Below, piece after piece: positions 1 through 64,000 of a stretch of DNA of 64,000 bases. Source of the DNA: Dulcicalothrix desertica PCC 7102 (GTDB lineage: Bacteria; Cyanobacteriota; Cyanobacteriia; Cyanobacteriales; Nostocaceae); assembly GCF_003991905.1 (NCBI RefSeq), contig NZ_RSCL01000013.1:164360-228359 (forward strand), written 5' to 3'. The first letter of the stretch is position 1. Each line of letters starts with the position of its first letter. The translations under genes and the position numbers were made by a program. The notes under the pieces were generated by a model. That model worked only from the letters and a program-made list of their open reading frames with translations, did no database searches and had not been told where the DNA came from.

Positions 1-2
1 TA

Positions 3-590
3 GAACAAGCGCATAGTGAGATTACTTTGGGTAAAATACCCGATGAAAACCCTTCTATGTATGTAGTTATGCCTACTGGACTTGACGCTTCGATGGCGCC
101 ACCAGGTAAGCATACTTTATGGATTGAGTTTTTTGCACCGTATCAAATAGCTAGTGCTGAGGGTACCGGGTTACAAGGTACTGGTTGGACGGATGAATTG
201 AAGAATAAAGTCGCTGATAGAGTATTAAATAAACTGGCAGAATATTCGCCTAATCTCAAACACTCTATTATTGCGCGTCATGTTGAAAGTCCAGCAGAGT
301 TAGCACAAAGGTTGGGTACTTACGGAGGAAATTACTATCATATTGATATGACACTTGAACAAATGCTGTGTTTCCGTCCGTTACCAGAAATTGCAAATTA
401 TAAAACCCCTATTGACAATTTGTACTTGACGGGAGCCGGCACGCATCCGGGTGGCTCCATATCTGGACTACCAGGACGTAACTGCGCGCAAATGTTTTTA
501 CAAACACATCAACCTATTACGCAAACGTTGAAAAAAACAGCAGATTCGATTCAGTCAACTGTGGAAGCTATGCTTAAAGGTAACTCATAG
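3..590 (+). CDS. C-terminal part of a CrtO/phytoene-desaturase-like FAD oxidoreductase
   Basis: The frame is open from the window edge, so the N-terminal FAD-binding half lies outside; about 195 residues are visible. The run TGAGTHPGGSISGLPGRN near the end is the C-terminal flavin-contacting loop of the COG1233 family (phytoene desaturases, CrtO-type beta-carotene ketolases and relatives), and YYHIDMTLEQMLCFRPLP just before it is also typical. These enzymes desaturate or oxidise carotenoids or similar lipids at the membrane. Exact substrate cannot be decided from the C-terminus: CrtO ketolase is possible but not proven. The stop codon sits directly against a broken transposon recombinase on the other strand. 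Confidence 0.8.
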   Translation, partial: EQAHSEITLGKIPDENPSMYVVMPTGLDASMAPPGKHTLWIEFFAPYQIASAEGTGLQGTGWTDELKNKVADRVLNKLAEYSPNLKHSIIARHVESPAELAQRLGTYGGNYYHIDMTLEQMLCFRPLPEIANYKTPIDNLYLTGAGTHPGGSISGLPGRNCAQMFLQTHQPITQTLKKTADSIQSTVEAMLKGNS

Positions 591-828
591 GTAACTGCAT
601 TTCAGTTTTTTGACTGCGGCTTGAAACTCTGGCATAAAGAACGGTAACTCGTTCGTCTGCTGGATTACCTCTTCGTACAGGGATAATTGAATCGAGGTTG
701 TATCTTCTTTGACCTCCTTGGGTAAAGATTCCTTCGATTTTTCCCGCTTCGAGCCACCTTTCGAGCGTTTTGGTACTGACTCCAAGTTTAGAGGCAGCAA
801 CCCTTGGTGGTACATAATTTGTTGACAT
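591..828 (-). pseudogene. IS607-family TnpA (serine recombinase) N-terminal fragment
   Basis: About 80 codons resemble the start of IS607-type transposase A. Residues 5-45 form a MerR-like helix-turn-helix (ASKLGVSTKTLERWLEAGKI), and residues 63-72 (VLYARVSSRS) are the start of the serine-resolvase catalytic domain with the nucleophile Ser in RVSS. The frame then runs into the complement of the CrtO-like gene and stops at 574-576, so nearly the whole catalytic domain and any tnpB are missing. This is a dead remnant. The break coincides with the neighbouring gene's stop codon, which suggests deletion up to, but not into, the host gene. Confidence 0.75.
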
Positions 829-1033
829 CTCGTGTTTCTAGACTACTTCTTAAGTCTAGTCTAAAATGTACAACATGTCTAGCATGTCTGATGATTTTTT
901 GTCCTATCTTTTACTCTTGGCGCCCATAAAGGTAACTTCTTACTTTGTGCATAATCTCAGGTCATACTTACTACTGATGAAAATATTTTTAAAACCTGTT
1001 CAAATGTATAAAGCGTAGCTAAATTGTAGAACT

Positions 1034-2125
1034 ATGACAAAGCGGGTTTTAATTCTCGGTGGACGAGGAAGGATTGGCAGCAGCGTTGCTCAGGATATTG
1101 TCGCCCATACTGAGGCGGAGGTAACTATTACTGGTCGTAGTCCTACAATTAAACCTAACGATGGGCGCCTGCAATTTTTACAGTTAGATTTAGCCGAAGA
1201 TGATAAGCTACGCACAGCTATATCTAATTCAGACGTTGTTGTTCACTGTGCAGGTCCATTTCACTACCGCGATGCGAAAGTTATTAAATACTGTATTGAG
1301 CATGGTGTAAATTATCTTGATGTTAGTGACCATCGCTCTTTTACTATTAAAGCTTTAAAATATCACAAAGATGCTGTAAAATCAGGTATCACCGCTATTG
1401 TTAATACTGGTATATTTCCTGGCATATCAAATAGTATGGTACGCCATAATATAGAGCAATTTGATACAGCAGAAACAATTCATTTGAGCTATTTAGTTGC
1501 TGGTTCGGGTGGCGCCGGTGTAACTGTAATGCGAACAACTTTTTTAGGTTTGCAAAATCCCTTCGATGCTTGGATTGATGGACAATGGCAAGTTGTTAAG
1601 CCTTATACTCAGCGTGAAACTGTTGAATTTCCAAAACCATACGGTCGTAGTGGGGTGTACTGGTTCGATATGCCAGAAACTTTTACTCTCCCTAAAGCTT
1701 TTCCTACCATCAAAAATGTAATTACTAAGTTTGGCTCGGTTCCTGACTTTTATAACCACTTAACTTGGATAGCTGCCAATATTTTCCCTAAGTCTTGGAT
1801 ACAAAGTAAGTTTGGTGTTGAGTTTCTATCGAATGTTAGCCACAAAATGACTGACGTTACTGATGCCTTTAGCGGTATCGGTGTTGCAGTGCGTTCGGAA
1901 GTTAGCGGTATTAAAGACGGAAAAAATGCTACTTATTGCTCTACTTTAGTACATAACAACACCGCAATCGCAGCAGGCGCCGGAACTGGCAGCATTGCTC
2001 AGTTATTGCTTGACGGGTATAGCAAACCTGGCGTTTACCCAGTCGAAGAAGCATTACCCACATCTTTATTTGAACAAACGATGCACAGTCGAAAAATTAA
2101 TATTGATTATCATTGGCTTCCATAA
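1034..2125 (+). CDS. Saccharopine dehydrogenase-like NAD(P)-binding protein
   Basis: A 363-residue protein starting VLILGGRGRIGSSVA (residues 5-19), a Rossmann dinucleotide-binding loop of the saccharopine dehydrogenase-like superfamily (COG1748). The rest has the expected layout: beta-alpha-beta repeats to about residue 120 (VVHCAGPFHYRD, then GVNYLDVSDHRSF), followed by a catalytic/dimerisation half. True lysine metabolism is unlikely in a cyanobacterium; many such proteins are reductases of unknown substrate. The gene lies 440 bp downstream of a CrtO-like oxidoreductase in the same direction, so a shared role in lipid or pigment chemistry is possible but is inference. The ATG has only a weak ribosome site. 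Confidence 0.75.
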   Translation: MTKRVLILGGRGRIGSSVAQDIVAHTEAEVTITGRSPTIKPNDGRLQFLQLDLAEDDKLRTAISNSDVVVHCAGPFHYRDAKVIKYCIEHGVNYLDVSDHRSFTIKALKYHKDAVKSGITAIVNTGIFPGISNSMVRHNIEQFDTAETIHLSYLVAGSGGAGVTVMRTTFLGLQNPFDAWIDGQWQVVKPYTQRETVEFPKPYGRSGVYWFDMPETFTLPKAFPTIKNVITKFGSVPDFYNHLTWIAANIFPKSWIQSKFGVEFLSNVSHKMTDVTDAFSGIGVAVRSEVSGIKDGKNATYCSTLVHNNTAIAAGAGTGSIAQLLLDGYSKPGVYPVEEALPTSLFEQTMHSRKINIDYHWLP

Positions 2126-2671
2126 TTGTGGAACAGGCATCTTGCCTGTGAATTTCTAAAGTCAACTTCATAAGTTTTACTTATATAAATATTTATTACC
2201 AAATCCCTGACATAATTAAAATTTCATTTTAATTATTGTTGGTAATTTACCAACAATCGGAATTAGATATGTATCTATTATCACATTTTTACTCATTTTA
2301 GTAATAAAACTTTATGTAGATTGTAAAGTTACTCATCCAAGAGCTTAAAAAAAGCTAAAATTGTAAGAATCACAACTGATTCCACGCTATAAGAGTATTT
2401 GATGATAATAAACTTTTTTGCTTGTTGTGTTGCAAAGCCTATTTGTGCGTAACTGTGTAAATCCTAAGTGTGATAATTGATAGTACAGTTTATTTACAGC
2501 AAATAGCTTAATTGCGAGGATAAATTATTAATACACAACAACCTGATAAGTGATTCGAGCCAATCTCAGTTCATTAGTAATGCGTGCTGTTGAGAGTAAC
2601 TAGTTTATTCGGCAAGTAAAGCAGGCTAGCTTCACCATTGAATTACTTTTTATTATGTTTAATTAATTGAT
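2126..2671. other. Gene-free spacer with dispersed repeat and paired hairpins
   Basis: No convincing gene in about 545 bp of AT-rich DNA. It starts with one copy of the GGAACAGGCATC-type dispersed palindrome (2127-2150), then two back-to-back perfect inverted repeats (2213-2257). The remainder up to the receiver gene is AT-rich and probably holds its promoter; the longest possible peptide seen, near 2401, is only 16 codons. Confidence 0.6.
2213..2257. terminator. Two abutting perfect inverted repeats
   Basis: The first hairpin has 10-bp arms (taattaaaat / attttaatta, loop ttc, 2213-2235). The second has 11-bp arms (attgttggtaa / ttaccaacaat, one central base, 2235-2257). They share a single base. 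Downstream of the 1034-2125 gene they could end transcription, but they lack a GC-rich stem plus T-tract, so a protein-binding site is equally possible. Confidence 0.4.
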
Positions 2672-3124
2672 ATGCAGGGTAAATGCTGTACTGAGTATAA
2701 TGTTGTGGCAAACAGGACTTGTGATTATGAATCAACCTTAAATCGATCTAAGGTGTTGATTTTAGTCATTGATAACGATGAAGATAATTTGGAATTGACG
2801 TCAAAGCTAATTAGTTATTATGGCTTTCAAGTGATGACAGCCACAAATAGTCTTAAAGCTTTGGAGATTTTTAAACAATACCAGCCAGCAATGGTAGTCT
2901 CTGAGCTAATGCTCCCCGATGTTGATGGCATTGGTTTTGCTACATGTGTAAGAGCGGGCGCCAACGAAACTCCAATAATTGCTTTAACTAGTTTACCAAG
3001 CCATTTATTTTACGAACAAACTTTGAGGGCTGGTTTTAATGCCTATATTGAGAAACCATTCGAGTTTGAAACTTTAGAGCATGTACTTACTCGTTGTTTG
3101 AAGCTATTACCTTCTCTCTCTTGA
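2672..3124 (+). CDS. Stand-alone receiver domain protein with Glu at the phospho-acceptor position
   Basis: A 150-residue protein that is essentially one CheY-like receiver domain (residues about 27-145) with no output domain. The acidic pocket (D34, D36, E37, D38), the switch threonine (T106 in ALTS) and the lysine (K128 in EKPF) are present. The phospho-acceptor four residues before the conserved Pro is Glu78 (SELMLPDVDG), where receivers normally have Asp. D-to-E changes often mimic the phosphorylated state, so the domain may be constitutively on. The first 25 residues are atypical and the true start may be further in. Its 3' end overlaps the convergent DUF2294 gene by 38 bp. Confidence 0.8.
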   Translation: MQGKCCTEYNVVANRTCDYESTLNRSKVLILVIDNDEDNLELTSKLISYYGFQVMTATNSLKALEIFKQYQPAMVVSELMLPDVDGIGFATCVRAGANETPIIALTSLPSHLFYEQTLRAGFNAYIEKPFEFETLEHVLTRCLKLLPSLS

Positions 3125-3524
3125 CTTTAGGAATAGATTCCGGGTCACGAATCGATGGTATATTACTCAAGACGGCAATAATGCCAGAGACATCTTTTCT
3201 CAAATCGCTGTTTATTAAGATTGTATCTACCCCGGTTCCAAGTATTTCTTCGAGTATTGCTTGTAATAAAGGTTTCATTTCAATATCAAGTTGATTCCGG
3301 AGTTGATATGCAAACTCTGGACGTTGACTCTCTAATAATAAACGCTCAGATGGAGTAATGATTCTTTCGAGAACCATTGCCAGTTTTTCGTCAAAGAACT
3401 GGCATGTTATTTTCTCAGGACGGCGCCCAATTTTTTCAAAGTAAAAAGCTTGTAACTTTTGCGACAGATTTCGTTCAAGTTGTCCGCGCGTTATATCTGA
3501 TGCAGCCATATGATTTAGCTCCAT
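3087..3524 (-). CDS. DUF2294 family protein
   Basis: A 145-residue protein matching the DUF2294 pattern: a helical start (QLERNLSQKLQAFYFEKIGR), then GRRPEKITCQFFDEKLAMVL and a segment like LTPxExxLL (ITPSERLLLESQRPEFAYQL). The family is common in Firmicutes and cyanobacteria, often near Na+ or stress genes, and has no established biochemical role. It lies 67 bp downstream of a Na+/H+ antiporter in the same direction, so the two are probably cotranscribed. An internal Met at residue 6 is an alternative start. Confidence 0.75.
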   Translation of the reverse strand: MELNHMAASDITRGQLERNLSQKLQAFYFEKIGRRPEKITCQFFDEKLAMVLERIITPSERLLLESQRPEFAYQLRNQLDIEMKPLLQAILEEILGTGVDTILINSDLRKDVSGIIAVLSNIPSIRDPESIPKVKREKVIASNNE

Positions 3525-3591
3525 TATTTGTAATAACTCGAATTAATTCAAGGAGAAGTCAACCCGACTTCCCTTATAATGCTATTTTGAT

Positions 3592-4890
3592 TTACTCAAA
3601 TTCATCTATCGTAGCCGGCATTTGTTTTTTGGGCTTTTTGGCAGCAACATCGCGCTCGTACCAGTTCATTAGTGGCGTAGAGCTTACACCATGTATGATT
3701 ACAGAAATTACAATCACAGTATAAGTTATCCAAGCTATTTGTTCACCAAGTTCACCCTTTAGACCGTTGCCAAAAGCATAGGCAAGGTAGTATAGCGAAC
3801 CAACACCACGAATTCCAAACCACCCCAACAATAACCGCGTGCGTCCATCCGTTTTACGATTAGAATCTGGAGAGCGCATACCAATCGTGCTGACCCAAGT
3901 ACCTAAAGGTCTGATCACCAAAAATAGTAATACTGTAACTATTAATGATTGAACAGCATAATTCACCATTGGTTCTACTAATAATATAGTACCCAGTACT
4001 AATATAGTACCAATCTCTAATAACTTTTCGATACGCTCAATAAATTCCAATTGTGCTAGTGGTTTTTCAGGGTTTCTGTAACTGCGTTGTACTACTAATC
4101 CAGCAACAAACACAGCTAAAAAACCATATCCATTAACAATTTCTGTTAAAGAATAAGTCAGTAAAATCGTCCCTAACGCCACAAAATCTTCCATTAAACT
4201 ATCGGCAGGACGCACACGCTGTATTTTACGGTCAACCCAAACAACAGCTCTGGCAATAATGATACCCATTACAATACCTGCCAATATTGCCCATATTAAA
4301 TCAACTAAAACCCAGTTTTTTAACCAATTATTCCAATTATTATCTTTGAGTGCATGAATTGCAAAATAAACGAAAGGAAAAGCTAAAGCATCATTTAGAC
4401 CACCTTCTGATGTTAAGCCAAAACGTAATTCATCTCTATCTTTAACATCTGTTAGCTGTACCTCTGATGCTAGTACCGGGTCTGTCGGCGCCAAAATTGC
4501 TCCCAATAATATAGCTCCTGCCCAGTCCATTCCCAAAATATACTTACCAACTAAAGCAATAGCAAAAATTGAAATTGGCATCAGTAAAGCAATTAACCTT
4601 ATGGTTATATTCCATGTTCTTAGTCCTAGAGGACGGACAATCTTCAAACCGCAGCTAAAAACAGAAATAATTACAACCAATTCGGTTATTCTTTCTAACA
4701 CTTCAGCGTTGAATGTTTCTGCAGCGCGTAGGTTAATCAGTCCAAAGGCATAAGGTCCAAGAAAAATACCTACCACAAGATAGATAAGAGCAAATGAAAG
4801 TGGTAAGCGCGAAATCCACCCAGACCCCAATGTTACCGTTAATAGCAGCAACCCAATTACCAGCAGGTCAAGGATGTAAATATCAATCAT
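3592..4890 (-). CDS. Na+/H+ (cation:proton) antiporter, CPA1/NhaP type
   Basis: A 432-residue polytopic membrane protein with about 12 hydrophobic helices. Diagnostic CPA1 motifs are LAPTDPVLASEVQL (T136, D137, P138) in the unwound helix and SEGGLNDALAFP (E162, N166, D167), the ion-binding pair. It exchanges Na+ or another monovalent cation for H+ across the plasma or thylakoid membrane and supports pH and salt homeostasis. There is no long cytoplasmic C-terminal tail, so it is closer to short NhaP forms than to those with regulatory domains. DUF2294 follows in the same direction. Confidence 0.92.
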   Translation of the reverse strand: MIDIYILDLLVIGLLLLTVTLGSGWISRLPLSFALIYLVVGIFLGPYAFGLINLRAAETFNAEVLERITELVVIISVFSCGLKIVRPLGLRTWNITIRLIALLMPISIFAIALVGKYILGMDWAGAILLGAILAPTDPVLASEVQLTDVKDRDELRFGLTSEGGLNDALAFPFVYFAIHALKDNNWNNWLKNWVLVDLIWAILAGIVMGIIIARAVVWVDRKIQRVRPADSLMEDFVALGTILLTYSLTEIVNGYGFLAVFVAGLVVQRSYRNPEKPLAQLEFIERIEKLLEIGTILVLGTILLVEPMVNYAVQSLIVTVLLFLVIRPLGTWVSTIGMRSPDSNRKTDGRTRLLLGWFGIRGVGSLYYLAYAFGNGLKGELGEQIAWITYTVIVISVIIHGVSSTPLMNWYERDVAAKKPKKQMPATIDEFE

Positions 4891-5012
4891 AAATAAAACC
4901 AGGGGGATGCGATGAGGTCAATAATTAATAACCTTTTTGATTAATGTAATTATTGAGACCGCTATTTTAATCACCACAACAGAGGAATTTTTATAACCTT
5001 GCGATAGATTTC

Positions 5013-5265
5013 TGGCAACGGATGTAACGGATGTAACGGATGCAAATTCGATATTTGTCTAAATATAACTAAGACTTACGCTCAGAAACCCGGTTTATAA
5101 GCATTCATTGTCGCAGACAAATCATTATTTTTATTACAAGATTTCAATGAAGAAACCCGGTTTCTAGGATTTTATGCGTAAGTTCTGATAACTAGTAATT
5201 TATTTTACAAAGATTAGGAAAAAATACATTAATTATCCGTTACATCCGTTAATAATCCGTTGCCA
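5013..5265. mobile_element. MITE-like element with long terminal inverted repeats
   Basis: The left end reads tggcaacggatgtaacgg followed by another copy of taacggatg. The right end, read on the other strand, begins tggcaacggattattaacgg and continues atgtaacgga, so the roughly 35-bp ends are imperfect inverted repeats. A second nested inverted repeat (acttacgc near 5073 against gcgtaagt near 5177) flanks an internal copy of the AGAAACC..GGTTTCT double-palindrome unit (5084-5165). There is no coding capacity. No clear target duplication was seen, so mobility is inference. Confidence 0.5.
5084..5165 (-). repeat. Double-palindrome repeat unit, copy 1
   Basis: Two AGAAACCSGGTTT-type palindromes (5084-5096, degraded; 5151-5165, intact) separated by a spacer whose complement contains the core ttgtaataaaaa. 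It matches in reverse orientation the units at 6975-7041 and 16659-16724. Confidence 0.65.
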
Positions 5266-5539
5266 ATGAGGTTTTTAACCCCTTATACATATAGTTAACT
5301 AAATATGGTAAGTTGAAATTATCAAGAATTAATAGCCAAAACGATGGTGGGCGCCAAGTTGATTATCTCTGGTTATGGCATAGATGAATATCAATGATAC
5401 TTTTAATTATCGCTAATTGATATTTAATCAAACCAAGTAAATAGATACATAGTTTACTCAAGCTTTTTGCTTTGTAATGTGGCTATCTACATTACAAGTT
5501 GAGTCATGCAAGTCAATCGGTGCATTCAAGGAGCAGCAT

Positions 5540-5980
5540 ATGAGTCGTTTGTTGTACGAAAGTTCAGTCTCGTATAAGGGTTATCTGATCATTCCTTTTG
5601 TTTTTAATCAAGTGGATGGTAATGATATATACTCGTATAAGCTTTTAGCAGAAATCGGATACCGAAGTCGTTATCACAAAGCCGATAATCCTGCTAAGTC
5701 ATACGGAGCTAGTATTGGTAATGTCGTTGATATTGCCAAAGGACATCTTGACAAGTACTCTGACTTTACTAGTCGAGAAGATGTGTTCAAGCATCGTTAC
5801 ACTTTTCGTCACAATCTCATCATTATTTTCAACGAAGCCAATAAATACTTCTATGACCATTATCCCCCTGAAACTTTGAACAATATTGCGGCACCGAAAG
5901 TGTTCACATCTGAAATAGACTGTATCAGTTGGATAAAGCAAGGGATGGATGGGTTGCACGTGCGACGACAAGTCAGGTAA
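5540..5980 (+). CDS. Hypothetical protein, 146 residues
   Basis: No family recognised. The ATG at 5540 is chosen because a good ribosome site (AAGGAG, 5528-5533) sits six bases upstream; the frame stays open 21 codons further back. The protein is soluble, mixed alpha/beta and rich in Tyr and His. It starts MSRLLYESSVSYKGYLIIPF, has AKSYGASIGNVVDIAKGHLD in the middle and ends with DCISWIKQGMDGL. Palindromic repeats on both sides make it look like a solitary transcription unit. Codon use is like its neighbours. Confidence 0.65.
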   Translation: MSRLLYESSVSYKGYLIIPFVFNQVDGNDIYSYKLLAEIGYRSRYHKADNPAKSYGASIGNVVDIAKGHLDKYSDFTSREDVFKHRYTFRHNLIIIFNEANKYFYDHYPPETLNNIAAPKVFTSEIDCISWIKQGMDGLHVRRQVR

Positions 5981-6002
5981 TAAAGGGCAACTTCATATTT
6001 CA

Positions 6003-6134
6003 CAGAAACTGGGTTTCGTAAAAGTTGCCCGGTTTCTTCGATTTTTTGTTGAATCTTATACATAACTCTGGCGACTACTGAAAATTTTGGTTACAATCCT
6101 AGAAACCTGGTTCCTTGTTGAAACCCGGTTTCTT
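6003..6134. repeat. Cluster of AGAAACC..GGTTTCT palindromes
   Basis: Four half-preserved copies of the 15-bp palindrome in two pairs (about 6003-6036 and 6101-6134), for example agaaacctggttcc followed by gaaacccggtttctt. They fill the spacer between the 5540 gene and the 6253 gene. Confidence 0.6.
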
Positions 6135-6252
6135 AATTTTTGTGAAAAAAATTCACATATATTATCTTTGAATCAAGTTGATAAACTTGATTGTTATATA
6201 GTACTATACAAATATTTATCTATTTATTTATTGAAACAAGGAATTAGTAGCT

Positions 6253-6972
6253 GTGGAAAATGACTTAAAAGGTTTAGATATAAGTAAAAAAGAATTGCAG
6301 CAATTTACAAATTTACCAGTAAATGAAGAACTTACACTCGTTGTTAATCAATTTAAAAAAGTTGTAAATAATTTTTTTGAAAGAGCTAGAGGTCCAGAAG
6401 CTGCTACTGCCTATTTTCTTGGTATATCCTCAGTAGTATTTAGTTATCTAATTTTAGGCGCCGTTGGTAGTCTAATGATGCCTTGGTTGCCTGTCCCATC
6501 ATGGCTTGTAGCTTTATTATTGTTAGGAATTGGTGGCGCCGCTTCTCAATATATTTTATATTTTATCTGGAAACAAAGGAACAAAATTGTCCAAGCTAAT
6601 ATTACTCCTTCTTTAAAGATTTTATTGAGTGATGTTGAAAGGTATAATAATGTTATTAAAGCTATATATATTAATGATGAAATTGAAGCTGCGGGCAATG
6701 TAGATGTAAGTATTAAAGAGAGACACAAAGTACTTGATGCTTTATCGCTCACACGCGCAGATTTAATTAGAGCATTAAAAACAGAACGAATTTTGCGTGA
6801 GAACAAGAATTTTATTATTGGTAATAGCGAATTATTTGCCAATAATCTACCAACTTTAAGCGCACTTCAAGTTAGTGAACAAGCTACTGAGCATGGAAGG
6901 CTGTTAAACGAGGCATTACAAATTGCTTTAGATGTACAGTTGGAAATGAAACGTTTGCAAAGCCAAAGCTAG
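6253..6972 (+). CDS. Hypothetical membrane protein with two hydrophobic helices
   Basis: A GTG start preceded by AAGGA (6237-6241) gives 239 residues. A soluble N-terminal helix region (1-48) is followed by two long hydrophobic segments (about 52-78 and 82-106, the second containing WLVALLLLGIGGAASQYILY). A roughly 130-residue, helix-rich and probably coiled-coil C-terminus follows (SLTRADLIRALKTERILREN, then ALDVQLEMKRLQ). No family recognised. The topology suggests a membrane-anchored protein with both ends on the same side. The palindromic unit at 6975-7041 starts right after its stop. Confidence 0.7.
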   Translation: MENDLKGLDISKKELQQFTNLPVNEELTLVVNQFKKVVNNFFERARGPEAATAYFLGISSVVFSYLILGAVGSLMMPWLPVPSWLVALLLLGIGGAASQYILYFIWKQRNKIVQANITPSLKILLSDVERYNNVIKAIYINDEIEAAGNVDVSIKERHKVLDALSLTRADLIRALKTERILRENKNFIIGNSELFANNLPTLSALQVSEQATEHGRLLNEALQIALDVQLEMKRLQSQS

Positions 6973-6974
6973 TT

Positions 6975-7041
6975 AGAAACCTGGTTTCTTTGTTGAGATA
7001 TTGTAATAAAAACAATGATTTTAGATAGAAACCAGGTTTCT
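6975..7041 (+). repeat. Double-palindrome repeat unit, copy 2
   Basis: Perfect 15-bp palindromes agaaacctggtttct (6975-6989) and agaaaccaggtttct (7027-7041) flank a 37-nt spacer containing gatattgtaataaaaac. The two palindromes are also complementary to each other. The unit is nearly identical to the one at 16659-16724. Confidence 0.8.
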
Positions 7042-7087
7042 TGGATTTGGTACATAATGGGAAGTGGATAGGCATGGTTATTAGTCA

Positions 7088-7879
7088 ATGAGTTGGAAAG
7101 AAATATCCGGTAATTGGGTTTTAGCGACAAAGCAAAAACCCCTTGGTATCATACATTTTCTAGGTGGCGCCTTCGTTGCGACTGCACCACACGTTACATA
7201 TCGTTTGCTGTTAGAAGCGTTGGCTGAAAAAGGTTATATCGTAATTGCCACCCCGTTTGTCAATACTTTTGACCACGATGCTATTGCACAGCAAGTACTA
7301 CTCAACTTTGAGCGTGCTATGATTCGTCTTGAAGAACGAGGTATATTAGGCAATGGCTACCTACCAATATATGGTATCGGACATAGTATGGGTTGCAAGC
7401 TGCATTTACTTGTCGGCAGTCGCTTTCCAAAAGTTGAGCGTGCTGGAAATATTTTTATTTCCTTCAATAACTACGCTGCACGTGATGCAGTTCCATTTAT
7501 CGAGCAATTTAACACAGCGTTTACAAATTCACAGCTTGCCGTTGAGTTTGTTCCTTCACCAGCACAGACGAACGATTTAGTTCGTGAATACTATAATGTT
7601 CGTCGTAATCTATTAATCAAATTTACGAGCGATACAATAGACCAATCAGTGGGCTTAAGCGAAATTTTAAGAGAACGCTTTAATGATATGGTGACGATGC
7701 AAATAATTGCTGGAAATCATCTTACACCTTTAGGTCAAGATGTAAAATGGCAAGCAGGACGTGACTTTAATCCACTTGATGCTATAGGACAATGGTTCAA
7801 ACAAGAAGTATACCGTGACCTAAATCTACTAAAAAGCATTATTCTGTTATGGTTGAATCCTTTATTACCACCAGTTTGA
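7088..7879 (+). CDS. DUF1350 family alpha/beta-hydrolase-like protein
   Basis: A 263-residue protein of the DUF1350 family, found in cyanobacteria and plastids. IIHFLGGAFVATAPHVTYR (21-39) is the oxyanion-side strand and loop. YGIGHSMGCKLHLL (95-108) holds the nucleophile elbow G-H-S-M-G with Ser100. FISFNNYAARDAVPF follows. The fold predicts an esterase or lipase-like activity, but no substrate is established. The candidate catalytic His is in AGNHLTPLG. No signal peptide, so it is probably cytosolic or peripheral to membranes. The gene lies 53 bp ahead of the response-regulator phosphatase and may be cotranscribed with it. Confidence 0.88.
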   Translation: MSWKEISGNWVLATKQKPLGIIHFLGGAFVATAPHVTYRLLLEALAEKGYIVIATPFVNTFDHDAIAQQVLLNFERAMIRLEERGILGNGYLPIYGIGHSMGCKLHLLVGSRFPKVERAGNIFISFNNYAARDAVPFIEQFNTAFTNSQLAVEFVPSPAQTNDLVREYYNVRRNLLIKFTSDTIDQSVGLSEILRERFNDMVTMQIIAGNHLTPLGQDVKWQAGRDFNPLDAIGQWFKQEVYRDLNLLKSIILLWLNPLLPPV

Positions 7880-7931
7880 AGCTTGCAGTTAGTAGTTGAT
7901 AATTTCTAATAGTTTTTCGCGGCTATCTCTT

Positions 7932-9065
7932 ATGTATCAAATCTTGGTAATCGATGATGACCCTGCGGTGCTGATACTCTTAAAACGAATGTTGGTTAGA
8001 CAAGGTTATGAGGTCATAGCAGCTAGTAATGGCGCAGAGGGAATTGCAATTGCGAATGCTAATCGACCCGCATTGATTATTTGTGATTGGATGATGCCAG
8101 GATTAAGTGGTATAGATGTTTGTCAACATATTAAAGGTTCAACCGCACTATCAACGACGTTTTTTATTTTGCTAACATCTCTTGATTCGGTTGCTGACCG
8201 TGTTAAAGGACTTGATGCTGGCGCCGACGATTATTTATCTAAACCGATTGAGCAAAACGAACTTCAGGCAAGGGTTAGGGCAGGTTTACGACTGCATCAA
8301 CTTAGTCGCGACTTACGAGAGCAGAAACAAAAACTCGAAAACGAACTTACAGAGGCAGCAGAGTATGTTTGTTCGTTATTACCACCGCCAATGCTCGAAC
8401 CATTAGATATTAGCTACCGATTTATTCCTTCGCGCCAACTCGGTGGCGATTGTTTCGATTATTACTGGCTTGACCCTGATTATCTGGCATTATACTTACT
8501 TGATGCTGCTGGACACGGGCTTAAAGCAACTTTACCATCAATCTCTGTGTTAAATTTGTTACGCTCACGTGCGCTACAAAACTTGAATTACTACCAACCA
8601 AGTGAGGTACTCAAAGCGCTAAACGAAACTTTTCAGATGAATTATCAAAACGATAAATATTTTACTATTTGGTATGGCGTATACAACCGAAAACGGCGCC
8701 AGTTAATTTATTCGAGCGCAGGTCATCCACCAGGTGTATTAATATCCGGTAACAACCGTAGCTGTGAAGTCCAGTTATTGAGAACTTCAGGAATGCCAGT
8801 TGGAATGTTTCCGGATGCCAAATACATTGATGGGTTTTGCAGCATAGCGGAATCCAGTAAGCTATACCTGTTTAGTGATGGTGCGTATGAAATTACCAAA
8901 ACTGATGGAAAACTATGGGGTCTGGATGCTTTTATCAAAATGCTGGGTGATTTACATCATCCAATTGACACTCGACTCGACGAGATAATCATACATTTGA
9001 AGACTTTAAACGCTAAAGATGCCTTCGATGACGATTTATCTATACTGCAAGTTCGATTCGATTAA
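7932..9065 (+). CDS. Response regulator with SpoIIE/PP2C-type Ser phosphatase output (RsbU-like)
   Basis: From the ATG at 7932 (the frame extends 12 codons upstream to a TTG) the protein has 377 residues. A receiver domain (1-118) has phospho-acceptor D52 in ICDWMMPG and K104 in LSKP. A coiled linker (LREQKQKLENELTEAAEYV) leads to a PP2C/SpoIIE phosphatase (about 150-377) with metal-binding Asp in GGDCFDYY (D173, D176) and LLDAAGHG (D191), plus LFSDGAYEI and DDDLS near the end. Such proteins dephosphorylate STAS anti-anti-sigma proteins in response to a histidine kinase. A STAS gene lies immediately beyond on the opposite strand and is the likely substrate. Confidence 0.92.
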   Translation: MYQILVIDDDPAVLILLKRMLVRQGYEVIAASNGAEGIAIANANRPALIICDWMMPGLSGIDVCQHIKGSTALSTTFFILLTSLDSVADRVKGLDAGADDYLSKPIEQNELQARVRAGLRLHQLSRDLREQKQKLENELTEAAEYVCSLLPPPMLEPLDISYRFIPSRQLGGDCFDYYWLDPDYLALYLLDAAGHGLKATLPSISVLNLLRSRALQNLNYYQPSEVLKALNETFQMNYQNDKYFTIWYGVYNRKRRQLIYSSAGHPPGVLISGNNRSCEVQLLRTSGMPVGMFPDAKYIDGFCSIAESSKLYLFSDGAYEITKTDGKLWGLDAFIKMLGDLHHPIDTRLDEIIIHLKTLNAKDAFDDDLSILQVRFD

Positions 9066-9395
9066 TCAGGCTCTTAACATCATCGATTTTTCAAATTCTT
9101 CTTGATTGGCAAAAATCTCGAATACTTTATCCATACCCGTTAATTCAAACAGTATCCGAATTTGTTCGTTAATTGAACAAAGTACTAATTTACTGTTAGC
9201 TGCTCTTAATGTCTTAAAAGCTAGAACTAAGGCGCCAAGACCAGAGCTATCCATAAAGGTAACATTTTTTAGGTCAACCAAAACAACTTTAGTGCCGTTT
9301 TCGACAATAGTAGCGATTTCTTGGCGAAATGCTTGCGATTTAGTGGCATCTAAACTTCCACTTGGTTGAAAAATTTTTACTTCTTGAGTCAACAT
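9066..9395 (-). CDS. STAS-domain anti-sigma factor antagonist
   Basis: A 109-residue single STAS domain. The motif NVTFMDSSGLGALV (44-57) contains the phosphorylatable serine (Ser50 or Ser51), as in SpoIIAA/RsbV. KVVLVDLKN and RILFELTGMDKVFEI are also typical. When dephosphorylated by a SpoIIE-type phosphatase such proteins bind an anti-sigma kinase and release its target. Its stop codon directly abuts the stop of the convergent RsbU-like gene, so the pair probably forms one partner-switching module. No RsbW-like kinase is in the window. Confidence 0.92.
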   Translation of the reverse strand: MLTQEVKIFQPSGSLDATKSQAFRQEIATIVENGTKVVLVDLKNVTFMDSSGLGALVLAFKTLRAANSKLVLCSINEQIRILFELTGMDKVFEIFANQEEFEKSMMLRA

Positions 9396-9867
9396 GTTTA
9401 ATGAAATTGCTTCTTTTAACTCGATTTTGACAATGATATGTAAATTAATGATAATTCATTTGAAAAAGTGTTGCAAATTTCTTTCAAAGCACTATTTTCA
9501 TACAAATATTTATAAAATTGAATATTTGCTTATAAATGTAATCCAGCTTACCAACGAGGATTTAACGACATTTTATGGTTGGATGCACCTGATAATCCGG
9601 AGAAGGACATTTAATGTCACAATTGTATTTAATTTTTAATGGACAATCATAAATAAGTAGCTGCAAATTTTACAGGTACCCCATAAATGTGTTGCCCTTG
9701 TTCATGTCGTCAAATCCTGACTGGTAAGGGATAAAGCATACAGTAGTAGCAAAAACTACCAAGTTAATACATGAGAGATTTTCACCTCTAGTAAAGATTG
9801 TTCCCAAATTTTTCGATAAACTAACATTTCTCCAAGAAACCCTAAAGAAACCCGGTTTCTAAGGTTT
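9396..9867. other. Gene-free spacer
   Basis: About 470 AT-rich bases holding the promoter side of the STAS gene. An open frame (9394-9639, +) overlaps the STAS start and has no protein-like features, so it is not called. An intact AGAAACCCGGTTTCT palindrome lies at 9846-9860, just past the end of the HTH/GrpE-like gene and possibly in its transcript. Confidence 0.5.
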
Positions 9868-10524
9868 TTACACAGGACTAACCTTTGCACGGGTTAGCAA
9901 TTTTTCACCTTGACGGTATCCAACATAGCGAATTTTCACTTTTTCACCAGGTTGTGCTGTACCATCAAGCAACTGGTGTAACTGCGGGTCATAAGATACT
10001 TCTTCCCCTACTGATGCAATAGCTTCGACACCCCAGTGTTGCTGTAAACGTTCGAGTGGTTTTTGCACCAAAGGTAAAATATTCGCTGCGGGTAATTGCG
10101 GATTTTCCTGACATGCACGCGCTGCTGTCGGCAACTGAACGAGTAGAGATTCTAATACCTGTAAGCTTTCTTGCTGAAATTCCTGCTTTAATATTTCTTT
10201 CTGCTGTTCAACCTGCTGTTGTAAAAATGAATACTCACGTTCTAATTCCGAAATTCTATTTATTAAATCATTTTCATTATTCTTTGTACTTACGGACGGT
10301 TCAACACTACTTGACTCCGAAAAACCTGTAACCAACTCCGAAACACTAACTTTCAAAGCTTGTGAAAGTTTTGCCAGAACAGAAACTCGTATTTCCTTGA
10401 CTTCACCTCGTCGTAACCGCAAAATTTGCCGCTCCGACACACCAGCATTACGTCCCAACGCTTTCAACGAAGGAATACCAGCTTGTTTGATTAAATCTTG
10501 CAGATGCGGAGTAAAGTCAGACAT
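9868..10524 (-). CDS. HTH (XRE-type) protein with GrpE-like C-terminal domain
   Basis: The ATG at 10524 gives 218 residues (a TTG three codons earlier is possible). Residues 1-65 form a Cro/CI-type helix-turn-helix (GRNAGVSERQILRLRRGEVK). A long coiled coil (about 85-125, ISELEREYSFLQQQVEQQKE) follows. The C-terminus resembles the beta domain of the nucleotide exchange factor GrpE (LERLQQHWGVEAIASVGEEV and PGEKVKIRYVGYRQGEKLL). This fusion is seen in cyanobacteria. It may be a DNA-binding regulator that contacts a DnaK chaperone, but that role is inference. An STRR tract lies directly upstream of the start. Confidence 0.75.
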   Translation of the reverse strand: MSDFTPHLQDLIKQAGIPSLKALGRNAGVSERQILRLRRGEVKEIRVSVLAKLSQALKVSVSELVTGFSESSSVEPSVSTKNNENDLINRISELEREYSFLQQQVEQQKEILKQEFQQESLQVLESLLVQLPTAARACQENPQLPAANILPLVQKPLERLQQHWGVEAIASVGEEVSYDPQLHQLLDGTAQPGEKVKIRYVGYRQGEKLLTRAKVSPV

Positions 10525-10534
10525 TTTAATCAAA

Positions 10535-10607
10535 GTTAGTTGTTAGGAGTTAGTTGTTAGGAGTTAAGAGTTAGGAGTTAGAAGTACTCTTAACTCATAA
10601 CTCAGCA
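10535..10607. repeat. STRR tract (gttaggagtta-type)
   Basis: Degenerate tandem repeats of gttaggagttagt and actcataactcag, the short tandemly repeated heptamer class typical of heterocystous cyanobacteria. It fills the spacer between dps and the HTH gene. Confidence 0.85.
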
Positions 10608-10630
10608 CGAGTGCACGAGCGCACTATGAT

Positions 10631-11116
10631 CTATTCTTCCAGTAAACTCCGCAACATCCAAGCGGTTTTTTCATGAACCTGCATCCGTTGTGTTAGCAAG
10701 TCAGCAGTGGGTTCATCGTTAACTTCTTCAACAGCAGGAAAAATTGAACGTGCTGTTCTGACTACTGCTTCTTGTCCTTCTACAAGCAAACGAATCATTT
10801 CTTTAGCTTTTGGAACTCCTGGTGTTTCTGCTATAGAACTTAAACGAGCATACTCACTATAAGTCCCAGGCGCCGGAAAACCAAGCGCACGAATACGTTC
10901 GGCAATCAAATCAACTGCCAGTGCTAACTCGGTATACTGTGTCTCAAACATTAAATGCAGCGTTTGAAACATTGGCCCCGTTACATTCCAGTGAAAGTTA
11001 TGTGTCTTAAGATATAACGTGTAAGTGTCTGCCAATAAGCGTGATAATCCTTCAGCGATATTTGCACGCTTTGTGTCATCAATACCGATATTTACTGAAT
11101 TTACTTGAGTAGCCAT
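10631..11116 (-). CDS. dps: Dps-family ferritin-like DNA protection protein
   Basis: A 161-residue Dps protein. The signature [15 protein letters not shown] (36-50) supplies ferroxidase His39 and His42, and [14 protein letters not shown] (66-79) supplies the paired acidic ligands D69 and E73. Dps dodecamers oxidise Fe(II) with H2O2, store the iron and protect DNA. The N-terminus is short with few lysines, so DNA binding may be weak. It sits 43 bp downstream of sulfiredoxin in the same direction, forming a probable peroxide-stress operon. The ATG follows AAAGGGT. Confidence 0.95.
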
Positions 11117-11159
11117 ACCCTTTTGAATCTCCCTGTTATTTTATAGATAATTTACGAAA

Positions 11160-11423
11160 TTACGCTATGTGCATTTTCAGCACACTACGAGGTGCCTTAC
11201 GAACTCTAGCAAGGATTGTCTCTTTTCCTAAACGCTGGCACGCTTCGTAACGATGACATCCTGAAAAACCATAGTACTCCCCATCAACTTCTAGCACGTC
11301 TATTGGCTCAAGCTGCCCAATTTCACCTATCGATGCCATTAAGGATTTTACTTTCTCTTGGTCGTTCACACGCGGCAACGGGCGCCGAATTTGATTTAAG
11401 GGTATCTCTTGGACTTTTACCAT
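11160..11423 (-). CDS. srxA: Sulfiredoxin
   Basis: An 87-residue ParB/Srx-fold protein. The motif GFSGCHRYEACQRLG contains catalytic Cys56 within the F-S-G-C-H-R box that distinguishes sulfiredoxins from ParB; IRRPLPRVNDQEKV and GQLEPIDVLEV complete the pattern. It reduces cysteine sulfinic acid in 2-Cys peroxiredoxins using ATP and a thiol donor, restoring them after peroxide over-oxidation. It is the upstream gene of the pair with dps. Confidence 0.93.
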   Translation of the reverse strand: MVKVQEIPLNQIRRPLPRVNDQEKVKSLMASIGEIGQLEPIDVLEVDGEYYGFSGCHRYEACQRLGKETILARVRKAPRSVLKMHIA

Positions 11424-11559
11424 GATATTTTTACCACCTAACTTTATTTTTTGTTCCTATCTTTTACTCCTTAAATAAATCATACTCATTATGACTTCGT
11501 TTTGCAACCAATTTGGGAAAAAATCGAAGAAAGTTGTAATGTAATAATTTAGACGTTTG

Positions 11560-13290
11560 ATGCTACAAAGTTACTACAATTACAATATGAATGCATTGGG
11601 TGCTTCTAAGTTTTGGCAAAGCGAAAAAAAGCGGTTTTCTATGAAAAGCATGTGCGGGCGTATGTACTACACGACGCTGACTGTGTTTTGCCTGTTGGGA
11701 TTAACAGGTGCATCAGCGAGTACAAAAGGTGATAAAACAGATGTTGATTTGAAGATTGGGATTGTGCAGCGGTTTGGTGATAGTCCAAAAGATTTGTTAC
11801 AGCTTGAACCAACTAAGGGGGATAAGCTGCTATTGAGTTTTCGGACGAGTAATGGTCAACAGACTGTTAGTACCGATAAACCTGTGCGATTAGAAATTGC
11901 GATGCAGCCACCAGCAAAACCTAGCATTAACGAACGGGTTGTTTTGGGGGTTTTTCGGACTTTTGAGACAGCAGAAGATAATGCCAATAGATGGCGCGAG
12001 TTAGGTATTCAGGTAGAAATAGCCCAGCCAAACCGTTGGCAGGTATGGGCTTCTCGCAAAGTATATAGTACTCCGCTGTTGCGACGGTTATTATTACAGA
12101 GCTTACAAGCGAGCGGTAGAAAGACTCCTTTCATTGATACCGAAGTCATTAAACAGGCGCCAGTTGTAAGTTGGACAGTGGGAGGCAAGCGTTATAACGT
12201 CAATTCGTTGGCTATCGATAGTCAAAAAAGCCGGGTTTTGGTAAACCAAGGTAAGAAACTTGATGATAAAGATGCAAAAACTCCAAATAATCAACAAAAA
12301 AAGGATACTCTCAATCCGAACAAAGCACGTTTATTCCCTGGTAATTTACAGGTACAACCAAATGCTTATGGAACTTACACGCTTGTAAATAACGTTCCAT
12401 TAGAAACATATTTACGTGGAGTAGTACCTTACGAAATTGGTAATAACGCCCCAATGGCAGCACTTGAAGCACAAGCAATCATTGCCCGAACATACGCATT
12501 GCGAAATATACGTAGGTTTGCCGCCGATAATTATCAACTCTGTGCTGATACACACTGTCAAGTTTATTTTGGTTTAAAAGATGTTTCAGCTAGTACAGAC
12601 AAAGCTATCGCTAGTACTAAAGGGATGGTAGTAACGTATAAAAATCAATTAGTAGATGCATTGTATTCAGCTAGCACAGGAGGCGTAACAGCTTCATTTT
12701 CTGATGTTTGGAATGGAGACGACCGTTCGTACTTGCGACCCATATTAGATGCGCCGAACAATATATGGAACTTGACGGGGCAATCGCTGCGTGAGGAGAA
12801 TAATTTAAAAGCGTTTGTCAATAAAGAAGAAGGGTTCAATGAAACTGGCTGGGACTTATTCCGTTGGAGGAGAGAGTCGCGCATTGAGGATATAACTAAG
12901 AGTTTGCAGAAATTTTTGGCGGTTAAAAAGAGTCCATTTGCCAAGCTTAAGGAAGTTCGGGAAATGGAAGTTGTCGAACGTAGTGATAGTGGAAGGATTT
13001 TGAAATTAGAGATAAAAACCGATATTGGTTCGTTTCAATTGACTAAAGACGAAGTTCGTAGTGCATTCGCGGCGCCAATAAGTACACTATTTTACTTAGA
13101 ACCACTCAACAAAGGTGGGTCAGACTTGTGGGGATATGCTTTTGTTGGTGGAGGAATGGGACATGGAGTGGGGTTGAGTCAAGTTGGAGCGCAAAATTTA
13201 GCTAAACTTGGCAGGTCAAGTGCTGATATTCTTCAGTTTTATTACCCAGGCACACAACTTCAAGTTCTCAACGACAAAATCAAAAAATAG
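11560..13290 (+). CDS. SpoIID/LytB-domain exported protein with SPOR-like region
   Basis: From the ATG at 11560 the protein has 576 residues; an ATG at 11641 would place a normal signal peptide (YYTTLTVFCLLGLTGASAS) nearer the N-terminus and may be the real start. Residues about 130-175 (VVLGVFRTFETAEDNANRWR, then WQVWASR) look like a SPOR peptidoglycan-binding module. The C-terminal half is SpoIID: PLETYLRGVVPYEIGN, LEAQAIIARTYALRN, DALYSASTGG and GHGVGLSQVGAQNLA. SpoIID proteins are lytic transglycosylases on denuded glycan, so this is probably a periplasmic cell-wall remodelling enzyme. A bidirectional terminator follows. Confidence 0.9.
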   Translation: MLQSYYNYNMNALGASKFWQSEKKRFSMKSMCGRMYYTTLTVFCLLGLTGASASTKGDKTDVDLKIGIVQRFGDSPKDLLQLEPTKGDKLLLSFRTSNGQQTVSTDKPVRLEIAMQPPAKPSINERVVLGVFRTFETAEDNANRWRELGIQVEIAQPNRWQVWASRKVYSTPLLRRLLLQSLQASGRKTPFIDTEVIKQAPVVSWTVGGKRYNVNSLAIDSQKSRVLVNQGKKLDDKDAKTPNNQQKKDTLNPNKARLFPGNLQVQPNAYGTYTLVNNVPLETYLRGVVPYEIGNNAPMAALEAQAIIARTYALRNIRRFAADNYQLCADTHCQVYFGLKDVSASTDKAIASTKGMVVTYKNQLVDALYSASTGGVTASFSDVWNGDDRSYLRPILDAPNNIWNLTGQSLREENNLKAFVNKEEGFNETGWDLFRWRRESRIEDITKSLQKFLAVKKSPFAKLKEVREMEVVERSDSGRILKLEIKTDIGSFQLTKDEVRSAFAAPISTLFYLEPLNKGGSDLWGYAFVGGGMGHGVGLSQVGAQNLAKLGRSSADILQFYYPGTQLQVLNDKIKK

Positions 13291-13331
13291 CCAATTGTGT
13301 GATATAAAGGCGCCAATAAAAAACAAGCAAA

Positions 13332-13355
13332 AAAAGGGAAAAATGTTTCCCTTTT
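13332..13355. terminator. Bidirectional intrinsic terminator between SpoIID gene and petF
   Basis: A perfect 10-bp stem (aaaagggaaa / tttccctttt) with a 4-base loop, A-rich on one side and T-rich on the other, centred between two convergent genes. It can end transcripts from both sides. Confidence 0.8.
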
Positions 13356-13394
13356 ATGCTATCTATATTTTTCTACTGAATATTCGCGTTTCTA

Positions 13395-13796
<402 letters not shown>

Positions 13797-13965
13797 CTAC
13801 GAGAAAAACAACACTATGTAACCGGAAATTTGACGCGATTAGTAATGAAATTTAGTTACTTCTGACCGATAAGTTTTGTTTATATTATTTACTGATACAA
13901 AGTAAAATCATCAAGTAAATTTATACTCAAGTGATAAATTCATCAACATTATTGGCGTAGTAGTA

Positions 13966-14961
13966 ATGTACGATTTAGGACAGAATCTAACTGGGCGTAT
14001 AAATGTCGGCTTAGTTGGTACAGGATATGCGGCAAAGCTACGGGCAGAAGCATTGCTGCAAGATGAAAGAGCAAATTTAGTCGCAGTTGCAGGCGCCGAA
14101 AAAGCGCGTACCGAAACATTTGCAGCGTCTTATCAAGCGCAAGCAATAGACTCATGGCAGCAACTGGTCGAGTCAACGAGTATAGATTTAATAATTGTAT
14201 CGACGATAAACAGTGAGCATAGCGCAATAGTTCGTGCAGCGTTGGAGTCAGGAAAGCATGTTGTAGTTGAATACCCTTTAACACTCGATGCTATCGAAGC
14301 TACTGAACTTATAGCTTTAGCTTCATACAAAAATTTACTGCTCCACGTTGAGCATATAGAACTTCTGGGTGGTTTACATCAAGCCATTAAACAACACATA
14401 TCAGAAGTTGGGCACGTATTCTATGTTCGTTATAACACTATCAAACCTCAGCATCCTGCCCCACGCAAATGGACTTATAACCATGAGTCGTTTGGGTTTC
14501 CGTTTATGGGCGCCTTATCCAGGCTACATCGCTTTACAGATTTATTTGGCAAAGTGTTAACGGTAAATTGTCATCAGCGCTTCTGGCAAATTGAAGACGA
14601 CTATTTTCAAGGTTGTTTTTGTGTTGCCCAACTTTCGTTTGAAAGCGGACTATTAGGACAAGTTATTTACGCTAAAGGTGAAACTCTTTGGCAAAACGAA
14701 CGTAAATTTGAAATTCACGGTGAACATGGGGGGATAATTTTTAACGAAGATACTGGTCAAATGGTACGTCGTGACGGAACAGTACCTATTGAAACAATCA
14801 ACCGTAAAGGATTATTTACAAAAGATACAAGTATGGTATTAGACCACCTCTTGACAGGCGCCGAACTTTATGTGACTCCAGAACAAAGTTTATATACCAT
14901 GAAAGTTGCCGATGCAGCTTTGCGTTCAGCACAAACAGGTTTAACAATGGTTGTTGATTGA
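13966..14961 (+). CDS. bvdR: Biliverdin reductase (Gfo/Idh/MocA family)
   Basis: A 331-residue NAD(P)-dependent oxidoreductase. The Rossmann start is NVGLVGTGYAAKLRAEALL. LLLHVEHIELLGGLHQAI, VFYVRYNTIKPQHPAPRKWTY taken in parts, FGFPFMGALSR and RFTDLFG match the cyanobacterial BvdR protein (Synechocystis slr1784) as I remember it, with H-V-E-H-I in the active-site region. It reduces biliverdin IXalpha to bilirubin with NADPH; in cyanobacteria the product influences phycobiliprotein synthesis. There is no obvious operon partner. Double-palindrome repeats follow the stop. A generic Gfo/Idh assignment is certain; the biliverdin reductase call is strong but rests on remembered sequence. Confidence 0.82.
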   Translation: MYDLGQNLTGRINVGLVGTGYAAKLRAEALLQDERANLVAVAGAEKARTETFAASYQAQAIDSWQQLVESTSIDLIIVSTINSEHSAIVRAALESGKHVVVEYPLTLDAIEATELIALASYKNLLLHVEHIELLGGLHQAIKQHISEVGHVFYVRYNTIKPQHPAPRKWTYNHESFGFPFMGALSRLHRFTDLFGKVLTVNCHQRFWQIEDDYFQGCFCVAQLSFESGLLGQVIYAKGETLWQNERKFEIHGEHGGIIFNEDTGQMVRRDGTVPIETINRKGLFTKDTSMVLDHLLTGAELYVTPEQSLYTMKVADAALRSAQTGLTMVVD

Positions 14962-14970
14962 ATATCTCAC

Positions 14971-15003
14971 AGAAACCTGGTTTCTTCAAAAAACCAGGTT
15001 TCT
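14971..15003. repeat. Double palindrome with short spacer
   Basis: agaaacctggtttct (14971-14985) and aaaaccaggtttct (14990-15003) are separated by four bases. Together they form one long hairpin between the convergent bvdR and 15012 genes, so it may act as a terminator. Confidence 0.65.
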
Positions 15004-15011
15004 TAATTTTT

Positions 15012-15317
15012 TTATTTCTTACGAGCATTAGTAACAACCAATTCAAATTCCCAACCGGGGATTTCTTTAACAGATTCACTAATTTTAAGCAAAGAAAGTG
15101 AGCCATTAAGACTCAAACTTTCGCGTGAACGTACATTAGCAGCTACTACTTTCTCACCATTTTTAGCTATCAAATCAAGCGAACAATCAGCTAATTTAGG
15201 TGGTAATTTATCAGCAGAAGGGTAGACGCAAACTGAGTAACCTTGTTCACGGTACTCGCGTGCTAATTTTAACACTCGTTTGTGTTCAAGATTATTTTGA
15301 TGGATAGAAGTATTCAT
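15012..15317 (-). CDS. REase_AHJR-like nuclease-fold protein, catalytic residues altered
   Basis: The start MNTSIHQNNLEHKRV at 15317 gives 101 residues; a GTG at 15362 is an alternative. The pattern GYSVCVYPSADKLPP, then LDLIAKNGEKVVAANVRSR, then IPGWEFELVVTN, matches a small cyanobacterial restriction-endonuclease-like family (AHJR-like) whose active members read PDLIA...VVVEVKSR. Here Asp48 is kept, but the E and K of the E-x-K pair are Asn61 and Arg63, so metal-dependent cleavage is unlikely. It lies 88 bp downstream of a RusA-like gene on the same strand (43 bp if the GTG start is used). Confidence 0.6.
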   Translation of the reverse strand: MNTSIHQNNLEHKRVLKLAREYREQGYSVCVYPSADKLPPKLADCSLDLIAKNGEKVVAANVRSRESLSLNGSLSLLKISESVKEIPGWEFELVVTNARKK

Positions 15318-15405
15318 ACGAGTATAAAAAAGTTCACTTGCTATAAGGTATTGTAACAGCACTAAAAAAATAGCTTCGTATGAACTAATACATCCTAATT
15401 TTCGT

Positions 15406-15828
15406 TTAAGCAGCTAAATCTTTAGGGTCAGGCGCCATATCAATAACAATATGCAAAAATTCTTGACCCTGACAAAATGCTTCAGCAAGAACAGTAGATA
15501 AACCACGAACCCGAAAAGAACCATTAAGATTACGTCTTCTGCTCACAAAATCTGTGATTTGGTAATCATCTACATAAATAACACCATTCAACGCATCTCT
15601 TACTGGCTTAACAATATTATCGCTGTCTGGAACCGCTGACTCATCTCCATAAGGAGCATCATAATAGTGAGTAATTGTTACTTGTATATAATCACCCAAA
15701 GGCGCCTGACTACCCCAAAGACCAACAGATGCCGAACGAACCTTCTGTTTCCAAGTTTGTAAACGTTTACGTTCTTTTGTTTGATAAGAAACTGGTTTAC
15801 CAATGACAACAAATTCAAATGGTAGCAT
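15406..15828 (-). CDS. RusA-family Holliday junction resolvase-like protein
   Basis: A 140-residue RusA-fold protein. VPDSDNIVKPVRDALNGVIY (66-85) followed by VDDYQITDFVSRRR contains the conserved D70, N71, K74 and D78, then D87 and D88, the acidic metal site of RusA. E. coli RusA (120 residues, prophage-encoded) cuts four-way junctions. Here no phage genes are nearby, so it seems a resident chromosomal gene. The N-terminal GKPVSYQTKERKRLQTWK is basic and fits DNA binding. The next gene downstream is a nuclease-fold protein with altered catalytic residues, which may be a functional partner. Confidence 0.85.
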   Translation of the reverse strand: MLPFEFVVIGKPVSYQTKERKRLQTWKQKVRSASVGLWGSQAPLGDYIQVTITHYYDAPYGDESAVPDSDNIVKPVRDALNGVIYVDDYQITDFVSRRRNLNGSFRVRGLSTVLAEAFCQGQEFLHIVIDMAPDPKDLAA

Positions 15829-15982
15829 TGGGTTCTTTAAGTAGTTTGTAATAAAAGTGACACTTTCTCATACGTCTATACTTAAAGATTAGCATATTTC
15901 CAATAGTCATTATAAAAAAGTGCAAGTATTAAAAAGAGAAAATACTAAAAGATACAAATTTTATAAATTATTTAAACTAAAA

Positions 15983-16010
15983 GTAGAGACGTTACATGTA
16001 ACGTCTCTAC
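15983..16010. repeat. Perfect 28-bp palindrome (GTAGAGACG family)
   Basis: gtagagacgttaca followed by its exact complement, with no loop. It is one of at least four related copies in the window (also 23914-23937, 27764-27791, 55719-55746), all intergenic. Confidence 0.8.
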
Positions 16011-16045
16011 AACCAAAACGGGTAATTAACCTATAATGACAATTA

Positions 16046-16573
16046 TTAAGGTAAACGAATATCAATAACAGTGGCATTAAAATTGTAATTAAAGCCCTCT
16101 AATTCAAAAGGCATACCGATTTTAACTTTACTATTACCAAGTACGGGTCCGCCATCGGTTAAATTAGCTTTACCCTCTAGGGTTAAAAGCATATCGGTGC
16201 TAAAGTTATTTTTTCTGGGGTCGGGTAATTCTTTGAGTGAACCATCAGGTTGGGGAACGCTGAGAGTCCGAGGTAGTTCTTGTACGGACTTAATAGCAAT
16301 TTCGCCATAGGGTTGGTTACGGATAATGACTTTAGTTTTACCACCTTTGCGAAAATCTTTGTCAACTAAGCGCTGTGGGTCGCGAACATTTAACCCTCGT
16401 ACAACTAAGTCAACTTCGATAGGTACAGTTTTGCTGTTGACCTGGGCAACCGAACCTGTGGTACCCGGAAAGAAAAATATACTAATAACCACTAATAAAA
16501 TAACGAAGATGGCGCCGACATCAAGAAGGTTGAATTTGCCGAACAAGCGGCCTTTAGAATCTAAAATAGCCAT
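16046..16573 (-). CDS. DUF4330 family membrane-anchored protein
   Basis: The start at 16573 (MAILDSKGRLFGKFNLLDVG) follows AAAGGAAG and gives 175 residues. One transmembrane helix (residues about 18-36, GAIFVILLVVISIFFFPG) precedes a soluble beta-rich region (PIEVDLVVRGLNVRDPQRLV, then KVIIRNQPYGEIAIKSV, and DMLLTLEGKANLTDGGPVLG). This is the DUF4330 pattern, conserved in cyanobacteria and some bacteria and of unknown function; it is probably anchored with the beta domain outside the cytoplasm. Confidence 0.85.
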   Translation of the reverse strand: MAILDSKGRLFGKFNLLDVGAIFVILLVVISIFFFPGTTGSVAQVNSKTVPIEVDLVVRGLNVRDPQRLVDKDFRKGGKTKVIIRNQPYGEIAIKSVQELPRTLSVPQPDGSLKELPDPRKNNFSTDMLLTLEGKANLTDGGPVLGNSKVKIGMPFELEGFNYNFNATVIDIRLP

Positions 16574-16658
16574 AAAAACTTCCTTTGAGAACGAGTAATC
16601 GATAATCGTGCGAAACAAAAATATTCAGTTCTTTTAAGTCATGCGAAAGTGTATCACA

Positions 16659-16724
16659 AGAAACCTGGTTTCTTGATTGAAATATTGTAATAAAAACGAC
16701 ATGTTACATAGAAACCAGGTTTCT
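16659..16724 (+). repeat. Double-palindrome repeat unit, copy 3
   Basis: agaaacctggtttct (16659-16673) and agaaaccaggtttct (16710-16724) around a spacer with gaaatattgtaataaaaac. Both palindromes and the spacer core agree closely with the unit at 6975-7041. Confidence 0.8.
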
Positions 16725-16824
16725 GGGTTTCTTTGAGTAATGTTAAACTCTATAGCCTGCATTTCGTCAAGGTCATTAAGATACGAGCGCGAATATTCTT
16801 TTAATCGGTAGTAGCAACATACGT

Positions 16825-17808
16825 ATGATGTTGGCTAAAGTATGTGTAATAGGGTCTTTGATGCAACTTATTGGCTCAACAAGCCGTCATATACCCTTAA
16901 GTTCTATCAAAACACATCTAAGCCCGGAAGGTTATCGAGGTAATTTTTGGATGAATTGGCAATACAATTCTCGCAATTTCTTTTCTGTAAGGCGCCGCTT
17001 TATATACCCGTTAATCTCAGTAGCAGTCGCTTTGTCACTGTTTTTGGGTACGGGTAAACCATCCCAAGCGCTGGATTTTCTACCACTGTTAATTCGCGGT
17101 GTACAAGTATTCCAGCTATCTAATGTATCATCTCAGCAAGAGTTTCAACTGGGTCAACAAATGAACCAGCAAATTCTAGGTGGTCAAGTTCGGCTTTCTC
17201 GTAATTCTGAAATTAACCGCTATGTACAAAACATTGGTGAGCGTCTTGTTCCCTTTAGTAACCGCAAAAATGTCAAGTATACATTCCAAGTAGTTGATGA
17301 AGACAGTATTAACGCTTTTGCCACTACAGGAGGTTTTGTTTACATTCACACAGGTTTGATTAAAGCCGCAGACAATGAAGCTGAATTAGCAAGCGTTATC
17401 GCGCATGAAATGGGACATATTGAAGGTAAACACCTACTTAGCCAAATGCGACAACAAGCTATTGCCAGTGGAATTGCAACCGCAGCAGGTGTAGACCGTA
17501 GTCAAATTGTTGGCTTAGGTGTAAATCTTGCCCTTAATCTTCCTCGCAGTCGTCAAGATGAATTTGATGCTGACAGACGAGGTTTAAGAACCATGAGTGG
17601 TGCTGGTTATGGTCAGTCAGCAATGGTTTCGTTTATGCAAAAACTCCAGAAAAAGTCTAGCGGTTCGACTCCAGCTTTTTTGAGTACTCACCCTGGTGCT
17701 GGTGACCGTGTTGTTGCTCTCAGGCGCCTTATCAACGCTCAACCGACTAATAGTAATGGTGGGTTAGATGCAGCTACATATCGAGCTAATACTCGTTCGT
17801 TACGATGA
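16825..17808 (+). CDS. M48-family metalloprotease, exported
   Basis: A 327-residue protein; an ATG at 16951 (MNWQYNSRNFFSVRRR) would give a more usual signal-anchor start, as the first 42 residues look non-homologous. A hydrophobic segment (RFIYPLISVAVALSLFLGTG) precedes the peptidase domain. The zinc motif is VIAHEMGHIEGKHL (HExxH), with the third ligand probably the Glu in RQDEFDADRRGLR. It resembles the periplasmic BepA/Oma1-like quality-control proteases, and probably degrades or refolds misassembled envelope proteins. A stem-loop terminator follows the stop. Confidence 0.88.
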   Translation: MMLAKVCVIGSLMQLIGSTSRHIPLSSIKTHLSPEGYRGNFWMNWQYNSRNFFSVRRRFIYPLISVAVALSLFLGTGKPSQALDFLPLLIRGVQVFQLSNVSSQQEFQLGQQMNQQILGGQVRLSRNSEINRYVQNIGERLVPFSNRKNVKYTFQVVDEDSINAFATTGGFVYIHTGLIKAADNEAELASVIAHEMGHIEGKHLLSQMRQQAIASGIATAAGVDRSQIVGLGVNLALNLPRSRQDEFDADRRGLRTMSGAGYGQSAMVSFMQKLQKKSSGSTPAFLSTHPGAGDRVVALRRLINAQPTNSNGGLDAATYRANTRSLR

Positions 17809-17817
17809 GCATCCCTG

Positions 17818-17848
17818 CCCTGAATGGTCAGGATTTTCAGGGTGTTTT
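17818..17848 (+). terminator. Stem-loop terminator after M48 protease gene
   Basis: Arms ccctgaa (17818-17824) and ttcaggg (17836-17842) followed by tgttttctt, ten bases after the stop codon. Confidence 0.6.
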
Positions 17849-17884
17849 CTTATAATTGGTCAAAATCTAATCAAAATTAAATTA

Positions 17885-18646
17885 TTAAGCTCGACGCTTT
17901 GACGGATGAGTATATCTCATGTCGTTAGGATTGACATGCACGACTAATTCTTCCATCGGTAAAATTCGCTTTATTTTCTTGAGTACATTAACTTGATATG
18001 CTATGCCGTTGGTGATGTCTAAGGCAGTTAACCAACCACTACGAGGATGATACGCGCCTGTGTCAATATCAAGCCAGCCTCTACCCTGAGCTAATTGACC
18101 AGGCGCCACACCGGGCATAGTAAAAGTAATAGTATGACCAATAATAATTAGCTTGTCAGGGAAATAGGGCTTTTGAATACTGTGAAATTCATCACGTATC
18201 CAACATAGCTGTTCACCAGTTTGATTTTCTAAAGGCATAGAAGGGTCAACACCAGCATGAACAAGCAAAACATCCCCTAAATCTATGTGTGTCGGCAAAC
18301 TAGAAAACCACTCTACATGCTCAAAAGGCACAATCCCTTGCTGGTAAGAAGCTACCGTGGCTTGACCTCCACTGTATAACCACGCTTGTACTACTGTCTC
18401 TGGATTACGTCCTTGTGTCAAGATATTAATCAGCATTTGCTCGTGGTTGCCAAGCAAACAATGATACTCATTTTCCATCACAAAAGACACGACCTCAGCA
18501 CTTTGAGGACCACGGTCAATTAAATCTCCAAGAAAATAAATTGAGTCATCAGAAGTTGGAGAAATAGCATCCATTAGCGTCATCAGTCCCTTATAGTGAC
18601 CGTGAACATCCCCAATCACAATTCGACGGTGGCTTTCGGCGCTCAT
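17885..18646 (-). CDS. PPP-family metallophosphatase (Ser/Thr phosphatase-like)
   Basis: The ATG at 18646 (MSAESHRRIVIGDVHGHYKG) gives 253 residues; the frame runs ten codons further to a TTG. All PPP motifs are present: GDVHGH, FLGDLIDRGPQSAEV, LLGNHEQML, LVHAGVDP and a late GHTI. The size matches bacterial PrpA/ApaH-like enzymes. It hydrolyses phosphoproteins or dinucleoside polyphosphates in the cytosol; which of these cannot be told from sequence alone. It is convergent with the M48 protease gene. Confidence 0.9.
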   Translation of the reverse strand: MSAESHRRIVIGDVHGHYKGLMTLMDAISPTSDDSIYFLGDLIDRGPQSAEVVSFVMENEYHCLLGNHEQMLINILTQGRNPETVVQAWLYSGGQATVASYQQGIVPFEHVEWFSSLPTHIDLGDVLLVHAGVDPSMPLENQTGEQLCWIRDEFHSIQKPYFPDKLIIIGHTITFTMPGVAPGQLAQGRGWLDIDTGAYHPRSGWLTALDITNGIAYQVNVLKKIKRILPMEELVVHVNPNDMRYTHPSKRRA

Positions 18647-19040
18647 CAGTTTTAACTTTTTAATACTTATCAACAAATATTTTTTGTCTATTAATATTCT
18701 TGGCTACACCCTGTGTGAGTGATTTTCAGGAAAAAACAGTAAAAATTACTGCATGTCTCTTCAACCGTACTCAACCATAACTCTAATCGCTTACCTCAAA
18801 GAGTATAGTTGAGATACCCGGTAATTTCTAGTATGACTCAAATACAAAGCTTAAACATCTCTAGTATAATTTAAACCTGCACACTAGGATTGGTATATTA
18901 CTTAGTAGCCTTAATATCGCTACTCAAAAGAAACCCGCAAAGAAACCGCGTTTCTACCCAAACTCGTAATTTTATTACAAGATATCTTAAAGAAACCCGG
19001 TTTCTCAGTTTCTAGAAAAAATAACGATGGAGTTTTAGCC
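18647..19040. other. Spacer with double-palindrome unit
   Basis: About 390 bp between divergent genes. It holds the 18941-19005 repeat unit close to the start of the DUF2470 gene, so that unit may lie in its 5' leader. No small gene was recognised. Confidence 0.5.
18941..19005 (-). repeat. Double-palindrome repeat unit, copy 4
   Basis: agaaaccgcgtttct (18941-18955) and agaaacccggtttct (18991-19005); the complement of the spacer carries gatatcttgtaataaaa, the same core as copies 1-3 in reverse orientation. Confidence 0.7.
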
Positions 19041-19316
19041 ATGTCAGAAATTACTATAGAAGTAAGTTCTCGAATATGTCAGCATATGAACGACGACCAC
19101 AGCAACGCTATACTTCTCTATGCTCAAGCTTTTGGTGGTTTAAAAGAAGCGCAAGCTGCTCAAATGCAAGCAATAGATGCCACAGGAATGGATATTAACG
19201 CTCAAGTTAACGGCGAGAATGTACCTGTACGTATAAATTTTGACCATGTTCTTCAAGATTCTGAAGATGCTCACCACACATTAATTGCAATGGTAAAGCA
19301 AGCGCGTCAAAGTTAG
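19041..19316 (+). CDS. DUF2470 domain protein
   Basis: A 91-residue protein consisting of one DUF2470 domain: ICQHMNDDHSNAILLYAQAF, then ATGMDINAQVNG, then VRINFDHVLQDSEDAHHTLI. The domain occurs at the C-terminus of HugZ-like heme-degrading or pyridoxamine-oxidase-like proteins and alone in cyanobacteria. A heme or flavin-related role is plausible but not shown. The ATG follows GGAG at 19029. The next gene, a solute-binding lipoprotein, starts 75 bp on. Confidence 0.85.
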   Translation: MSEITIEVSSRICQHMNDDHSNAILLYAQAFGGLKEAQAAQMQAIDATGMDINAQVNGENVPVRINFDHVLQDSEDAHHTLIAMVKQARQS

Positions 19317-19390
19317 TGAAGGTTAGGTTAGTAGGTGGGGGTGGGCAGTGCCCACCGTACAATTTATGTAAAATATCAAACTTAAAATTA

Positions 19391-20551
19391 ATGAACAGAC
19401 GTTATTTTTTAATTGGTACTGGTGTAATATTTTCGCAGTTGCTCATAGGATGTTCTGATAATAAGACTAGATTAACTGTAGAGTTATTAAAAAATTCACT
19501 ACCTGCTCAGGTAGTTGATGAATTTCGTAGAACTTTAAAATCGAATACAGATATTAATATTGCGCTGGTCGAGCAATTTAAAGATGTATTTAATAAGCTT
19601 GAAACTTGGCAAAAACCTACTCAACCAAAAAATGATTTATTTGGATGGTTTCGGCGCCTATCGTCTGGTAATTCAGGTAATGAGAATAAAATTTCGACTG
19701 ATTTAGTTAGTTTAGGTGATTATTGGCTTCAAGGGGCAATAGAAAAGAAATTAATTCAACCGATAGATGTAAGTAAAGTTCAACAATGGTCTGTTTTGCC
19801 ACAACAATATAGAGAACTAGTCACGCGCAACGATAAAGGATTTGTAGACCCACAGGGTAAAATTTGGGGCGCCCCTTACCGTTGGGGAAATACAGTTATT
19901 GTTTACCGTCGCGATAAATTTGAGGAAAAAAAGTGGGCGCCAATCAAAGACTGGGCTGACTTATGGCGCCCAGAATTACGCGACCGAATTTCATTATTAA
20001 ATCATCCACGCGAAGTTATTGGTTTAGTTCTAAAAAGATTAAATAAATCTTATAATGAAACTGATTTAAAATCTATCACCGAATTAGAACGTGAATTAAA
20101 CAATTTAAACCAACAAGTTAAATTTTACGGCTCGACTCAATATATAGAACCTTTATTAATAGGTGACACATTAGCCGCAGTTGGTTGGTCACAAGATATA
20201 TTACCAGCCCTGGCTAACTATCGAGACCTTGCAGTAGTTGTACCGCAGTCTGGCACCGCTCAATCGGTAGACTTATGGGTTAATCCCAGTGGGCGCCAAA
20301 GCCAGCAAGAACTTGTAACACAATGGATTAATTTTTTATGGCAACCAAAAATAGCTAGACAAATAGCAACACGTACTCGAAGTCACTCACCAATACCTAT
20401 AAAAATAGAAACATCAGAAATCCCAGAAGCATTGCGTAGCTCATTAATAATAAGTCAAAATATCCTCGATAAAAGTGAATTTATACTTCCTTTGCCAGTC
20501 GAAGTAGAACAGCAGTATATTAATTTATTTGAGAGCATGAAAAAATCTTAA
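19391..20551 (+). CDS. PotD-like extracellular solute-binding lipoprotein
   Basis: The ATG at 19391 (MNRRYFLIGTGVIFSQLLIGC) gives a lipoprotein signal with lipobox LIGC; the frame continues 25 codons upstream, but that part is a dispersed repeat (ggtgggcagtgcccacc). The mature protein of about 370 residues has the two-lobe periplasmic binding layout (LVSLGDYWLQGAIEKKLIQP, WGAPYRWGNTVIVYRRDKF, LAAVGWSQDILPAL), like spermidine/putrescine binding proteins. It is probably an outer-face lipoprotein of the plasma membrane. No ABC permease or ATPase gene is adjacent, so the ligand and transporter are unknown. Confidence 0.82.
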   Translation: MNRRYFLIGTGVIFSQLLIGCSDNKTRLTVELLKNSLPAQVVDEFRRTLKSNTDINIALVEQFKDVFNKLETWQKPTQPKNDLFGWFRRLSSGNSGNENKISTDLVSLGDYWLQGAIEKKLIQPIDVSKVQQWSVLPQQYRELVTRNDKGFVDPQGKIWGAPYRWGNTVIVYRRDKFEEKKWAPIKDWADLWRPELRDRISLLNHPREVIGLVLKRLNKSYNETDLKSITELERELNNLNQQVKFYGSTQYIEPLLIGDTLAAVGWSQDILPALANYRDLAVVVPQSGTAQSVDLWVNPSGRQSQQELVTQWINFLWQPKIARQIATRTRSHSPIPIKIETSEIPEALRSSLIISQNILDKSEFILPLPVEVEQQYINLFESMKKS

Positions 20552-20559
20552 AATTATTA

Positions 20560-21114
20560 TTAATTGATTATTAATGAAACTGGTGTTGAGGGACGTATCC
20601 GAAAACGGTTTTGATTATTCATGTTAATTCGACAATTTGCAGGAGTTGCCGAAAAATTACAAGTGTAAGTCCCAAGAAGTTCTTGCTGATAATTAAAAAC
20701 TCGAACATTATAACCGTGACTGCGTGCATCATAACCTAAACGATTGATAAATTGATAGCGTTCAAGATAATCGAGAACACTCCAAACTTGCTGATTCACA
20801 ATTAAATCAACGCGCGCAGAAGCTTGTGTAGTTGCAGGGTAAGCTATCCAATTATCAAGTAATTTAGTCTCCGAATTTTCTTTTGCCCACCACAAACTAG
20901 GAACTGTTGATTTATCTTGATTAAAGGTATTAGCTGTCGTGACACCTACAGGGTTTTTCAGCATATTTAAATCTAAAGGCAAATTTGAAGGCTTGATGAC
21001 AGCTAATGTTTGTGCATGGACAGGTTGATGTAAGTAATTGGGAATAGAACTTAATAAAAGACCAGTAAAAGTAGCTACAGATACTTTAAAAAATGCCACA
21101 CTAAAGTTACTCAT
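20560..21114 (-). CDS. Secreted hypothetical protein
   Basis: The ATG at 21114 gives 184 residues (a second Met three codons upstream is possible). A signal peptide (VSVATFTGLLLSSIPNYLHQ, cleavage near VHAQ) precedes a mature domain of about 150 residues with two cysteines in a row of loops (GTYTCNFSATPANCRINMNN), probably one disulfide. A beta-rich end and the C-terminal STPVSLIIN suggest a small periplasmic or extracellular domain. No family recognised. It converges on the solute-binding lipoprotein with only 8 bp between the stops. Confidence 0.65.
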   Translation of the reverse strand: MSNFSVAFFKVSVATFTGLLLSSIPNYLHQPVHAQTLAVIKPSNLPLDLNMLKNPVGVTTANTFNQDKSTVPSLWWAKENSETKLLDNWIAYPATTQASARVDLIVNQQVWSVLDYLERYQFINRLGYDARSHGYNVRVFNYQQELLGTYTCNFSATPANCRINMNNQNRFRIRPSTPVSLIIN

Positions 21115-21348
21115 CGACTGCATAAGTTGTTCAGCTTAAAATTTTTCTATATAGATTTACAATCAAATCGCCTAAAAACAGTGCCTTCTTCCATCAATTT
21201 TGATTTTGCACCCCAATTTGGCACCGATGAGGCGCCTGTGCTACAAGTACTAGTCACCAACTACAAATCATAGGTTCCCGAACGGATTCTCGTGGGCATC
21301 TGATAAAATTAAAATCGAAGTAAAAGTTTTGTAAAGGAGTATTAAGAA

Positions 21349-21456
21349 ATGGGCGGCGAATTATTTGCAGCAGCAATATTACCCTTCGGTTTGATTTTCT
21401 TAGGTTGGGGTCTTGGTCAAGCACTGCTAAAAATCCAAGGAGCAGAAGAAGAGTAG
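21349..21456 (+). CDS. petM: Cytochrome b6f complex subunit PetM
   Basis: A 35-residue gene. One transmembrane helix (residues about 5-28, [20 protein letters not shown]) is followed by the conserved tail [10 protein letters not shown]. This matches the small subunit PetM (subunit 7) of cyanobacterial cytochrome b6f, which ends in KIQGAEE in heterocystous species. A strong ribosome site (AAAGGAG) lies nine bases before the ATG. It stabilises the dimeric complex in the thylakoid membrane. The next gene is the photosystem II assembly factor ycf39, 250 bp on, with an STRR tract between them. Confidence 0.93.
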
Positions 21457-21472
21457 AGTGCGCTCGTAGAAA

Positions 21473-21612
21473 GTGCTGAGTGCTGAGTGGGATATGAGTA
21501 ACAACGAACGCACTCACCACTCATAACTCACCACTCATAACTCAGCACTCACCACTCAGCACTCACCACTCACCACTCACCACTCATAACTCAGCACTCA
21601 GCACTCAGCACT
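21473..21612. repeat. STRR tract (ctcagca/ctcacca heptamers)
   Basis: About 140 bp of tandem heptamers mixing actcacc, actcagc and actcata, preceded by two gtgctga units in the other sense, so the tract could also fold on itself. It separates petM from ycf39. Confidence 0.92.
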
Positions 21613-21705
21613 ATATTGGTCAAAAAAGTTGCCATTTTATGTTAAAGCCCTTACATTCTGATAAGATTCTATTAATAAAGCTTAAAGTTTCGTAACAAGA
21701 CCCTC

Positions 21706-22701
21706 ATGACATTACTAATCGTCGGTGCCACTGGCACCTTGGGAAGACAAGTGGCTCGTCGTGCTATCGATGAGGGGTATAAGGTGCGTTGTCTAGTCAG
21801 AAGTGCTAAAAGAGCGGCATTTCTTAGAGAATGGGGCGCCGAGTTAGTGGGGGGAGATTTATGCTACCCTGAAACCGTGCAACGTGCCTTAGAAGGTGTG
21901 ACCGCCGTAATTGACGCTGCAACTGCCCGCCCAACTGACTCGTTAAGCATCAAGCAAATTGACTGGGATAGCAAAGTCGCATTAATTCAAGCAGCGAACA
22001 AAGCTTGTGTAGAAAGATTTATTACATTTTCGATTTTAAACGCCGATAAATACCCAGATGTACCGCTAATGGAAATTAAGCGGTGTACAGAATTATATTT
22101 GGCTGAGTCTGGTTTGAATTATACGGTGCTGCAACTTGCTGGCTTTATGCAAGGTTTAATCGGTCAGTATGGAATACCTATTTTAGAAGGTCAACCCGTT
22201 TGGGTAACAGGAGCGTCATCACCTGTTGCTTATATGGATACACAAGATATAGCAAAATTCGCAGTCCGCGCTCTACAACTTCCAGAAACTTCTAAGAAAG
22301 CATTTCCGGTAGTCGGAACTCGTGCGTGGAGTGCTGAAGAAATTATTAGTGTATGTGAACGTCTTTCTGGTAAAACTGCGCGTGTTACCCGAATGCCAAT
22401 AAATCTTTTACGTACAGTACGTGGCAGCTTGCGGTTTTTCCAGTGGGGATGGAATGTTTCTGACCGCTTGGCATTTACAGAAGTACTAGCTAGTGGTAAG
22501 CCTCTTGATGCTTCAATGGATGAAGTCTATAAAGTCTTCGGATTTGACGTAAGTGAGACCACAACCCTAGAAAGCTATTTCCAAGAATACTTTAACCGAA
22601 TTATGAAGAAGCTTAAAGAGCTTGATTACGAGAAAAATAAATCTAAGAATAAAAAACAGCAACCAAAACGAACACCATTTAAAAAAGCAAATACTCAATA
22701 G
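21706..22701 (+). CDS. ycf39: Ycf39/HCF244-like photosystem II assembly factor
   Basis: A 331-residue atypical short-chain dehydrogenase. It starts MTLLIVGATGTLGRQVARRA with the NADP-binding GATGTLG motif, then VRCLVRSAKRAAFLREWGAE and VIDAATARPTD, all typical of Ycf39. The family lacks a working SDR catalytic triad and acts in the Ycf39-Hlip complex that delivers chlorophyll to newly made D1 during photosystem II assembly. The C-terminus has an unusual lysine-rich tail of about 30 residues (KNKSKNKKQQPKRTPFKKA), longer than I expect for the family. Confidence 0.9.
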   Translation: MTLLIVGATGTLGRQVARRAIDEGYKVRCLVRSAKRAAFLREWGAELVGGDLCYPETVQRALEGVTAVIDAATARPTDSLSIKQIDWDSKVALIQAANKACVERFITFSILNADKYPDVPLMEIKRCTELYLAESGLNYTVLQLAGFMQGLIGQYGIPILEGQPVWVTGASSPVAYMDTQDIAKFAVRALQLPETSKKAFPVVGTRAWSAEEIISVCERLSGKTARVTRMPINLLRTVRGSLRFFQWGWNVSDRLAFTEVLASGKPLDASMDEVYKVFGFDVSETTTLESYFQEYFNRIMKKLKELDYEKNKSKNKKQQPKRTPFKKANTQ

Positions 22702-22800
22702 TCAATAGTCAATCGTTTAAGACTAGGATGAATTTTGCTCAAAAATGTGCAACGATTAACATAATAAAAAGCGTCTTGTGAAAAGTTTGGATATTTGAGT

Positions 22801-23718
22801 GTGCCCAAAGCAGGCATTATTTACAACGACATTAAGCCGATAGCAGAACGTGTTGCTATCGAGGTTAAAGACAAACTGACCGCTGCTGGTTGGGAGGTTC
22901 AACTCGCAACTGGTGTAGGTGGCATGTTGGGCTATGCGACTCCCGATAGTCCTGTTTGTCATACCCCTATTTCCGGTCTTATACCCCCTGGTTTTGACTC
23001 TGAAATGAAGTTTGTAGTGGTTTTAGGGGGAGATGGAACGGTATTGGCGGCATCACGGCAGGTTGCCCCTTGCGGTATTCCGCTGTTAGCCGTCAACACT
23101 GGTCATATGGGGTTTCTCACTGAAACTTACCTCAATAAGTTGCCTCAAGCTATAGATACTGTGCTTGCAGGTGATTATGATATTGAAGAACGAACAATGC
23201 TCGCGGTCAAAGTCTTCCGTAAAGAAAATGTTGTTTGGGAAGCACTTTGTCTGAATGAAATGGTTTTACATCGAGAACCCCTAACTTCGATGTGTCATTT
23301 TGAGATTGTTGTTGGGCGCCATGCTCCGGTAGATATTGCTGCTGATGGGGTAATTGTTTCTACTCCTACAGGTTCTACAGCATATTCTTTAAGCGCTGGT
23401 GGCCCCGTTATTATACCTGGTGTACCTGTACTACAATTAGTCCCAATTTGTCCACACTCGCTGGCATCAAGAGCATTAGTTTTCCCAAATACCGACCCGG
23501 TAAATATTTACCCAGTAAATACACCGCGTTTAGTTATGGTCGTTGATGGAAACGCTGGTTTTTATGTTCTGCCAGAGGACAGGGTTTATTTAGAGCGTTC
23601 AGAATATGGCGCCAAGTTTATTCGTCTACAAAGACACGAGTTTTTCCGAATTTTGCGAGAAAAGCTAGGTTGGGGACTACCCCACATAGCTAAACCAACT
23701 TCGGTAGAGTTACCTTGA
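22801..23718 (+). CDS. nadK: NAD kinase
   Basis: The GTG at 22801 ([18 protein letters not shown]) fits the family start better than the TTG two codons upstream; length is 305. The signature [12 protein letters not shown] contains the catalytic Asp of the GGDGT box, [10 protein letters not shown] binds NAD, and [10 protein letters not shown] and [20 protein letters not shown] are also diagnostic. It phosphorylates NAD to NADP with ATP in the cytosol. Cyanobacteria usually have two such enzymes; this is one with the short spacing typical of the bacterial form. A hairpin follows the stop. Confidence 0.95.
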
Positions 23719-23734
23719 TAAGCATCGCTTGTAG

Positions 23735-23754
23735 CCTGGGGTTTTAACCCCAGG
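23735..23754. terminator. Hairpin after nadK
   Basis: cctggggtt / aaccccagg with a 2-base loop, 17 bases past the stop, followed by cagttttatttg. It is a likely terminator, though this sequence type also occurs as a dispersed repeat in cyanobacteria. Confidence 0.55.
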
Positions 23755-23913
23755 AACAGTTTTATTTGTTGCCTCTTTTAATCAAAAATTAGAATAAGAT
23801 ATAAAATTTATCAAAATACCGAATGGAATCGTGGATACTTATACGTACTCCCACGTATAATCGTATGTCTCAAAATTGATTCAATTGTTTAATTTATCAA
23901 CATCGACGGCGCC

Positions 23914-23937
23914 TAGACGTGATAAATCACGTCTCTA
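23914..23937. repeat. GAGACG-family palindrome
   Basis: tagacgtgataaatcacgtctcta: arms agacgtga/tcacgtct around taaa. Related to the perfect palindrome at 15983-16010. Confidence 0.7.
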
Positions 23938-23974
23938 CATCAAAATATAACTCCTGACTCCTAACTTTATAAAT

Positions 23975-24661
23975 ATGACGCTTGCTCACAATCCTTGTGT
24001 TTTAGTGATTGAAAGCGATGAAAGCTTGGCAAATCAACTTTCGTGCGATTTAAAAGAAGCTGGTTATGAACCAGTTGTCGCGCATGATGCTGGATGCGGG
24101 TTACGATATAGTCGTGAACGTGAACCAGCTTTAATTGTTGTTGACCGAATGCTTTCAGGTGAATCTGGACTTTCACTATGTAAAAGTATTCGTGGTTCTG
24201 GTACTCGCTCACCAATGCTGATACTAATGGCACGCGATACTGTTGATGACCGTGTTGCTTGTCTTGAGGCAGGTGCTGATGATTACTTTTTGAAACCTTA
24301 TCGCTCTGAAGATTTTTTAAATTTAATTCGTCTGTACTTAAAGCCCGATGTAGATACTACTGAACAACTACGTTTTGGTGACTTAGTGCTTGACATCGCT
24401 ACTCGTCGCGCTATTTATAGTGGACGCAATATTGATTTGACGATGAAAGAATTTGAACTTTTGAAGTTTTTGATGGAGCATCCCCGTGAAGTCTTAACAC
24501 GCGAGCAAATTCTTGAAAATGTTTGGGGCTACGATTTTATGGGTGAGTCTAATGTTATAGAAGTCTACATCCGCTATTTGCGTCTCAAAATTGAGGATGA
24601 AGGTCAAAAGCGCTTAATTCAAACTGTGCGTGGTGTTGGTTACGTGTTAAGGGATACTTGA
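23975..24661 (+). CDS. OmpR/PhoB-family response regulator, NblR-like
   Basis: A 228-residue two-domain regulator. The receiver (8-120) has phospho-acceptor D57 in VVDRMLSG and Lys in FLKPY. The winged-helix DNA-binding domain (130-228) is complete (LTMKEFELLKFLMEHPREVL, then NVIEVYIRYLRLKIEDEG and TVRGVGYVLR). The stretch DTVDDRVACLEAGADDY and the receiver start resemble NblR, the regulator of phycobilisome degradation under nutrient or light stress, but RpaB/ManR-type paralogues are close and the exact name is not secure. No kinase gene is adjacent. Confidence 0.85.
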   Translation: MTLAHNPCVLVIESDESLANQLSCDLKEAGYEPVVAHDAGCGLRYSREREPALIVVDRMLSGESGLSLCKSIRGSGTRSPMLILMARDTVDDRVACLEAGADDYFLKPYRSEDFLNLIRLYLKPDVDTTEQLRFGDLVLDIATRRAIYSGRNIDLTMKEFELLKFLMEHPREVLTREQILENVWGYDFMGESNVIEVYIRYLRLKIEDEGQKRLIQTVRGVGYVLRDT

Positions 24662-24806
24662 GAAATTATAGCGAATAAGCAATAATACTTAAGTGGTATC
24701 CAAGAGATACTCGTTTTAAAATTCTCATAAAAAATTTAGACTTTAATTACCAATAAACGCGAACAAAGATGTAGAATCGAGGTTTAAAATCTCAGAATAC
24801 TCAATT

Positions 24807-25355
24807 ATGTTACGTTTGCTACACTTGTCTCCGATTATTTTGAGTATTTGGCTAATGGGGTGTTCGGCATCTACAACGGCTAAAACTCCTACAGAGGCGC
24901 CAACTTCGTTATCAAATGCTCAAGTGACACAAAACACCAACAAAGGGCAGCAATTACCTATATCGGCTGTGGCTGTTCTGCCAAGTGGCGCCAAAATCGA
25001 ATTAGAAGTTGCGAAAACACCAGAGCAACAACAAATGGGGTTAATGTATCGACCAGCATTACCTGATAACCGAGGTATGTTGTTTGCATTTGCTTCACCC
25101 CAACCAGTTAGCTTTTGGATGAAAAATGTACCAGTGAAATTAGATATGGTTTTCATTCATCAAGGTGTTGTTGAGTATATTACAGACTCCGCTCCACCTT
25201 GTACCGCAGAACCCTGTCCAACCTATGGTCCCAATAAATTAATCGACCAGGTAATAGAACTGCGTGCAGGTAGAGCAGCTGAACTCAAACTCAAAGTTGG
25301 CGACCGTATAAAAATACAACCGATCAGCACAAGTGGCAAATCCACTGCTGGCTAA
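24807..25355 (+). CDS. DUF192 domain lipoprotein
   Basis: A 182-residue protein. It begins with a lipoprotein signal (LLHLSPIILSIWLMGCSAS, lipobox LMGC). After a 40-residue linker comes a DUF192 domain: KIELEVAKTPEQQQMGLMYR, NRGMLFAFASPQPVSFWMKN, PVKLDMVFIHQGVVEYI, ending VIELRAGRAAELKLKVGDRI. DUF192 proteins are small beta-rich secreted proteins without a defined activity. The two cysteines in PPCTAEPCPTYGPN probably form a disulfide. Confidence 0.87.
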   Translation: MLRLLHLSPIILSIWLMGCSASTTAKTPTEAPTSLSNAQVTQNTNKGQQLPISAVAVLPSGAKIELEVAKTPEQQQMGLMYRPALPDNRGMLFAFASPQPVSFWMKNVPVKLDMVFIHQGVVEYITDSAPPCTAEPCPTYGPNKLIDQVIELRAGRAAELKLKVGDRIKIQPISTSGKSTAG

Positions 25356-25915
25356 ATATACTTGGTTAAAAATGCTTCTTTACACATAGAGAAAATGCTG
25401 ATATAAATATGTAACCAAAATGGCTTGAAACCCTTTCTGGGAAAAGATAGCATAAAATACTTGCTCAAGACAGTTATGATTTAGTTGTAAAAAAGTTTAT
25501 TTTGGCGATAAGATTTGGTATACTGCTAGTCATTCAAAACCAGCACCGCAAGTTGAAGGTAAAATCTTAAACTTTGAGTATCAAAAGATATTCCTTTAGA
25601 TGCAAGAGTTACAAGACCTTAATGATGCAATATAAGCAAATTAAAGTTTTGATACAGCGGAATTTAACGAGTGAAATAACCTAATTAAGTATATTTACTC
25701 ACGTTAATAAAATAGATCAAAATAACGCCCATAAAATTTTTGGTTAAATTTTAGCAGTTTTGACATCAAGGAACTTATTGTTTGCTGATTCAAAGCTATT
25801 TTGTGAAAAATGTAGAGACGATTGTGTAGTGACAGATCAAATACTGGCAACTAGGCAATTAATATTTACTCACTGATATATGACAATACACACTACCCAA
25901 GGAGGTGAGAAAAAA
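25356..25915. other. Gene-free spacer
   Basis: About 560 AT-rich bases. A short stop-bounded frame near 25500-25600 (reading GDKIWYTASHSKPAPQVEGK) looks protein-like but has no start codon, so it may be a degraded fragment. A partial GAGACG palindrome half lies at 25812-25820. The rest probably contains the promoter of the DUF2949 gene. Confidence 0.45.
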
Positions 25916-26110
25916 ATGTCACCATCGACATATCCCGGACTAATTGACTTTTTACAAGAGGATTTGGCAATTTCGAGTGCATCAATAGCTGTTGCACTTC
26001 GTCGTAGTCAACAAGACCCTGGACCGCTGCCAATGATTTTGTGGCAGTATGGGCTAATTACGTTAGACCAGTTAGAGCGAATTTACGATTGGCTAGAAAC
26101 GTCATCATAA
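25916..26110 (+). CDS. DUF2949 family protein
   Basis: A strong ribosome site (AAGGAGGTGA, 25899-25908) precisely precedes the ATG at 25916, giving 64 residues; the frame upstream is not translated by this logic. The protein matches the cyanobacterial DUF2949 family: LIDFLQEDLAISSASIAVAL, then PLPMILWQYGLITLDQLERI and YDWLET. The fold looks like a small all-helical domain and function is unknown. It is probably highly translated because of the near-consensus Shine-Dalgarno site. Confidence 0.87.
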   Translation: MSPSTYPGLIDFLQEDLAISSASIAVALRRSQQDPGPLPMILWQYGLITLDQLERIYDWLETSS

Positions 26111-26262
26111 AAACCATACCAGATGTAGATAGAGAATTATTGTTGTATCGATAACAAATCTTGACAATGTAATAAAACCACTCAAATTTAAGATATTTAA
26201 GTGTTGTGAGTATTAAGAATTATTACTGAGTGAATTTACAGGCATTCAGAGGATTAAAGCTT

Positions 26263-26343
26263 ATGTCAAACAAACTCAGGCAGTGGCAAATTTTGATAGA
26301 TAGTATACAAAAGTGGCGGGTTAGCCGTTTAACCCGCTTTTAA
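26263..26343 (+). CDS. Possible 26-codon small protein ending in a terminator
   Basis: ATG preceded by AGAGGA; the peptide reads MSNKLRQWQILIDSIQKWRV and then SRLTRF. Its last codons form the stem of the hairpin at 26309-26342. It is basic and amphipathic. It may be a real small protein, a regulatory leader, or chance. Confidence 0.25.
   Translation: MSNKLRQWQILIDSIQKWRVSRLTRF
26309..26342. terminator. Bidirectional stem-loop terminator
   Basis: Stem gcgggtta / taacccgc with loop gccgt, flanked by caaaagtg on the left and ttttaa on the right. It lies between DUF2949 (+) and the 26370 gene (-) and can serve both. Confidence 0.75.
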
Positions 26344-26369
26344 GTGTAGTGATATTTAATGAAAGCTTA

Positions 26370-26618
26370 TCAGCGGTCTGCTAGAGAAGTTGTATTGACG
26401 TGATTAATTGACCAACGGTGGTCTATCTCCATCGCAGAAAACTGGCAAATTTCTTCTAGGTGCTTCTGTTGGACAGCTGCTTTGCGAAGAGTAATAATAA
26501 GCTGGTTAACCTGCTGCCGCAGTGCCGGGTTTTGATTTACTGCTGACATTGTTTGCCGTTCTAGCAGTTGTAGCAGCAGTTCGTAATGAACAGGTGAAGG
26601 CAGAGGAATTTGATCCAT
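26370..26618 (-). CDS. Conserved cyanobacterial small protein, possibly DUF5340
   Basis: An 82-residue soluble, helical protein: MDQIPLPSPVHYELLLQLLE, then NQLIITLRKAAVQQKHLEEI and DHRWSIN. This pattern recurs in cyanobacteria and I believe it corresponds to DUF5340, function unknown. It sits 100 bp downstream of trpC on the same strand and could be cotranscribed. The ATG at 26618 is the only sensible start. Confidence 0.65.
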   Translation of the reverse strand: MDQIPLPSPVHYELLLQLLERQTMSAVNQNPALRQQVNQLIITLRKAAVQQKHLEEICQFSAMEIDHRWSINHVNTTSLADR

Positions 26619-26721
26619 GAAGTTTGATTCGCTTCGATTAAATATGGGGTATTAAGTCAGCAAAACGAGTAGGGTACTATTTGGAATTGTGACACAGAGA
26701 ACAAGTTTTTGGGTAAAGTCC

Positions 26722-27624
26722 TTATTTTGTTGGTAATGAAGATTTGGCAAAGAGACTTTGAATTGCAGCTTCAATTTGAGGGTGTTTAACCAGAGATTCA
26801 CCGATGAGGACAGCAGCAGCACCAGCAGAAGTCACGACATTTAAGTCATCGGGTGTATGAAGTCCTGATTCGCTAACCACCAAAATGTTACGTTCCTTTA
26901 ACTGTTGACCTCTTTCGGAGAGTAATTTACAGGTGGTTTGTAAATCGACGGAAAAATCCTCTAAATTCCGATTATTTATTCCAACTAAACAAACTCCATC
27001 TAATGCTAGTACACGGTCAAGTTCTTCTAAAGTGTGAACTTCAATTAAGGCAGCCATTTTAAGGGTATTAGCAATCTTAACAAAATACTGTAAATCTTGG
27101 TCGCTTAAAATTGCAGCAATTAATAAAACTGCATCGGCGCCAGAGACACGTGCTAAGTACATTTGGTAAGGATAAATTACAAATTCCTTACACAGTAATG
27201 GTAAATCTACGGCAGTACGAATAATAGCTAAATTATCAAAACTACCTTGAAAAAACTTTTGGTCAGTAAGTACAGATAGACAAGAGGCGCCTGCACGTTG
27301 ATACTGTTGTGCTATTTCTACAGGGTCAAAATCTTCTCGAATTACACCTTTGCTAGGAGAAGCTTTTTTAACTTCGGCAATTAATGCGGGGTTAGTTTTA
27401 CCATCACTTATGGCAGCAACAAAATCACGTGTTGGGGGTGCAGTCATTGCTTGCTTTTGTAACTCGCGCAACGGCACTTTTTCGCGAAGCATTTCCACTT
27501 CAGCTTCCTTATGCCAAACTATTTCCTCTAAAATATTACTTGGTTCAGTATCTGGTAAAGCTGTTTGATACTGCAAAATAGACACTTTGACCGCTGGGTT
27601 AGGATTAATACGACGAATTTGCAT
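26722..27624 (-). CDS. trpC: Indole-3-glycerol phosphate synthase
   Basis: The ATG at 27624 ([20 protein letters not shown]) gives 300 residues. A 58-codon upstream extension is open only because it consists of in-frame STRR repeats. The TIM-barrel motifs are complete: [20 protein letters not shown] (catalytic Lys), [38 protein letters not shown] and [12 protein letters not shown]. It converts CdRP to indole-3-glycerol phosphate in tryptophan synthesis. The ~40 extra N-terminal residues before the barrel are normal for cyanobacterial TrpC. lpdA lies upstream on the same strand, separated by about 200 bp of repeats. Confidence 0.95.
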
Positions 27625-27625
27625 A

Positions 27626-27822
27626 ACAATTGAGTGATGAGTGCTGAGTGCTGAGTAGGAAGTGCTGAGTGCTGAGTAGGAAGTGATGAGTGCTGAGTAG
27701 GAAGTGATGGGTGCTGAGTAGGAAGTGATGGGTGCTGAGTGATGAGTAAGGAGTGCTAACTTCGTACAGACGCGATTAATTGCGTCTCTACTCAGCACTC
27801 AGCACTTTCCACTCAGCACTTT
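27626..27822. repeat. STRR tract with embedded GAGACG palindrome between lpdA and trpC
   Basis: Tandem heptamers of gtgctga, gtaggaa and gtgatgg (27626-27757) and actcagc/actttcc units (27791-27822) surround the palindrome gtacagacgcgattaa/ttgcgtctctac (27764-27791). The tract fills the whole lpdA-trpC spacer, so the trpC leader RNA or promoter consists of repeat sequence. Confidence 0.9.
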
Positions 27823-27823
27823 A

Positions 27824-29251
27824 TTAAGCGACTGCGCGTTTATAAGCTTCGTCTAACACTTCGGAGAGTGTTGGGTGTGCGTGTACGAGGTGGGCAAGAG
27901 TGTGGACAGTTTGACGGTTAGCTATAGCTGCTGACGCTTCATGAATTAAGTCTGATGCGTGTAAGCCAAATATATGTACACCTAAAACTTCGCCTGTGTC
28001 TTTACGATATATTACTTTTGCCATGCCGTCGGCTTCACCTTCTGCTAAAGCTTTAGAATTGCCTTTGTAGTAACTTTTAGCAACTCCAACTTCAAAACCC
28101 AGTTCTTTGCCCATATCACGTGCGGCAGTTTCAGTTTTACCCACATAACTTACTTCTGGGTGGGTAAATGCTGCTGCTGGAATGCTTTCGTAATCAATTT
28201 GCTTAGTTCTACCGCAAATATTTTCAACTGCGATAATACCTTGGGCTGAAGCTGCGTGCGCTAACATCATTTTTCCTGTTGCGTCTCCAATTGCCCACAA
28301 ATGTGGTACAACTTCACCACTGCTAAGAACAGCCATACTGTCATTAACTGGAATATAATTACGACGGTCAAGCTCGGCGCCTACCGATTCTAAGCCAAGA
28401 TTTTGGGTTGCGGGAATTCTTCCTGTAGCCACCAAACAAGCATCAACTTCAATAACATCAACATCTTCTTTGGTTTTGAAATTAGCTAATTCAATTACCA
28501 CGGGTGAACCAGGAATGACACGCTTGGCATATATACCTACATGAGTTTCAATATCACGAGGAGTAATTAAAACTCGTTCGGCAAGCTTGGCAATATCTCT
28601 ATCAAATCCTGGCATTAACTGGTCTAGCGCTTCTATCATTGTGATTTCACAACCAAGCGCTGAGTATACATCAGAAAATTCTAAACCAATGTAACCACTA
28701 CCAATAATTGCTACCCAATCAGGAAGTGTTTCTAACTTCACACCTTGGTCGCTAGTAAAAACTGTTTTACCGTCAACTTCGATACCAGGAGGCACAAAAG
28801 GAATAGAGCCAGGTGAAAGAATAATATCTTTTGCTGTAAAAGTTTTTTCTCCGGAATCTGTACTAACGCTAACTTTTTGACTACCTACTAGTTTACCCCA
28901 GCCTCGGATAATATCAACTCCAAGTCGTTTTAAACTATTCGTCAAGTCTCCCTGAATTTTAGAGACAAGGTTATTTGCATGGTTAGCAATATCCTCTCTT
29001 GAGAACTGGACGTTGCTAATTTGAATGCCCAAAGCTTTTAGGTGGTGGGCATTACGCAACTCACGTACTTTTCCAGATGCTGCCAGCAGTGCTTTTGAAG
29101 GAATACAACCACGGTTTACACAGGTTCCACCCATATCATTCGCTTCAATAATTGCTGTCTTTAAGCCACAACTAACGGCGTGGAGTGCCGCACCATGTCC
29201 ACCTACTCCGGCGCCGATAATCACTAAGTCGTAATCAAATCCGTCACTCAC
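27824..29251 (-). CDS. lpdA: Dihydrolipoyl dehydrogenase (E3)
   Basis: A GTG start gives 475 residues. The FAD motif is [20 protein letters not shown], and the redox disulfide is [16 protein letters not shown] (C44, C49). The NAD-binding motif is [15 protein letters not shown], the second FAD contact is [15 protein letters not shown], and [13 protein letters not shown] carries the catalytic His. It reoxidises lipoamide in pyruvate dehydrogenase and in the glycine cleavage complex. The pairing with trpC downstream is often seen in cyanobacteria, without an obvious metabolic link. Confidence 0.96.
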
Positions 29252-29738
29252 GTTAATATACCCCGTGCGAAAGCCCTATATTTTAGAAGAATCAATTCAG
29301 CAATCAGTTTATTGTACAACTGGTACTAACTACTCAATTTTAGGGTGCCGCAAAACCTTTCTTTATGACTTTAGATACCAACGCAATGAATAAATTGATG
29401 CTTATAACCAACCAATAGTAGCATAAATCACTGCCATTTTAAGATTTTGATATGTTTATGGCTAACTATGACAAGCAATTACAAATTCTATCTCAGTAAT
29501 TTTTATGTAAATAAAATTAGCGTTATTATTCATTAAATATGTATAAACACTTATGATGATTTTCCCAAGGCTTATACTACATTTGTAGTAAAAAGTAATC
29601 AGGATAGGCGCCGCTTTATTAAGTGTCCCTTGCAGACAACATTAAGTATGTACTGTTGTTATACAATACAAAACCACAGCAGTAGCTACTTACTAGGGTG
29701 CTTGAGGAAACTTGATAGTTTATAAGCGTGCAAAGCCA
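29252..29738. other. Divergent promoter region
   Basis: About 490 AT-rich bases between the divergent lpdA and the 29739 gene. No small gene, tRNA or strong hairpin was seen. One GGCGCC site lies near 29607. A TTG at 29712 with GAGGA just before it is an alternative start for the next gene. Confidence 0.5.
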
Positions 29739-32321
29739 ATGACTCAGCAGCATACAGAGGAACTTGCCAAGCAAGGGGATGTTAACGCGATTGAAGCTTT
29801 GATAAATGAATTGATTGAACCGAATGGAATCAAGGCAAAAGTTGGAGTAAAAGACAGTTGTTTGTATGTTGCTTGTCTGGGAGCAGAAATACCAGAAAGG
29901 CAAGCTCTAGTAAAATGTATTGGTAAAAGGATACTCAAGTTAGGTATAAAATCGTTGCAAAGCGCCAAGATTTATGCTGCACAGTGGGGTCAAAACAAGA
30001 CTGTGTGGCAACAAGAAATTCCACTTAACCCACTTCGTTTAGATTTGAACAACTACGCTTCAGCAAAGGCGCCTGTAAATCCCCAGCCAGCGAAACAACT
30101 CAGTATAGGTAGGCACAAAGTTCAAACCTCTTCCAAAGGTATTATAGTCAGCAAAGCCCAACAAAAAGAGATTGAATATCATTCGCAGTGCCTTGTAATG
30201 CTGCCGCGTCCTTTGCCCAATTTAATTGGACGATTATCACAAATAAAAGGCGCCTTAGCATTGTTAGATACAAATCAATCTATCGAATTTTATGGTTCAG
30301 AAGGGTTAGGCAAATCGGCATTACTGAGGCATATATTATACTTTATCCACAAAAATTCAATTTTTACCGATGGTGCAGTTTGGTTTGGTAATGTATATTA
30401 TTCGCAAGTTGATTTACTACAACATCTATTTGAACTTTTCCACGAAAGCGACACAACATATAAACCAACGAACTTAGAAACTCGCCGATTTCTTCACAAT
30501 AAAAAGCTTGTAATTTTTTTAGATGACGTAAAGTTAACGTCCGAAGACATCCAGCAACTAGAATTAATATTACCTGATAGCCGCTTTATAGTAGCATCAT
30601 CAAGTCAAAAGCTGTCTTCTAATTCTTCTATACAATTATCAGGGTTGTCAAAACGTGATAGCATAGCATTTATCACGCAGAAATTACATCAATCAATTAG
30701 TGCAGAAGAGTTAGTGACAGTAGAAGCACTAGCTAATTTGCTTTCAGGACACCCATATATGATGCAGCTTGCTGTAAATTGCATCAACAAAAATGTGTGT
30801 ACATTGAGTGAGTTGGTGTTAAAGCTACAACCACCTGAAAGCAGTCAAAAATTGATTAAGCAAATTTTGAAAGTATTACCAACAGAACATCAAAATATTT
30901 TAGCGACGTTAGTAACAGTTGATGGAATTGGATTATCGAGGGTGCAAATCGAAGCTTTAAGCGAAGCTAACGATACATCAGAAATATTAGCCAGCTTGCT
31001 AGATTGGAATTTAATTGATACAGAGTTTAATCTATATTCTCTAAATAAAACTCTAGTATTAGCATTAAAGCAAGAGCTAGTTTTAAACTCATTTTACGAA
31101 CGTGTACTCTCTAACTTCATAACTTGGGCAGAAAAATATCCTGAATTTTTAACCTTGGGTACTCCCAATGCTTTAATACCTATTCTTACCTGGGCAATTG
31201 AAACAGAACGCTACTCGAACATTTTGCGTTTAGTAAAAGCTGCTGAAGTTTCCTTATTCTTGAGTAAACGTTGGGGATTATGGAAACAAGTATTAAAGTA
31301 CGGTTTGCAAGCTTCAATTGCTTTAAACGACAAACAGAACGAAGCTTGGATGCTGCACCAACTAGGAAGCATAGCTTTGTGCTTAGATGATACGAGTGTA
31401 GAAGCGCACAAATACTTAACAAGTGCGTTAAAAATCCGTGAATCTTTGAATTTAGCAGATGCAGTTGCAGCTACTAGTCAGAATTTAAAACTAGTAAAAA
31501 TTTCTTCACCAGAACCAGATGAAATCACACAATATAGAATTAATCGAACGCAAACTAATACCAAATTACAATTTTTGGCTATTGCATTAATACCACTATT
31601 GTGTTCAGTTTTTGCCGGATTACTAGCTTGGTATGTCGTATCACATTTAATCACATCACCAGCACCAAGTGGCGCCTTATCGCAACCAAAAGAATTAACA
31701 AACGTATCAACATTTAACGTCAACACCAGCAACTTAAACTTTGGTAAACAGCGAGTAAACACAGAAAGTAAAAGTGAAACAGTAACAATTACCAACAATA
31801 GCTCAGTATCAATGCGAATTGCCGAAATTGAAACAATAGGCAAACAAGGAGATTTTGATATTACTAACAGCACTTGTGCAACCGCAATACCACCCAAACA
31901 AAGGTGTAATATATCAATAGTATTTGCTCCTATCGAAACTGGTGAACATCGCGCAAGCTTACAACTAACCGACAGTAACGGCAAAACATTACAGCAAATA
32001 ATAATGAAGGGAATGGCAATATCAGCTATTCAACCAACATACGATATTCCAGTGGCGCCTTCTCCTATAATTCAAACACCCTTACCACTCCCAAAACCAA
32101 AACTAATATCACCTCAAACACCCAAAATAATTAACAATCAACACGGCATGGACACTCCATACACTGCACCAACACCAATTCAAACTCCCCAACAACCTAT
32201 CGAACCACCACAAGCAATACAAACAGAACAACATACGGACACAGTAACCGAATCACCCGAAGTTTTTCCAAACATCGAAACAACACCCGAACCCACAGAA
32301 ACCCCAATACAAGCAAACTAA
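29739..32321 (+). CDS. STAND-like NTPase with transmembrane helix and ASH domain
   Basis: From the ATG at 29739 (MTQQHTEELAKQGDVNAIEA) the protein has 860 residues. A 95-residue N-terminal domain of a type common in cyanobacterial proteins is followed by a STAND/NB-ARC-like NTPase: Walker A FYGSEGLGKSALL (K192) and Walker B KLVIFLDDVKL (D262, D263). Helical repeats run to about residue 600, then one transmembrane helix (about 609-639, LAIALIPLLCSVFAGLLAWY). An ASH-like beta-sandwich (about 666-760, LNFGKQRVN, VTITNNSSVSMRI, ISIVFAPIETGEHRASL) and a Pro/Thr-rich tail of 100 residues complete it. The layout suggests a membrane sensor linking an external domain to a cytosolic ATPase switch. Confidence 0.8.
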   Translation: MTQQHTEELAKQGDVNAIEALINELIEPNGIKAKVGVKDSCLYVACLGAEIPERQALVKCIGKRILKLGIKSLQSAKIYAAQWGQNKTVWQQEIPLNPLRLDLNNYASAKAPVNPQPAKQLSIGRHKVQTSSKGIIVSKAQQKEIEYHSQCLVMLPRPLPNLIGRLSQIKGALALLDTNQSIEFYGSEGLGKSALLRHILYFIHKNSIFTDGAVWFGNVYYSQVDLLQHLFELFHESDTTYKPTNLETRRFLHNKKLVIFLDDVKLTSEDIQQLELILPDSRFIVASSSQKLSSNSSIQLSGLSKRDSIAFITQKLHQSISAEELVTVEALANLLSGHPYMMQLAVNCINKNVCTLSELVLKLQPPESSQKLIKQILKVLPTEHQNILATLVTVDGIGLSRVQIEALSEANDTSEILASLLDWNLIDTEFNLYSLNKTLVLALKQELVLNSFYERVLSNFITWAEKYPEFLTLGTPNALIPILTWAIETERYSNILRLVKAAEVSLFLSKRWGLWKQVLKYGLQASIALNDKQNEAWMLHQLGSIALCLDDTSVEAHKYLTSALKIRESLNLADAVAATSQNLKLVKISSPEPDEITQYRINRTQTNTKLQFLAIALIPLLCSVFAGLLAWYVVSHLITSPAPSGALSQPKELTNVSTFNVNTSNLNFGKQRVNTESKSETVTITNNSSVSMRIAEIETIGKQGDFDITNSTCATAIPPKQRCNISIVFAPIETGEHRASLQLTDSNGKTLQQIIMKGMAISAIQPTYDIPVAPSPIIQTPLPLPKPKLISPQTPKIINNQHGMDTPYTAPTPIQTPQQPIEPPQAIQTEQHTDTVTESPEVFPNIETTPEPTETPIQAN

Positions 32322-32323
32322 TA

Positions 32324-32349
32324 TGTGGCACAGGCATCTTGCCTGTGCA
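32324..32349. repeat. GGCACAGGCATC dispersed palindrome
   Basis: tgtggcacaggcatcttgcc followed by tgtgca; arms gcacaggca/tgcctgtgc. Same family as 2127-2150, 39828-39851, 47176-47204 and 49732-49756. Confidence 0.75.
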
Positions 32350-32360
32350 GTACATGGGTA

Positions 32361-32969
32361 TTAAGACACACTAGGGTCATCAGACTGCTTAATTTTCCTC
32401 AACAAACCTTCAATGCGGTTAACTCGGTCATTACGATTTTGTGACTTAAATATATTCAAAGCTTTATTAAGTAAAGCCACCGCTTCATCACGTTTATTGA
32501 GTTGAAGTTGCACTTGTCCCATATACATAAGTGCATCAGCATATTGGGGATTAATTTCCAACGCCTTACGGAATTGCGCCAAAGCATCATCCCATCGTTC
32601 TTGGTTAGCATAAACTAAACCAATCCCATTATAAGCAAGGGCATAGCGCGGATTCAGTTTAACCGCTTCAGTAAAAGATACAAGCGCATCCTCTGGCTTC
32701 TCCTGTAAATACAACGCATTACCGAGTTGGAAATGAGCGAAAGCATCTTTGGGAAACTTCTTAACTAGCTGACGTAGAGTTTCTTCGGCGCCAGTAAAGT
32801 TACGTTGACCCAAAAGCGAATTAGCCTTTTGAATTAATTCAGTCCTTTCAGCTTTTTCACGTTCTGAGAATTGAGCAAGTACCTGTGATGGCGCCATTAC
32901 AGTCACAATAGTAGGTAGCACACAGTAAAATGGTACAAGTGCTGATATAATAAGGCTCTTGAGCTTCAT
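32361..32969 (-). CDS. Exported TPR-repeat protein
   Basis: About 202 residues from the Met at 32969 (three codons inside the longest frame). A signal peptide (LIISALVPFYCVLPTIVTVM, cleavage near VLAQ) is followed by four tetratricopeptide repeats from about residue 45 (DAFAHFQLGNALYLQEKPED, YALAYNGIGLVYANQERWDD, YADALMYMGQVQLQLNKRDE). It is a periplasmic or thylakoid-lumen scaffold mediating protein contacts; partners unknown. It is convergent with the STAND-ASH gene. Confidence 0.85.
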   Translation of the reverse strand: MKLKSLIISALVPFYCVLPTIVTVMAPSQVLAQFSEREKAERTELIQKANSLLGQRNFTGAEETLRQLVKKFPKDAFAHFQLGNALYLQEKPEDALVSFTEAVKLNPRYALAYNGIGLVYANQERWDDALAQFRKALEINPQYADALMYMGQVQLQLNKRDEAVALLNKALNIFKSQNRNDRVNRIEGLLRKIKQSDDPSVS

Positions 32970-33206
32970 AACACTCAATTGATTTACGGGTTTTTCCCTA
33001 TCATAGTTTTATTCTCGTTCTACATGAGCCTTACTTGTGTCACTTATCACTCATATTCACTTAATTGCTTAAACCAAGTAGGACTCACCCAATTGCCACA
33101 TAAAACGTAGGGTGCGTGACGCTAATAAAAAACTTCAACGTAGTTACAATAGTCACGTAATTATCTCCAATCTGGGAACGAAAATTGGGGAACGTGCATT
33201 ACACCT

Positions 33207-33437
33207 TTAATGTTGAGGCGCGCTTTGTACCACGCTATTAGATGCAGCTTCATCCATTACTGCTATATCTTCATCTGTCCAATTTTCGAGCCAATCACCG
33301 TCAACATCCTCAAAATGATCATAGATGCCATCTATACCCTTAGCTAGTATAGACTCTCTTAAGCTTCTAACTCTTTGGAGAGCCTCTATTGCTCTTGTTA
33401 CATTTTCTGAGATAACAGGCTTAAAGTTGGCGGACAT
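33207..33437 (-). CDS. Small acidic hypothetical protein, downstream gene of an overlapping pair
   Basis: The ATG at 33437 (MSANFKPVISENVTRAIEAL) gives 76 residues. The start lies inside the 3' end of the upstream gene (overlap 17 bp), a sign of translational coupling. The N-terminal half is helical and basic (QRVRSLRESILAKGIDGI). The C-terminal half is strongly acidic (DHFEDVDGDWLENWTDEDIA). No family recognised. The size, charge split and coupling would fit an antitoxin or immunity protein for its neighbour, but that is inference. Confidence 0.6.
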   Translation of the reverse strand: MSANFKPVISENVTRAIEALQRVRSLRESILAKGIDGIYDHFEDVDGDWLENWTDEDIAVMDEAASNSVVQSAPQH

Positions 33438-34146
33438 AATTACCTTGTTCATCAATACTAGCTATATAATAACATTTATCGCTAAAATCATCACTACTCC
33501 TAAATACATACTCACCAATTTTCATTTCAGCTTCTACTAGCATTGGATTAAAGCTTATAAATAGTCCGCGTAGAATTCCCCAATATCTTAAAGTCGATAG
33601 CCAGTCATTTTCTTTGCTAGCAGTGAGACTAGCTCTAATACTTGTTAACTGGACGCACAAAACTAACTCTTTTCCACCGGAAGCTATTAAGTCCGTGGCC
33701 ATCGATAAATCGGCAATATAAGGTTTTAAAGTAGCTCCACCCAAAGATTTTATATGTTTACAGATTTCAGAAATTTTAGAAGCATCGCTAGCTTCAAAGC
33801 TATCTGCCATCAAATTTTTCTTCCAAGTGTTTAGCTTAGGGTCTTTTTCAGTGAACCATGTAGGAAATAAATACTGATACCAGTATTTTTCTGCTGGCGT
33901 AAGTCGAGCAAATACTACATCTCTCTCTTCATCTGATAGTGATTGAATTGTAAGCCAAAAAGTTGTATCCTCTATCAATTCTCCAAGAAGACGTATAACA
34001 TACTTTTTACGCATTAAAAGACCAGATTTTGTTTTAGCAATCCAACGCCTCATCTCATCCAGCCTTGATGCTAGATTGGGGTAAACGGGTTGGGCTTGGT
34101 TAATCAGTTTTACTAGCTCAAGCTTTATATTGTCGGGGCTTTGCAC
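33421..34146 (-). CDS. Hypothetical protein, 241 residues, upstream gene of an overlapping pair
   Basis: A GTG start (MQSPDNIKLELVKLINQAQP) with a weak ribosome site. A helical N-terminal half (SRLDEMRRWIAKTKSGLLMR) is followed by an alpha/beta C-terminal part. There TDLIASGGKELVLCVQLTSI resembles the core strands of restriction-endonuclease-like folds (D...x-Q-x-T in place of D...E-x-K), and WLSTLRYWGILRGLFISFNP is reminiscent of other cyanobacterial proteins of unknown role. The nuclease-fold idea is weak. It is not preceded by any gene on its strand except acs 125 bp upstream. Confidence 0.6.
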   Translation of the reverse strand: MQSPDNIKLELVKLINQAQPVYPNLASRLDEMRRWIAKTKSGLLMRKKYVIRLLGELIEDTTFWLTIQSLSDEERDVVFARLTPAEKYWYQYLFPTWFTEKDPKLNTWKKNLMADSFEASDASKISEICKHIKSLGGATLKPYIADLSMATDLIASGGKELVLCVQLTSIRASLTASKENDWLSTLRYWGILRGLFISFNPMLVEAEMKIGEYVFRSSDDFSDKCYYIASIDEQGNYVRQL

Positions 34147-34212
34147 TATCTATATACCTACTTCTGTACTACTAACAGAAGTAATAATATTATTCAAGTG
34201 TCCTATAGTAAA

Positions 34213-34236
34213 GGGCGGGCAAGGATGCCCACCCCA
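34213..34236. repeat. GGGCGGGCAAGGATGCCCACC hairpin
   Basis: gggcgggcaaggatgcccacccc: an inverted-repeat hairpin between acs and the next gene, resembling ggtgggcagtgcccacc at 19336-19352. It could terminate acs. Confidence 0.5.
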
Positions 34237-34270
34237 CAAGATTATAGATATCAATCCAAAATTGAAAATT

Positions 34271-36241
34271 CTAGGTGCCTTCACGCAATTTATCAAGAAC
34301 GCTTCTATCTTCGAGTGTTGAAGTATCACCAGAAACTTCTTGACCTGCGGCTAAATTTCTTAAAAGGCGCCGCATAATTTTACCAGAACGAGTTTTTGGT
34401 AAAGCGTCGGTAAAACGAATTTCACCTGGACGCGCGATGGCGCCAATTTCTTGAACTACGTGTTGTTTAAGTTCTTTAATTAGTGCTTCGCTGCCTTGAT
34501 GAGTTCCTTCTAAGGTTACAAAAGCTACTACTTCTTCGCCTTTTAATTCATCAGGTTTACCAACAACAGCGGCTTCAGCTACCGCAGGATGGGAAACTAG
34601 TGCTGATTCGACTTCCATTGTACCGAGGCGATGTCCTGATACGTTTAACACATCATCAACGCGACCCATTACCCAGAAGTAACCGTCTTCGTCACGTCTG
34701 GCGCCGTCACCTGCAAAATATGTATATTTACCATCTTGGGGAGGAATATGTTCCCAGTAAGTGCGACGGAAGCGGTCGGGGTCGCCGTATACTGTACGCA
34801 TCATACCAGGCCAAGGATAACGGACGGCAAGATAACCACCTTCGTTGTCTGGTACAGAGTTACCCTCTAAATCTACAATATCAGCTTGAATACCTGGGAA
34901 GGGACGAGTTGCAGAACCAGGTTTGGTTGAAATGGCGCCTGGTAAAGGTGTAATCATAATACCCCCTGTTTCAGTTTGCCACCAAGTATCTACAATTGGG
35001 CAGCGTTCTCCACCAATTATTTTGTAGTACCACATCCAAGCTTCGGGGTTAATAGGTTCGCCGACTGTGCCCAGTAATCTTAACGATGACATATTGCGCG
35101 CGTTAGGATGCTGCTCACCCATTTTAATAAACGCACGAATTGCAGTAGGTGCCGTATAAAAGATAGTTACACCATATTTTTCAATTACATCCCAGAAGCA
35201 ACCAGGGTTAGAAGCACGTGGTGCCCCTTCATACATTACTGTTGTGGCGCCATTAGAAAGAGGCCCATACACAATATAACTATGCCCAGTAATCCAACCT
35301 ACGTCAGCAGTACACCAATATACATCGGTATCTTGTAAATCGAATATCCATTTAGTGGTCATGTGGGTATATAGGTTGTAACCACCAGTGGTATGCACAA
35401 CTCCCTTCGGTTTTCCTGTACTGCCAGAAGTGTATAAAACAAACAGCATATCTTCGCTGTCCATTGGTTCAGCAGGACAGTCAGCAGAAGCATTTTGCTG
35501 TAACTCATGCCACCAATGGTCACGTCCTGGTTCCATTTTCACCGCTTGGGCAGTACGCTTAACTACCAGTACATTTTCTACACTCGGACAGGCGCCGTTA
35601 TCTAAAGCTTTATCAACTTGTTCTTTCAGGGCAACAACTGCATCCTTACGCCAACCACCATCAGCAGTAATTACTATCTTTGCTTGTGCATCGTTAAGTC
35701 TATCACGCAAAGCTTCGGCACTAAAACCACCGAAAACAACACTATGAGGGGCACCGATACGCGCGCAAGCGAGCATTGCAATCGCCGCTTCGGGTATCAT
35801 TGGCATGTAAATACCAATTCTGTCACCTTTTTTGGCGCCTAAACTTTTGAGAACATTAGCAAACTGACAAACTTCGCGATGTAGCTGTGCATAGGTGAGA
35901 GTCCGCGAGTCACCAGGTTCACCTTCCCAAATAATCGCAGCTTTATTTTTGCGCCATGTAGTTAGATGTCTGTCAAGACAATTGTAAGAAATATTAATCT
36001 TTCCATTCACAAACCACTTTGCAAACGGAGGTTGCCAATCAAGGACAGTATCCCATTTTTGAAACCAGTGTAATTCCTTTTGGGCCAAAGACGCCCAAAA
36101 CTTCTCAGGGTCAGCCTTTGCTTCGTCGTAAAGCTTTTGATATTCCTCCAAACTTTTAATCTGTGCAGCTTGTGAAAACTCCGCACTAGGCTGGAATAAG
36201 CGCTTTTCTTGAAGAATTGATTCTATCGTTGATTCAGACAT
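34271..36241 (-). CDS. acs: Acetyl-CoA synthetase (acetate-CoA ligase)
   Basis: A 656-residue AMP-forming synthetase. Motifs: [20 protein letters not shown] (AMP-binding P-loop), [20 protein letters not shown] (acetate pocket with the conserved Trp), [20 protein letters not shown] and [14 protein letters not shown], whose last Lys is the usual acetylation-controlled catalytic residue. It activates acetate to acetyl-CoA in the cytosol. Full length and collinear with the family; start ATG at 36241. Confidence 0.97.
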
Positions 36242-36606
36242 AGCAATAAATACAAAAGGGTGTTGTCACTGAACTTATTTTTAGCCAAAATTAACAGCTA
36301 AATGCTTTGATCTTCATTAAGGAAACCCAAAAAAGCAAGCTAAGTACAAATACAATTGCTCAAAAACTCTTGTGGAGCAGCCTTCCCAGGCTGCACCTAA
36401 TACAAGTACTTATTATTACCACAGAGATACAGAGTACACAGAGAAAGGTATTGTAGAGAGTATGAAAGAAGCAAAGGCGCCAAAAATGAGCAAACTATTG
36501 ATGCAAGCGACTAATATTAAATTTTCCTCAAGAAAAACTAAAAATCCAAAGTAGTTGCGAGTACAATTGTTCAAACTAACTACCTAGGGTATATTGCATC
36601 AGGGTT
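36242..36606. other. Repeat-bearing spacer between acs and the RelE toxin gene
   Basis: It holds one hairpin repeat (tgtggagcagccttcccagg ctgca, 36371-36395) and a copy of the accacagagatacagag family (36419-36447). A 60-codon open frame here is only read-through of these repeats. No gene is called. Confidence 0.6.
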
Positions 36607-36951
36607 ATGGAGGCGTTACCAAAAGAAATTCAGAACTATCGTACAAAAGACGGTAGAGAGCCTTTCGCCGAATGGCTTGATTCTTTGCGAGATATTCGTG
36701 CAATTGATAAAATCGAGAAAAGGCTCAAGCAAGTTCAGTCAGGCAGTCTGGGTACTTACCGTTCGGTGGGAGAAGGAGTTTGTGAATTTAAGATTAACTA
36801 CGGTCCAGGGTATAGAATTTATTTTGGACAAATTGGTACAGTAATTATACTTATTCTGTGCGGTGGGGATAAAAGCAGCCAACAAGACGATATAAAACAA
36901 GCGAAAGAATATTGGAGCGAGTATGGAAAACGTAAAAGCAGCGACCAGTAG
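36607..36951 (+). CDS. RelE/ParE-superfamily toxin (HigB-like)
   Basis: A 114-residue protein of the addiction-module killer type: REPFAEWLDSLRDIRAIDKI, then EFKINYGPGYRIYFGQIG, and a C-terminal LILCGGDKSSQQDDIKQAKE followed by YW. This is the RelE-fold subgroup that cleaves mRNA at the ribosome. The key Arg and Tyr residues of the YGPGYRIY strand and the final D-I-K-x-A segment are present. The gene overlaps the antitoxin gene downstream by 29 bp, i.e. toxin first, as in higBA systems. Confidence 0.85.
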   Translation: MEALPKEIQNYRTKDGREPFAEWLDSLRDIRAIDKIEKRLKQVQSGSLGTYRSVGEGVCEFKINYGPGYRIYFGQIGTVIILILCGGDKSSQQDDIKQAKEYWSEYGKRKSSDQ

Positions 36952-37267
36952 TAGTTATCGTGACTACCTAATTAGATCTCTTAAAAACTCAGAACGAGCA
37001 GCAGGTTACATCGGAGTGATGCTGGAACTAGACGAAGAAGGTTATGACCCTATGATGTTTAGTTCTGCACTTGAAGAGGTTGTAGAAGCACGCAAACAGT
37101 TAGGTACTTTTTCACTTGCTGCACAACAGCATTATGAAAAACTCGACAAAATTCTTGCTAAAACCGGTGGTGAGGAGATTTTAGCTTTGATTGAGTTTTT
37201 AGATGAACTTGGTTACAGAATTGCTGTTGCAGCTAAAGATGAGGAAACAACTGATAGTCGCGACTGA
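36923..37267 (+). CDS. Antitoxin partner of the RelE-like toxin
   Basis: A 114-residue protein starting MENVKAATSSSYRDYLIRSL; the mid-region ARKQLGTFSLAAQQHYEKLD and GGEEILALIEFLDELGYRI suggest a compact helical, HTH-like domain of the addiction-module antidote type. It overlaps the toxin gene by 29 bp and is therefore translationally coupled. It presumably binds and neutralises the toxin and represses the operon. A paralogue about 73% identical (my hand alignment over about 97 residues) lies 238 bp downstream. Confidence 0.75.
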   Translation: MENVKAATSSSYRDYLIRSLKNSERAAGYIGVMLELDEEGYDPMMFSSALEEVVEARKQLGTFSLAAQQHYEKLDKILAKTGGEEILALIEFLDELGYRIAVAAKDEETTDSRD

Positions 37268-37504
37268 ATATTAAATTTTTACCAAATCAAAACTGATAAC
37301 ATAGACTATGGGTTGGGTGAAGCGCCCGCACAACCCAACAAAAACTAATTAGTTTTTGGCTTAGTTCCTCTGCTAATGCATGTTGTTAACTTTGCTAATA
37401 CAATATTCACCACAGAGACACAGAGGGCGCAGAGGGTAGAGCAAGAAAAGTTTTAAATATTGGCGCCTACTCTCAGAATTAATAATGCAAACCACAAAAA
37501 GACG

Positions 37505-37825
37505 ATGGAAGATTTAAAGGCGCCAGCTAGCAATAGTTACCGTGAATCTCTAATTTATTCTCTTAAAGATTTAGAAGATGCAGGTGACTATATAGGAGTA
37601 ATGCTGGAACTAGATGAAGATGGTTACAACCCAAATATTTTACGTTCAGCATTAGAAAAAGTAGTTGAAGCGCGCAAGCAGCTAGGTGACTATTCTTTAT
37701 TAGCACAGCAACACCACAAGAAACTTGATAAAATTCTTGCACAAACAGGTGGTGAGGAGATTTTGACTTTAATTGAGTTTTTAGATGCACTTGGTTACAG
37801 AATTGCTATTGTAGCTAAACATTAA
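37505..37825 (+). CDS. Orphan antitoxin paralogue
   Basis: The ATG at 37505 (MEDLKAPASNSYRESLIYSL) gives 106 residues and matches the preceding antitoxin almost end to end (YIGVMLELDEDGYNP, EARKQLGDYSLLAQQH, KLDKILAQTGGEEILTLIEF). There is no second toxin gene, so this is a duplicated antitoxin without its own toxin. It could be a spare antidote for the same toxin or for a homologue elsewhere, or an evolving regulator. The 238-bp spacer to the first copy contains a hairpin (gggttggg...cccaac, 37310-37338) and an accacagagacacagag repeat. Confidence 0.75.
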   Translation: MEDLKAPASNSYRESLIYSLKDLEDAGDYIGVMLELDEDGYNPNILRSALEKVVEARKQLGDYSLLAQQHHKKLDKILAQTGGEEILTLIEFLDALGYRIAIVAKH

Positions 37826-37857
37826 AGGATGTAGGTTAGTAAACGAATCTACCCAGT

Positions 37858-38544
37858 TTATTTTTTAGCGTTTTTAAACCACTCTACAATACTAAGAGCT
37901 AGAGTAGAAGCTAATTTTGTTTGTTCCTTGTTGTTCGTTATCCACTCAAATTCTTCAGGGTTACTGAAAAAACCCAATTCTAGAACTACTGATGGCGCCA
38001 CTTCTGGACGTGTAAGTGCTAAGTTGTTCCAAAATACCCCACCTTCCGCGCGTCCGAGTTTGCGAGTTAGGTAATTGTGGATGAAAACAGCTAAACTTTT
38101 TGATTGAGGATGATACCAAAAAGCTCTTATTCCTTTCGTTTGTTCTGCATCCTCATAATCTTCGGCAAAAGTGTAATGTATCGTCACAGCAATGGTAGGT
38201 TGCTCTTGATTTATAATTTCTTGCCGCGCGCTCAAAGATAAATATTTATCATTATCCCTCGTCATAACAACTATTGCTCCATACTTTCGTAACTCAGCAG
38301 CTAATAGTTTCGACACTTTCAAGTTTGCATATGAAGCAAAATATCCAGTTGGATCTACAGCACCAGTTTCTTCACCTCCATGTCCTGGGTTAATGACAAT
38401 TTTGACACCAGATAAAGATTTTTGACTTTTGGCTTTTATAACAGATGCTTGAGCAACATTTGCTTCATACTGCTGTTGAGCCAAAGTTGGCGAGACGAAC
38501 AGCAATAAGCTTATAGGGCACAATAACAGCAATAATGGTTTCAC
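37858..38544 (-). CDS. N-acetylmuramoyl-L-alanine amidase (Amidase_3)
   Basis: A 228-residue exported protein. A signal peptide (PLLLLLCPISLLLFVSPTLA) precedes an Amidase_3 domain: VKIVINPGHGGEETGAVDPT (zinc His and Glu), ARQEIINQEQPTIAVTIHYT (His) and PSVVLELGFFSNPEEFEWI (catalytic Glu). It cleaves the lactyl-amide bond between MurNAc and the peptide stem in the periplasm. The usual N after SIH is replaced by IHYT, a small departure from the family pattern. There is no AMIN domain, so it is a minimal form. Convergent with the orphan antitoxin. Confidence 0.88.
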   Translation of the reverse strand: MKPLLLLLCPISLLLFVSPTLAQQQYEANVAQASVIKAKSQKSLSGVKIVINPGHGGEETGAVDPTGYFASYANLKVSKLLAAELRKYGAIVVMTRDNDKYLSLSARQEIINQEQPTIAVTIHYTFAEDYEDAEQTKGIRAFWYHPQSKSLAVFIHNYLTRKLGRAEGGVFWNNLALTRPEVAPSVVLELGFFSNPEEFEWITNNKEQTKLASTLALSIVEWFKNAKK

Positions 38545-38588
38545 TTAAACACGGTTTCAAATAAGCCGTTTCCATTGTATTTTGATCA

Positions 38589-39086
38589 TTATATTTGTTT
38601 TTGTTTAGCTTCTGACTGCCATTCTTCAATTTTTATAGTTCCTGTCTCTTCTTTTAAATAATTTGAGTAATCAATTTTTTTGAATTCTTGAATAGTAGAG
38701 ATATCAAGAATTTCATCTTCAACAAGTTGGGGCATTAATAAAACAGCACGATTTATATTTTCAAAGTTATCATTGCTACCCGCACCTGGTAAGTCAAAAT
38801 AACAGAGATTACTAGCTAGCTTAAAATATCCTACACTGTCGGTACAGTCCATATGCCCTGTAGATTCCATTTTTACTTCTTCTAACAGGCAATTTCCTAG
38901 AGAGGTTTTCCCGGCGCCTGTACGCCCAGTTACATATAAATTTATAGGCGCCGCGAATAGGTCATTGTTTTCTCTAAAGGCGCCGACTAATTTGCTTGAC
39001 TCTATATCACCGAGTTGAATGATTTTTAAGAGGTCTGGTTGGTCATGAAAAATTGAGCGAAGAGTTTCTAATGCGTTGTCTGACAT
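38589..39086 (-). pseudogene. C-terminally truncated GTPase
   Basis: The Met at 39086 (MSDNALETLRSIFHDQPDLL) begins a 165-residue protein with a P-loop GTPase start: LYVTGRTGAGKTSLGNCLLE (G1, K60, T61), TGHMDCTDSVGYF (G2 region) and YFDLPGAGSND (G3, D98). The protein ends soon after LDISTIQEFKKIDYSNYLKE and EEWQSEAKQKQI, where related cyanobacterial GTPases continue with a beta strand of the APDVILY type and the NKxD motif. With G4 and G5 missing it cannot be a normal GTPase. It is either a broken gene or a deliberate short form. Confidence 0.6.
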
Positions 39087-39378
39087 TATAAGTATCCTAA
39101 AGTATAAGTATTTATGCAAATAGGTGGCGACAGTTAATTGGCGCCTTTGAAGAATATATGTATAAAAATATATGCCTATCCTGAAGATAAGCATTTAAGT
39201 TTAATATTGAAAGCTGCTAAGATGAGATTAATATGATGTTGGCACAATAATTTATACTCATCATCAGAGTTTACACTTAGAATATTTCGGTTGTTGATGT
39301 TGGGTTCCGTTCCTCCACCCAACCTACAAATAATTTGGAGAGAAGCAAAAATTTAAATTGTGTCTCCCCTTAAACTTT
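39087..39378. other. Spacer with hairpin repeat
   Basis: About 290 bp holding a dispersed hairpin (gttgggttccgttcctccacccaacctac, written here in two parts: gttgggttccgttcc and tccacccaacctac, 39299-39327). The rest is AT-rich and without a gene. Confidence 0.5.
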
Positions 39379-39714
39379 TTAACTAAAAATATAATGCTTG
39401 GATAAGTTACCTGCTTCAGTAGCAACATCTGATAGGGCGCCTGCTTCTTTAGAGATTTTTTCCCAGTGGTATTGCCAACGTGCTAAGGTTCTTCCTAAAT
39501 CAACTAGCTCTGTTGCTTGTTCTGCATTGACTTCTACTAAAGTTGGTGCCGTCCACTCTATAAAGTACAAACTTTCTCTAATCAAAGAAACTGCTGTATC
39601 AGGGTTAATTGTAACTTCTCGTTTAATGGCGCCGAGATTATTGGCTATCTTGCTTAAACGAGTGGAAACGTCATCTTGTGCAAAAAGCTTCTGCCGCTGT
39701 ATTAAATCTGTCAT
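39379..39714 (-). CDS. Hypothetical protein upstream of the truncated GTPase
   Basis: The Met at 39714 (MTDLIQRQKLFAQDDVSTRL) gives 111 residues, all helical by appearance (SKIANNLGAIKREV, LIRESLYFIEWTAPTL, ELVDLGRTLARWQYHWEKIS). No family recognised. Same strand as the truncated GTPase, 292 bp upstream of it. In some cyanobacteria small helical genes sit beside such GTPases, so it may be the surviving partner; this is inference. Confidence 0.55.
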   Translation of the reverse strand: MTDLIQRQKLFAQDDVSTRLSKIANNLGAIKREVTINPDTAVSLIRESLYFIEWTAPTLVEVNAEQATELVDLGRTLARWQYHWEKISKEAGALSDVATEAGNLSKHYIFS

Positions 39715-39827
39715 AGTTCGGTTTTGTATACTTACTAGCAACAATTGACAATTACTAGTATTTATCAACTATAGCCGAGTCTCTCTGTGTCCTAATAGTC
39801 TCTGTGGTGAAAAAAATATTGTAAGTT

Positions 39828-39851
39828 ACAGGCAGGGATGCCTGTTCCACA
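39828..39851. repeat. ACAGGCAGGGATGCCTGT dispersed palindrome
   Basis: acaggcagggatgcctgttc followed by caca, 15 bases past the stop of the STAND-GNAT-HTH gene. Same family as 2127-2150, in reverse orientation. Confidence 0.75.
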
Positions 39852-39866
39852 AGATAATTAAGATGA

Positions 39867-41948
39867 TTAATTTATTTCTTGTTGCCAGAGGATTTGGGCT
39901 ACTCTTTCCATTCCGGCTTTGAGATGGCGCCTGTATGTGCTAAATGGTAGGTCTAGTAGTTCGGCGGCTTGTTCTTGGGTGGGGGCTGGACTTATATATG
40001 TTCGGTATATGGCACGGTAAAGTTTATCGTCGCGTGGTGATGCTTGTAATGATTCGGCGGTTTGTTTGATTAACGTTTGTAAGGTGGAAATTCGTTCGTT
40101 GATGTCGTTGGTGTTAGCTCTATTTTCGATTAAGTGTGAATATAATAGCGGGCTGTTATGTAATGCGTTAGTACGGGTGAAGTTTTTTAAGGCATCATAT
40201 ACTGCCTCGATAAAGTCGGGTTCGCTTAGTACTAGTAATCTTGGAGTTGTGCTGGAAGTCGTTTCTATTTCACTTTTGGCATCTATTTCTCGTTTTGCTA
40301 AGAGTTCACGCCATGCAGAGGGTGAAACTATTCGCCAGTCATGTCCATAAATACCGTATTTTCGTTTGTTTATTTCAAAGTCGGCTTTGGGTAGTCTTTT
40401 TAAATCGAAGTACGTTAGCATCGGCGCCCACATTTCAGGTTCGGCGCATGGTAAAAATGTATAAGCTAGTCCAGGTGTTTTTTGAAAGTATTGTACAAAG
40501 TTGATAAATATTAGGCTTTGGGTTGGTGAGACTGCTTGATATGTATCGCGTGCCATCCAAAACCTAAATATAGTGGCGCCTTCAGACGAAGAACGCAATG
40601 GAGCTTCTGATTGTAAATATTGCCAAGCTGCAACGGCACCTGTATCAACTTCTATATCTTGTGCTGTGGCTTTATGCAGTTCTACAAAAATCGCAAACCC
40701 TGCTGGAGTAAGATTGGAATCACGGAAGACTACAATATTTTCAGGTTGTCGTGATATCCAATGTGCTGCAATTGAAGCAGATTCAAATCCTTCATATTGT
40801 GTGATTATTTCTAAAATTCCAGCTTTATCGCTTTCTCTATATATATCTGTTTGTAAGCTGCTGTGTTCTTGCCAAGTGAAGCGGGGACGAATTGCTGGGT
40901 TATCGCGATGTAAAAACATATAGTCAAACAATACTCGGTGTTTCTCGTCTCCTTGGGTTTGACCTAATTTTATGGTGTAGTAATTTCGCGCGCGCTGGTG
41001 TAAATCTGCGTAAAATTCCGGATGGCGCCAGCGTAAGTCAGCGATTAAGACTTCTCGCGCTAAATCATGGGGAAATAAACCATTTTGCCCTGATTCTACA
41101 AACGAAAGTTCGCGCAACCACTCAAAAATATCCCTAACCTCAGACAAATCAAGCATTTGTTTCAATAAAGCTTCTGTGGTCAAGCGTACTACTGCACATG
41201 CTTCAAGTGCCATTCGGTGAGCAGTTGATGGTACATCCTGAATAAAGCGTTCAAGTAAAGTTTTTATAATATCTGGTTGACTATCAGGTTGAAAGGTTGT
41301 CTCTTTCTGGGTAAATACGTCTGCTACCAACGACAGTGCAAGTGGATAACCATGAGTAAAGTCGAGAATTATTTGGTGCTGAGTGTTGGGAATATCTCGA
41401 CGAGCTAAATAACTTAAACTTTCTTCATAGCTCAAATTACGTAAAGGTAAAGTACGAATTAATGCCTGCCAACCAGCGTCACTGCGCCAAGCTAGGGAAG
41501 GTGGAGTGCGACCAGCAAGGACGATCAAAGTATCGAGAGATAAGTGTGGTAAGAATTCCTCGCGCAGCCATTCATCAAGCGTTGCTATGTTTTCGTAAGT
41601 ATCTATAAATAGGATGTTACGTTTATTACTTACTTTTAAAATATCTAAAGGCGATTCTGATTCTTGCAAACCCATAATACCGCGTAACGCTGCTAAGAAC
41701 GATTCCGGCGCCGCTTCTAAGTTACGCGCTTCAATAGAAAGATAATCACAATTAACTTGTTCGCACAACTGCATAAACTGCGCGCACAAACTTGTCTTAC
41801 CAACTCCACCAGGCCCGTAGATATACAAGATATTAATAGGTAGTTCAGTCGAGGCTATAGTATTTTGGAACAGTGCTAGCTCTTGCACTCTTCCTACAAA
41901 CCGACGATTTCGTTCTGCGTTCAAGCGACCCAAAAGCGATGATGGCAT
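39867..41948 (-). CDS. STAND ATPase with GNAT-like region and C-terminal HTH
   Basis: The ATG at 41948 (MPSSLLGRLNAERNRRFVGR) follows GAGGG and gives 693 residues. The ATPase domain has Walker A YIYGPGGVGKTSL (K51), Walker B RNILFIDTYENI (D116), a sensor-like LIVLAGRTPPSLAW, and a winged-helix segment to about 300 (LFPHDLAREVLIADLRW). Residues about 375-560 look like a GNAT acetyltransferase fold (NIVVFRDSNLTPAGFAIFVE). The last 50 residues hold an HTH like sigma region 4 (PTQEQAAELLDLPFSTYRRH). It resembles LuxR/MalT-type signal-responsive regulators with an unusual central domain; the inducer is unknown. Confidence 0.8.
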   Translation of the reverse strand: MPSSLLGRLNAERNRRFVGRVQELALFQNTIASTELPINILYIYGPGGVGKTSLCAQFMQLCEQVNCDYLSIEARNLEAAPESFLAALRGIMGLQESESPLDILKVSNKRNILFIDTYENIATLDEWLREEFLPHLSLDTLIVLAGRTPPSLAWRSDAGWQALIRTLPLRNLSYEESLSYLARRDIPNTQHQIILDFTHGYPLALSLVADVFTQKETTFQPDSQPDIIKTLLERFIQDVPSTAHRMALEACAVVRLTTEALLKQMLDLSEVRDIFEWLRELSFVESGQNGLFPHDLAREVLIADLRWRHPEFYADLHQRARNYYTIKLGQTQGDEKHRVLFDYMFLHRDNPAIRPRFTWQEHSSLQTDIYRESDKAGILEIITQYEGFESASIAAHWISRQPENIVVFRDSNLTPAGFAIFVELHKATAQDIEVDTGAVAAWQYLQSEAPLRSSSEGATIFRFWMARDTYQAVSPTQSLIFINFVQYFQKTPGLAYTFLPCAEPEMWAPMLTYFDLKRLPKADFEINKRKYGIYGHDWRIVSPSAWRELLAKREIDAKSEIETTSSTTPRLLVLSEPDFIEAVYDALKNFTRTNALHNSPLLYSHLIENRANTNDINERISTLQTLIKQTAESLQASPRDDKLYRAIYRTYISPAPTQEQAAELLDLPFSTYRRHLKAGMERVAQILWQQEIN

Positions 41949-42023
41949 AGTATAACCCTCGCGATACACAATTGATACAAAGTGAATCTCCACCTTGTAT
42001 ACGCTAGTTGAGAGATTTTGGAT

Positions 42024-42488
42024 TTATGAAGCGCTTTGAATATTCTGTAATAATTGGTCAACTTGTTCAGCTTTTTGTTGCTGACGCTGTGCTTTAAATA
42101 AATCGCGTGCTTTTTCCAGGTTTGCGACAGCTTCGGTCTTATTACCCTGCTGCATCAAAACATTCGAGAGACGCAAGTAAGCATCAACCTTTTTAGGAGC
42201 GCGTTCAATTACATCTTTAAATTCTGCCATTGCTTCCTCGGTTCTATCCTGCTGCATCAAGCAGTCACCCAAGAGCAAATGAACTACATCGTTCGTTGAG
42301 TTTATATCAATTACCTGACGAAATGCAGCTTCAGCATTTTTATAATCTTTCTGCTGGTATAGAGTAACACCCTTCTGAAAGCGGTTCGATGTTATTAAAG
42401 TTTTAACCGCAAAATAAATCAGAAGGCATACACTAAAAAAAACAATCAGCGTTGCAGCTAAATTACTTCCGCTTGTAGGGATTTCCAT
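42024..42488 (-). CDS. Membrane-anchored TPR protein
   Basis: A 154-residue protein. A transmembrane helix near the N-terminus (AATLIVFFSVCLLIYFAVKT) is followed by three TPRs (FQKGVTLYQQKDYKNAEAAF, DVVHLLLGDCLMQQDRTEEA, VDAYLRLSNVLMQQGNKTEA). It is a small scaffold facing the cytoplasm or lumen. It ends 75 bp before the STAND-GNAT-HTH gene on the same strand and may be its operon partner. Confidence 0.85.
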   Translation of the reverse strand: MEIPTSGSNLAATLIVFFSVCLLIYFAVKTLITSNRFQKGVTLYQQKDYKNAEAAFRQVIDINSTNDVVHLLLGDCLMQQDRTEEAMAEFKDVIERAPKKVDAYLRLSNVLMQQGNKTEAVANLEKARDLFKAQRQQQKAEQVDQLLQNIQSAS

Positions 42489-42671
42489 ATTTTATACCAT
42501 TGGTACGGGTGGGGCGCCTGTTTAGTATATCAACAACTGCATTAACTGCATAAGTTGATTGTAATAAACACTATCAAAAGAAAGAAGTGTATCTCGTGCT
42601 TCCGCGAGTTGACGATTATTCAAATAAAAGTATTTATATATATTAAGTGTTGTTAAAGGAGATAGACAAAT

Positions 42672-42857
42672 ATGTCAATTTGGTTATGGGTAGCTTTATG
42701 TGCTTACTTAATTGGGGTTGGAATCGAGTGGCAGCGCTTTCAACCTGAGATTAAAGAGTATGACGAGTATAGTAATTTTCCTGTTGTTTGGGTTACTCAG
42801 CAGGTTGTGGCATGTGGTTATTTGTTTAGAGCGTTTGTATGGTTTTATGATTTGTAA
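42672..42857 (+). CDS. Small membrane protein
   Basis: A 61-residue protein with a strong ribosome site (AAAGGAG, 42655-42661). One hydrophobic helix (IWLWVALCAYLIGVGIEW) at the N-terminus, then a hydrophilic stretch with EIKEYDEYSNFPVVW and a second amphipathic segment. No family recognised. The good ribosome site and coding-like composition support a real gene. Confidence 0.6.
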   Translation: MSIWLWVALCAYLIGVGIEWQRFQPEIKEYDEYSNFPVVWVTQQVVACGYLFRAFVWFYDL

Positions 42858-42865
42858 AGTGTTCG

Positions 42866-42932
42866 AGAAACCTGGTTTCTTTTCGTTTTCATTGAAGATT
42901 GTTGTGTTCAGTGTTAGAGAAACCAGGTTTCT
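42866..42932 (+). repeat. Double-palindrome repeat unit, copy 5
   Basis: agaaacctggtttct (42866-42880) and agaaaccaggtttct (42918-42932) with a 37-nt spacer. The spacer length equals that of copy 2 but the core sequence differs (no ttgtaataaaa). It sits between convergent genes. Confidence 0.75.
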
Positions 42933-42936
42933 GGGT

Positions 42937-43857
42937 TTATAGTAAGGTTGAAATAGGGAAGATTAGGTATTCTATGAAGAAGAGTTTCCAGATAAATTGG
43001 TAAAAGCTCGCAATAGATGTTTTATCTTGTAAATCAACTCGTTTGCTACGGCGCCACATCCAGACTAATAGGATAATATGCGAAATTACAAGCAAAATCG
43101 CATTAACATTAGCAAGTCTAAATAAACCAGCTAATATCATTGCCACGTAGCAAACTGTAATAACCCAGCGTGCGAGTTTAAAAACAGCTTCTTTACCAAG
43201 CTGAATTGTAAATGTAGTAATATTGTACTGTAAATCGCCTTCCATATCAGGAATATCTTTAAAGATAGCAATAGCGAATGTAAAAACGAGTACAAATAAA
43301 GTTAATGCCCAGACTGCCGCTGGAATGCTTGAGTTATTTTGTAATACCCAGCTATAGTGTAAATAAAGCCCTAAATTAACAATGGCGCCGCGTACAGAGA
43401 AAATACATAAAGCAGCCCAAAAAGGGTAGCGCTTTAAACGAATTGGTGGTAATGAATACGCAGTACCAATAGCCAAGCTAATTACGACCATCCAAAATAA
43501 ATACGGCCCTTGAAAAAAAGCAACAGAAGCAGCCAAAAAAGCACATATTCCGACAATAACTTGTGCAGTGCGTTGAGAAAACTCACCTGCTGCCAAAGGT
43601 AAATGCGGTTTATTTATTTTGTCGATAGCAACATCTTCAAGCTGATTTAACCCAACAATATAGATATTCCCACAAATACAACTAACCCAGGCGCCGAGCG
43701 GAGTTATAACAGAAAAACTAGAATTAGTAATTCCAACAGCAACTAGATACAACCCAACAACACTTAAAGTCGTACCAATAATAGTGTGTGGACGAGAGAA
43801 CTTCCACAGCGAATAAAACCAATTACCCTGAGATTTAACACCAAAAACACGAGCCAT
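42937..43857 (-). CDS. hpt: Homogentisate phytyltransferase (UbiA family)
   Basis: The Met at 43857 (MARVFGVKSQGNWFYSLWKF) gives 306 residues with about nine membrane helices. The two prenyltransferase Asp motifs are NQLEDVAIDKINKPHLPLAA and IAIFKDIPDMEGDLQY. This pattern matches HPT (Synechocystis slr1736, plant VTE2), which joins phytyl diphosphate to homogentisate, the committed step of tocopherol synthesis, in the membrane. The gamma-tocopherol methyltransferase gene lies directly upstream on the same strand, supporting the assignment over chlorophyll or ubiquinone prenyltransferases. Confidence 0.9.
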   Translation of the reverse strand: MARVFGVKSQGNWFYSLWKFSRPHTIIGTTLSVVGLYLVAVGITNSSFSVITPLGAWVSCICGNIYIVGLNQLEDVAIDKINKPHLPLAAGEFSQRTAQVIVGICAFLAASVAFFQGPYLFWMVVISLAIGTAYSLPPIRLKRYPFWAALCIFSVRGAIVNLGLYLHYSWVLQNNSSIPAAVWALTLFVLVFTFAIAIFKDIPDMEGDLQYNITTFTIQLGKEAVFKLARWVITVCYVAMILAGLFRLANVNAILLVISHIILLVWMWRRSKRVDLQDKTSIASFYQFIWKLFFIEYLIFPISTLL

Positions 43858-43899
43858 AATCAAAGTTAGGAGTTATGAATAAGGAATAATGAATTACCG

Positions 43900-43957
43900 T
43901 AGGGGCGGGTTAAACGAGATTTTCATTGTTAATAAAAATATACTAAACCCGCCCCTA
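43900..43957. repeat. Inverted repeat between the two tocopherol genes
   Basis: taggggcgggtt (43900-43911) and aacccgcccct(a) (43946-43957) form a 12-bp stem around a 34-base AT-rich loop, probably a dispersed hairpin repeat. Confidence 0.65.
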
Positions 43958-43989
43958 AACCCCGTTCCGCCCCAAAACCAGGCGGCGAA

Positions 43990-44829
43990 TTATTTTTTCC
44001 CACACAATAAACCAAATCGAATTAAACCAGTTTCGTAACCACGCTGCATTAAACCCAACGATAAGGCGCCTTGAATAGTCGTCCAACCCGAACGCAGCAA
44101 ACCCCATAACGCTTGCAAATTAAAAGCAGAGTCTATGACTACATTCCAAAACGGCGCCACAGCAGTAGACCAATCAGCAGTACGAAGGTCATTTAAAGGT
44201 AATTGACGGGCAATTTCTTCATACTGAGGTAAAGAAATTACGTAGGGTAGGCAGTAAACGCGATAAATTTCTTCTAAGTGTTTTTGTTCTTCTGAAGTCA
44301 GGGGTGTATCTAGCGGACGGTGACACCATGTAACTACAATCATGGTTCCACCGGGTTTTAATACTCGGTAGCATTCTTGTAGAAACTTGACTTTATCAGG
44401 CATGTGTTCGCCACTTTCCAATGACCAAATCAAATCGAAGGAATTATCGGCAAACGGCATATTTAACGCATCTGCAACCTGAAAATTAGCTCGGTCACTC
44501 AAGCCAAACTCTGCCGCGCGTTGTTTTGCCCTTGTTGCTTGCACTGGACTCAGAGTAATTCCTGTTGCGCTAGCATTATATTTACCAGCTAGATACAATG
44601 AACTACCACCTATGCCACAACCAACATCAAGAATATGAGAAGCTTGTTCAATTTTTGCCCATCGCAACACCTCCTCAATTAAATCAATTTGTGCTTGACG
44701 GCGTTCTTTTTTTTCTGTACCATCGGCGCCGTAATAGCCGTGGTGCATGTGTTCGCCCCAGATTTCCTCCCATAAACCAGAGGAAGCATCGTAAAATTGC
44801 TGAATTTGTTGATAAAGTGTTGCGCTCAT
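43990..44829 (-). CDS. Gamma-tocopherol methyltransferase
   Basis: A 279-residue SAM methyltransferase. The N-terminus LYQQIQQFYDASSGLWEEIW and GEHMHHGYYGADG is the hallmark of the VTE4 family (Synechocystis slr0089), and the SAM motif is ILDVGCGIGGSSLYLAGKY. WSLESGEHMPDKVKFLQECY and VVTWCHRP also match. It methylates gamma- to alpha-tocopherol. Adjacent hpt downstream makes a two-gene tocopherol unit. Related MPBQ/sterol methyltransferases share the motif, so the exact substrate order is not fully secure. Confidence 0.87.
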   Translation of the reverse strand: MSATLYQQIQQFYDASSGLWEEIWGEHMHHGYYGADGTEKKERRQAQIDLIEEVLRWAKIEQASHILDVGCGIGGSSLYLAGKYNASATGITLSPVQATRAKQRAAEFGLSDRANFQVADALNMPFADNSFDLIWSLESGEHMPDKVKFLQECYRVLKPGGTMIVVTWCHRPLDTPLTSEEQKHLEEIYRVYCLPYVISLPQYEEIARQLPLNDLRTADWSTAVAPFWNVVIDSAFNLQALWGLLRSGWTTIQGALSLGLMQRGYETGLIRFGLLCGKK

Positions 44830-44982
44830 AAGTTAAGCAGTGCTAAGACAAAACAGAAAGATTAGTCACACATATTAAAGTAGGCTACCATGTGTGATTT
44901 GATTTGAATTAGGGTATTTTTCGTTCCCAAGTCGGTACACCCTACCAAGAAGGCTTGGGATTGTTTAATTTTTTACCTGTAT

Positions 44983-46317
44983 ATGACTGTTTCTCGTACA
45001 ATTTGTCTAGGCTTTTTAGCTGTTATCGGGATAGGCACCATCTTGTTGATGATGCCTTTTGCTACCAGTAGCGGTACATGGGATAGCCCAATAGTAGCTT
45101 TGTTCACTGCCACTTCTGCTGTGTGTGTTACGGGTTTATCAGTGGTAGACCCAGGTACACACTTCTCATTTTGGGGTCAGTTCTTTATTGCTTTACTCGC
45201 ACAAATTGGTGGTTTGGGCTATATGACCACCACAACATTCTTAATTTTGCTGATTGGTCAAAAATTTAACCTGCGTCAGAAAATAGCCATTCAACAGTCG
45301 TTAGACCGACCGGGGATGAGCGGTAGTAACCAAATCATTCGTTCGATTATTGCTACAACGCTAATTTTTGAAATCACCGGCATATTTTTACTAATGGGTG
45401 CTTTTGTACCTAAGTTTGGATGGAACCAAGGACTTTGGTTAGCAGTATTTCATAGCGTGAATGCATGGAACAATGCTGGATTTAGTTTGTTTAAAGATAG
45501 TTTGATACAGTATCAAACATCACCATTAGTGGTGTTTACAGTTACTGGTTTAATTATCTTTGGTGGAATTGGCTACCAGGTCATTTTAGAAACATACATG
45601 TGGATACGCGACAGAATCAAAAAAAGGCAAACAAAATTAGTATTGTCACTTGATTTTAAAGTAGCGACTACTACCACAATAATGTTACTGATTATTGGTA
45701 CAGTCGCCTTTTTTATAGTGGAATTAAGAAATCCAGAGACTTTTGCAAAGTTTAATATTTGGGATAAATTTTTACTTGCATGGTTTCAATCTGTCACACC
45801 CAGAACCGCTGGTTTTAACACCATAGATATTGGTAAAATGACTAATGCGGGTTTGTTTATTACGATTGCTTTTATGTTTATAGGCGCCAGTCCGGGTGGT
45901 ACTGGTGGGGGTATGAAAATCACAACTTTGCGTGTACTGACAAGCTGTACAAAAGCCATTTTACAAGGCAAAGAAGAAGTATTGTTGTATGAACGTAGAA
46001 TCGCATTGCCTTTAATTCTCAAAGCAGTAGGTGTTTTAATTGGCTCAATTGCTACAGTAATTTTTGCAACAATCTTAATCTCTTTTACAGATCCTGAAGT
46101 TTCTTTCATTCAAATTTTGTTTGAAGTAGTTTCCGCATTCGCTACCGTTGGACTGTCTACAGGTATTACTGGTAGTATTACGATTGGCGCTAAACTAATA
46201 TTAATTCTCACCATGTACATCGGTCGCGTTGGTGTTTTACTCTTAATGTCGGCGATATTAGGCGACCCTCGTCAAAGTCATGTTCGCTATCCAGAAGAGA
46301 ACTTGCTTGTTGGCTAA
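44983..46317 (+). CDS. ktrB: KtrB/TrkH-type potassium uptake channel subunit
   Basis: A 444-residue membrane protein with four M1-P-M2 repeats. Each P loop shows the conserved Gly: SAVCVTGLSVVDPG, WNNAGFSLFKD, TPRTAGFNTIDIG and SAFATVGLSTGITG. The gatekeeping loop SPGGTGGGMKITT is present. It forms the K+ (probably Na+-dependent) pathway of the Ktr system at the plasma membrane and works with the cytosolic ring KtrA, encoded 150 bp downstream. Important in osmotic adaptation. Confidence 0.94.
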   Translation: MTVSRTICLGFLAVIGIGTILLMMPFATSSGTWDSPIVALFTATSAVCVTGLSVVDPGTHFSFWGQFFIALLAQIGGLGYMTTTTFLILLIGQKFNLRQKIAIQQSLDRPGMSGSNQIIRSIIATTLIFEITGIFLLMGAFVPKFGWNQGLWLAVFHSVNAWNNAGFSLFKDSLIQYQTSPLVVFTVTGLIIFGGIGYQVILETYMWIRDRIKKRQTKLVLSLDFKVATTTTIMLLIIGTVAFFIVELRNPETFAKFNIWDKFLLAWFQSVTPRTAGFNTIDIGKMTNAGLFITIAFMFIGASPGGTGGGMKITTLRVLTSCTKAILQGKEEVLLYERRIALPLILKAVGVLIGSIATVIFATILISFTDPEVSFIQILFEVVSAFATVGLSTGITGSITIGAKLILILTMYIGRVGVLLLMSAILGDPRQSHVRYPEENLLVG

Positions 46318-46468
46318 TTTAAGTGACAAGTAAATCTCTTAAATTTGACTTTGCAGTGTTACAATAATTTCTGGATAAAAGAATTATTTTTTAAAATTTA
46401 TGCAGCTAGTGACGTCCGCTAAATAATAGCTAATCAAGAAATAGCCAGGATACATCAAGGTAAAAATC

Positions 46469-47164
46469 GTGAATTTATCATCATTAGGTTTTTTTCGCAG
46501 CTTGCGTAAAGATAACCATCAATTTGCCGTTATTGGTTTAGGTCGTTTTGGACGTTCTGTCTGTGCAACATTGCATAAATTCGGTTATCAAGTGTTAGCA
46601 ACCGATATTAGCGAGAAGCGCGTATCGGATGCTTTGACAGAACAAATAGTTGGACACGCAATACAACTTGATTCTACCGAACCAGCGGCACTAAAAGAAG
46701 CAGGAATATTTGAATTTGATACTGTAATTGTTGCAATAGGTAACTATATTCAAGAAAGTATCGTTACAACTTTAAATGTTAAAGAAGGTGGCGTTCCTCA
46801 TGTCGTCGCCAAAGCTTCAAGCGAAGTTCATTGTAAATTACTTACACGTGTAGGCGCCGACCACGTTGTATTTCCTGAATTTGAAGCAGGTTGTGCATTA
46901 GCAAGAACCTTAACCAAACCATCTATTCTCGAAAGATTTGACCTAGACCCCGACAACAGCATCGTCGAAGTCATAGTCCCCGATGAATTTCACGGCAAAA
47001 CCGTCTCCGAATTACAATTACGTAACCGCTACGGTTTAAATCTTTTGGCAGTTAGTAACGGCGGTAAATTCTTAATTAACCCAGAACCCGACAAACGACT
47101 GCAAAAAGGTTCCGCAATGGTTGTAATTGGTTGCAACAAAGACATTAACCGTCTACCCATTTAA
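46469..47164 (+). CDS. ktrA: KtrA/TrkA-type regulatory subunit (RCK domain)
   Basis: A GTG start with AAGGT before it gives 231 residues. The RCK-N Rossmann domain begins FAVIGLGRFGRSVCATLHKF (G-x-G-x-x-G). DSTEPAALKEAGIFEFDTVI follows, and a C-terminal RCK-C domain starts IVEVIVPDEFHGKTVSELQL. It binds ATP/ADP or NAD(H) and gates KtrB. A separate membrane-type KtrE/CysT subunit known from Synechocystis is not present here. Confidence 0.94.
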   Translation: MNLSSLGFFRSLRKDNHQFAVIGLGRFGRSVCATLHKFGYQVLATDISEKRVSDALTEQIVGHAIQLDSTEPAALKEAGIFEFDTVIVAIGNYIQESIVTTLNVKEGGVPHVVAKASSEVHCKLLTRVGADHVVFPEFEAGCALARTLTKPSILERFDLDPDNSIVEVIVPDEFHGKTVSELQLRNRYGLNLLAVSNGGKFLINPEPDKRLQKGSAMVVIGCNKDINRLPI

Positions 47165-47175
47165 TTTTCTTTTCT

Positions 47176-47204
47176 TGTGGAACAGGCATCCTTGCCTGTT
47201 CCAT
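47176..47204. repeat. GGAACAGGCATCC dispersed palindrome
   Basis: tgtggaacaggcatccttgc followed by ctgttccat; arms ggaacaggca / tgcctgttcc. It is 12 bases after the ktrA stop and may end its transcript. Confidence 0.75.
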
Positions 47205-47254
47205 ATGTAGTATATGTAGGTTGGGTGGACGAAGCGCGTAACCCAACATATTAT

Positions 47255-47478
47255 CTAAAAAATTAATTGAAAACTTATAAAACCCGCATAATCTAAAGGT
47301 ACTACATTATTAGCAAAAATTAGTTCCGGAATCATTATTCGTAGCTTAGAATTCAAAAACTCAACTGTCTCAGCTTCTGTCACCAACGCTGGCACATCTT
47401 CACTCGTTGCAACCCAAACTTCTGCTTCTAAATCCCGTCATAATTTATCAATAATCTTATCTCCAACGTTTTAATCAT
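47255..47478 (-). pseudogene. DUF1902-like antitoxin-type gene with a frameshift
   Basis: A start MIKTLEIR at 47478 is followed by loss of frame. The continuing frame then reads DLEAEVWVATSEDVPALVTE and, after a short gap, LRIMIPELIFANNVV to a TAG at 47255-47257. This is the pattern of DUF1902-type proteins (small, HicB-like, often antitoxins): VWVATSxDVPGLVTEA and a MIPEL tail. The total length (224 bp) is not a multiple of three, confirming a frameshift. No toxin partner is left. Confidence 0.65.
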
Positions 47479-47531
47479 ATTATCTTTTTACCACAGAGAC
47501 GCAGAGTCCATAGAGAAGAAAGTTAACAAAG

Positions 47532-47630
47532 TTAGCTTGAAGGCGCCGAAGTTTCTAATAGACCGACAAGCCGCTTCAATGTCACCGTAACATCGCTATT
47601 GAAAGGTTTCGCTGATTGAGCAATGGTCAT
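47532..47630 (-). CDS. Possible small ORF or gene remnant, 32 codons
   Basis: Reads MTIAQSAKPFNSDVTVTLKR then LVGLLETSAPSS. It looks protein-like, but has no ribosome site and starts only 31 bp past the end of the P450 gene. It may be the tail of a deleted gene. Confidence 0.25.
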   Translation of the reverse strand: MTIAQSAKPFNSDVTVTLKRLVGLLETSAPSS

Positions 47631-47661
47631 ATGACTAAAGTCAATTGTAATGGTAGCATAC

Positions 47662-48996
47662 TTATACTAGCTTACCACGTTTTCTAAATTTAACCTTTAA
47701 TCCATCGTGCGGACGAGAAAAAGGCAATACAATTCGCTCTAAGTTTTGTCTTGGCGCCAGTTCCCACTCATATTCACGAATTAATAATGCTGCAAATAGC
47801 TTTATTTCCAGTTTGGCAAATTCTTTTCCTAAACATTCTCTAATTCCACCGCCAAAGGGAATATGGGCAAAAGGCTTTTGTTTATCTTCTACTTTTTCTG
47901 TATTAAAACGGTTGGGGTCAAATTTTTCAGGATGACTATATATAGTTTGGTCTTGGTGGGTTTCTTGAATTTGATAAAATACTCCCCAACCTTGCGGAAT
48001 TTTATAACCAGCAAATTCGCATGGTTCTAAAACTTTTCTTAGTCCACTGCGAACTACAGGAGGCGCCATCCTTAAAACTTCTTTCATAACCTGTTCAAGA
48101 TAAGTCATTTGTTTTAAGTCTTCTTGAGTGATAGGTTCTGAGAATTTAAACTGTTCCTGTTCTACGTGCGCTTTTACGAGTACATCTGGATGTTGAGCGA
48201 GTAGTAAACATAGCGAAGTAAGCGCAGATGTCAAGGTTTCATGTCCAGCAACCAACATACCTAACAAATTATCTTTTACTTCTTCTCGACTCAAGTGTTT
48301 ACCTTCTTCATCTTGCGCTTGTAATAAAATCGTTAATACATCTTGATTCTCAGCAGGATGTTGTAAGCGCTGGTCTATTAGCTTATCAAAATGAGCAAGT
48401 AATTCTTCGCGTGCGTGAATAGATTTGTCAAATTTGTTACCAGGAAACCGCACAGGAATCGATAATAATCCATCACTCCAAGTTTCGTAGATTTTTTCTA
48501 ATGCTTCTTCGGACTCAGTTGCTACACCGATAAATAACTGACAAGCAATATCTAAGGTATATTTTTTTAATTCTGGATACCATGTCAATGTCTCCATTTT
48601 TTCCCAACGTTTTAAGTAGCGATGGGTAATGTTTTGCATTGTTGTTGCGTAATCTGCCAATGCTCTTGGTGCAAAAGCTTGGTATAAATATTTTCGCAAG
48701 GTCTGGTGAGCGGCGCCTGTCACCACCCCAATTGAATTTATTCCTAGCAGTCTCTCAAAACTAGGAGTATTCGTCATTTCAAATTTTTGACCTTCGTTGG
48801 CAAATAAAAAGCGTGCGGCGCCTGCTCCTATAAGCACAATTGTGGGAAAACCAAAAAGATGAGTTTTAAAAATATTACCGTATTGTTTTTGCCGCTTTTC
48901 CATAAAGATAGCTGGACTGTGTAGATAACTCACTGACTCGCCAATTACAGGTAAGCCAAAGCTACCAGGAGGTAAAGGTAAGCTAGATTGAGGCAT
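47662..48996 (-). CDS. Cytochrome P450, CYP120-like
   Basis: A 444-residue soluble P450 (no membrane anchor). Motifs: LPLPPGSFGLPVIGE (proline-rich start), AGHET (250-254) in the I helix, EVLR (306-309, ExxR), and the heme loop FAHIPFGGGIRECLGKEFA with Cys388. It resembles Synechocystis CYP120A1 (slr0574), a retinoic-acid hydroxylase. Substrate here is probably a retinoid/apocarotenoid but unproven. A TetR regulator is divergent with only 55 bp between the starts, and a perfect palindrome lies in that gap, indicating specific repression. Confidence 0.88.
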   Translation of the reverse strand: MPQSSLPLPPGSFGLPVIGESVSYLHSPAIFMEKRQKQYGNIFKTHLFGFPTIVLIGAGAARFLFANEGQKFEMTNTPSFERLLGINSIGVVTGAAHQTLRKYLYQAFAPRALADYATTMQNITHRYLKRWEKMETLTWYPELKKYTLDIACQLFIGVATESEEALEKIYETWSDGLLSIPVRFPGNKFDKSIHAREELLAHFDKLIDQRLQHPAENQDVLTILLQAQDEEGKHLSREEVKDNLLGMLVAGHETLTSALTSLCLLLAQHPDVLVKAHVEQEQFKFSEPITQEDLKQMTYLEQVMKEVLRMAPPVVRSGLRKVLEPCEFAGYKIPQGWGVFYQIQETHQDQTIYSHPEKFDPNRFNTEKVEDKQKPFAHIPFGGGIRECLGKEFAKLEIKLFAALLIREYEWELAPRQNLERIVLPFSRPHDGLKVKFRKRGKLV

Positions 48997-49017
48997 ATTT
49001 TGTAAATAATCAATTTC

Positions 49018-49038
49018 AATACGATACTATATCGTATT
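49018..49038. promoter_or_regulatory. Operator-like palindrome between P450 and TetR genes
   Basis: aatacgata (49018-49026) and tatcgtatt (49030-49038) are perfect inverted arms around cta. It is centred in the 55-bp divergent promoter region, 13 bp from the regulator's start, so it is a strong candidate TetR operator for both genes. Confidence 0.75.
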
Positions 49039-49051
49039 TATATTAACATCT

Positions 49052-49633
49052 ATGAGTAACATTAGTAAAAAATCGCCAGGAAGACCTAGGAGTCTCCAAT
49101 CTCATCAAGCAATGCTGCAAGCAACTTTAGAATTGCTTGCGGAAGTTGGGTTTGATGGTATGAGTATTGATGGTATTGCTGCGCGTGCAGGTGTGGGTAA
49201 GACGACTATTTATCGACGTTATACATCGAAAGAGGAGTTGGTCGCTGATGCGATTGAAAGTGTTAGGCAGGATGTGGAAATCCCTGACACAGGAAGTATA
49301 TGGAGTGACATTGATGCATTAATTGAAGGCGCCGCGCAAATAACTTTTACTCCTCTAGGAAGAAAGACTGTGGCGATGATTATTAGTAGTGCATCGAGTA
49401 ATTCTCAATTCGCGCGTATTTATTGGGAAAAGTATTTACAACCTCGACGAGATGCTTTTGCTGTGGTTATAGAAAGGGCAAAAGCGAGAAAAGAAGTTTG
49501 TGTGGATTTAGACCCAGGTATTGTGTTTGATATGATGAGCGGCATTATGCTTTATGGGTTAATTTTTCCACCTACTACAGAATCTTGGCAATTATATGTT
49601 CGTCGTGCTTTAGGGTATTTGCTCTCTCCCTGA
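49052..49633 (+). CDS. TetR/AcrR-family transcriptional regulator
   Basis: A 193-residue regulator. The N-terminal HTH is GFDGMSIDGIAARAGVGKTT, then YRRYTSKEELVADAI, the classic TetR start. The remaining 130 residues form the helical ligand-binding core. It likely represses the divergent P450 and itself through the palindrome between them, with release by a lipophilic or apocarotenoid ligand. That link is inference from gene order. Confidence 0.9.
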   Translation: MSNISKKSPGRPRSLQSHQAMLQATLELLAEVGFDGMSIDGIAARAGVGKTTIYRRYTSKEELVADAIESVRQDVEIPDTGSIWSDIDALIEGAAQITFTPLGRKTVAMIISSASSNSQFARIYWEKYLQPRRDAFAVVIERAKARKEVCVDLDPGIVFDMMSGIMLYGLIFPPTTESWQLYVRRALGYLLSP

Positions 49634-49644
49634 TTTTTCTCTTT

Positions 49645-49712
49645 GCTACCTTTGCGCCCTTTGCGGTTAATTTTCTTACTCTCAACTCTCGTGGTACTCT
49701 GTGTCTCTGTGG
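49645..49712. repeat. CACAGAGACACAGAG / CGCAAAGGGCGCAAAG dispersed repeat
   Basis: The complement reads accacagagacacagagtac followed, after about 25 bases, by aaccgcaaagggcgcaaagg. This is a common degenerate intergenic repeat of cyanobacteria; related pieces lie at 36419-36447, 37408-37437 and 47489-47515. Confidence 0.6.
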
Positions 49713-49731
49713 TAAAGAAAGTGACTTGAAT

Positions 49732-49756
49732 GCACAGGCAGGATGCCTGTGCCACA
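49732..49756. repeat. GCACAGGCAGGATGCCTGTGC palindrome
   Basis: gcacaggca / tgcctgtgc arms around gga; same family as 32324-32349, reverse orientation. Confidence 0.75.
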
Positions 49757-49770
49757 AGAAAAAAGAGGTG

Positions 49771-50904
49771 TTAACTTTTATTTTGTTCTGATTCGGCTGG
49801 CACTGGTTGACCGAATTCTATTACTTTTGTTTGGGTTGATTCGCTCTCATTATTGGGTTGAGTTTCAGTTTGAGTTTGGGTTTCGGTGTTTTCGGTAGGG
49901 GTTTCTGTTTGAGTTGTTGCTTCGGGTTGAACTTGGGGTTCTGATGCAGCAGGTGTGATAGGTCTGTCACCTTGTGCTGTTTGGATGATGTACTCTTCTA
50001 TTTTTTCGGCTAGTTGAATATTACCTTGTTGACGGTACTGTTGCTGCGCGCGTTTGAATGCTCTGTTTGCTTTTTTATATTCACCTTGGTTCATCCAAGC
50101 TATGCCGATACTATAATAAGCATCTGGATTTACGGCTGTTCGACGAATTGATTCAGTGTAGGTTGCTACAGCTTCGGTTGTTAGGCCGCTTTTTGCCATT
50201 AAACTACCTAAACGATTATAAGCAGCAGCGTTATCTGGATTGATGTTTAATGCTTGGCGATATGAATTCATTGCTTCTTGAACTTGTCCTGTTTGTTCTA
50301 AAGCGATGGCCAAGTTGTAGTATGCGTTAGCATTGCTGCTGTCGATATTTATTCCCTGTTGGTAAGCTGTGATTGATTCGTTGACTTGTCCTAGTTCGTA
50401 CAATGCTAACCCCATGTTATAGTGTGCTGCTGCCATTGTTGGGTTAACTACTAGTGCTTGACGATAGGCAGTAATTGCTGTTTCGCGTTGTCCTTGCTTG
50501 TGCAGTCCTAAACCTAAGTTAAAGTAACCTTCTGCAAAGTTCGGGTCTATTCGTACTGCTTCTGAATATTCTTGTACTGCTGATTCAATACGGTTTTGCT
50601 TCAACATGATGTTGCCAAGGTAAGTCCGCGCGGCTGCTAAGTTGGGGTCGCGCTGTAATGCTTGCCTCAGTAACATTTCTCCACCCTGATAATCTCCACG
50701 GCTGTAACGGATTACACCTTGTTGATATAAACCTGCTGCTTCTAAGTCTTGAGTAACAACGTTTTGTGCCAATAATTTACTATGAGTGTTTAAAAAACTC
50801 GGCGCCAAGAGCGTTAATAAAATAGAAGCTGTAAAAAGCGCCGTAAAAAGTTTGAACCGGGAATAAAGGCGTAAATACTTATGAGAATGATAATTATGAG
50901 ACAT
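49771..50904 (-). CDS. Exported TPR protein with acidic/Thr-rich tail
   Basis: A 377-residue protein. A signal peptide (LFTALFTASILLTLLAPSFL) is followed by about seven tetratricopeptide repeats (residues 55-290), for example LAAARTYLGNIMLKQNRIES, FAEGYFNLGLGLHKQGQRET and NAYYNLAIALEQTGQVQEAM. The last 60 residues are low-complexity Thr/Glu/Gln (PTENTETQTQTETQPNNESE). It is probably a periplasmic scaffold. Nothing in it shows enzymatic activity. Confidence 0.88.
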   Translation of the reverse strand: MSHNYHSHKYLRLYSRFKLFTALFTASILLTLLAPSFLNTHSKLLAQNVVTQDLEAAGLYQQGVIRYSRGDYQGGEMLLRQALQRDPNLAAARTYLGNIMLKQNRIESAVQEYSEAVRIDPNFAEGYFNLGLGLHKQGQRETAITAYRQALVVNPTMAAAHYNMGLALYELGQVNESITAYQQGINIDSSNANAYYNLAIALEQTGQVQEAMNSYRQALNINPDNAAAYNRLGSLMAKSGLTTEAVATYTESIRRTAVNPDAYYSIGIAWMNQGEYKKANRAFKRAQQQYRQQGNIQLAEKIEEYIIQTAQGDRPITPAASEPQVQPEATTQTETPTENTETQTQTETQPNNESESTQTKVIEFGQPVPAESEQNKS

Positions 50905-50992
50905 ATCAGGTAGACCTGTACTTATATTTAAAGGCTATAAGTCTAGGTTTCCCAGTATTTCCGATGAAATATACACTGTGATGAATTTTTAT

Positions 50993-51060
50993 GCTTGTTG
51001 TAAGCTTGTTGTAAGCTCGTTGTAAGCACTTCAGTGCTTAATGCAAGCACTAAAGTGCTT
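50993..51060. repeat. Tandem 11-mers followed by two hairpins
   Basis: Three head-to-tail copies of gctTgttgtaa (50993-51025) run into hairpin taagcact/agtgctta (51023-51040) and then aagcact/agtgctt (51045-51060). Directly past the queA stop, so a plausible terminator as well as a repeat. Confidence 0.7.
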
Positions 51061-51061
51061 A

Positions 51062-52216
51062 TTACGATGAGCAGCTTTTTTCTTTTTCGGGGAGAATTAG
51101 CATTGCGTCACCAAAAGAGTAGAAGCGGTATTTCTCGTTTATTGCTTCTTTGTATATGTTGAGTAGGTTTTTTCGACCGATAAGTGCGCTGACTAGCATC
51201 AACAAACTGGAGCGGGGTAAGTGGAAGTTGGTTATTAACCCCTCAATTACTCGCCATTTAAAACCAGGGTAGATAAATAAATTTGTTTTGCCGCAAAATT
51301 CTCTTATTTCCCCGGTTTCTGCTGCGGCGCCTTCTAATGCTCTAACTACGGTTGTTCCTACTGCTATAATTCTTCCACCTTTCTGTTGCGTTGCTTTGAT
51401 TTTTTCAACAGTGGCGGGTGGCACTTCTATCCATTCGGAGTGCATTGTGTGTGTAGTTACATCTTCAACTTCGACGGGACGAAATGTTCCTACACCCACA
51501 TGTAATGTAATGAATGCTCGGTTAATGCCTTTTTTCTCTAATGTATCGAGTAGTTCAGGTGTAAAATGCAGCCCTGCTGTCGGCGCCGCTACTGCACCTG
51601 GTGTATTAGCATATACTGTTTGATATTGTTCGTCGGATGCTTGGCTTTGTGTTATGTACGGAGGTAAAGGTACTTCGCCGAATGTATCTAATAGTTGCAC
51701 CAAAGATTGGGCACTTGGCACGTCAAATTTTAATACCCGTCCACCCGTTGCTTTATCTGAGTCTATTACTGTCGCTGTTAACTTACCATCAAAACCAGGC
51801 GCCTCAAAAAAAATCTGCGAACCAATCTTAAATCGCTTTCCTGGTTTCACTAATGCTAACCAGCAATTTTGTTCACGCTCTTCTAATAGTAAAACTTCCA
51901 ACTTGGCGCCAGTGGATTTACGACCGTGTAAACGCGCGCTCAAAACTTTGGTGTCGTTCATTATCAACAAATCACCTGGTCGCAAAATATCCGGCAAATC
52001 ACGGAATATATGGTGTAAAGGAGAACTAATATTATTTTTACTAGTCGAATTTACTACTAGCAATTTTGAACTGTCACGGGGAACTGCTGGGTTTTGAGCT
52101 ATCAATTCTTCGGGTAAATCGTAGTCGTAACCAGCTGTGGAACGGTCTAAATCACAATATTTCTCTCCGTCTGTGGAAGTGGGATTGAAATTGAGTTGCT
52201 CTAAATCCTGCTGCAT
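51062..52216 (-). CDS. queA: S-adenosylmethionine:tRNA ribosyltransferase-isomerase
   Basis: A 384-residue QueA. Motifs: YDYDLPEELIAQNPAVPRDS near residue 30, LRPGDLLIMNDTKVLSARLH, NTPGAVAAPTAGLHFTPELL, ALIGRKNLLNIYKEAI and YRFYSFGDAMLIL near the end. It transfers ribosyl from SAM to 7-aminomethyl-7-deazaguanine in tRNA during queuosine synthesis. The first 28 residues before the DYDLPEE motif are extra compared with most bacteria but usual in cyanobacterial entries; a later start is possible. Confidence 0.95.
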   Translation of the reverse strand: MQQDLEQLNFNPTSTDGEKYCDLDRSTAGYDYDLPEELIAQNPAVPRDSSKLLVVNSTSKNNISSPLHHIFRDLPDILRPGDLLIMNDTKVLSARLHGRKSTGAKLEVLLLEEREQNCWLALVKPGKRFKIGSQIFFEAPGFDGKLTATVIDSDKATGGRVLKFDVPSAQSLVQLLDTFGEVPLPPYITQSQASDEQYQTVYANTPGAVAAPTAGLHFTPELLDTLEKKGINRAFITLHVGVGTFRPVEVEDVTTHTMHSEWIEVPPATVEKIKATQQKGGRIIAVGTTVVRALEGAAAETGEIREFCGKTNLFIYPGFKWRVIEGLITNFHLPRSSLLMLVSALIGRKNLLNIYKEAINEKYRFYSFGDAMLILPEKEKSCSS

Positions 52217-52456
52217 CTAGATTCTGATAATGGATATAAAGTAATTTTAGCTTTTCTTCATAAATGAACTTTACGCGATTAGGGGCCAATCTTATCTTTT
52301 GAGTTTATGATGAATACTATTAGGTGACACGTAAACGAAAATATGAAAATTGGGTAAACCTACCCAATAAAAGACGGGGGCTTTTACCCTACCGGATGAT
52401 GGGGTTATTGTTTCAATAATAGATATGTAGGATTGGCTTTCATCCCAAGCAGCGAA

Positions 52457-52846
52457 ATGGAATATTTGTATTACCTGGCAAATGCCAGTCTAACCTTAAG
52501 AGTAATTCAATTCTTACACTCCCGACCACAGTTGCCTGTTTCTTTCGTAACTGTGATTCATCAAATTGATGGCTGGGTGGTACGAGTTAAATTTACAGGT
52601 CAAGTATCATCGGACATAGATGGTGATTTTCGTGCGTTCTTAAACGAGTTAGGAATTGCTTATGAACCACCAATGCGAGTACAAATGGCACTATGGAGTT
52701 TAGAAGCAGGACAGTATCCTGTTGACGTGATGCGTCGCTATCAAGTCGCGATAGTCTCACATGGAAATCCTGAAAGAGAAGAAATTGAAGCGTTCCGTCA
52801 ACAGTTTGTGCGAGGTTTGGGTTATTGCCCAGAAACACTCGCTTAA
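52457..52846 (+). CDS. Conserved hypothetical protein
   Basis: The ATG at 52457 (MEYLYYLANASLTLRVIQFL) is preferred over the TTG at 52433; 129 residues. It is an alpha/beta protein with VTVIHQIDGWVVRVKFTGQV, then ALWSLEAGQYPVDVMRRYQV and a helical end (EEIEAFRQQFVRGLGY). No family recognised with confidence; it looks like a conserved cyanobacterial protein of the size range of many DUFs. Downstream lies a paired palindrome repeat. Confidence 0.65.
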   Translation: MEYLYYLANASLTLRVIQFLHSRPQLPVSFVTVIHQIDGWVVRVKFTGQVSSDIDGDFRAFLNELGIAYEPPMRVQMALWSLEAGQYPVDVMRRYQVAIVSHGNPEREEIEAFRQQFVRGLGYCPETLA

Positions 52847-52897
52847 AAAGTTAAGTTTGAAAAAATAATTGAATAATTGTACAGTGACCTTGACCTA

Positions 52898-52932
52898 AGA
52901 AACCGGGTTTCCAACAAAGAAACCCGGTTTCT
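52898..52932. repeat. Paired AGAAACC palindromes, short spacer
   Basis: agaaaccgggtttcc (52898-52912) and agaaacccggtttct (52918-52932) with 5 bases between; the two also pair with each other. They lie between convergent genes. Confidence 0.65.
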
Positions 52933-52945
52933 AGGATTTTAAGCG

Positions 52946-53389
52946 TCAATCAAAAGCACCTGTAATATACTCTTGCAAGGTTAAATAGTACTCTGAGTTT
53001 TCTACATCTTGGCTTTTAGGTTTTGGTTTACAAGAGACGATAGCTACATCAAAGCGACACGTATAGTTTTCTTTATCTGAGTGTTCTGCCAGAAATATTT
53101 GTGCTGCACTAATTATTTTAGTTTGTTTACGTGACTCTACGGCATCTCTTCCTCCAGAGTCCCAGTTTCGTGCGCTGCGCGTTTTCACTTCAACAAACGC
53201 TAGTGTTTTTTCTTGAGTAGTAATATTTATTTTTCCTTTTGCTTCAACGAGCGCAATAATATCAATGTCTCCTCTACGACCACTCTTCCATCTGCGGTGT
53301 AGAATTTTTGAGCCATTTTCAGCTAACCACTCGGCTACAAAGTCTTCACCTAATGTACCGATGTCGAGATAATGATTAGAAGGAGCCAT
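52946..53389 (-). CDS. yraN: UPF0102/YraN-family protein
   Basis: A 147-residue protein with the YraN pattern: LGEDFVAEWLAENGSKILHR, RRGDIDIIALVEAKG and LAFVEVKTRSARNW, a D...E-x-K restriction-endonuclease-like core. RKQTKIISAAQIFLAEHSDK follows. The family is ubiquitous in bacteria; a nuclease role is predicted by fold but unproven. The catalytic D, E and K are all kept, in contrast to the 15012 protein. Confidence 0.92.
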   Translation of the reverse strand: MAPSNHYLDIGTLGEDFVAEWLAENGSKILHRRWKSGRRGDIDIIALVEAKGKINITTQEKTLAFVEVKTRSARNWDSGGRDAVESRKQTKIISAAQIFLAEHSDKENYTCRFDVAIVSCKPKPKSQDVENSEYYLTLQEYITGAFD

Positions 53390-53415
53390 AAATGTAAATA
53401 CTACTTCAAAACTAT

Positions 53416-53913
53416 ATGACTAAACGTATTAGGACGTATATACTTAGTTTATTCTTTTACGGAATAATTTGCTTAACTTTCAACTTTGGGCTGGCGCCTG
53501 CAAGTTTTGCACTCGACTATAACAAAGAGATTTTGATTGACGCTGATTTTTCGGGACGTGACTTGAGTGACTCTAGCTTTACCAAAGCCAATTTAAAGCA
53601 AAGCAACTTTACTAACTCTAATTTGCGCGGTGTTAGTTTTTTCGCCTCAAACCTTGAGTCAGTAGATTTTACAGGTGCTGATTTAACAAACGCGACCTTA
53701 GACTCCGCACGCTTAGTTAAAGCAAACTTGACCAACGCAGTATTAGAAGGAGCTTTCGCAGCTAGTGCCAAATTTGATGGCGCCGTTATTGATGGAGCAG
53801 ACTTTACCGACGTATTATTACGCGACGACGAGCAAGAAAAATTATGTAAAGTCGCCAAAGGTATAAATCCCAAAACCGGACGCGACACCCGTGAAACACT
53901 AATGTGTCCTTAA
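53416..53913 (+). CDS. Exported pentapeptide-repeat protein
   Basis: A 165-residue protein. A signal peptide (LFFYGIICLTFNFGLAPASF, cleavage near SFALD) is followed by about 17 pentapeptide repeats of type A(D/N)Lxx (DADFSGRDLSDSSFTKANLK, ADLTNATLDSARLVKANLTN) forming a right-handed quadrilateral beta-helix. A C-terminal segment has two cysteines (EKLCKVAKGI and TLMCP). It resembles the lumenal pentapeptide proteins TL15/TL17 of chloroplasts and is probably in the thylakoid lumen or periplasm. Confidence 0.9.
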   Translation: MTKRIRTYILSLFFYGIICLTFNFGLAPASFALDYNKEILIDADFSGRDLSDSSFTKANLKQSNFTNSNLRGVSFFASNLESVDFTGADLTNATLDSARLVKANLTNAVLEGAFAASAKFDGAVIDGADFTDVLLRDDEQEKLCKVAKGINPKTGRDTRETLMCP

Positions 53914-53918
53914 GTAGT

Positions 53919-54014
53919 GATGAGTGGAAAGTGCTGAGTGCTGAGTAGAGTTAGGAGTTAGGAGTTAGGAGTTAGGAGTTACTACTCAGCACTCAGCACT
54001 CAGCACTCATTACT
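53919..54014. repeat. STRR tract
   Basis: Heptamers gtgctga/gtgatga, then four gttagga units, then actcagc repeated. Inverted in composition, it could fold on itself. It lies in front of dxr. Confidence 0.9.
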
Positions 54015-54074
54015 ATGATTGAACTCAGCACTTTTAACTTTATATTAGAGTTATTCTTTAATAATTAAAAAATT

Positions 54075-55265
54075 GTGAAAGCAATAACTCTTCTTGGTTC
54101 CACAGGTTCAATTGGAACCCAAACTTTAGATATTGTGGCACAATATCCTGACCAATTCAGGGTTGTAGGGTTAGCGGCTGGTAATAATGTTGAAATGCTA
54201 ATCAAACAGATTCGGCAGTTTCGACCGAGTATAGCAGCAATTTGCGCTCCTGAAAAACTGTCAATACTTCAAGATGGTATTAAAGACCTTGATTACAAAC
54301 CAATTTTGCTTGCTGGTGAAGCTGGAATTATTGAGGTAGCTGCGTATGGTGATTCCCAAAGCGTTGTTACAGGTATAGTTGGTTGTGCTGGACTACTTCC
54401 AACTATTGCAGCGATTAAAGCAGGTAAAAATATTGCTCTTGCTAACAAAGAAACTTTAATTGCAGGCGCCCCAGTTGTTCTACCTTTAATTGAAGAGTAT
54501 GGTGTTAAATTACTACCTGCTGACTCAGAACATTCTGCAATATTTCAATGTTTACAAGGTGTACCAACTCACGGACTACGTAAGATTATTCTAACAGCTT
54601 CAGGAGGCGCCTTCCGTGACTGGGCAGTATCCGATTTAGCTTCAGTTACAGTTGCCGATGCTTTAAAACATCCGAATTGGTCAATGGGACGCAAAATTAC
54701 CGTTGATTCTGCAACCCTGATGAATAAAGGCTTAGAAGTAATTGAAGCACACTTTTTGTTTGGAATGGACTACGATAACATCGAGATTGTAATTCATCCG
54801 CAAAGTATTATTCACTCACTAATTGAACTTCAAGATACTTCAGTACTAGCTCAACTGGGTTGGGCTGATATGCGTTTACCATTGTTGTATGCAATGTCTT
54901 ATCCCGAAAGAATTTTTACAGACTGGGAACGTCTCGATTTAGTCAAAGCTGGAAATTTGACTTTCCTTTCACCTGACCATCATAAATACCCATGTATGAA
55001 TTTAGCATACGCAGCAGGTCGGGCAGGTGGTTCGATGCCAGCAGTATTAAACGCAGCTAATGAACAGGCAGTAGCTCTGTTTTTAGATGAGAAAATTAAG
55101 TTTTTAGATATCCCACGTTGTATTGAAATGACGTGTGCCCGTCATAATAATGCACAAAATCCTTCTTTGGAAGATATTATAGGCGCCGATAAATGGGCAA
55201 GACAACAAGTTATAGATGTTACTGAGCAATTAGAAAATCGTCCCCAGTTTATTTCATTACGTTAG
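54075..55265 (+). CDS. dxr: 1-deoxy-D-xylulose-5-phosphate reductoisomerase
   Basis: A GTG start gives 396 residues. NADPH-binding [20 protein letters not shown] and the active-site motifs [28 protein letters not shown] and [20 protein letters not shown] are complete, with the metal-binding D and E residues in PADSEHSAI. It catalyses the second step of the MEP isoprenoid pathway, which feeds carotenoids, chlorophyll phytyl and tocopherols. Full length. An STRR tract lies in its upstream spacer. Confidence 0.97.
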
Positions 55266-55511
55266 TTACAAATCCCTCGGATGTATAAGTCCGGGGGAAA
55301 CAAAGCCACGAAGAGCATAGAGAAAATATAATTCAATAGACAGATGTAACAATCAATGTCAATGACCGCAACAATTAATACTTAAATTTCTTTTAACTCT
55401 CGTAAAAATCGAGTACTATTATCGTTGTTTTGGTTCAGAATTAAAACTTACCCATTAACCATTGTCTGGTAAAAGGACTAAAACTCATACTTAACTAATT
55501 TTATACAATAT

Positions 55512-55694
55512 ATGTTCGTAGCTTTAATTGTAGCGTGGATTATCTTTACATTTCTTCTCAGAGTCATTAAAACAACACTTGTAAATGCAGCATTAATTGC
55601 CGCAGTAATTTTCTTTTTACAGGCAGGTTACGGTATAACTTTACTTGATGTAATTCAATACTTTACTCAAAATACGCGCACGGGTGGTAGGTAA
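55512..55694 (+). CDS. Small membrane protein
   Basis: A 60-residue protein with two hydrophobic helices (FVALIVAWIIFTFLLRVIKT and LVNAALIAAVIFFLQAGYGI) and a short hydrophilic C-terminus. Conserved-looking small cyanobacterial membrane protein; function unknown. A GAGACG-family palindrome follows at 55719. Confidence 0.6.
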   Translation: MFVALIVAWIIFTFLLRVIKTTLVNAALIAAVIFFLQAGYGITLLDVIQYFTQNTRTGGR

Positions 55695-55718
55695 TTACTT
55701 ATAATGAAACACATAGAT

Positions 55719-55746
55719 GTAGAGACGTGATTAATCCCGTCTCTAC
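55719..55746. repeat. GAGACG-family palindrome
   Basis: gtagagacgtgattaatccc then gtctctac; arms gtagagacg / cgtctctac with one mismatch in the inner part. Confidence 0.75.
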
Positions 55747-55768
55747 AATGGACGTTTTTATAAATAAT

Positions 55769-56263
55769 TTAATTCATAGGGTTGGTAATTTTGAGAAGCG
55801 CATCTTTGACGTTAACAGGGAGTTGGCGCATTATTTTACCGCGCTCTCGGTCTATAGCAACGACTGTTACTGCTGCGGTTAAATATAACTCTTGGGTATC
55901 TTCAGATTCGAGAGCATAATCAAAATTAATACGCACACCGCTTAAATCACCCATGCGGGTTTTTAAAATTGCTGTTGTTCCTAGTTGTAGTGACCGATGG
56001 TAACGTATAGATAACTCGACAACTGGTAAATCGCAACCTAAAGCAACTAAATCGGCATAGTTTATACCGCAAGTGCGTAAATACTCAACACGCGCTTCCT
56101 CCATCCAAGTTATATAAGTACCATGCCAAACTATTCCAGCATGGTCTGTGTGGTGAGGATATACGCGCACTGAATACTCGAACCAGTTTTCGTATGTACT
56201 AGATGATGGATTGGTAATTGTGCTTGTGGGTAACGAGTATTGATTTACTTTTTCTTCCGACAT
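55769..56263 (-). CDS. 4HBT/YbgC-like acyl-CoA thioesterase
   Basis: A 164-residue hotdog-fold protein. VYPHHTDHAGIVWHGTYITW contains the active-site Asp40 (H-T-D-H-A-G) and MEEARVEYLRTCGINYADLV is the central helix; LSIRYHRSLQLGTTAILKTR follows. It hydrolyses acyl-CoA thioesters. It is not the DHNA-CoA thioesterase pattern of phylloquinone synthesis as I recall it, so substrate is open. The first 25 residues are low-complexity, and an internal start is possible. Confidence 0.85.
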   Translation of the reverse strand: MSEEKVNQYSLPTSTITNPSSSTYENWFEYSVRVYPHHTDHAGIVWHGTYITWMEEARVEYLRTCGINYADLVALGCDLPVVELSIRYHRSLQLGTTAILKTRMGDLSGVRINFDYALESEDTQELYLTAAVTVVAIDRERGKIMRQLPVNVKDALLKITNPMN

Positions 56264-56808
56264 ATTAAAATTTTCCCATTCTTATGCCTAACTATTTCGA
56301 TGCTGGAAATAGAATAACAATACATATTGTAGTTCTAGGAAAAATAACTGGGAACTCAAAAATATGAGAAATAAGTTGGCAAGTATTTGGTTGTGTTTAA
56401 TTTCTTTGTTGGTCAGCAATTATAGCACCGCGAGTCGAATCGCTTTCGGTTTTATTACTTGTAATGTCACCCCACTCATGAACATGACCGTCTGAGTTGC
56501 TCATGATTACATTGTAGTTAACTCGCGAAGTGCTATATACGCTTCCTATTCAACTTAATATCACTACTCTCGTTGATTTATTACCGCAAAACCACTTGCT
56601 AGTATAAATCTTATTGAGATAAGGTGAGTATGTTGCACGCTTGCTTTCTGGGCTTCAGGGCAATGGCTAAAGGCTAACAGCGTTTTTAGCACTTTGGTAT
56701 CGTTTTAAAAACAAGCAATTAGCAATTAGCATTCCCAGTGGGAGCATTTCATAATTACCTTGTCTTCACGCACTTTGTAAATAAATATACTAGCTTTATT
56801 TATTGTAC
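56264..56808. other. Gene-poor spacer
   Basis: About 545 bp. It contains a possible 35-codon gene (56397-56504, -) and, near 56718-56740, a short direct repeat (caattagcaattagca) followed by a tcccagtggga hairpin. No other feature supported. Confidence 0.5.
56397..56504 (-). CDS. Possible 35-residue protein
   Basis: Reads MSNSDGHVHEWGDITSNKTE then SDSTRGAIIADQQRN; hydrophilic, without a recognisable domain. Clear ATG but no strong ribosome site. The composition looks coding rather than random; low confidence. Confidence 0.3.
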   Translation of the reverse strand: MSNSDGHVHEWGDITSNKTESDSTRGAIIADQQRN

Positions 56809-57156
56809 TTAGTGACGCTTGGCAAGGGTTTTGTTAGCGGCGCCTTTCTCTTGCATAGAGTATTTGACAATATTAGCCAATTCTTGTAACTGGTTAACAG
56901 CCTCTGCTCCTTCCAACTTCATTAACTCACGGTCATCACGCATTTCAGTCCAGGTAATTCCATAATCGGATACCAAAAACCGAATTAAGTGGTTTTCTCC
57001 TAAGCTCACCATAAATGAAGCACTGTTCATTTGGTCGCCACAGGTATAGCAAGATGCAGGATAGCCACGACGTTCGAGTACTATCGCCAATGCCTGTAAA
57101 TTCATTACCAAGTCTTGGACAAATTGCCTGTGTTGTTGCGCTAATCTTAGAAACAC
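56809..57156 (-). CDS. DUF1815 family protein
   Basis: A GTG start with a near-consensus ribosome site (AAGGAGG, eight bases upstream) gives 115 residues. MFLRLAQQHRQFVQDLVMNL, RRGYPASCYTCGDQ (two cysteines three apart) and HLIRFLVSDYGITWTEMRDD match DUF1815, a cyanobacterial family of unknown function. The strong ribosome site suggests high expression. Confidence 0.88.
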   Translation of the reverse strand: MFLRLAQQHRQFVQDLVMNLQALAIVLERRGYPASCYTCGDQMNSASFMVSLGENHLIRFLVSDYGITWTEMRDDRELMKLEGAEAVNQLQELANIVKYSMQEKGAANKTLAKRH

Positions 57157-58139
57157 TATTTTTCCTCCTTACACCACGGTATCGGGCGTACTTTTATATT
57201 TTCTTTAGATTTTCTCATGAACTGGTATTGTAGACTAATCATTACAATTTCCAGGTCATCTACAAAGTCCCGGAAAGCTACCTCACGCTTAAGGTAGTGT
57301 ATAGGAATTTTTGCTGCCGTATCAAAACATTCACTTTAGACGTTAGTTATATCGGACAGAATCGTCAGATTTAACCTTATCTTCATGTAATGCTTTCTTT
57401 GTAGACTTAGCCATTGTAGTGATTCCGCTTTAAGACTAACTCAGATTGAGTACAAGTCAAACACGGAAAAGCTACAAATAGCACAAAAATTCACGAACCG
57501 CCGTAACATGTGCTACTTTTCTTAAGAAAAACGATGGAATTTTTAATTTTGTACCATCAGTTTGCTCAAGACTATAAGCCTTTCACACTAACAATAACGC
57601 AAATAAAAAAATCGCTATTCTTGAGTACACAAGTCTAAATATATACACGCTTTTGCTATATCCTTGTTGTATTCTTACAAGGCAAAAGCTTATTTCACTT
57701 GCCTTCCAACTAAAAATACAACTAAGTATAAGTAAAAAAAGTGTTGAATTAGACTAATAGTCAAGATAGTCTGCTTTCGTACTAATTTAATAGATGCCCT
57801 AATTGGTTAATACACCTAATAACTTGTATAGACTTATATCAATGCTGCTGCTGATATAAGTTTGACTACAATCCCGAAGTAACCCTGAATCGCTCGACTG
57901 ATAAAAATGAAGATAACTGAGCCTCGGTAGAGAATGTTGCCATTTCGGCAGGTCGATTCTTAAGCTTTAATAAAAAAGTATCAATAACTACTTAGCTCTC
58001 AACCGTTAGTTATATTTTAGAATTTTCAGTATTGTAGATTACTATTTGTCCAAGTATTTACACTAGTTTAATAAAAATACAACTGGGTCAGGGAAAATAG
58101 ATACGTATGTTAAATCTTTTCCCTTGACCTTTTTGGCTA
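57157..58139. other. Long spacer without a firm gene (983 bp)
   Basis: The longest gene-free stretch of the window. A 23-codon reading frame (57343-57414) is the only small ORF worth noting. The segment 57880-57970 is richer in GC than its surroundings (ending atgttgccatttcggcaggtcg) and could be a structured RNA, but no known RNA family was recognised. It also must hold promoters for DUF1815. Confidence 0.5.
57343..57414 (-). CDS. Possible 23-codon Lys-rich peptide
   Basis: MAKSTKKALHEDKVKSDDSV then RYN. ATG present, no good ribosome site. It lies in the long spacer upstream of DUF1815. Could be chance. Confidence 0.2.
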   Translation of the reverse strand: MAKSTKKALHEDKVKSDDSVRYN

Positions 58140-58355
58140 TTAATCTACAGTTTGCCACCAACCGAAAGCTGGACCAATAAAACGCACTGTTAACCAGATA
58201 GCGACCATTGCACCAATTCCAAACCAGGCGCCCTTAGTAGTCCATTTGACAAACTTTTCGGCTTGGGTTTTAGTAATGGGCAACCACGGCAGAATTTGCT
58301 GTTCCTGCCCGTATTTTTCTCCTAGCGATTCTTTGCGACGTTTAGCTTCACCCAT
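58140..58355 (-). CDS. DUF2839 family membrane protein
   Basis: The Met at 58355 (MGEAKRRKESLGEKYGQEQQ) is the conserved family start and gives 71 residues; the 16 upstream codons are not part of the family. ILPWLPITKTQAEKFVKWTT is followed by one transmembrane helix (GAWFGIGAMVAIWLTVRFIG) and a short end. Function unknown; widespread in cyanobacteria. Confidence 0.88.
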   Translation of the reverse strand: MGEAKRRKESLGEKYGQEQQILPWLPITKTQAEKFVKWTTKGAWFGIGAMVAIWLTVRFIGPAFGWWQTVD

Positions 58356-58471
58356 AATTTGATTAAAATTTGGTATTTCAAACACACTTACACGCGCTAT
58401 CATAGCGCGATTAAATGGGCATTGAGCATACGTTATAGGTTACAGAATATTATCAAAGTAGTACATAATAA

Positions 58472-59998
58472 TTAGTCATTGTTGGTTGAGTTGAATAAAT
58501 TTGGGTCGAGGTAGTTAATGCGAGAAAGCGGACTAAGAGAATTGAGAATTTGGGCGCCATAGCTACGGTTAACAACACGACTATCGAGTAAAGCGACCAC
58601 TCCTTGGTTTTCACGAACTGGTGCGATGGCACGCTGTAATTCATTTAAAGCTGTGGGTAAAAGGTATAACCGAAACCAATCTTGATGTGTACGCTTGTAA
58701 TATGACACCCTTAGTGATACCAAGGGGTTTTCCAACGATGGTAAAGGTAATGTGGCAATAATCATTAGAGTCGGTGAAGGTAAAACGCTTTGATGCTCAC
58801 GCCAAAATTCCCAACCTGTCACTAAAATACCGTTTTCATCCAAACAAGTTTTCTCAACTTGCACCCGTGAACCAAATTCTGATGCCAAAATTGTCCCCAC
58901 TTGCGCTTTGAGTGGCACATCCCCTACTAAAATTACCGTTAACCCAGGCGCCGTTGCACTGAGGCATACTAATGTACGGGTTTTATGAATAAATGCCGCT
59001 TGATATTCGGGTGTATTAGGTAGGGGTAAGTTGTAAGGGACGTAAAGTTGTATCGCTTCGGTTTGATTATCACCAGAAAATTTTAAACAAGTTACCTCTC
59101 CTACACCCATACGCTCTCGAAATAATGGCGCCTCGGTTTCTGTTTCTACAGCACTACCAATTAGTACAATTGGTTGACGCTGCCAAATCGGCGCCAATAT
59201 TTGACCGAATTTAACTGGGCAGGTATGTAAATAAAATGTCCCATACGTTCGATTAATAGTAGCCCAAAGAAGAGGAGATTCAGATTGAGGTTGAAAATTA
59301 GAATAGAATTTTTTCCATGTGTCAGGGAGGGTAGGTATATCTAAAACTGAATACAATCGCTGTAAAATTTCGATTTCAAGATCAGAGACTGCATAGCATT
59401 CGTAAGGATTAGCGGGATGTTTAAAGATATTGTGCGTTAATTCAACCCTCGCATTGCGAATAACTGACTCGTGAAACGGATAAGCTAGCGCAAGCGAGTC
59501 CCAGCAATTAGGAGAAAGCGTAACAGTAAGACTCGCGCGCACCCAATCTTCTAAATCATCAATACCATCAATAATTGTAGGAATTCCAACTCTGAAGGCG
59601 CCGTTTTGTGTAAGTTGCGCGTTTAGCCAAACTTCAGGTGTCGTTAAAAGTATTCCTTGAAAGTCACCACCGACCCAAGCATCACCCGTTCTAATTGGCT
59701 TATCAACTCGTAACCACTGCTGTAAACGAGGAATTTCGACTTTGAGCAAACGATTTTGTATAACTTCAGGAGCAACAATAACGACTCCAGATTGCCACAT
59801 TAACGCCGACGCAATAAAACTAGTGCGATACCTACCTTGATAACCACAAACTGCGCCGACTTGAATTAAGGCGCTTCTTCCCAAACGCAAGGCGCGCGCA
59901 ACCAACCGCGCCATCGTTAAATGATGGTGCCACGCTGGGAAACCCGCCTGCGACCGCAGGAAGTTGTGTAATGACAAATGAACTTCTGCCTCAATCAC
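58472..59998 (-). CDS. DinG-like helicase-related protein with altered ATPase motifs
   Basis: A GTG start gives 508 residues. The protein follows the layout of DinG/XPD-like helicases in cyanobacteria (ARLVARALRLGRSALIQVGA, VVIVAPEVIQNRLLKVEIPR, LTTPEVWLNAQL). But the Walker A position reads GYQGRYRTS, with Arg58 where the Lys of GxGKT belongs, and the Walker B/DEAH position reads TIIDGIDDLED. ATP hydrolysis is therefore doubtful. I believe this degenerate form is a conserved cyanobacterial family, so it is probably a real protein with a non-catalytic or altered role rather than a pseudogene. Confidence 0.7.
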   Translation of the reverse strand: MIEAEVHLSLHNFLRSQAGFPAWHHHLTMARLVARALRLGRSALIQVGAVCGYQGRYRTSFIASALMWQSGVVIVAPEVIQNRLLKVEIPRLQQWLRVDKPIRTGDAWVGGDFQGILLTTPEVWLNAQLTQNGAFRVGIPTIIDGIDDLEDWVRASLTVTLSPNCWDSLALAYPFHESVIRNARVELTHNIFKHPANPYECYAVSDLEIEILQRLYSVLDIPTLPDTWKKFYSNFQPQSESPLLWATINRTYGTFYLHTCPVKFGQILAPIWQRQPIVLIGSAVETETEAPLFRERMGVGEVTCLKFSGDNQTEAIQLYVPYNLPLPNTPEYQAAFIHKTRTLVCLSATAPGLTVILVGDVPLKAQVGTILASEFGSRVQVEKTCLDENGILVTGWEFWREHQSVLPSPTLMIIATLPLPSLENPLVSLRVSYYKRTHQDWFRLYLLPTALNELQRAIAPVRENQGVVALLDSRVVNRSYGAQILNSLSPLSRINYLDPNLFNSTNND

Positions 59999-60138
59999 AC
60001 GCTTTACGTTCCATACGAAATTTTGACTTTAGAGAGCAATTATGCGCGCTCCACAAAAACGAGGCGCCATCGTTAACCATGTGGGCAATTGTTATATTAG
60101 CCACATAACGAACGTTTTGGTTATAAACAAATTGCATT

Positions 60139-61104
60139 ATGGCTTCTTACCCAGGAATTAAAGCGGAAGCATTCCGACATCCCTTAGATAGGCAAGCGGA
60201 ACAGACGCTCCGCAGCCTACCAGGGTTCGATTTCCTTGCACGTAAATTTGTAGAATTTTTTGCCGAACGCCCGCAGTTAGTTTTTCTAATGGGCAACACC
60301 ATCCAAGTTGGGCCTCGTCAATATTCCACTATTTACCATATGTTTCGCGAATGCGTGCGGGATTTGGACATTACCTACGAGCCTAAACTGTTCATCGAAC
60401 AAAATGCTGTCGCCAACAGCTACTCGCTTGGAAAAGAAAACCCCTGCATCGTCATCAATACAGGTATACTAGACTTGCTTAGTGAAGTCGAGATTAGGGC
60501 GGTGTTAGCCCATGAACTGGGGCATATTAAGTGTGGTCATACTATTTTAATTCAAATGGCGAAGTGGGTGAGTCAGGCTGCAACTGCGATTGGTCAGGTA
60601 ACATTTGGTGTAGGTAAATTTGTCAGCCAGGGTTTATTGCTAGCCTTTTACGAATGGCGCCGTAAAGCTGAATTATCGTGTGACCGTGCAGCTTTGCTTG
60701 TTATTGAAGACCTAAACACGGTGATGAAGACGATGATGAAAATAAGTGGAGGTAGTATAAATTATGCCCACGAGTGCCATTTACAAGAGTTTATAAAACA
60801 GTCCGAAGAATATCAGGCACTCGATGAAGACGGGCTGAACCAGGTTTACAAACTGCTAATGTATTCGGGGGTAATAGGGGAAATGCAAAGCCACCCTTTC
60901 GCTGTCGAGCGTGTGCATTATTTGCGTGAGTGGGCAGTATCAGAAGAATATCAGCAAATACTTCAGGGCAATTACATGCGTTCACCTGCTGAAGGAGCCG
61001 TTAATGTTGAGGTAAATAATGATACTGAAGCTGATCAACTCAGGCGCCAGCTTGAGGAACTCCAGCGTGAAATTGAGAGAATCCGTAGGACGGGAAACCA
61101 ATAA
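60139..61104 (+). CDS. M48-family metallopeptidase (HtpX-like, soluble form)
   Basis: A 321-residue protein. The zinc motif is VLAHELGHIKCGHTILIQMA, and the third ligand is the Glu of RRKAELSCDRAALLV. ENPCIVINTGILDLLSEVE precedes it. One hydrophobic patch after the motif may touch the membrane, but there is no signal peptide. The C-terminus is a charged coiled coil (ADQLRRQLEELQREIERIRR). It probably acts in protein quality control. It differs from the first M48 gene of the window (16825), which has a signal sequence. Confidence 0.88.
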   Translation: MASYPGIKAEAFRHPLDRQAEQTLRSLPGFDFLARKFVEFFAERPQLVFLMGNTIQVGPRQYSTIYHMFRECVRDLDITYEPKLFIEQNAVANSYSLGKENPCIVINTGILDLLSEVEIRAVLAHELGHIKCGHTILIQMAKWVSQAATAIGQVTFGVGKFVSQGLLLAFYEWRRKAELSCDRAALLVIEDLNTVMKTMMKISGGSINYAHECHLQEFIKQSEEYQALDEDGLNQVYKLLMYSGVIGEMQSHPFAVERVHYLREWAVSEEYQQILQGNYMRSPAEGAVNVEVNNDTEADQLRRQLEELQREIERIRRTGNQ

Positions 61105-61185
61105 TAGCCTAAAAATTGCTCTACAACAATTAAAATTTCTGAACAGTGTAGGTTTATACTATTTGAAAATTGTATAAGCAATATA

Positions 61186-62154
61186 CTAACTTTTAGGTTC
61201 TACCTGGGAATTACAAGCATAAGTGGCATAGCCACTTTTTTTTTGATTATATGGCTGGAAAGCTCCGCGCGCTTCTAGCATCTGTACAACACTAAAAGAA
61301 TTGGGGTTTCGCATCAAAGAGCGCAAAAATTTTAAACGAGTCACGCTTTGAGCTTCGGTGTCTAGCTCCTCAAAAATACGGATTTTTTGGTGTCGCGATA
61401 AATCTCCTTTAATTTGTGCCATTACCGAGACAATCATTTGCTGTGGTTCAACCTGCATAACAAGCAAAAATTTAGATAAAGTTTCCACAATTGTGCTTTG
61501 GCTTTCTGTACTTAAAGGCAAATTATGAAATAACATTACCGACGTTGCGTGATGACGGCTTTTATCTGTCAAAAAACCTTGTAATATCAAGCTTATATCA
61601 GGTTCATAACATTCTATTGCCAAGCTACGATAGTAACTCAAACTCCACCCATCTAAAACTAGAAGCACAAATAAAATAACAGCTTTATCTTGAACATCAA
61701 TTACATCATTTAAAAATTTGAGTAATTGATTGTTTTCGTCTTGCTGTATTGTTGATGGTGGAATTGGAATAAATGGTTTAATTTTGGCCACGTGCATCGC
61801 TTCATCAGCACAAAACAAACTATAGAGCATTTGTTCTTCAGTACTTTCATGCATCAGCACCAGCTTTGCCATATAATTTACACAAGCTTTTTCAATTATG
61901 TATATTTGTTCTAGTACATAGTAATTGCAAAGCTGTAATATTTTGGTTTGATGGTAAAAATCAGCAGATTGAAAGCTTTTGACTTTGTTCAAGCCAAAAT
62001 AGCTGGCGCCCCAGTAGATAGGGGTGTTCTCTGTAGGTGATAATTGACTGTTGTGCCCAAGTCGGGCGCCTAGTTCAGAAGAAAGCCAACATAAAAGTTT
62101 ATTTTCTTCGGAATTTGGTAGATTTGACCCTGGTATAAATTGTTGTTTAATCAT
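61186..62154 (-). CDS. Ferritin-like di-iron protein of unknown role
   Basis: A 322-residue, mostly helical protein. EQIYIIEKACVNYMAKLVLM and FCADEAMHVAKI give an E...ExxH iron-ligand pattern, and the second half has LTDKSRHHATSVMLFHN, so it probably belongs to the ferritin-like superfamily (di-iron oxygenase of AurF type is one option). The last 60 residues are poorly conserved in appearance. No neighbours suggest a pathway. The assignment rests on motif reading only. Confidence 0.5.
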   Translation of the reverse strand: MIKQQFIPGSNLPNSEENKLLCWLSSELGARLGHNSQLSPTENTPIYWGASYFGLNKVKSFQSADFYHQTKILQLCNYYVLEQIYIIEKACVNYMAKLVLMHESTEEQMLYSLFCADEAMHVAKIKPFIPIPPSTIQQDENNQLLKFLNDVIDVQDKAVILFVLLVLDGWSLSYYRSLAIECYEPDISLILQGFLTDKSRHHATSVMLFHNLPLSTESQSTIVETLSKFLLVMQVEPQQMIVSVMAQIKGDLSRHQKIRIFEELDTEAQSVTRLKFLRSLMRNPNSFSVVQMLEARGAFQPYNQKKSGYATYACNSQVEPKS

Positions 62155-62513
62155 TTTATTTATAAATCAGACGACACCACAGACAGCGTATCTAGCCGAG
62201 GTTGCATCAAAAATATAAAATTATTCACGCTTGTGGTAGAAAGGGAATGCCAAAAAAAGTAATCTATATTCCAGCCTGTCATAAATAGAGCAATTTAGTT
62301 ATTTAGTTATGTGGCACTAAAAAATCTGTCATATATCCAACCTCATTTTCTGCAATTTGTGCAATAGTAAATACATCACCTAGCTAGTTGCATGTTGTTT
62401 AAGTACAAATGTGATTAAGCAAACACCAAAAGAGACGCGGCTGCTGAACCATGTCTCAACTCTTCAAAAGTAAAAACTTACTTGAGTACTAGTTATTTAC
62501 AACTAGAGGTTTC
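62155..62513. other. Divergent spacer upstream of rtcB
   Basis: About 360 bp, AT-rich. It separates the divergent ferritin-like gene and rtcB. No small gene or strong hairpin was seen. Confidence 0.45.
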
Positions 62514-63962
62514 ATGCAGCCCAAAAATATGTGTCGTCTCCTGCGTGCGTTGTCGCGTCAGGGTCTAAATGTTAGTTACGAAAATAAAACCTATTCGGTT
62601 CGCTTAAATAAATTAAAGCAAGATGTACCTGTTGCTTCGGTTCTTTTACCCGAAGATTTTCTAGTTGAAGCAAAGGCTTTGAATCAACTTGCGCTACTTG
62701 CTAGTATGCAGCATCCTGCTGGTGGGTGTGTATGCGGCGCCTGTGCTACACCAGATTTTCATCCAGGAGATGCAGGTGTTGCTATTGGTTCGGTTATTGA
62801 AACCGAGAATATGGTGATTCCTGCTGCCGTCGGTTCTGATATTAACTGCGGGATGCGGTTACATGTTGCAAATTTAACCATCGAGAAATTTCTGGCACAG
62901 CGTGATAAATTTGTTGAATTAATGAAAGGCGATTACTTTTTTGGTACTCGTGATGTCACAATGAGTGCTTCTACAATGCGCGCGCTGTTTCAGGATGGTG
63001 TCCTGGGATGGGTTGATGCTATGTGGAAGGCGCCAACAGGAAGTTTTGTTAAATCAGATTTTGCACAGTTAGCCAAAGAAGTAGACCGTATTTTTCTTAA
63101 TGGTTCGATGGAAGGTAGCTGGAAAAAGGCGCCATCCGAACTTGTGCCAGATGAAGGAGTTGTGCGCGATGGAGGTTTAGCCACTATTGGTGGTGGTAAT
63201 CATTTTGTGGAAATTCAACGTGTAGACAAAATTGAAAATCGTAGACTCGCGCATTTATGGGGAGTAAAAGAAGGGCAGCTTGCTTTTATGATTCATTCTG
63301 GTTCACGTAACGTCGGTAAATATATCGGTGGTGCATGGCGTGATAAAGCAAAAGCTGCTTGGGGTAAAAGTGTAAAATATCCTGACTCGAACATCTTCCC
63401 ATTATCAACAAATTCGCACCCTGAACTCGTAGCAAGTTATCTACAAGCAGAAGCAACAGCAGCAAACTATGGATTTATGAATCGTTTACTTTTAGCGGAG
63501 TTATTACGACTACGGTTACGCCAAGTATTCGGTGATATCGAGGCGCCGCTAGTTTACGATTTACCTCACAACATTACTTTACCTCAACCCGTAATTAACA
63601 AATGGGTGACACGTAAAGGCGCCTGTCCAGCATTTGATAACCAACCCGTAATTATTCCCGGTTCAATGGGCGCCAGTTCATATTTATGTGTGGGAAAAAG
63701 TAACCCTAAATTTCTAAATTCCGCATCTCACGGTGCAGGAAGACAACGTAGTCGCTTTGAATTAACCCGTCAAGGTGCTTCATATACCAAAGAAGAACTA
63801 GGATTAACTGGAGTTGATTGTATTACTTTACGGGAAGAACGTCGAATTGAAGAGGCGCCTGTCGCTTACAAACCCATACAATCAGTTATTGATGTACAAG
63901 TAGAAGCAAAAATGATAGAAGTTGTAGCAACGTTAAGCCCAATATTAACCTTCAAAGCCTAA
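62514..63962 (+). CDS. rtcB: RtcB-family RNA ligase
   Basis: A 482-residue protein with the RtcB fold: AAVGSDINCGMRLHVANLTI (Mn-binding D109 and C112), GGLATIGGGNHFVEIQ (His), MIHSGSRNVGKYI (His), and LNSASHGAGRQRSR (catalytic His of the GTP-guanylylation loop). It joins 2',3'-cyclic phosphate or 3'-phosphate RNA to 5'-OH ends using GTP. A CxCxxC cluster (GGCVCGACATPDFHPG, C72, C74, C77) precedes the active site and is not in standard RtcB as I recall it; it may bind a metal. Confidence 0.93.
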   Translation: MQPKNMCRLLRALSRQGLNVSYENKTYSVRLNKLKQDVPVASVLLPEDFLVEAKALNQLALLASMQHPAGGCVCGACATPDFHPGDAGVAIGSVIETENMVIPAAVGSDINCGMRLHVANLTIEKFLAQRDKFVELMKGDYFFGTRDVTMSASTMRALFQDGVLGWVDAMWKAPTGSFVKSDFAQLAKEVDRIFLNGSMEGSWKKAPSELVPDEGVVRDGGLATIGGGNHFVEIQRVDKIENRRLAHLWGVKEGQLAFMIHSGSRNVGKYIGGAWRDKAKAAWGKSVKYPDSNIFPLSTNSHPELVASYLQAEATAANYGFMNRLLLAELLRLRLRQVFGDIEAPLVYDLPHNITLPQPVINKWVTRKGACPAFDNQPVIIPGSMGASSYLCVGKSNPKFLNSASHGAGRQRSRFELTRQGASYTKEELGLTGVDCITLREERRIEEAPVAYKPIQSVIDVQVEAKMIEVVATLSPILTFKA

Positions 63963-64000
63963 AAACAAAAACCCATCTTGTGCAATCTCTTGTGGAACCT

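Follow-up and report, generated by a model that had tools for sequence, protein, structure and literature searches.

The question raised by this stretch of DNA is which process could hold one six-base palindrome, GGCGCC, at many times its expected frequency in a cyanobacterial genome from which HIP1 (GCGATCGC) is nearly gone. The window, that is the whole stretch of 64,000 bases that was analysed, carries exactly 118 GGCGCC sites dispersed over positions 1..64000 (first site 95, last 63854), or 1 per 542 bp, where 5.0 are expected from an order-2 Markov model and 2.5 once the sites are masked from the background. The preliminary description had arrived by eye at about 118 copies, roughly one per 540 bp, against about 4 by chance, and exact counting bears out these figures. 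With a z of 48, GGCGCC is the top over-represented palindromic 6-mer in the window, and the exact counts of HIP1, which had not been seen by eye either, and of CGATCG are both 0. GATC and GGCC are depleted (17 observed vs 142-155 expected and 14 vs 83-103, respectively). As described earlier, the sites lie within genes on both strands and in spacers: of the 118, 57 are in register GGC-GCC in open reading frames of at least 100 aa and 33 and 16 in the remaining registers, with both strands represented, while 12 fall outside such frames. Closely spaced sites include a pair at 19936..19970 (19936-19941 and 19965-19970), located exactly in the earlier account, and three neighbours at 38913..38984 (sites 38913, 38947 and 38979), the last of which had been placed at 38980. 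Overall, spacing is near random (CV 0.79-1.08), although very short gaps are underrepresented: spacings below 50 bp are rarer than in the random model in 8 of 8 sets (2.6% vs 8.8% in the window).

Genome-wide, the window strain (G000, 11.42 Mb in 109 contigs) has 19,393 copies of GGCGCC against a single CCGCGG, and 58 copies of HIP1. Neither of the outcomes named beforehand as counting against the proposal, a GGCGCC frequency near Markov expectation or HIP1 equally abundant outside the window, was encountered, and the proposal that GGCGCC acts as an alternate HIP in place of HIP1 is supported. Two of the three HIP1-bearing stretches viewed (L097 and L098) have every HIP1 copy inside long gaps devoid of GGCGCC, suggestive of DNA taken up from genomes that have HIP1, while the copies in the third (L099) are not confined in this way.

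The phenomenon extends to the genus, represented here by 7 genomes of large filamentous cyanobacteria: G000, its congener Calothrix PCC 7103 (G060), HK-06/NIES-2101 (G061), NIES-4105 (G062), the metagenome-assembled C42_A2020_038 (G063) and FI2-JRJ7 (G064), and PCC 7716 (G065). These seven species, whose aligned DNA has diverged by as much as 18%, all contain GGCGCC at 7,475-20,380 copies (1,150-1,711 per Mb) and only 31-163 copies of HIP1. Among the 217 family genomes counted, the other 210 reach at most 1,053 GGCGCC and none has the alternate HIP; they carry at least 535 HIP1, with the exception of a 3.2-Mb, 88%-complete genome that has 30. No substitute word was evident in the 25.7 kb examined of G194, a genome low in HIP1, and a GGCGCC cluster on contig C4 of G004 was rejected as a transfer from the genus, since most of it falls within one giant open reading frame in a stretch of 51% GC. 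Among 388 genomes of the order, 71 of them from the same family, a member of another family (G273) stands out with 9,489 GGCGCC in 3.8 Mb and 2,450 CCGCGG. The next-richest are G377 (3,403), G224 (2,493) and G399 (1,840), while G327 has 2,365 GGCGCC in 2.2 Mb together with 1,104 CCGCGG. G377 was rejected as a further alternate-HIP case, its HIP1 being intact (14 in 9 kb). Genus g90 was also fairly rich in GGCGCC in the order survey.

Both the motif and the lineage are already in print, and the preliminary description was right in taking the concept as known. The passages on alternate HIPs in Elhai 2015 (PMC4390886), the sole report on GGCGCC in Calothrix found in the literature searched, whose coverage leaves out most subscription journals, report that in Calothrix PCC 7103 and D253 GGCGCC is an alternate HIP. 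The case described there shares with the present one the hexamer, the near-absence of HIP1 and CGATCG, the depletion of GATC and a GRCGYC-type methyltransferase. According to the same passages, however, alternate HIPs turn up here and there rather than being maintained within clades, which forms one of Elhai's two arguments for HIP1 itself having a function, and the GGCGCC case involves a pair of GRCGYC methyltransferases of which the second may be the critical one; here the alternate is genus-wide and a single BsaHI-like enzyme is present in G000 and G063. The statement that alternates do not persist in clades fails for GGCGCC. What is new is the genus-wide extent, the evidence for an orphan methyltransferase and a mutation signature specific to the motif.

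The preliminary description had also called for a cognate orphan methyltransferase. A candidate, a BsaHI-like C5 methyltransferase of 313-335 aa, is encoded in G000 outside the window (G000:C4:441733-442671); its type is probably GRCGYC, not a strictly GGCGCC-specific one. In six genomes of the genus the enzyme is intact and keeps to one locus, next to a RuBisCO-like gene; in G061, residues 1-87 and 209-313 are present as fragments at contig ends, and an intact 83% paralog lies elsewhere. In the methyltransferase tree, from which row L130 is excluded, support for the genus clade is 100/100 if the G061 paralog is counted in and 82/56 if only the six are. The PF00145 C5 methylase domain is matched, the catalytic motifs PCQ, ENV and QxRxR occur in 6 of 6 genus enzymes, and dN/dS is 0.05-0.15 in 15 of 15 pairs among them, so the six intact BsaHI-type methyltransferases are under purifying selection. 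A GRCGYC specificity is suggested by homology, by the PF09519 endonucleases that accompany such enzymes in other genera and, loosely, by features of the target-recognition domain: in the G064 orthologue, inspected by eye, those described for M.BsaHI in the pertinent part of PMC2413257 (R, then G/A, upstream of TL) fit if spacing is taken as intervening residues. In protein searches that scored at most 8-10 first-look candidates per genome, G000 and G063 have one BsaHI-like copy each, and thus a second copy appears not to be needed. Among the same candidates, a 370-aa methyltransferase is matched in 173 of 217 genomes and, being so widespread in the family, was dismissed as the cause. The likely cognate enzyme of GGCGCC is the orphan BsaHI-type methyltransferase.

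The genus enzyme is homologous to the methyltransferases that are paired with PF09519 endonucleases in the BsaHI, HgiDI and HindVP restriction-modification systems. In contrast to those systems, no match to this endonuclease family (BsaHI/HindVP) was found in 7 of 7 genus genomes, and GGCGCC is hugely enriched instead of avoided. PF09519 is matched in 43 of 217 family genomes, fragments included, and lies beside 19 of the 23 BsaHI-like loci fetched from other genera, several as fragments; these loci were the best-scoring among 58 genomes outside the genus with a methyltransferase match (E<=1e-30, fragments included, and at least one distant match, G055, at 32-35% identity). The genus methyltransferase is thus an orphan with respect to PF09519, endonucleases of an unrelated family with the same specificity lying outside that test. 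Outside the genus, the median is 0.74 GGCGCC per Mb where methyltransferase and endonuclease occur together (n=41), as compared with 5.09 where both are missing (n=150; p 5.7e-7). Genomes with the methyltransferase but no PF09519 have a median of 6.08 (n=17), which indicates that an orphan methyltransferase is insufficient by itself.

With at most 8-10 candidates scored per genome, the presumed CGATCG methyltransferase has a match at E<=1e-60 in 202 of 217 family genomes and none in 7 of 7 genus genomes. Its specificity is suggested by its distribution together with Elhai's account: it is the one C5 family common to 10 of 10 genomes sampled from other genera, and in G093 it is the sole C5 match. 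Eight further family genomes have no match at this threshold among the at most 8-10 candidates scored, yet they keep 2,878-7,016 HIP1, and thus lack of the presumed enzyme is not sufficient for the loss of HIP1. As compared with the HIP1 system and its GATC and CGATCG methyltransferases, GGCGCC is likewise a GC-rich palindrome dispersed through genes and spacers at about 1 per kb and tied to an orphan C5 methyltransferase, but the word and the methyltransferase are different ones.

The manner in which the sites change between species provides further evidence. In a 220-kb region of G000 aligned with its six congeners (103-159 kb aligned each), exact GGCGCC conservation exceeds that of random 6-mers in G062 (73% vs 47%) and G063 (56% vs 32%), and by a small margin in the four closer genomes (78-87% vs 75-78%). 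Against a branch-, context- and codon-matched, recalibrated background, single-nucleotide losses other than C3-to-T number 31 against 136.7 expected, an approximately fourfold suppression, while C3-to-T is at background level (81 vs 69.8). A first set of estimates had been set aside, as control words also fell below that background (mean 0.69, 355 words). When each word is scored without its own commonest change, none of 319 control words is as low as GGCGCC (0.23, against a mean of 0.84 and a lowest value of 0.30); with all changes counted, the ratio for GGCGCC is 0.54, a level that 5 of 319 control words also reach. CGCGCG is unprotected (ratio 1.45). An early reading of 21 C3-to-T among 29 single-nucleotide losses as proof of deamination was withdrawn, since the C3-to-T rate is 0.140 at GGCGCC (n=229) and 0.135 in other GCG contexts (n=1,146); the deamination reading thus rests on the contrast with the suppressed changes. 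This asymmetry is suggestive of a methylated central C, and methylation of C3 would explain why C3-to-T alone escapes protection.

On this evidence, GGCGCC serves the Calothrix PCC 7103 lineage as its alternate HIP throughout the genus, and is probably kept via an orphan GRCGYC methyltransferase now that the CGATCG enzyme is gone. The genus ancestor would most likely have lost the CGATCG methyltransferase and, with it, HIP1, in what was probably that order, while keeping the BsaHI-type C5 methyltransferase whose restriction partner was lost. The retained enzyme would mark GG-m5C-GCC on both strands, and a process acting on the hexamer itself would hold the motif at about 1 per 600-900 bp: replication errors inside methylated GGCGCC would be reverted or purged, whereas deamination of the central m5C, arising outside replication, would escape correction. 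A further-reaching reading, somewhat less likely than not, is that the orphaned restriction methyltransferase took over the HIP1 methylation role across the genus, with GG-m5C-GCC as the genome-wide mark once the CGATCG enzyme had gone, and that its sites are kept by a methylation-dependent bias of repair, confined to the hexamer, which undoes errors of replication and passes deamination. Such upkeep by methylation-directed repair rather than selection would follow the model set out in Elhai 2015 (PMC4390886).

The same observations may be read differently. Ordinary selection could maintain GGCGCC because the sites serve a function, such as chromosome organisation or recombination, with methylation incidental and C3-to-T appearing unsuppressed only because m5C deaminates several-fold faster. 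Suppression also at third codon positions (position 1: 12 vs 87.6; position 2: 7 vs 32.6), single-nucleotide gains above expectation (26 vs 5.6, or 9 vs 2.5 without T3-to-C), all before recalibration, and the lack of a clear effect on neighbouring DNA are in line with it; silent rates do not climb clearly within 800 bp of a site, but farther than 1,600 bp away they rise where the sites are conserved (0.227; 2,404 comparisons), whereas taken over all sites they fall, with 0.076 at 800-1,600 bp. However, at a single position an approximately fivefold excess of deamination would have to be offset by a purge of about the same size, and each of about 19,000 sites would need to be under weak selection, which leaves site selection a rather unlikely reading. 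Much less probable is that very-short-patch-like T:G repair in the methylated motif turns GGTGCC back into GGCGCC and so enriches it. T3-to-C does make up 17 of the 26 gains (3.1 expected, before recalibration), and GGTGCC is the commonest word one change off GGCGCC (397 copies, O/E 1.60), but parallel deaminations may appear as false T3-to-C gains that parsimony over-calls, the protection at positions 1 and 2 and the unsuppressed C3-to-T are left unexplained, and no Vsr domain was found among 5 scanned neighbours of the G000 methyltransferase. A compositional or codon-usage artefact, in which Gly-Ala codons GGC-GCC in a large genome produce the word, could draw on the 183 of 381 sites in the 220-kb region that are in this register; it is hardly credible in view of sites in all registers and spacers, of the low maximum in the 210 related genomes, and of an O/E of 35 in 1.44 Mb of pooled genus DNA (window included), as compared with 0.01 (CCGCGG) to 4.2 (CGCGCG) for the all-G+C palindromes listed.

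It has long been asked why cyanobacteria have HIP1 palindromes by the thousand, and an alternate that persists in a clade bears on it. In particular, since GGCGCC persists across seven species at this divergence, the argument for HIP1 function from sporadic alternates is weakened. In the part of Elhai 2015 (PMC4390886) that lists GRCGYC-specific enzymes, the methylated base is given as known for none; the relevant section of Neely and Roberts 2008 (PMC2413257) reports that M.BsaHI methylates the central C. With a single candidate enzyme in two species and a mutation asymmetry that separates C3-to-T from the other changes, methylation-directed upkeep of these palindromes becomes testable.

In the genome holding the window, the HIP1 copies of two sampled regions, L097 (G000:C7) and L098 (G000:C25), are confined to stretches devoid of GGCGCC, one lying within a 4,673-aa ORF and the other within a run of ORFs, which suggests that these stretches represent DNA gained from HIP1 genomes. 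At L086 5731-11457 (G000:C4), the same genome encodes a C5 methyltransferase of 658 aa approximately 3 kb from the BsaHI-like enzyme, the putative GRCGYC-type orphan; the gap of about 3 kb is found both here and in the congener Calothrix PCC 7103, and 5 of the 7 genus genomes carry the family of the 658-aa enzyme.

Outside the genus, G194 (genus g49) contains few HIP1 copies (535 in a 10.7 Mb genome) and nevertheless has a match to the presumed CGATCG methyltransferase, while no stand-in word for HIP1 was evident in the 25.7 kb inspected. In G273, 27 kb of sampled DNA (L311, L313, L314, L315) held no HIP1, 57 copies of GGCGCC against 17.6 expected and 28 copies of the 8-mer CGGCGCCG against 1.3 expected, and the whole genome holds 9,489 GGCGCC; G273 possibly has an independent alternate HIP, in a family other than that of the window.

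Within the genus, CGCGCG is about fourfold over-represented in the window and regions L191-L259, but it was rejected as a further HIP because it changes faster than background. Across the same pooled DNA (1.44 Mb: window 1-64000 and L191-L259), many palindromes are almost totally avoided, GTCGAC being absent and TTCGAA, TGCGCA, CCGCGG and GCATGC occurring once each, while the tetramers GATC and GGCC fall far below expectation, suggesting that many restriction systems, past or present, lie behind this avoidance and depletion.
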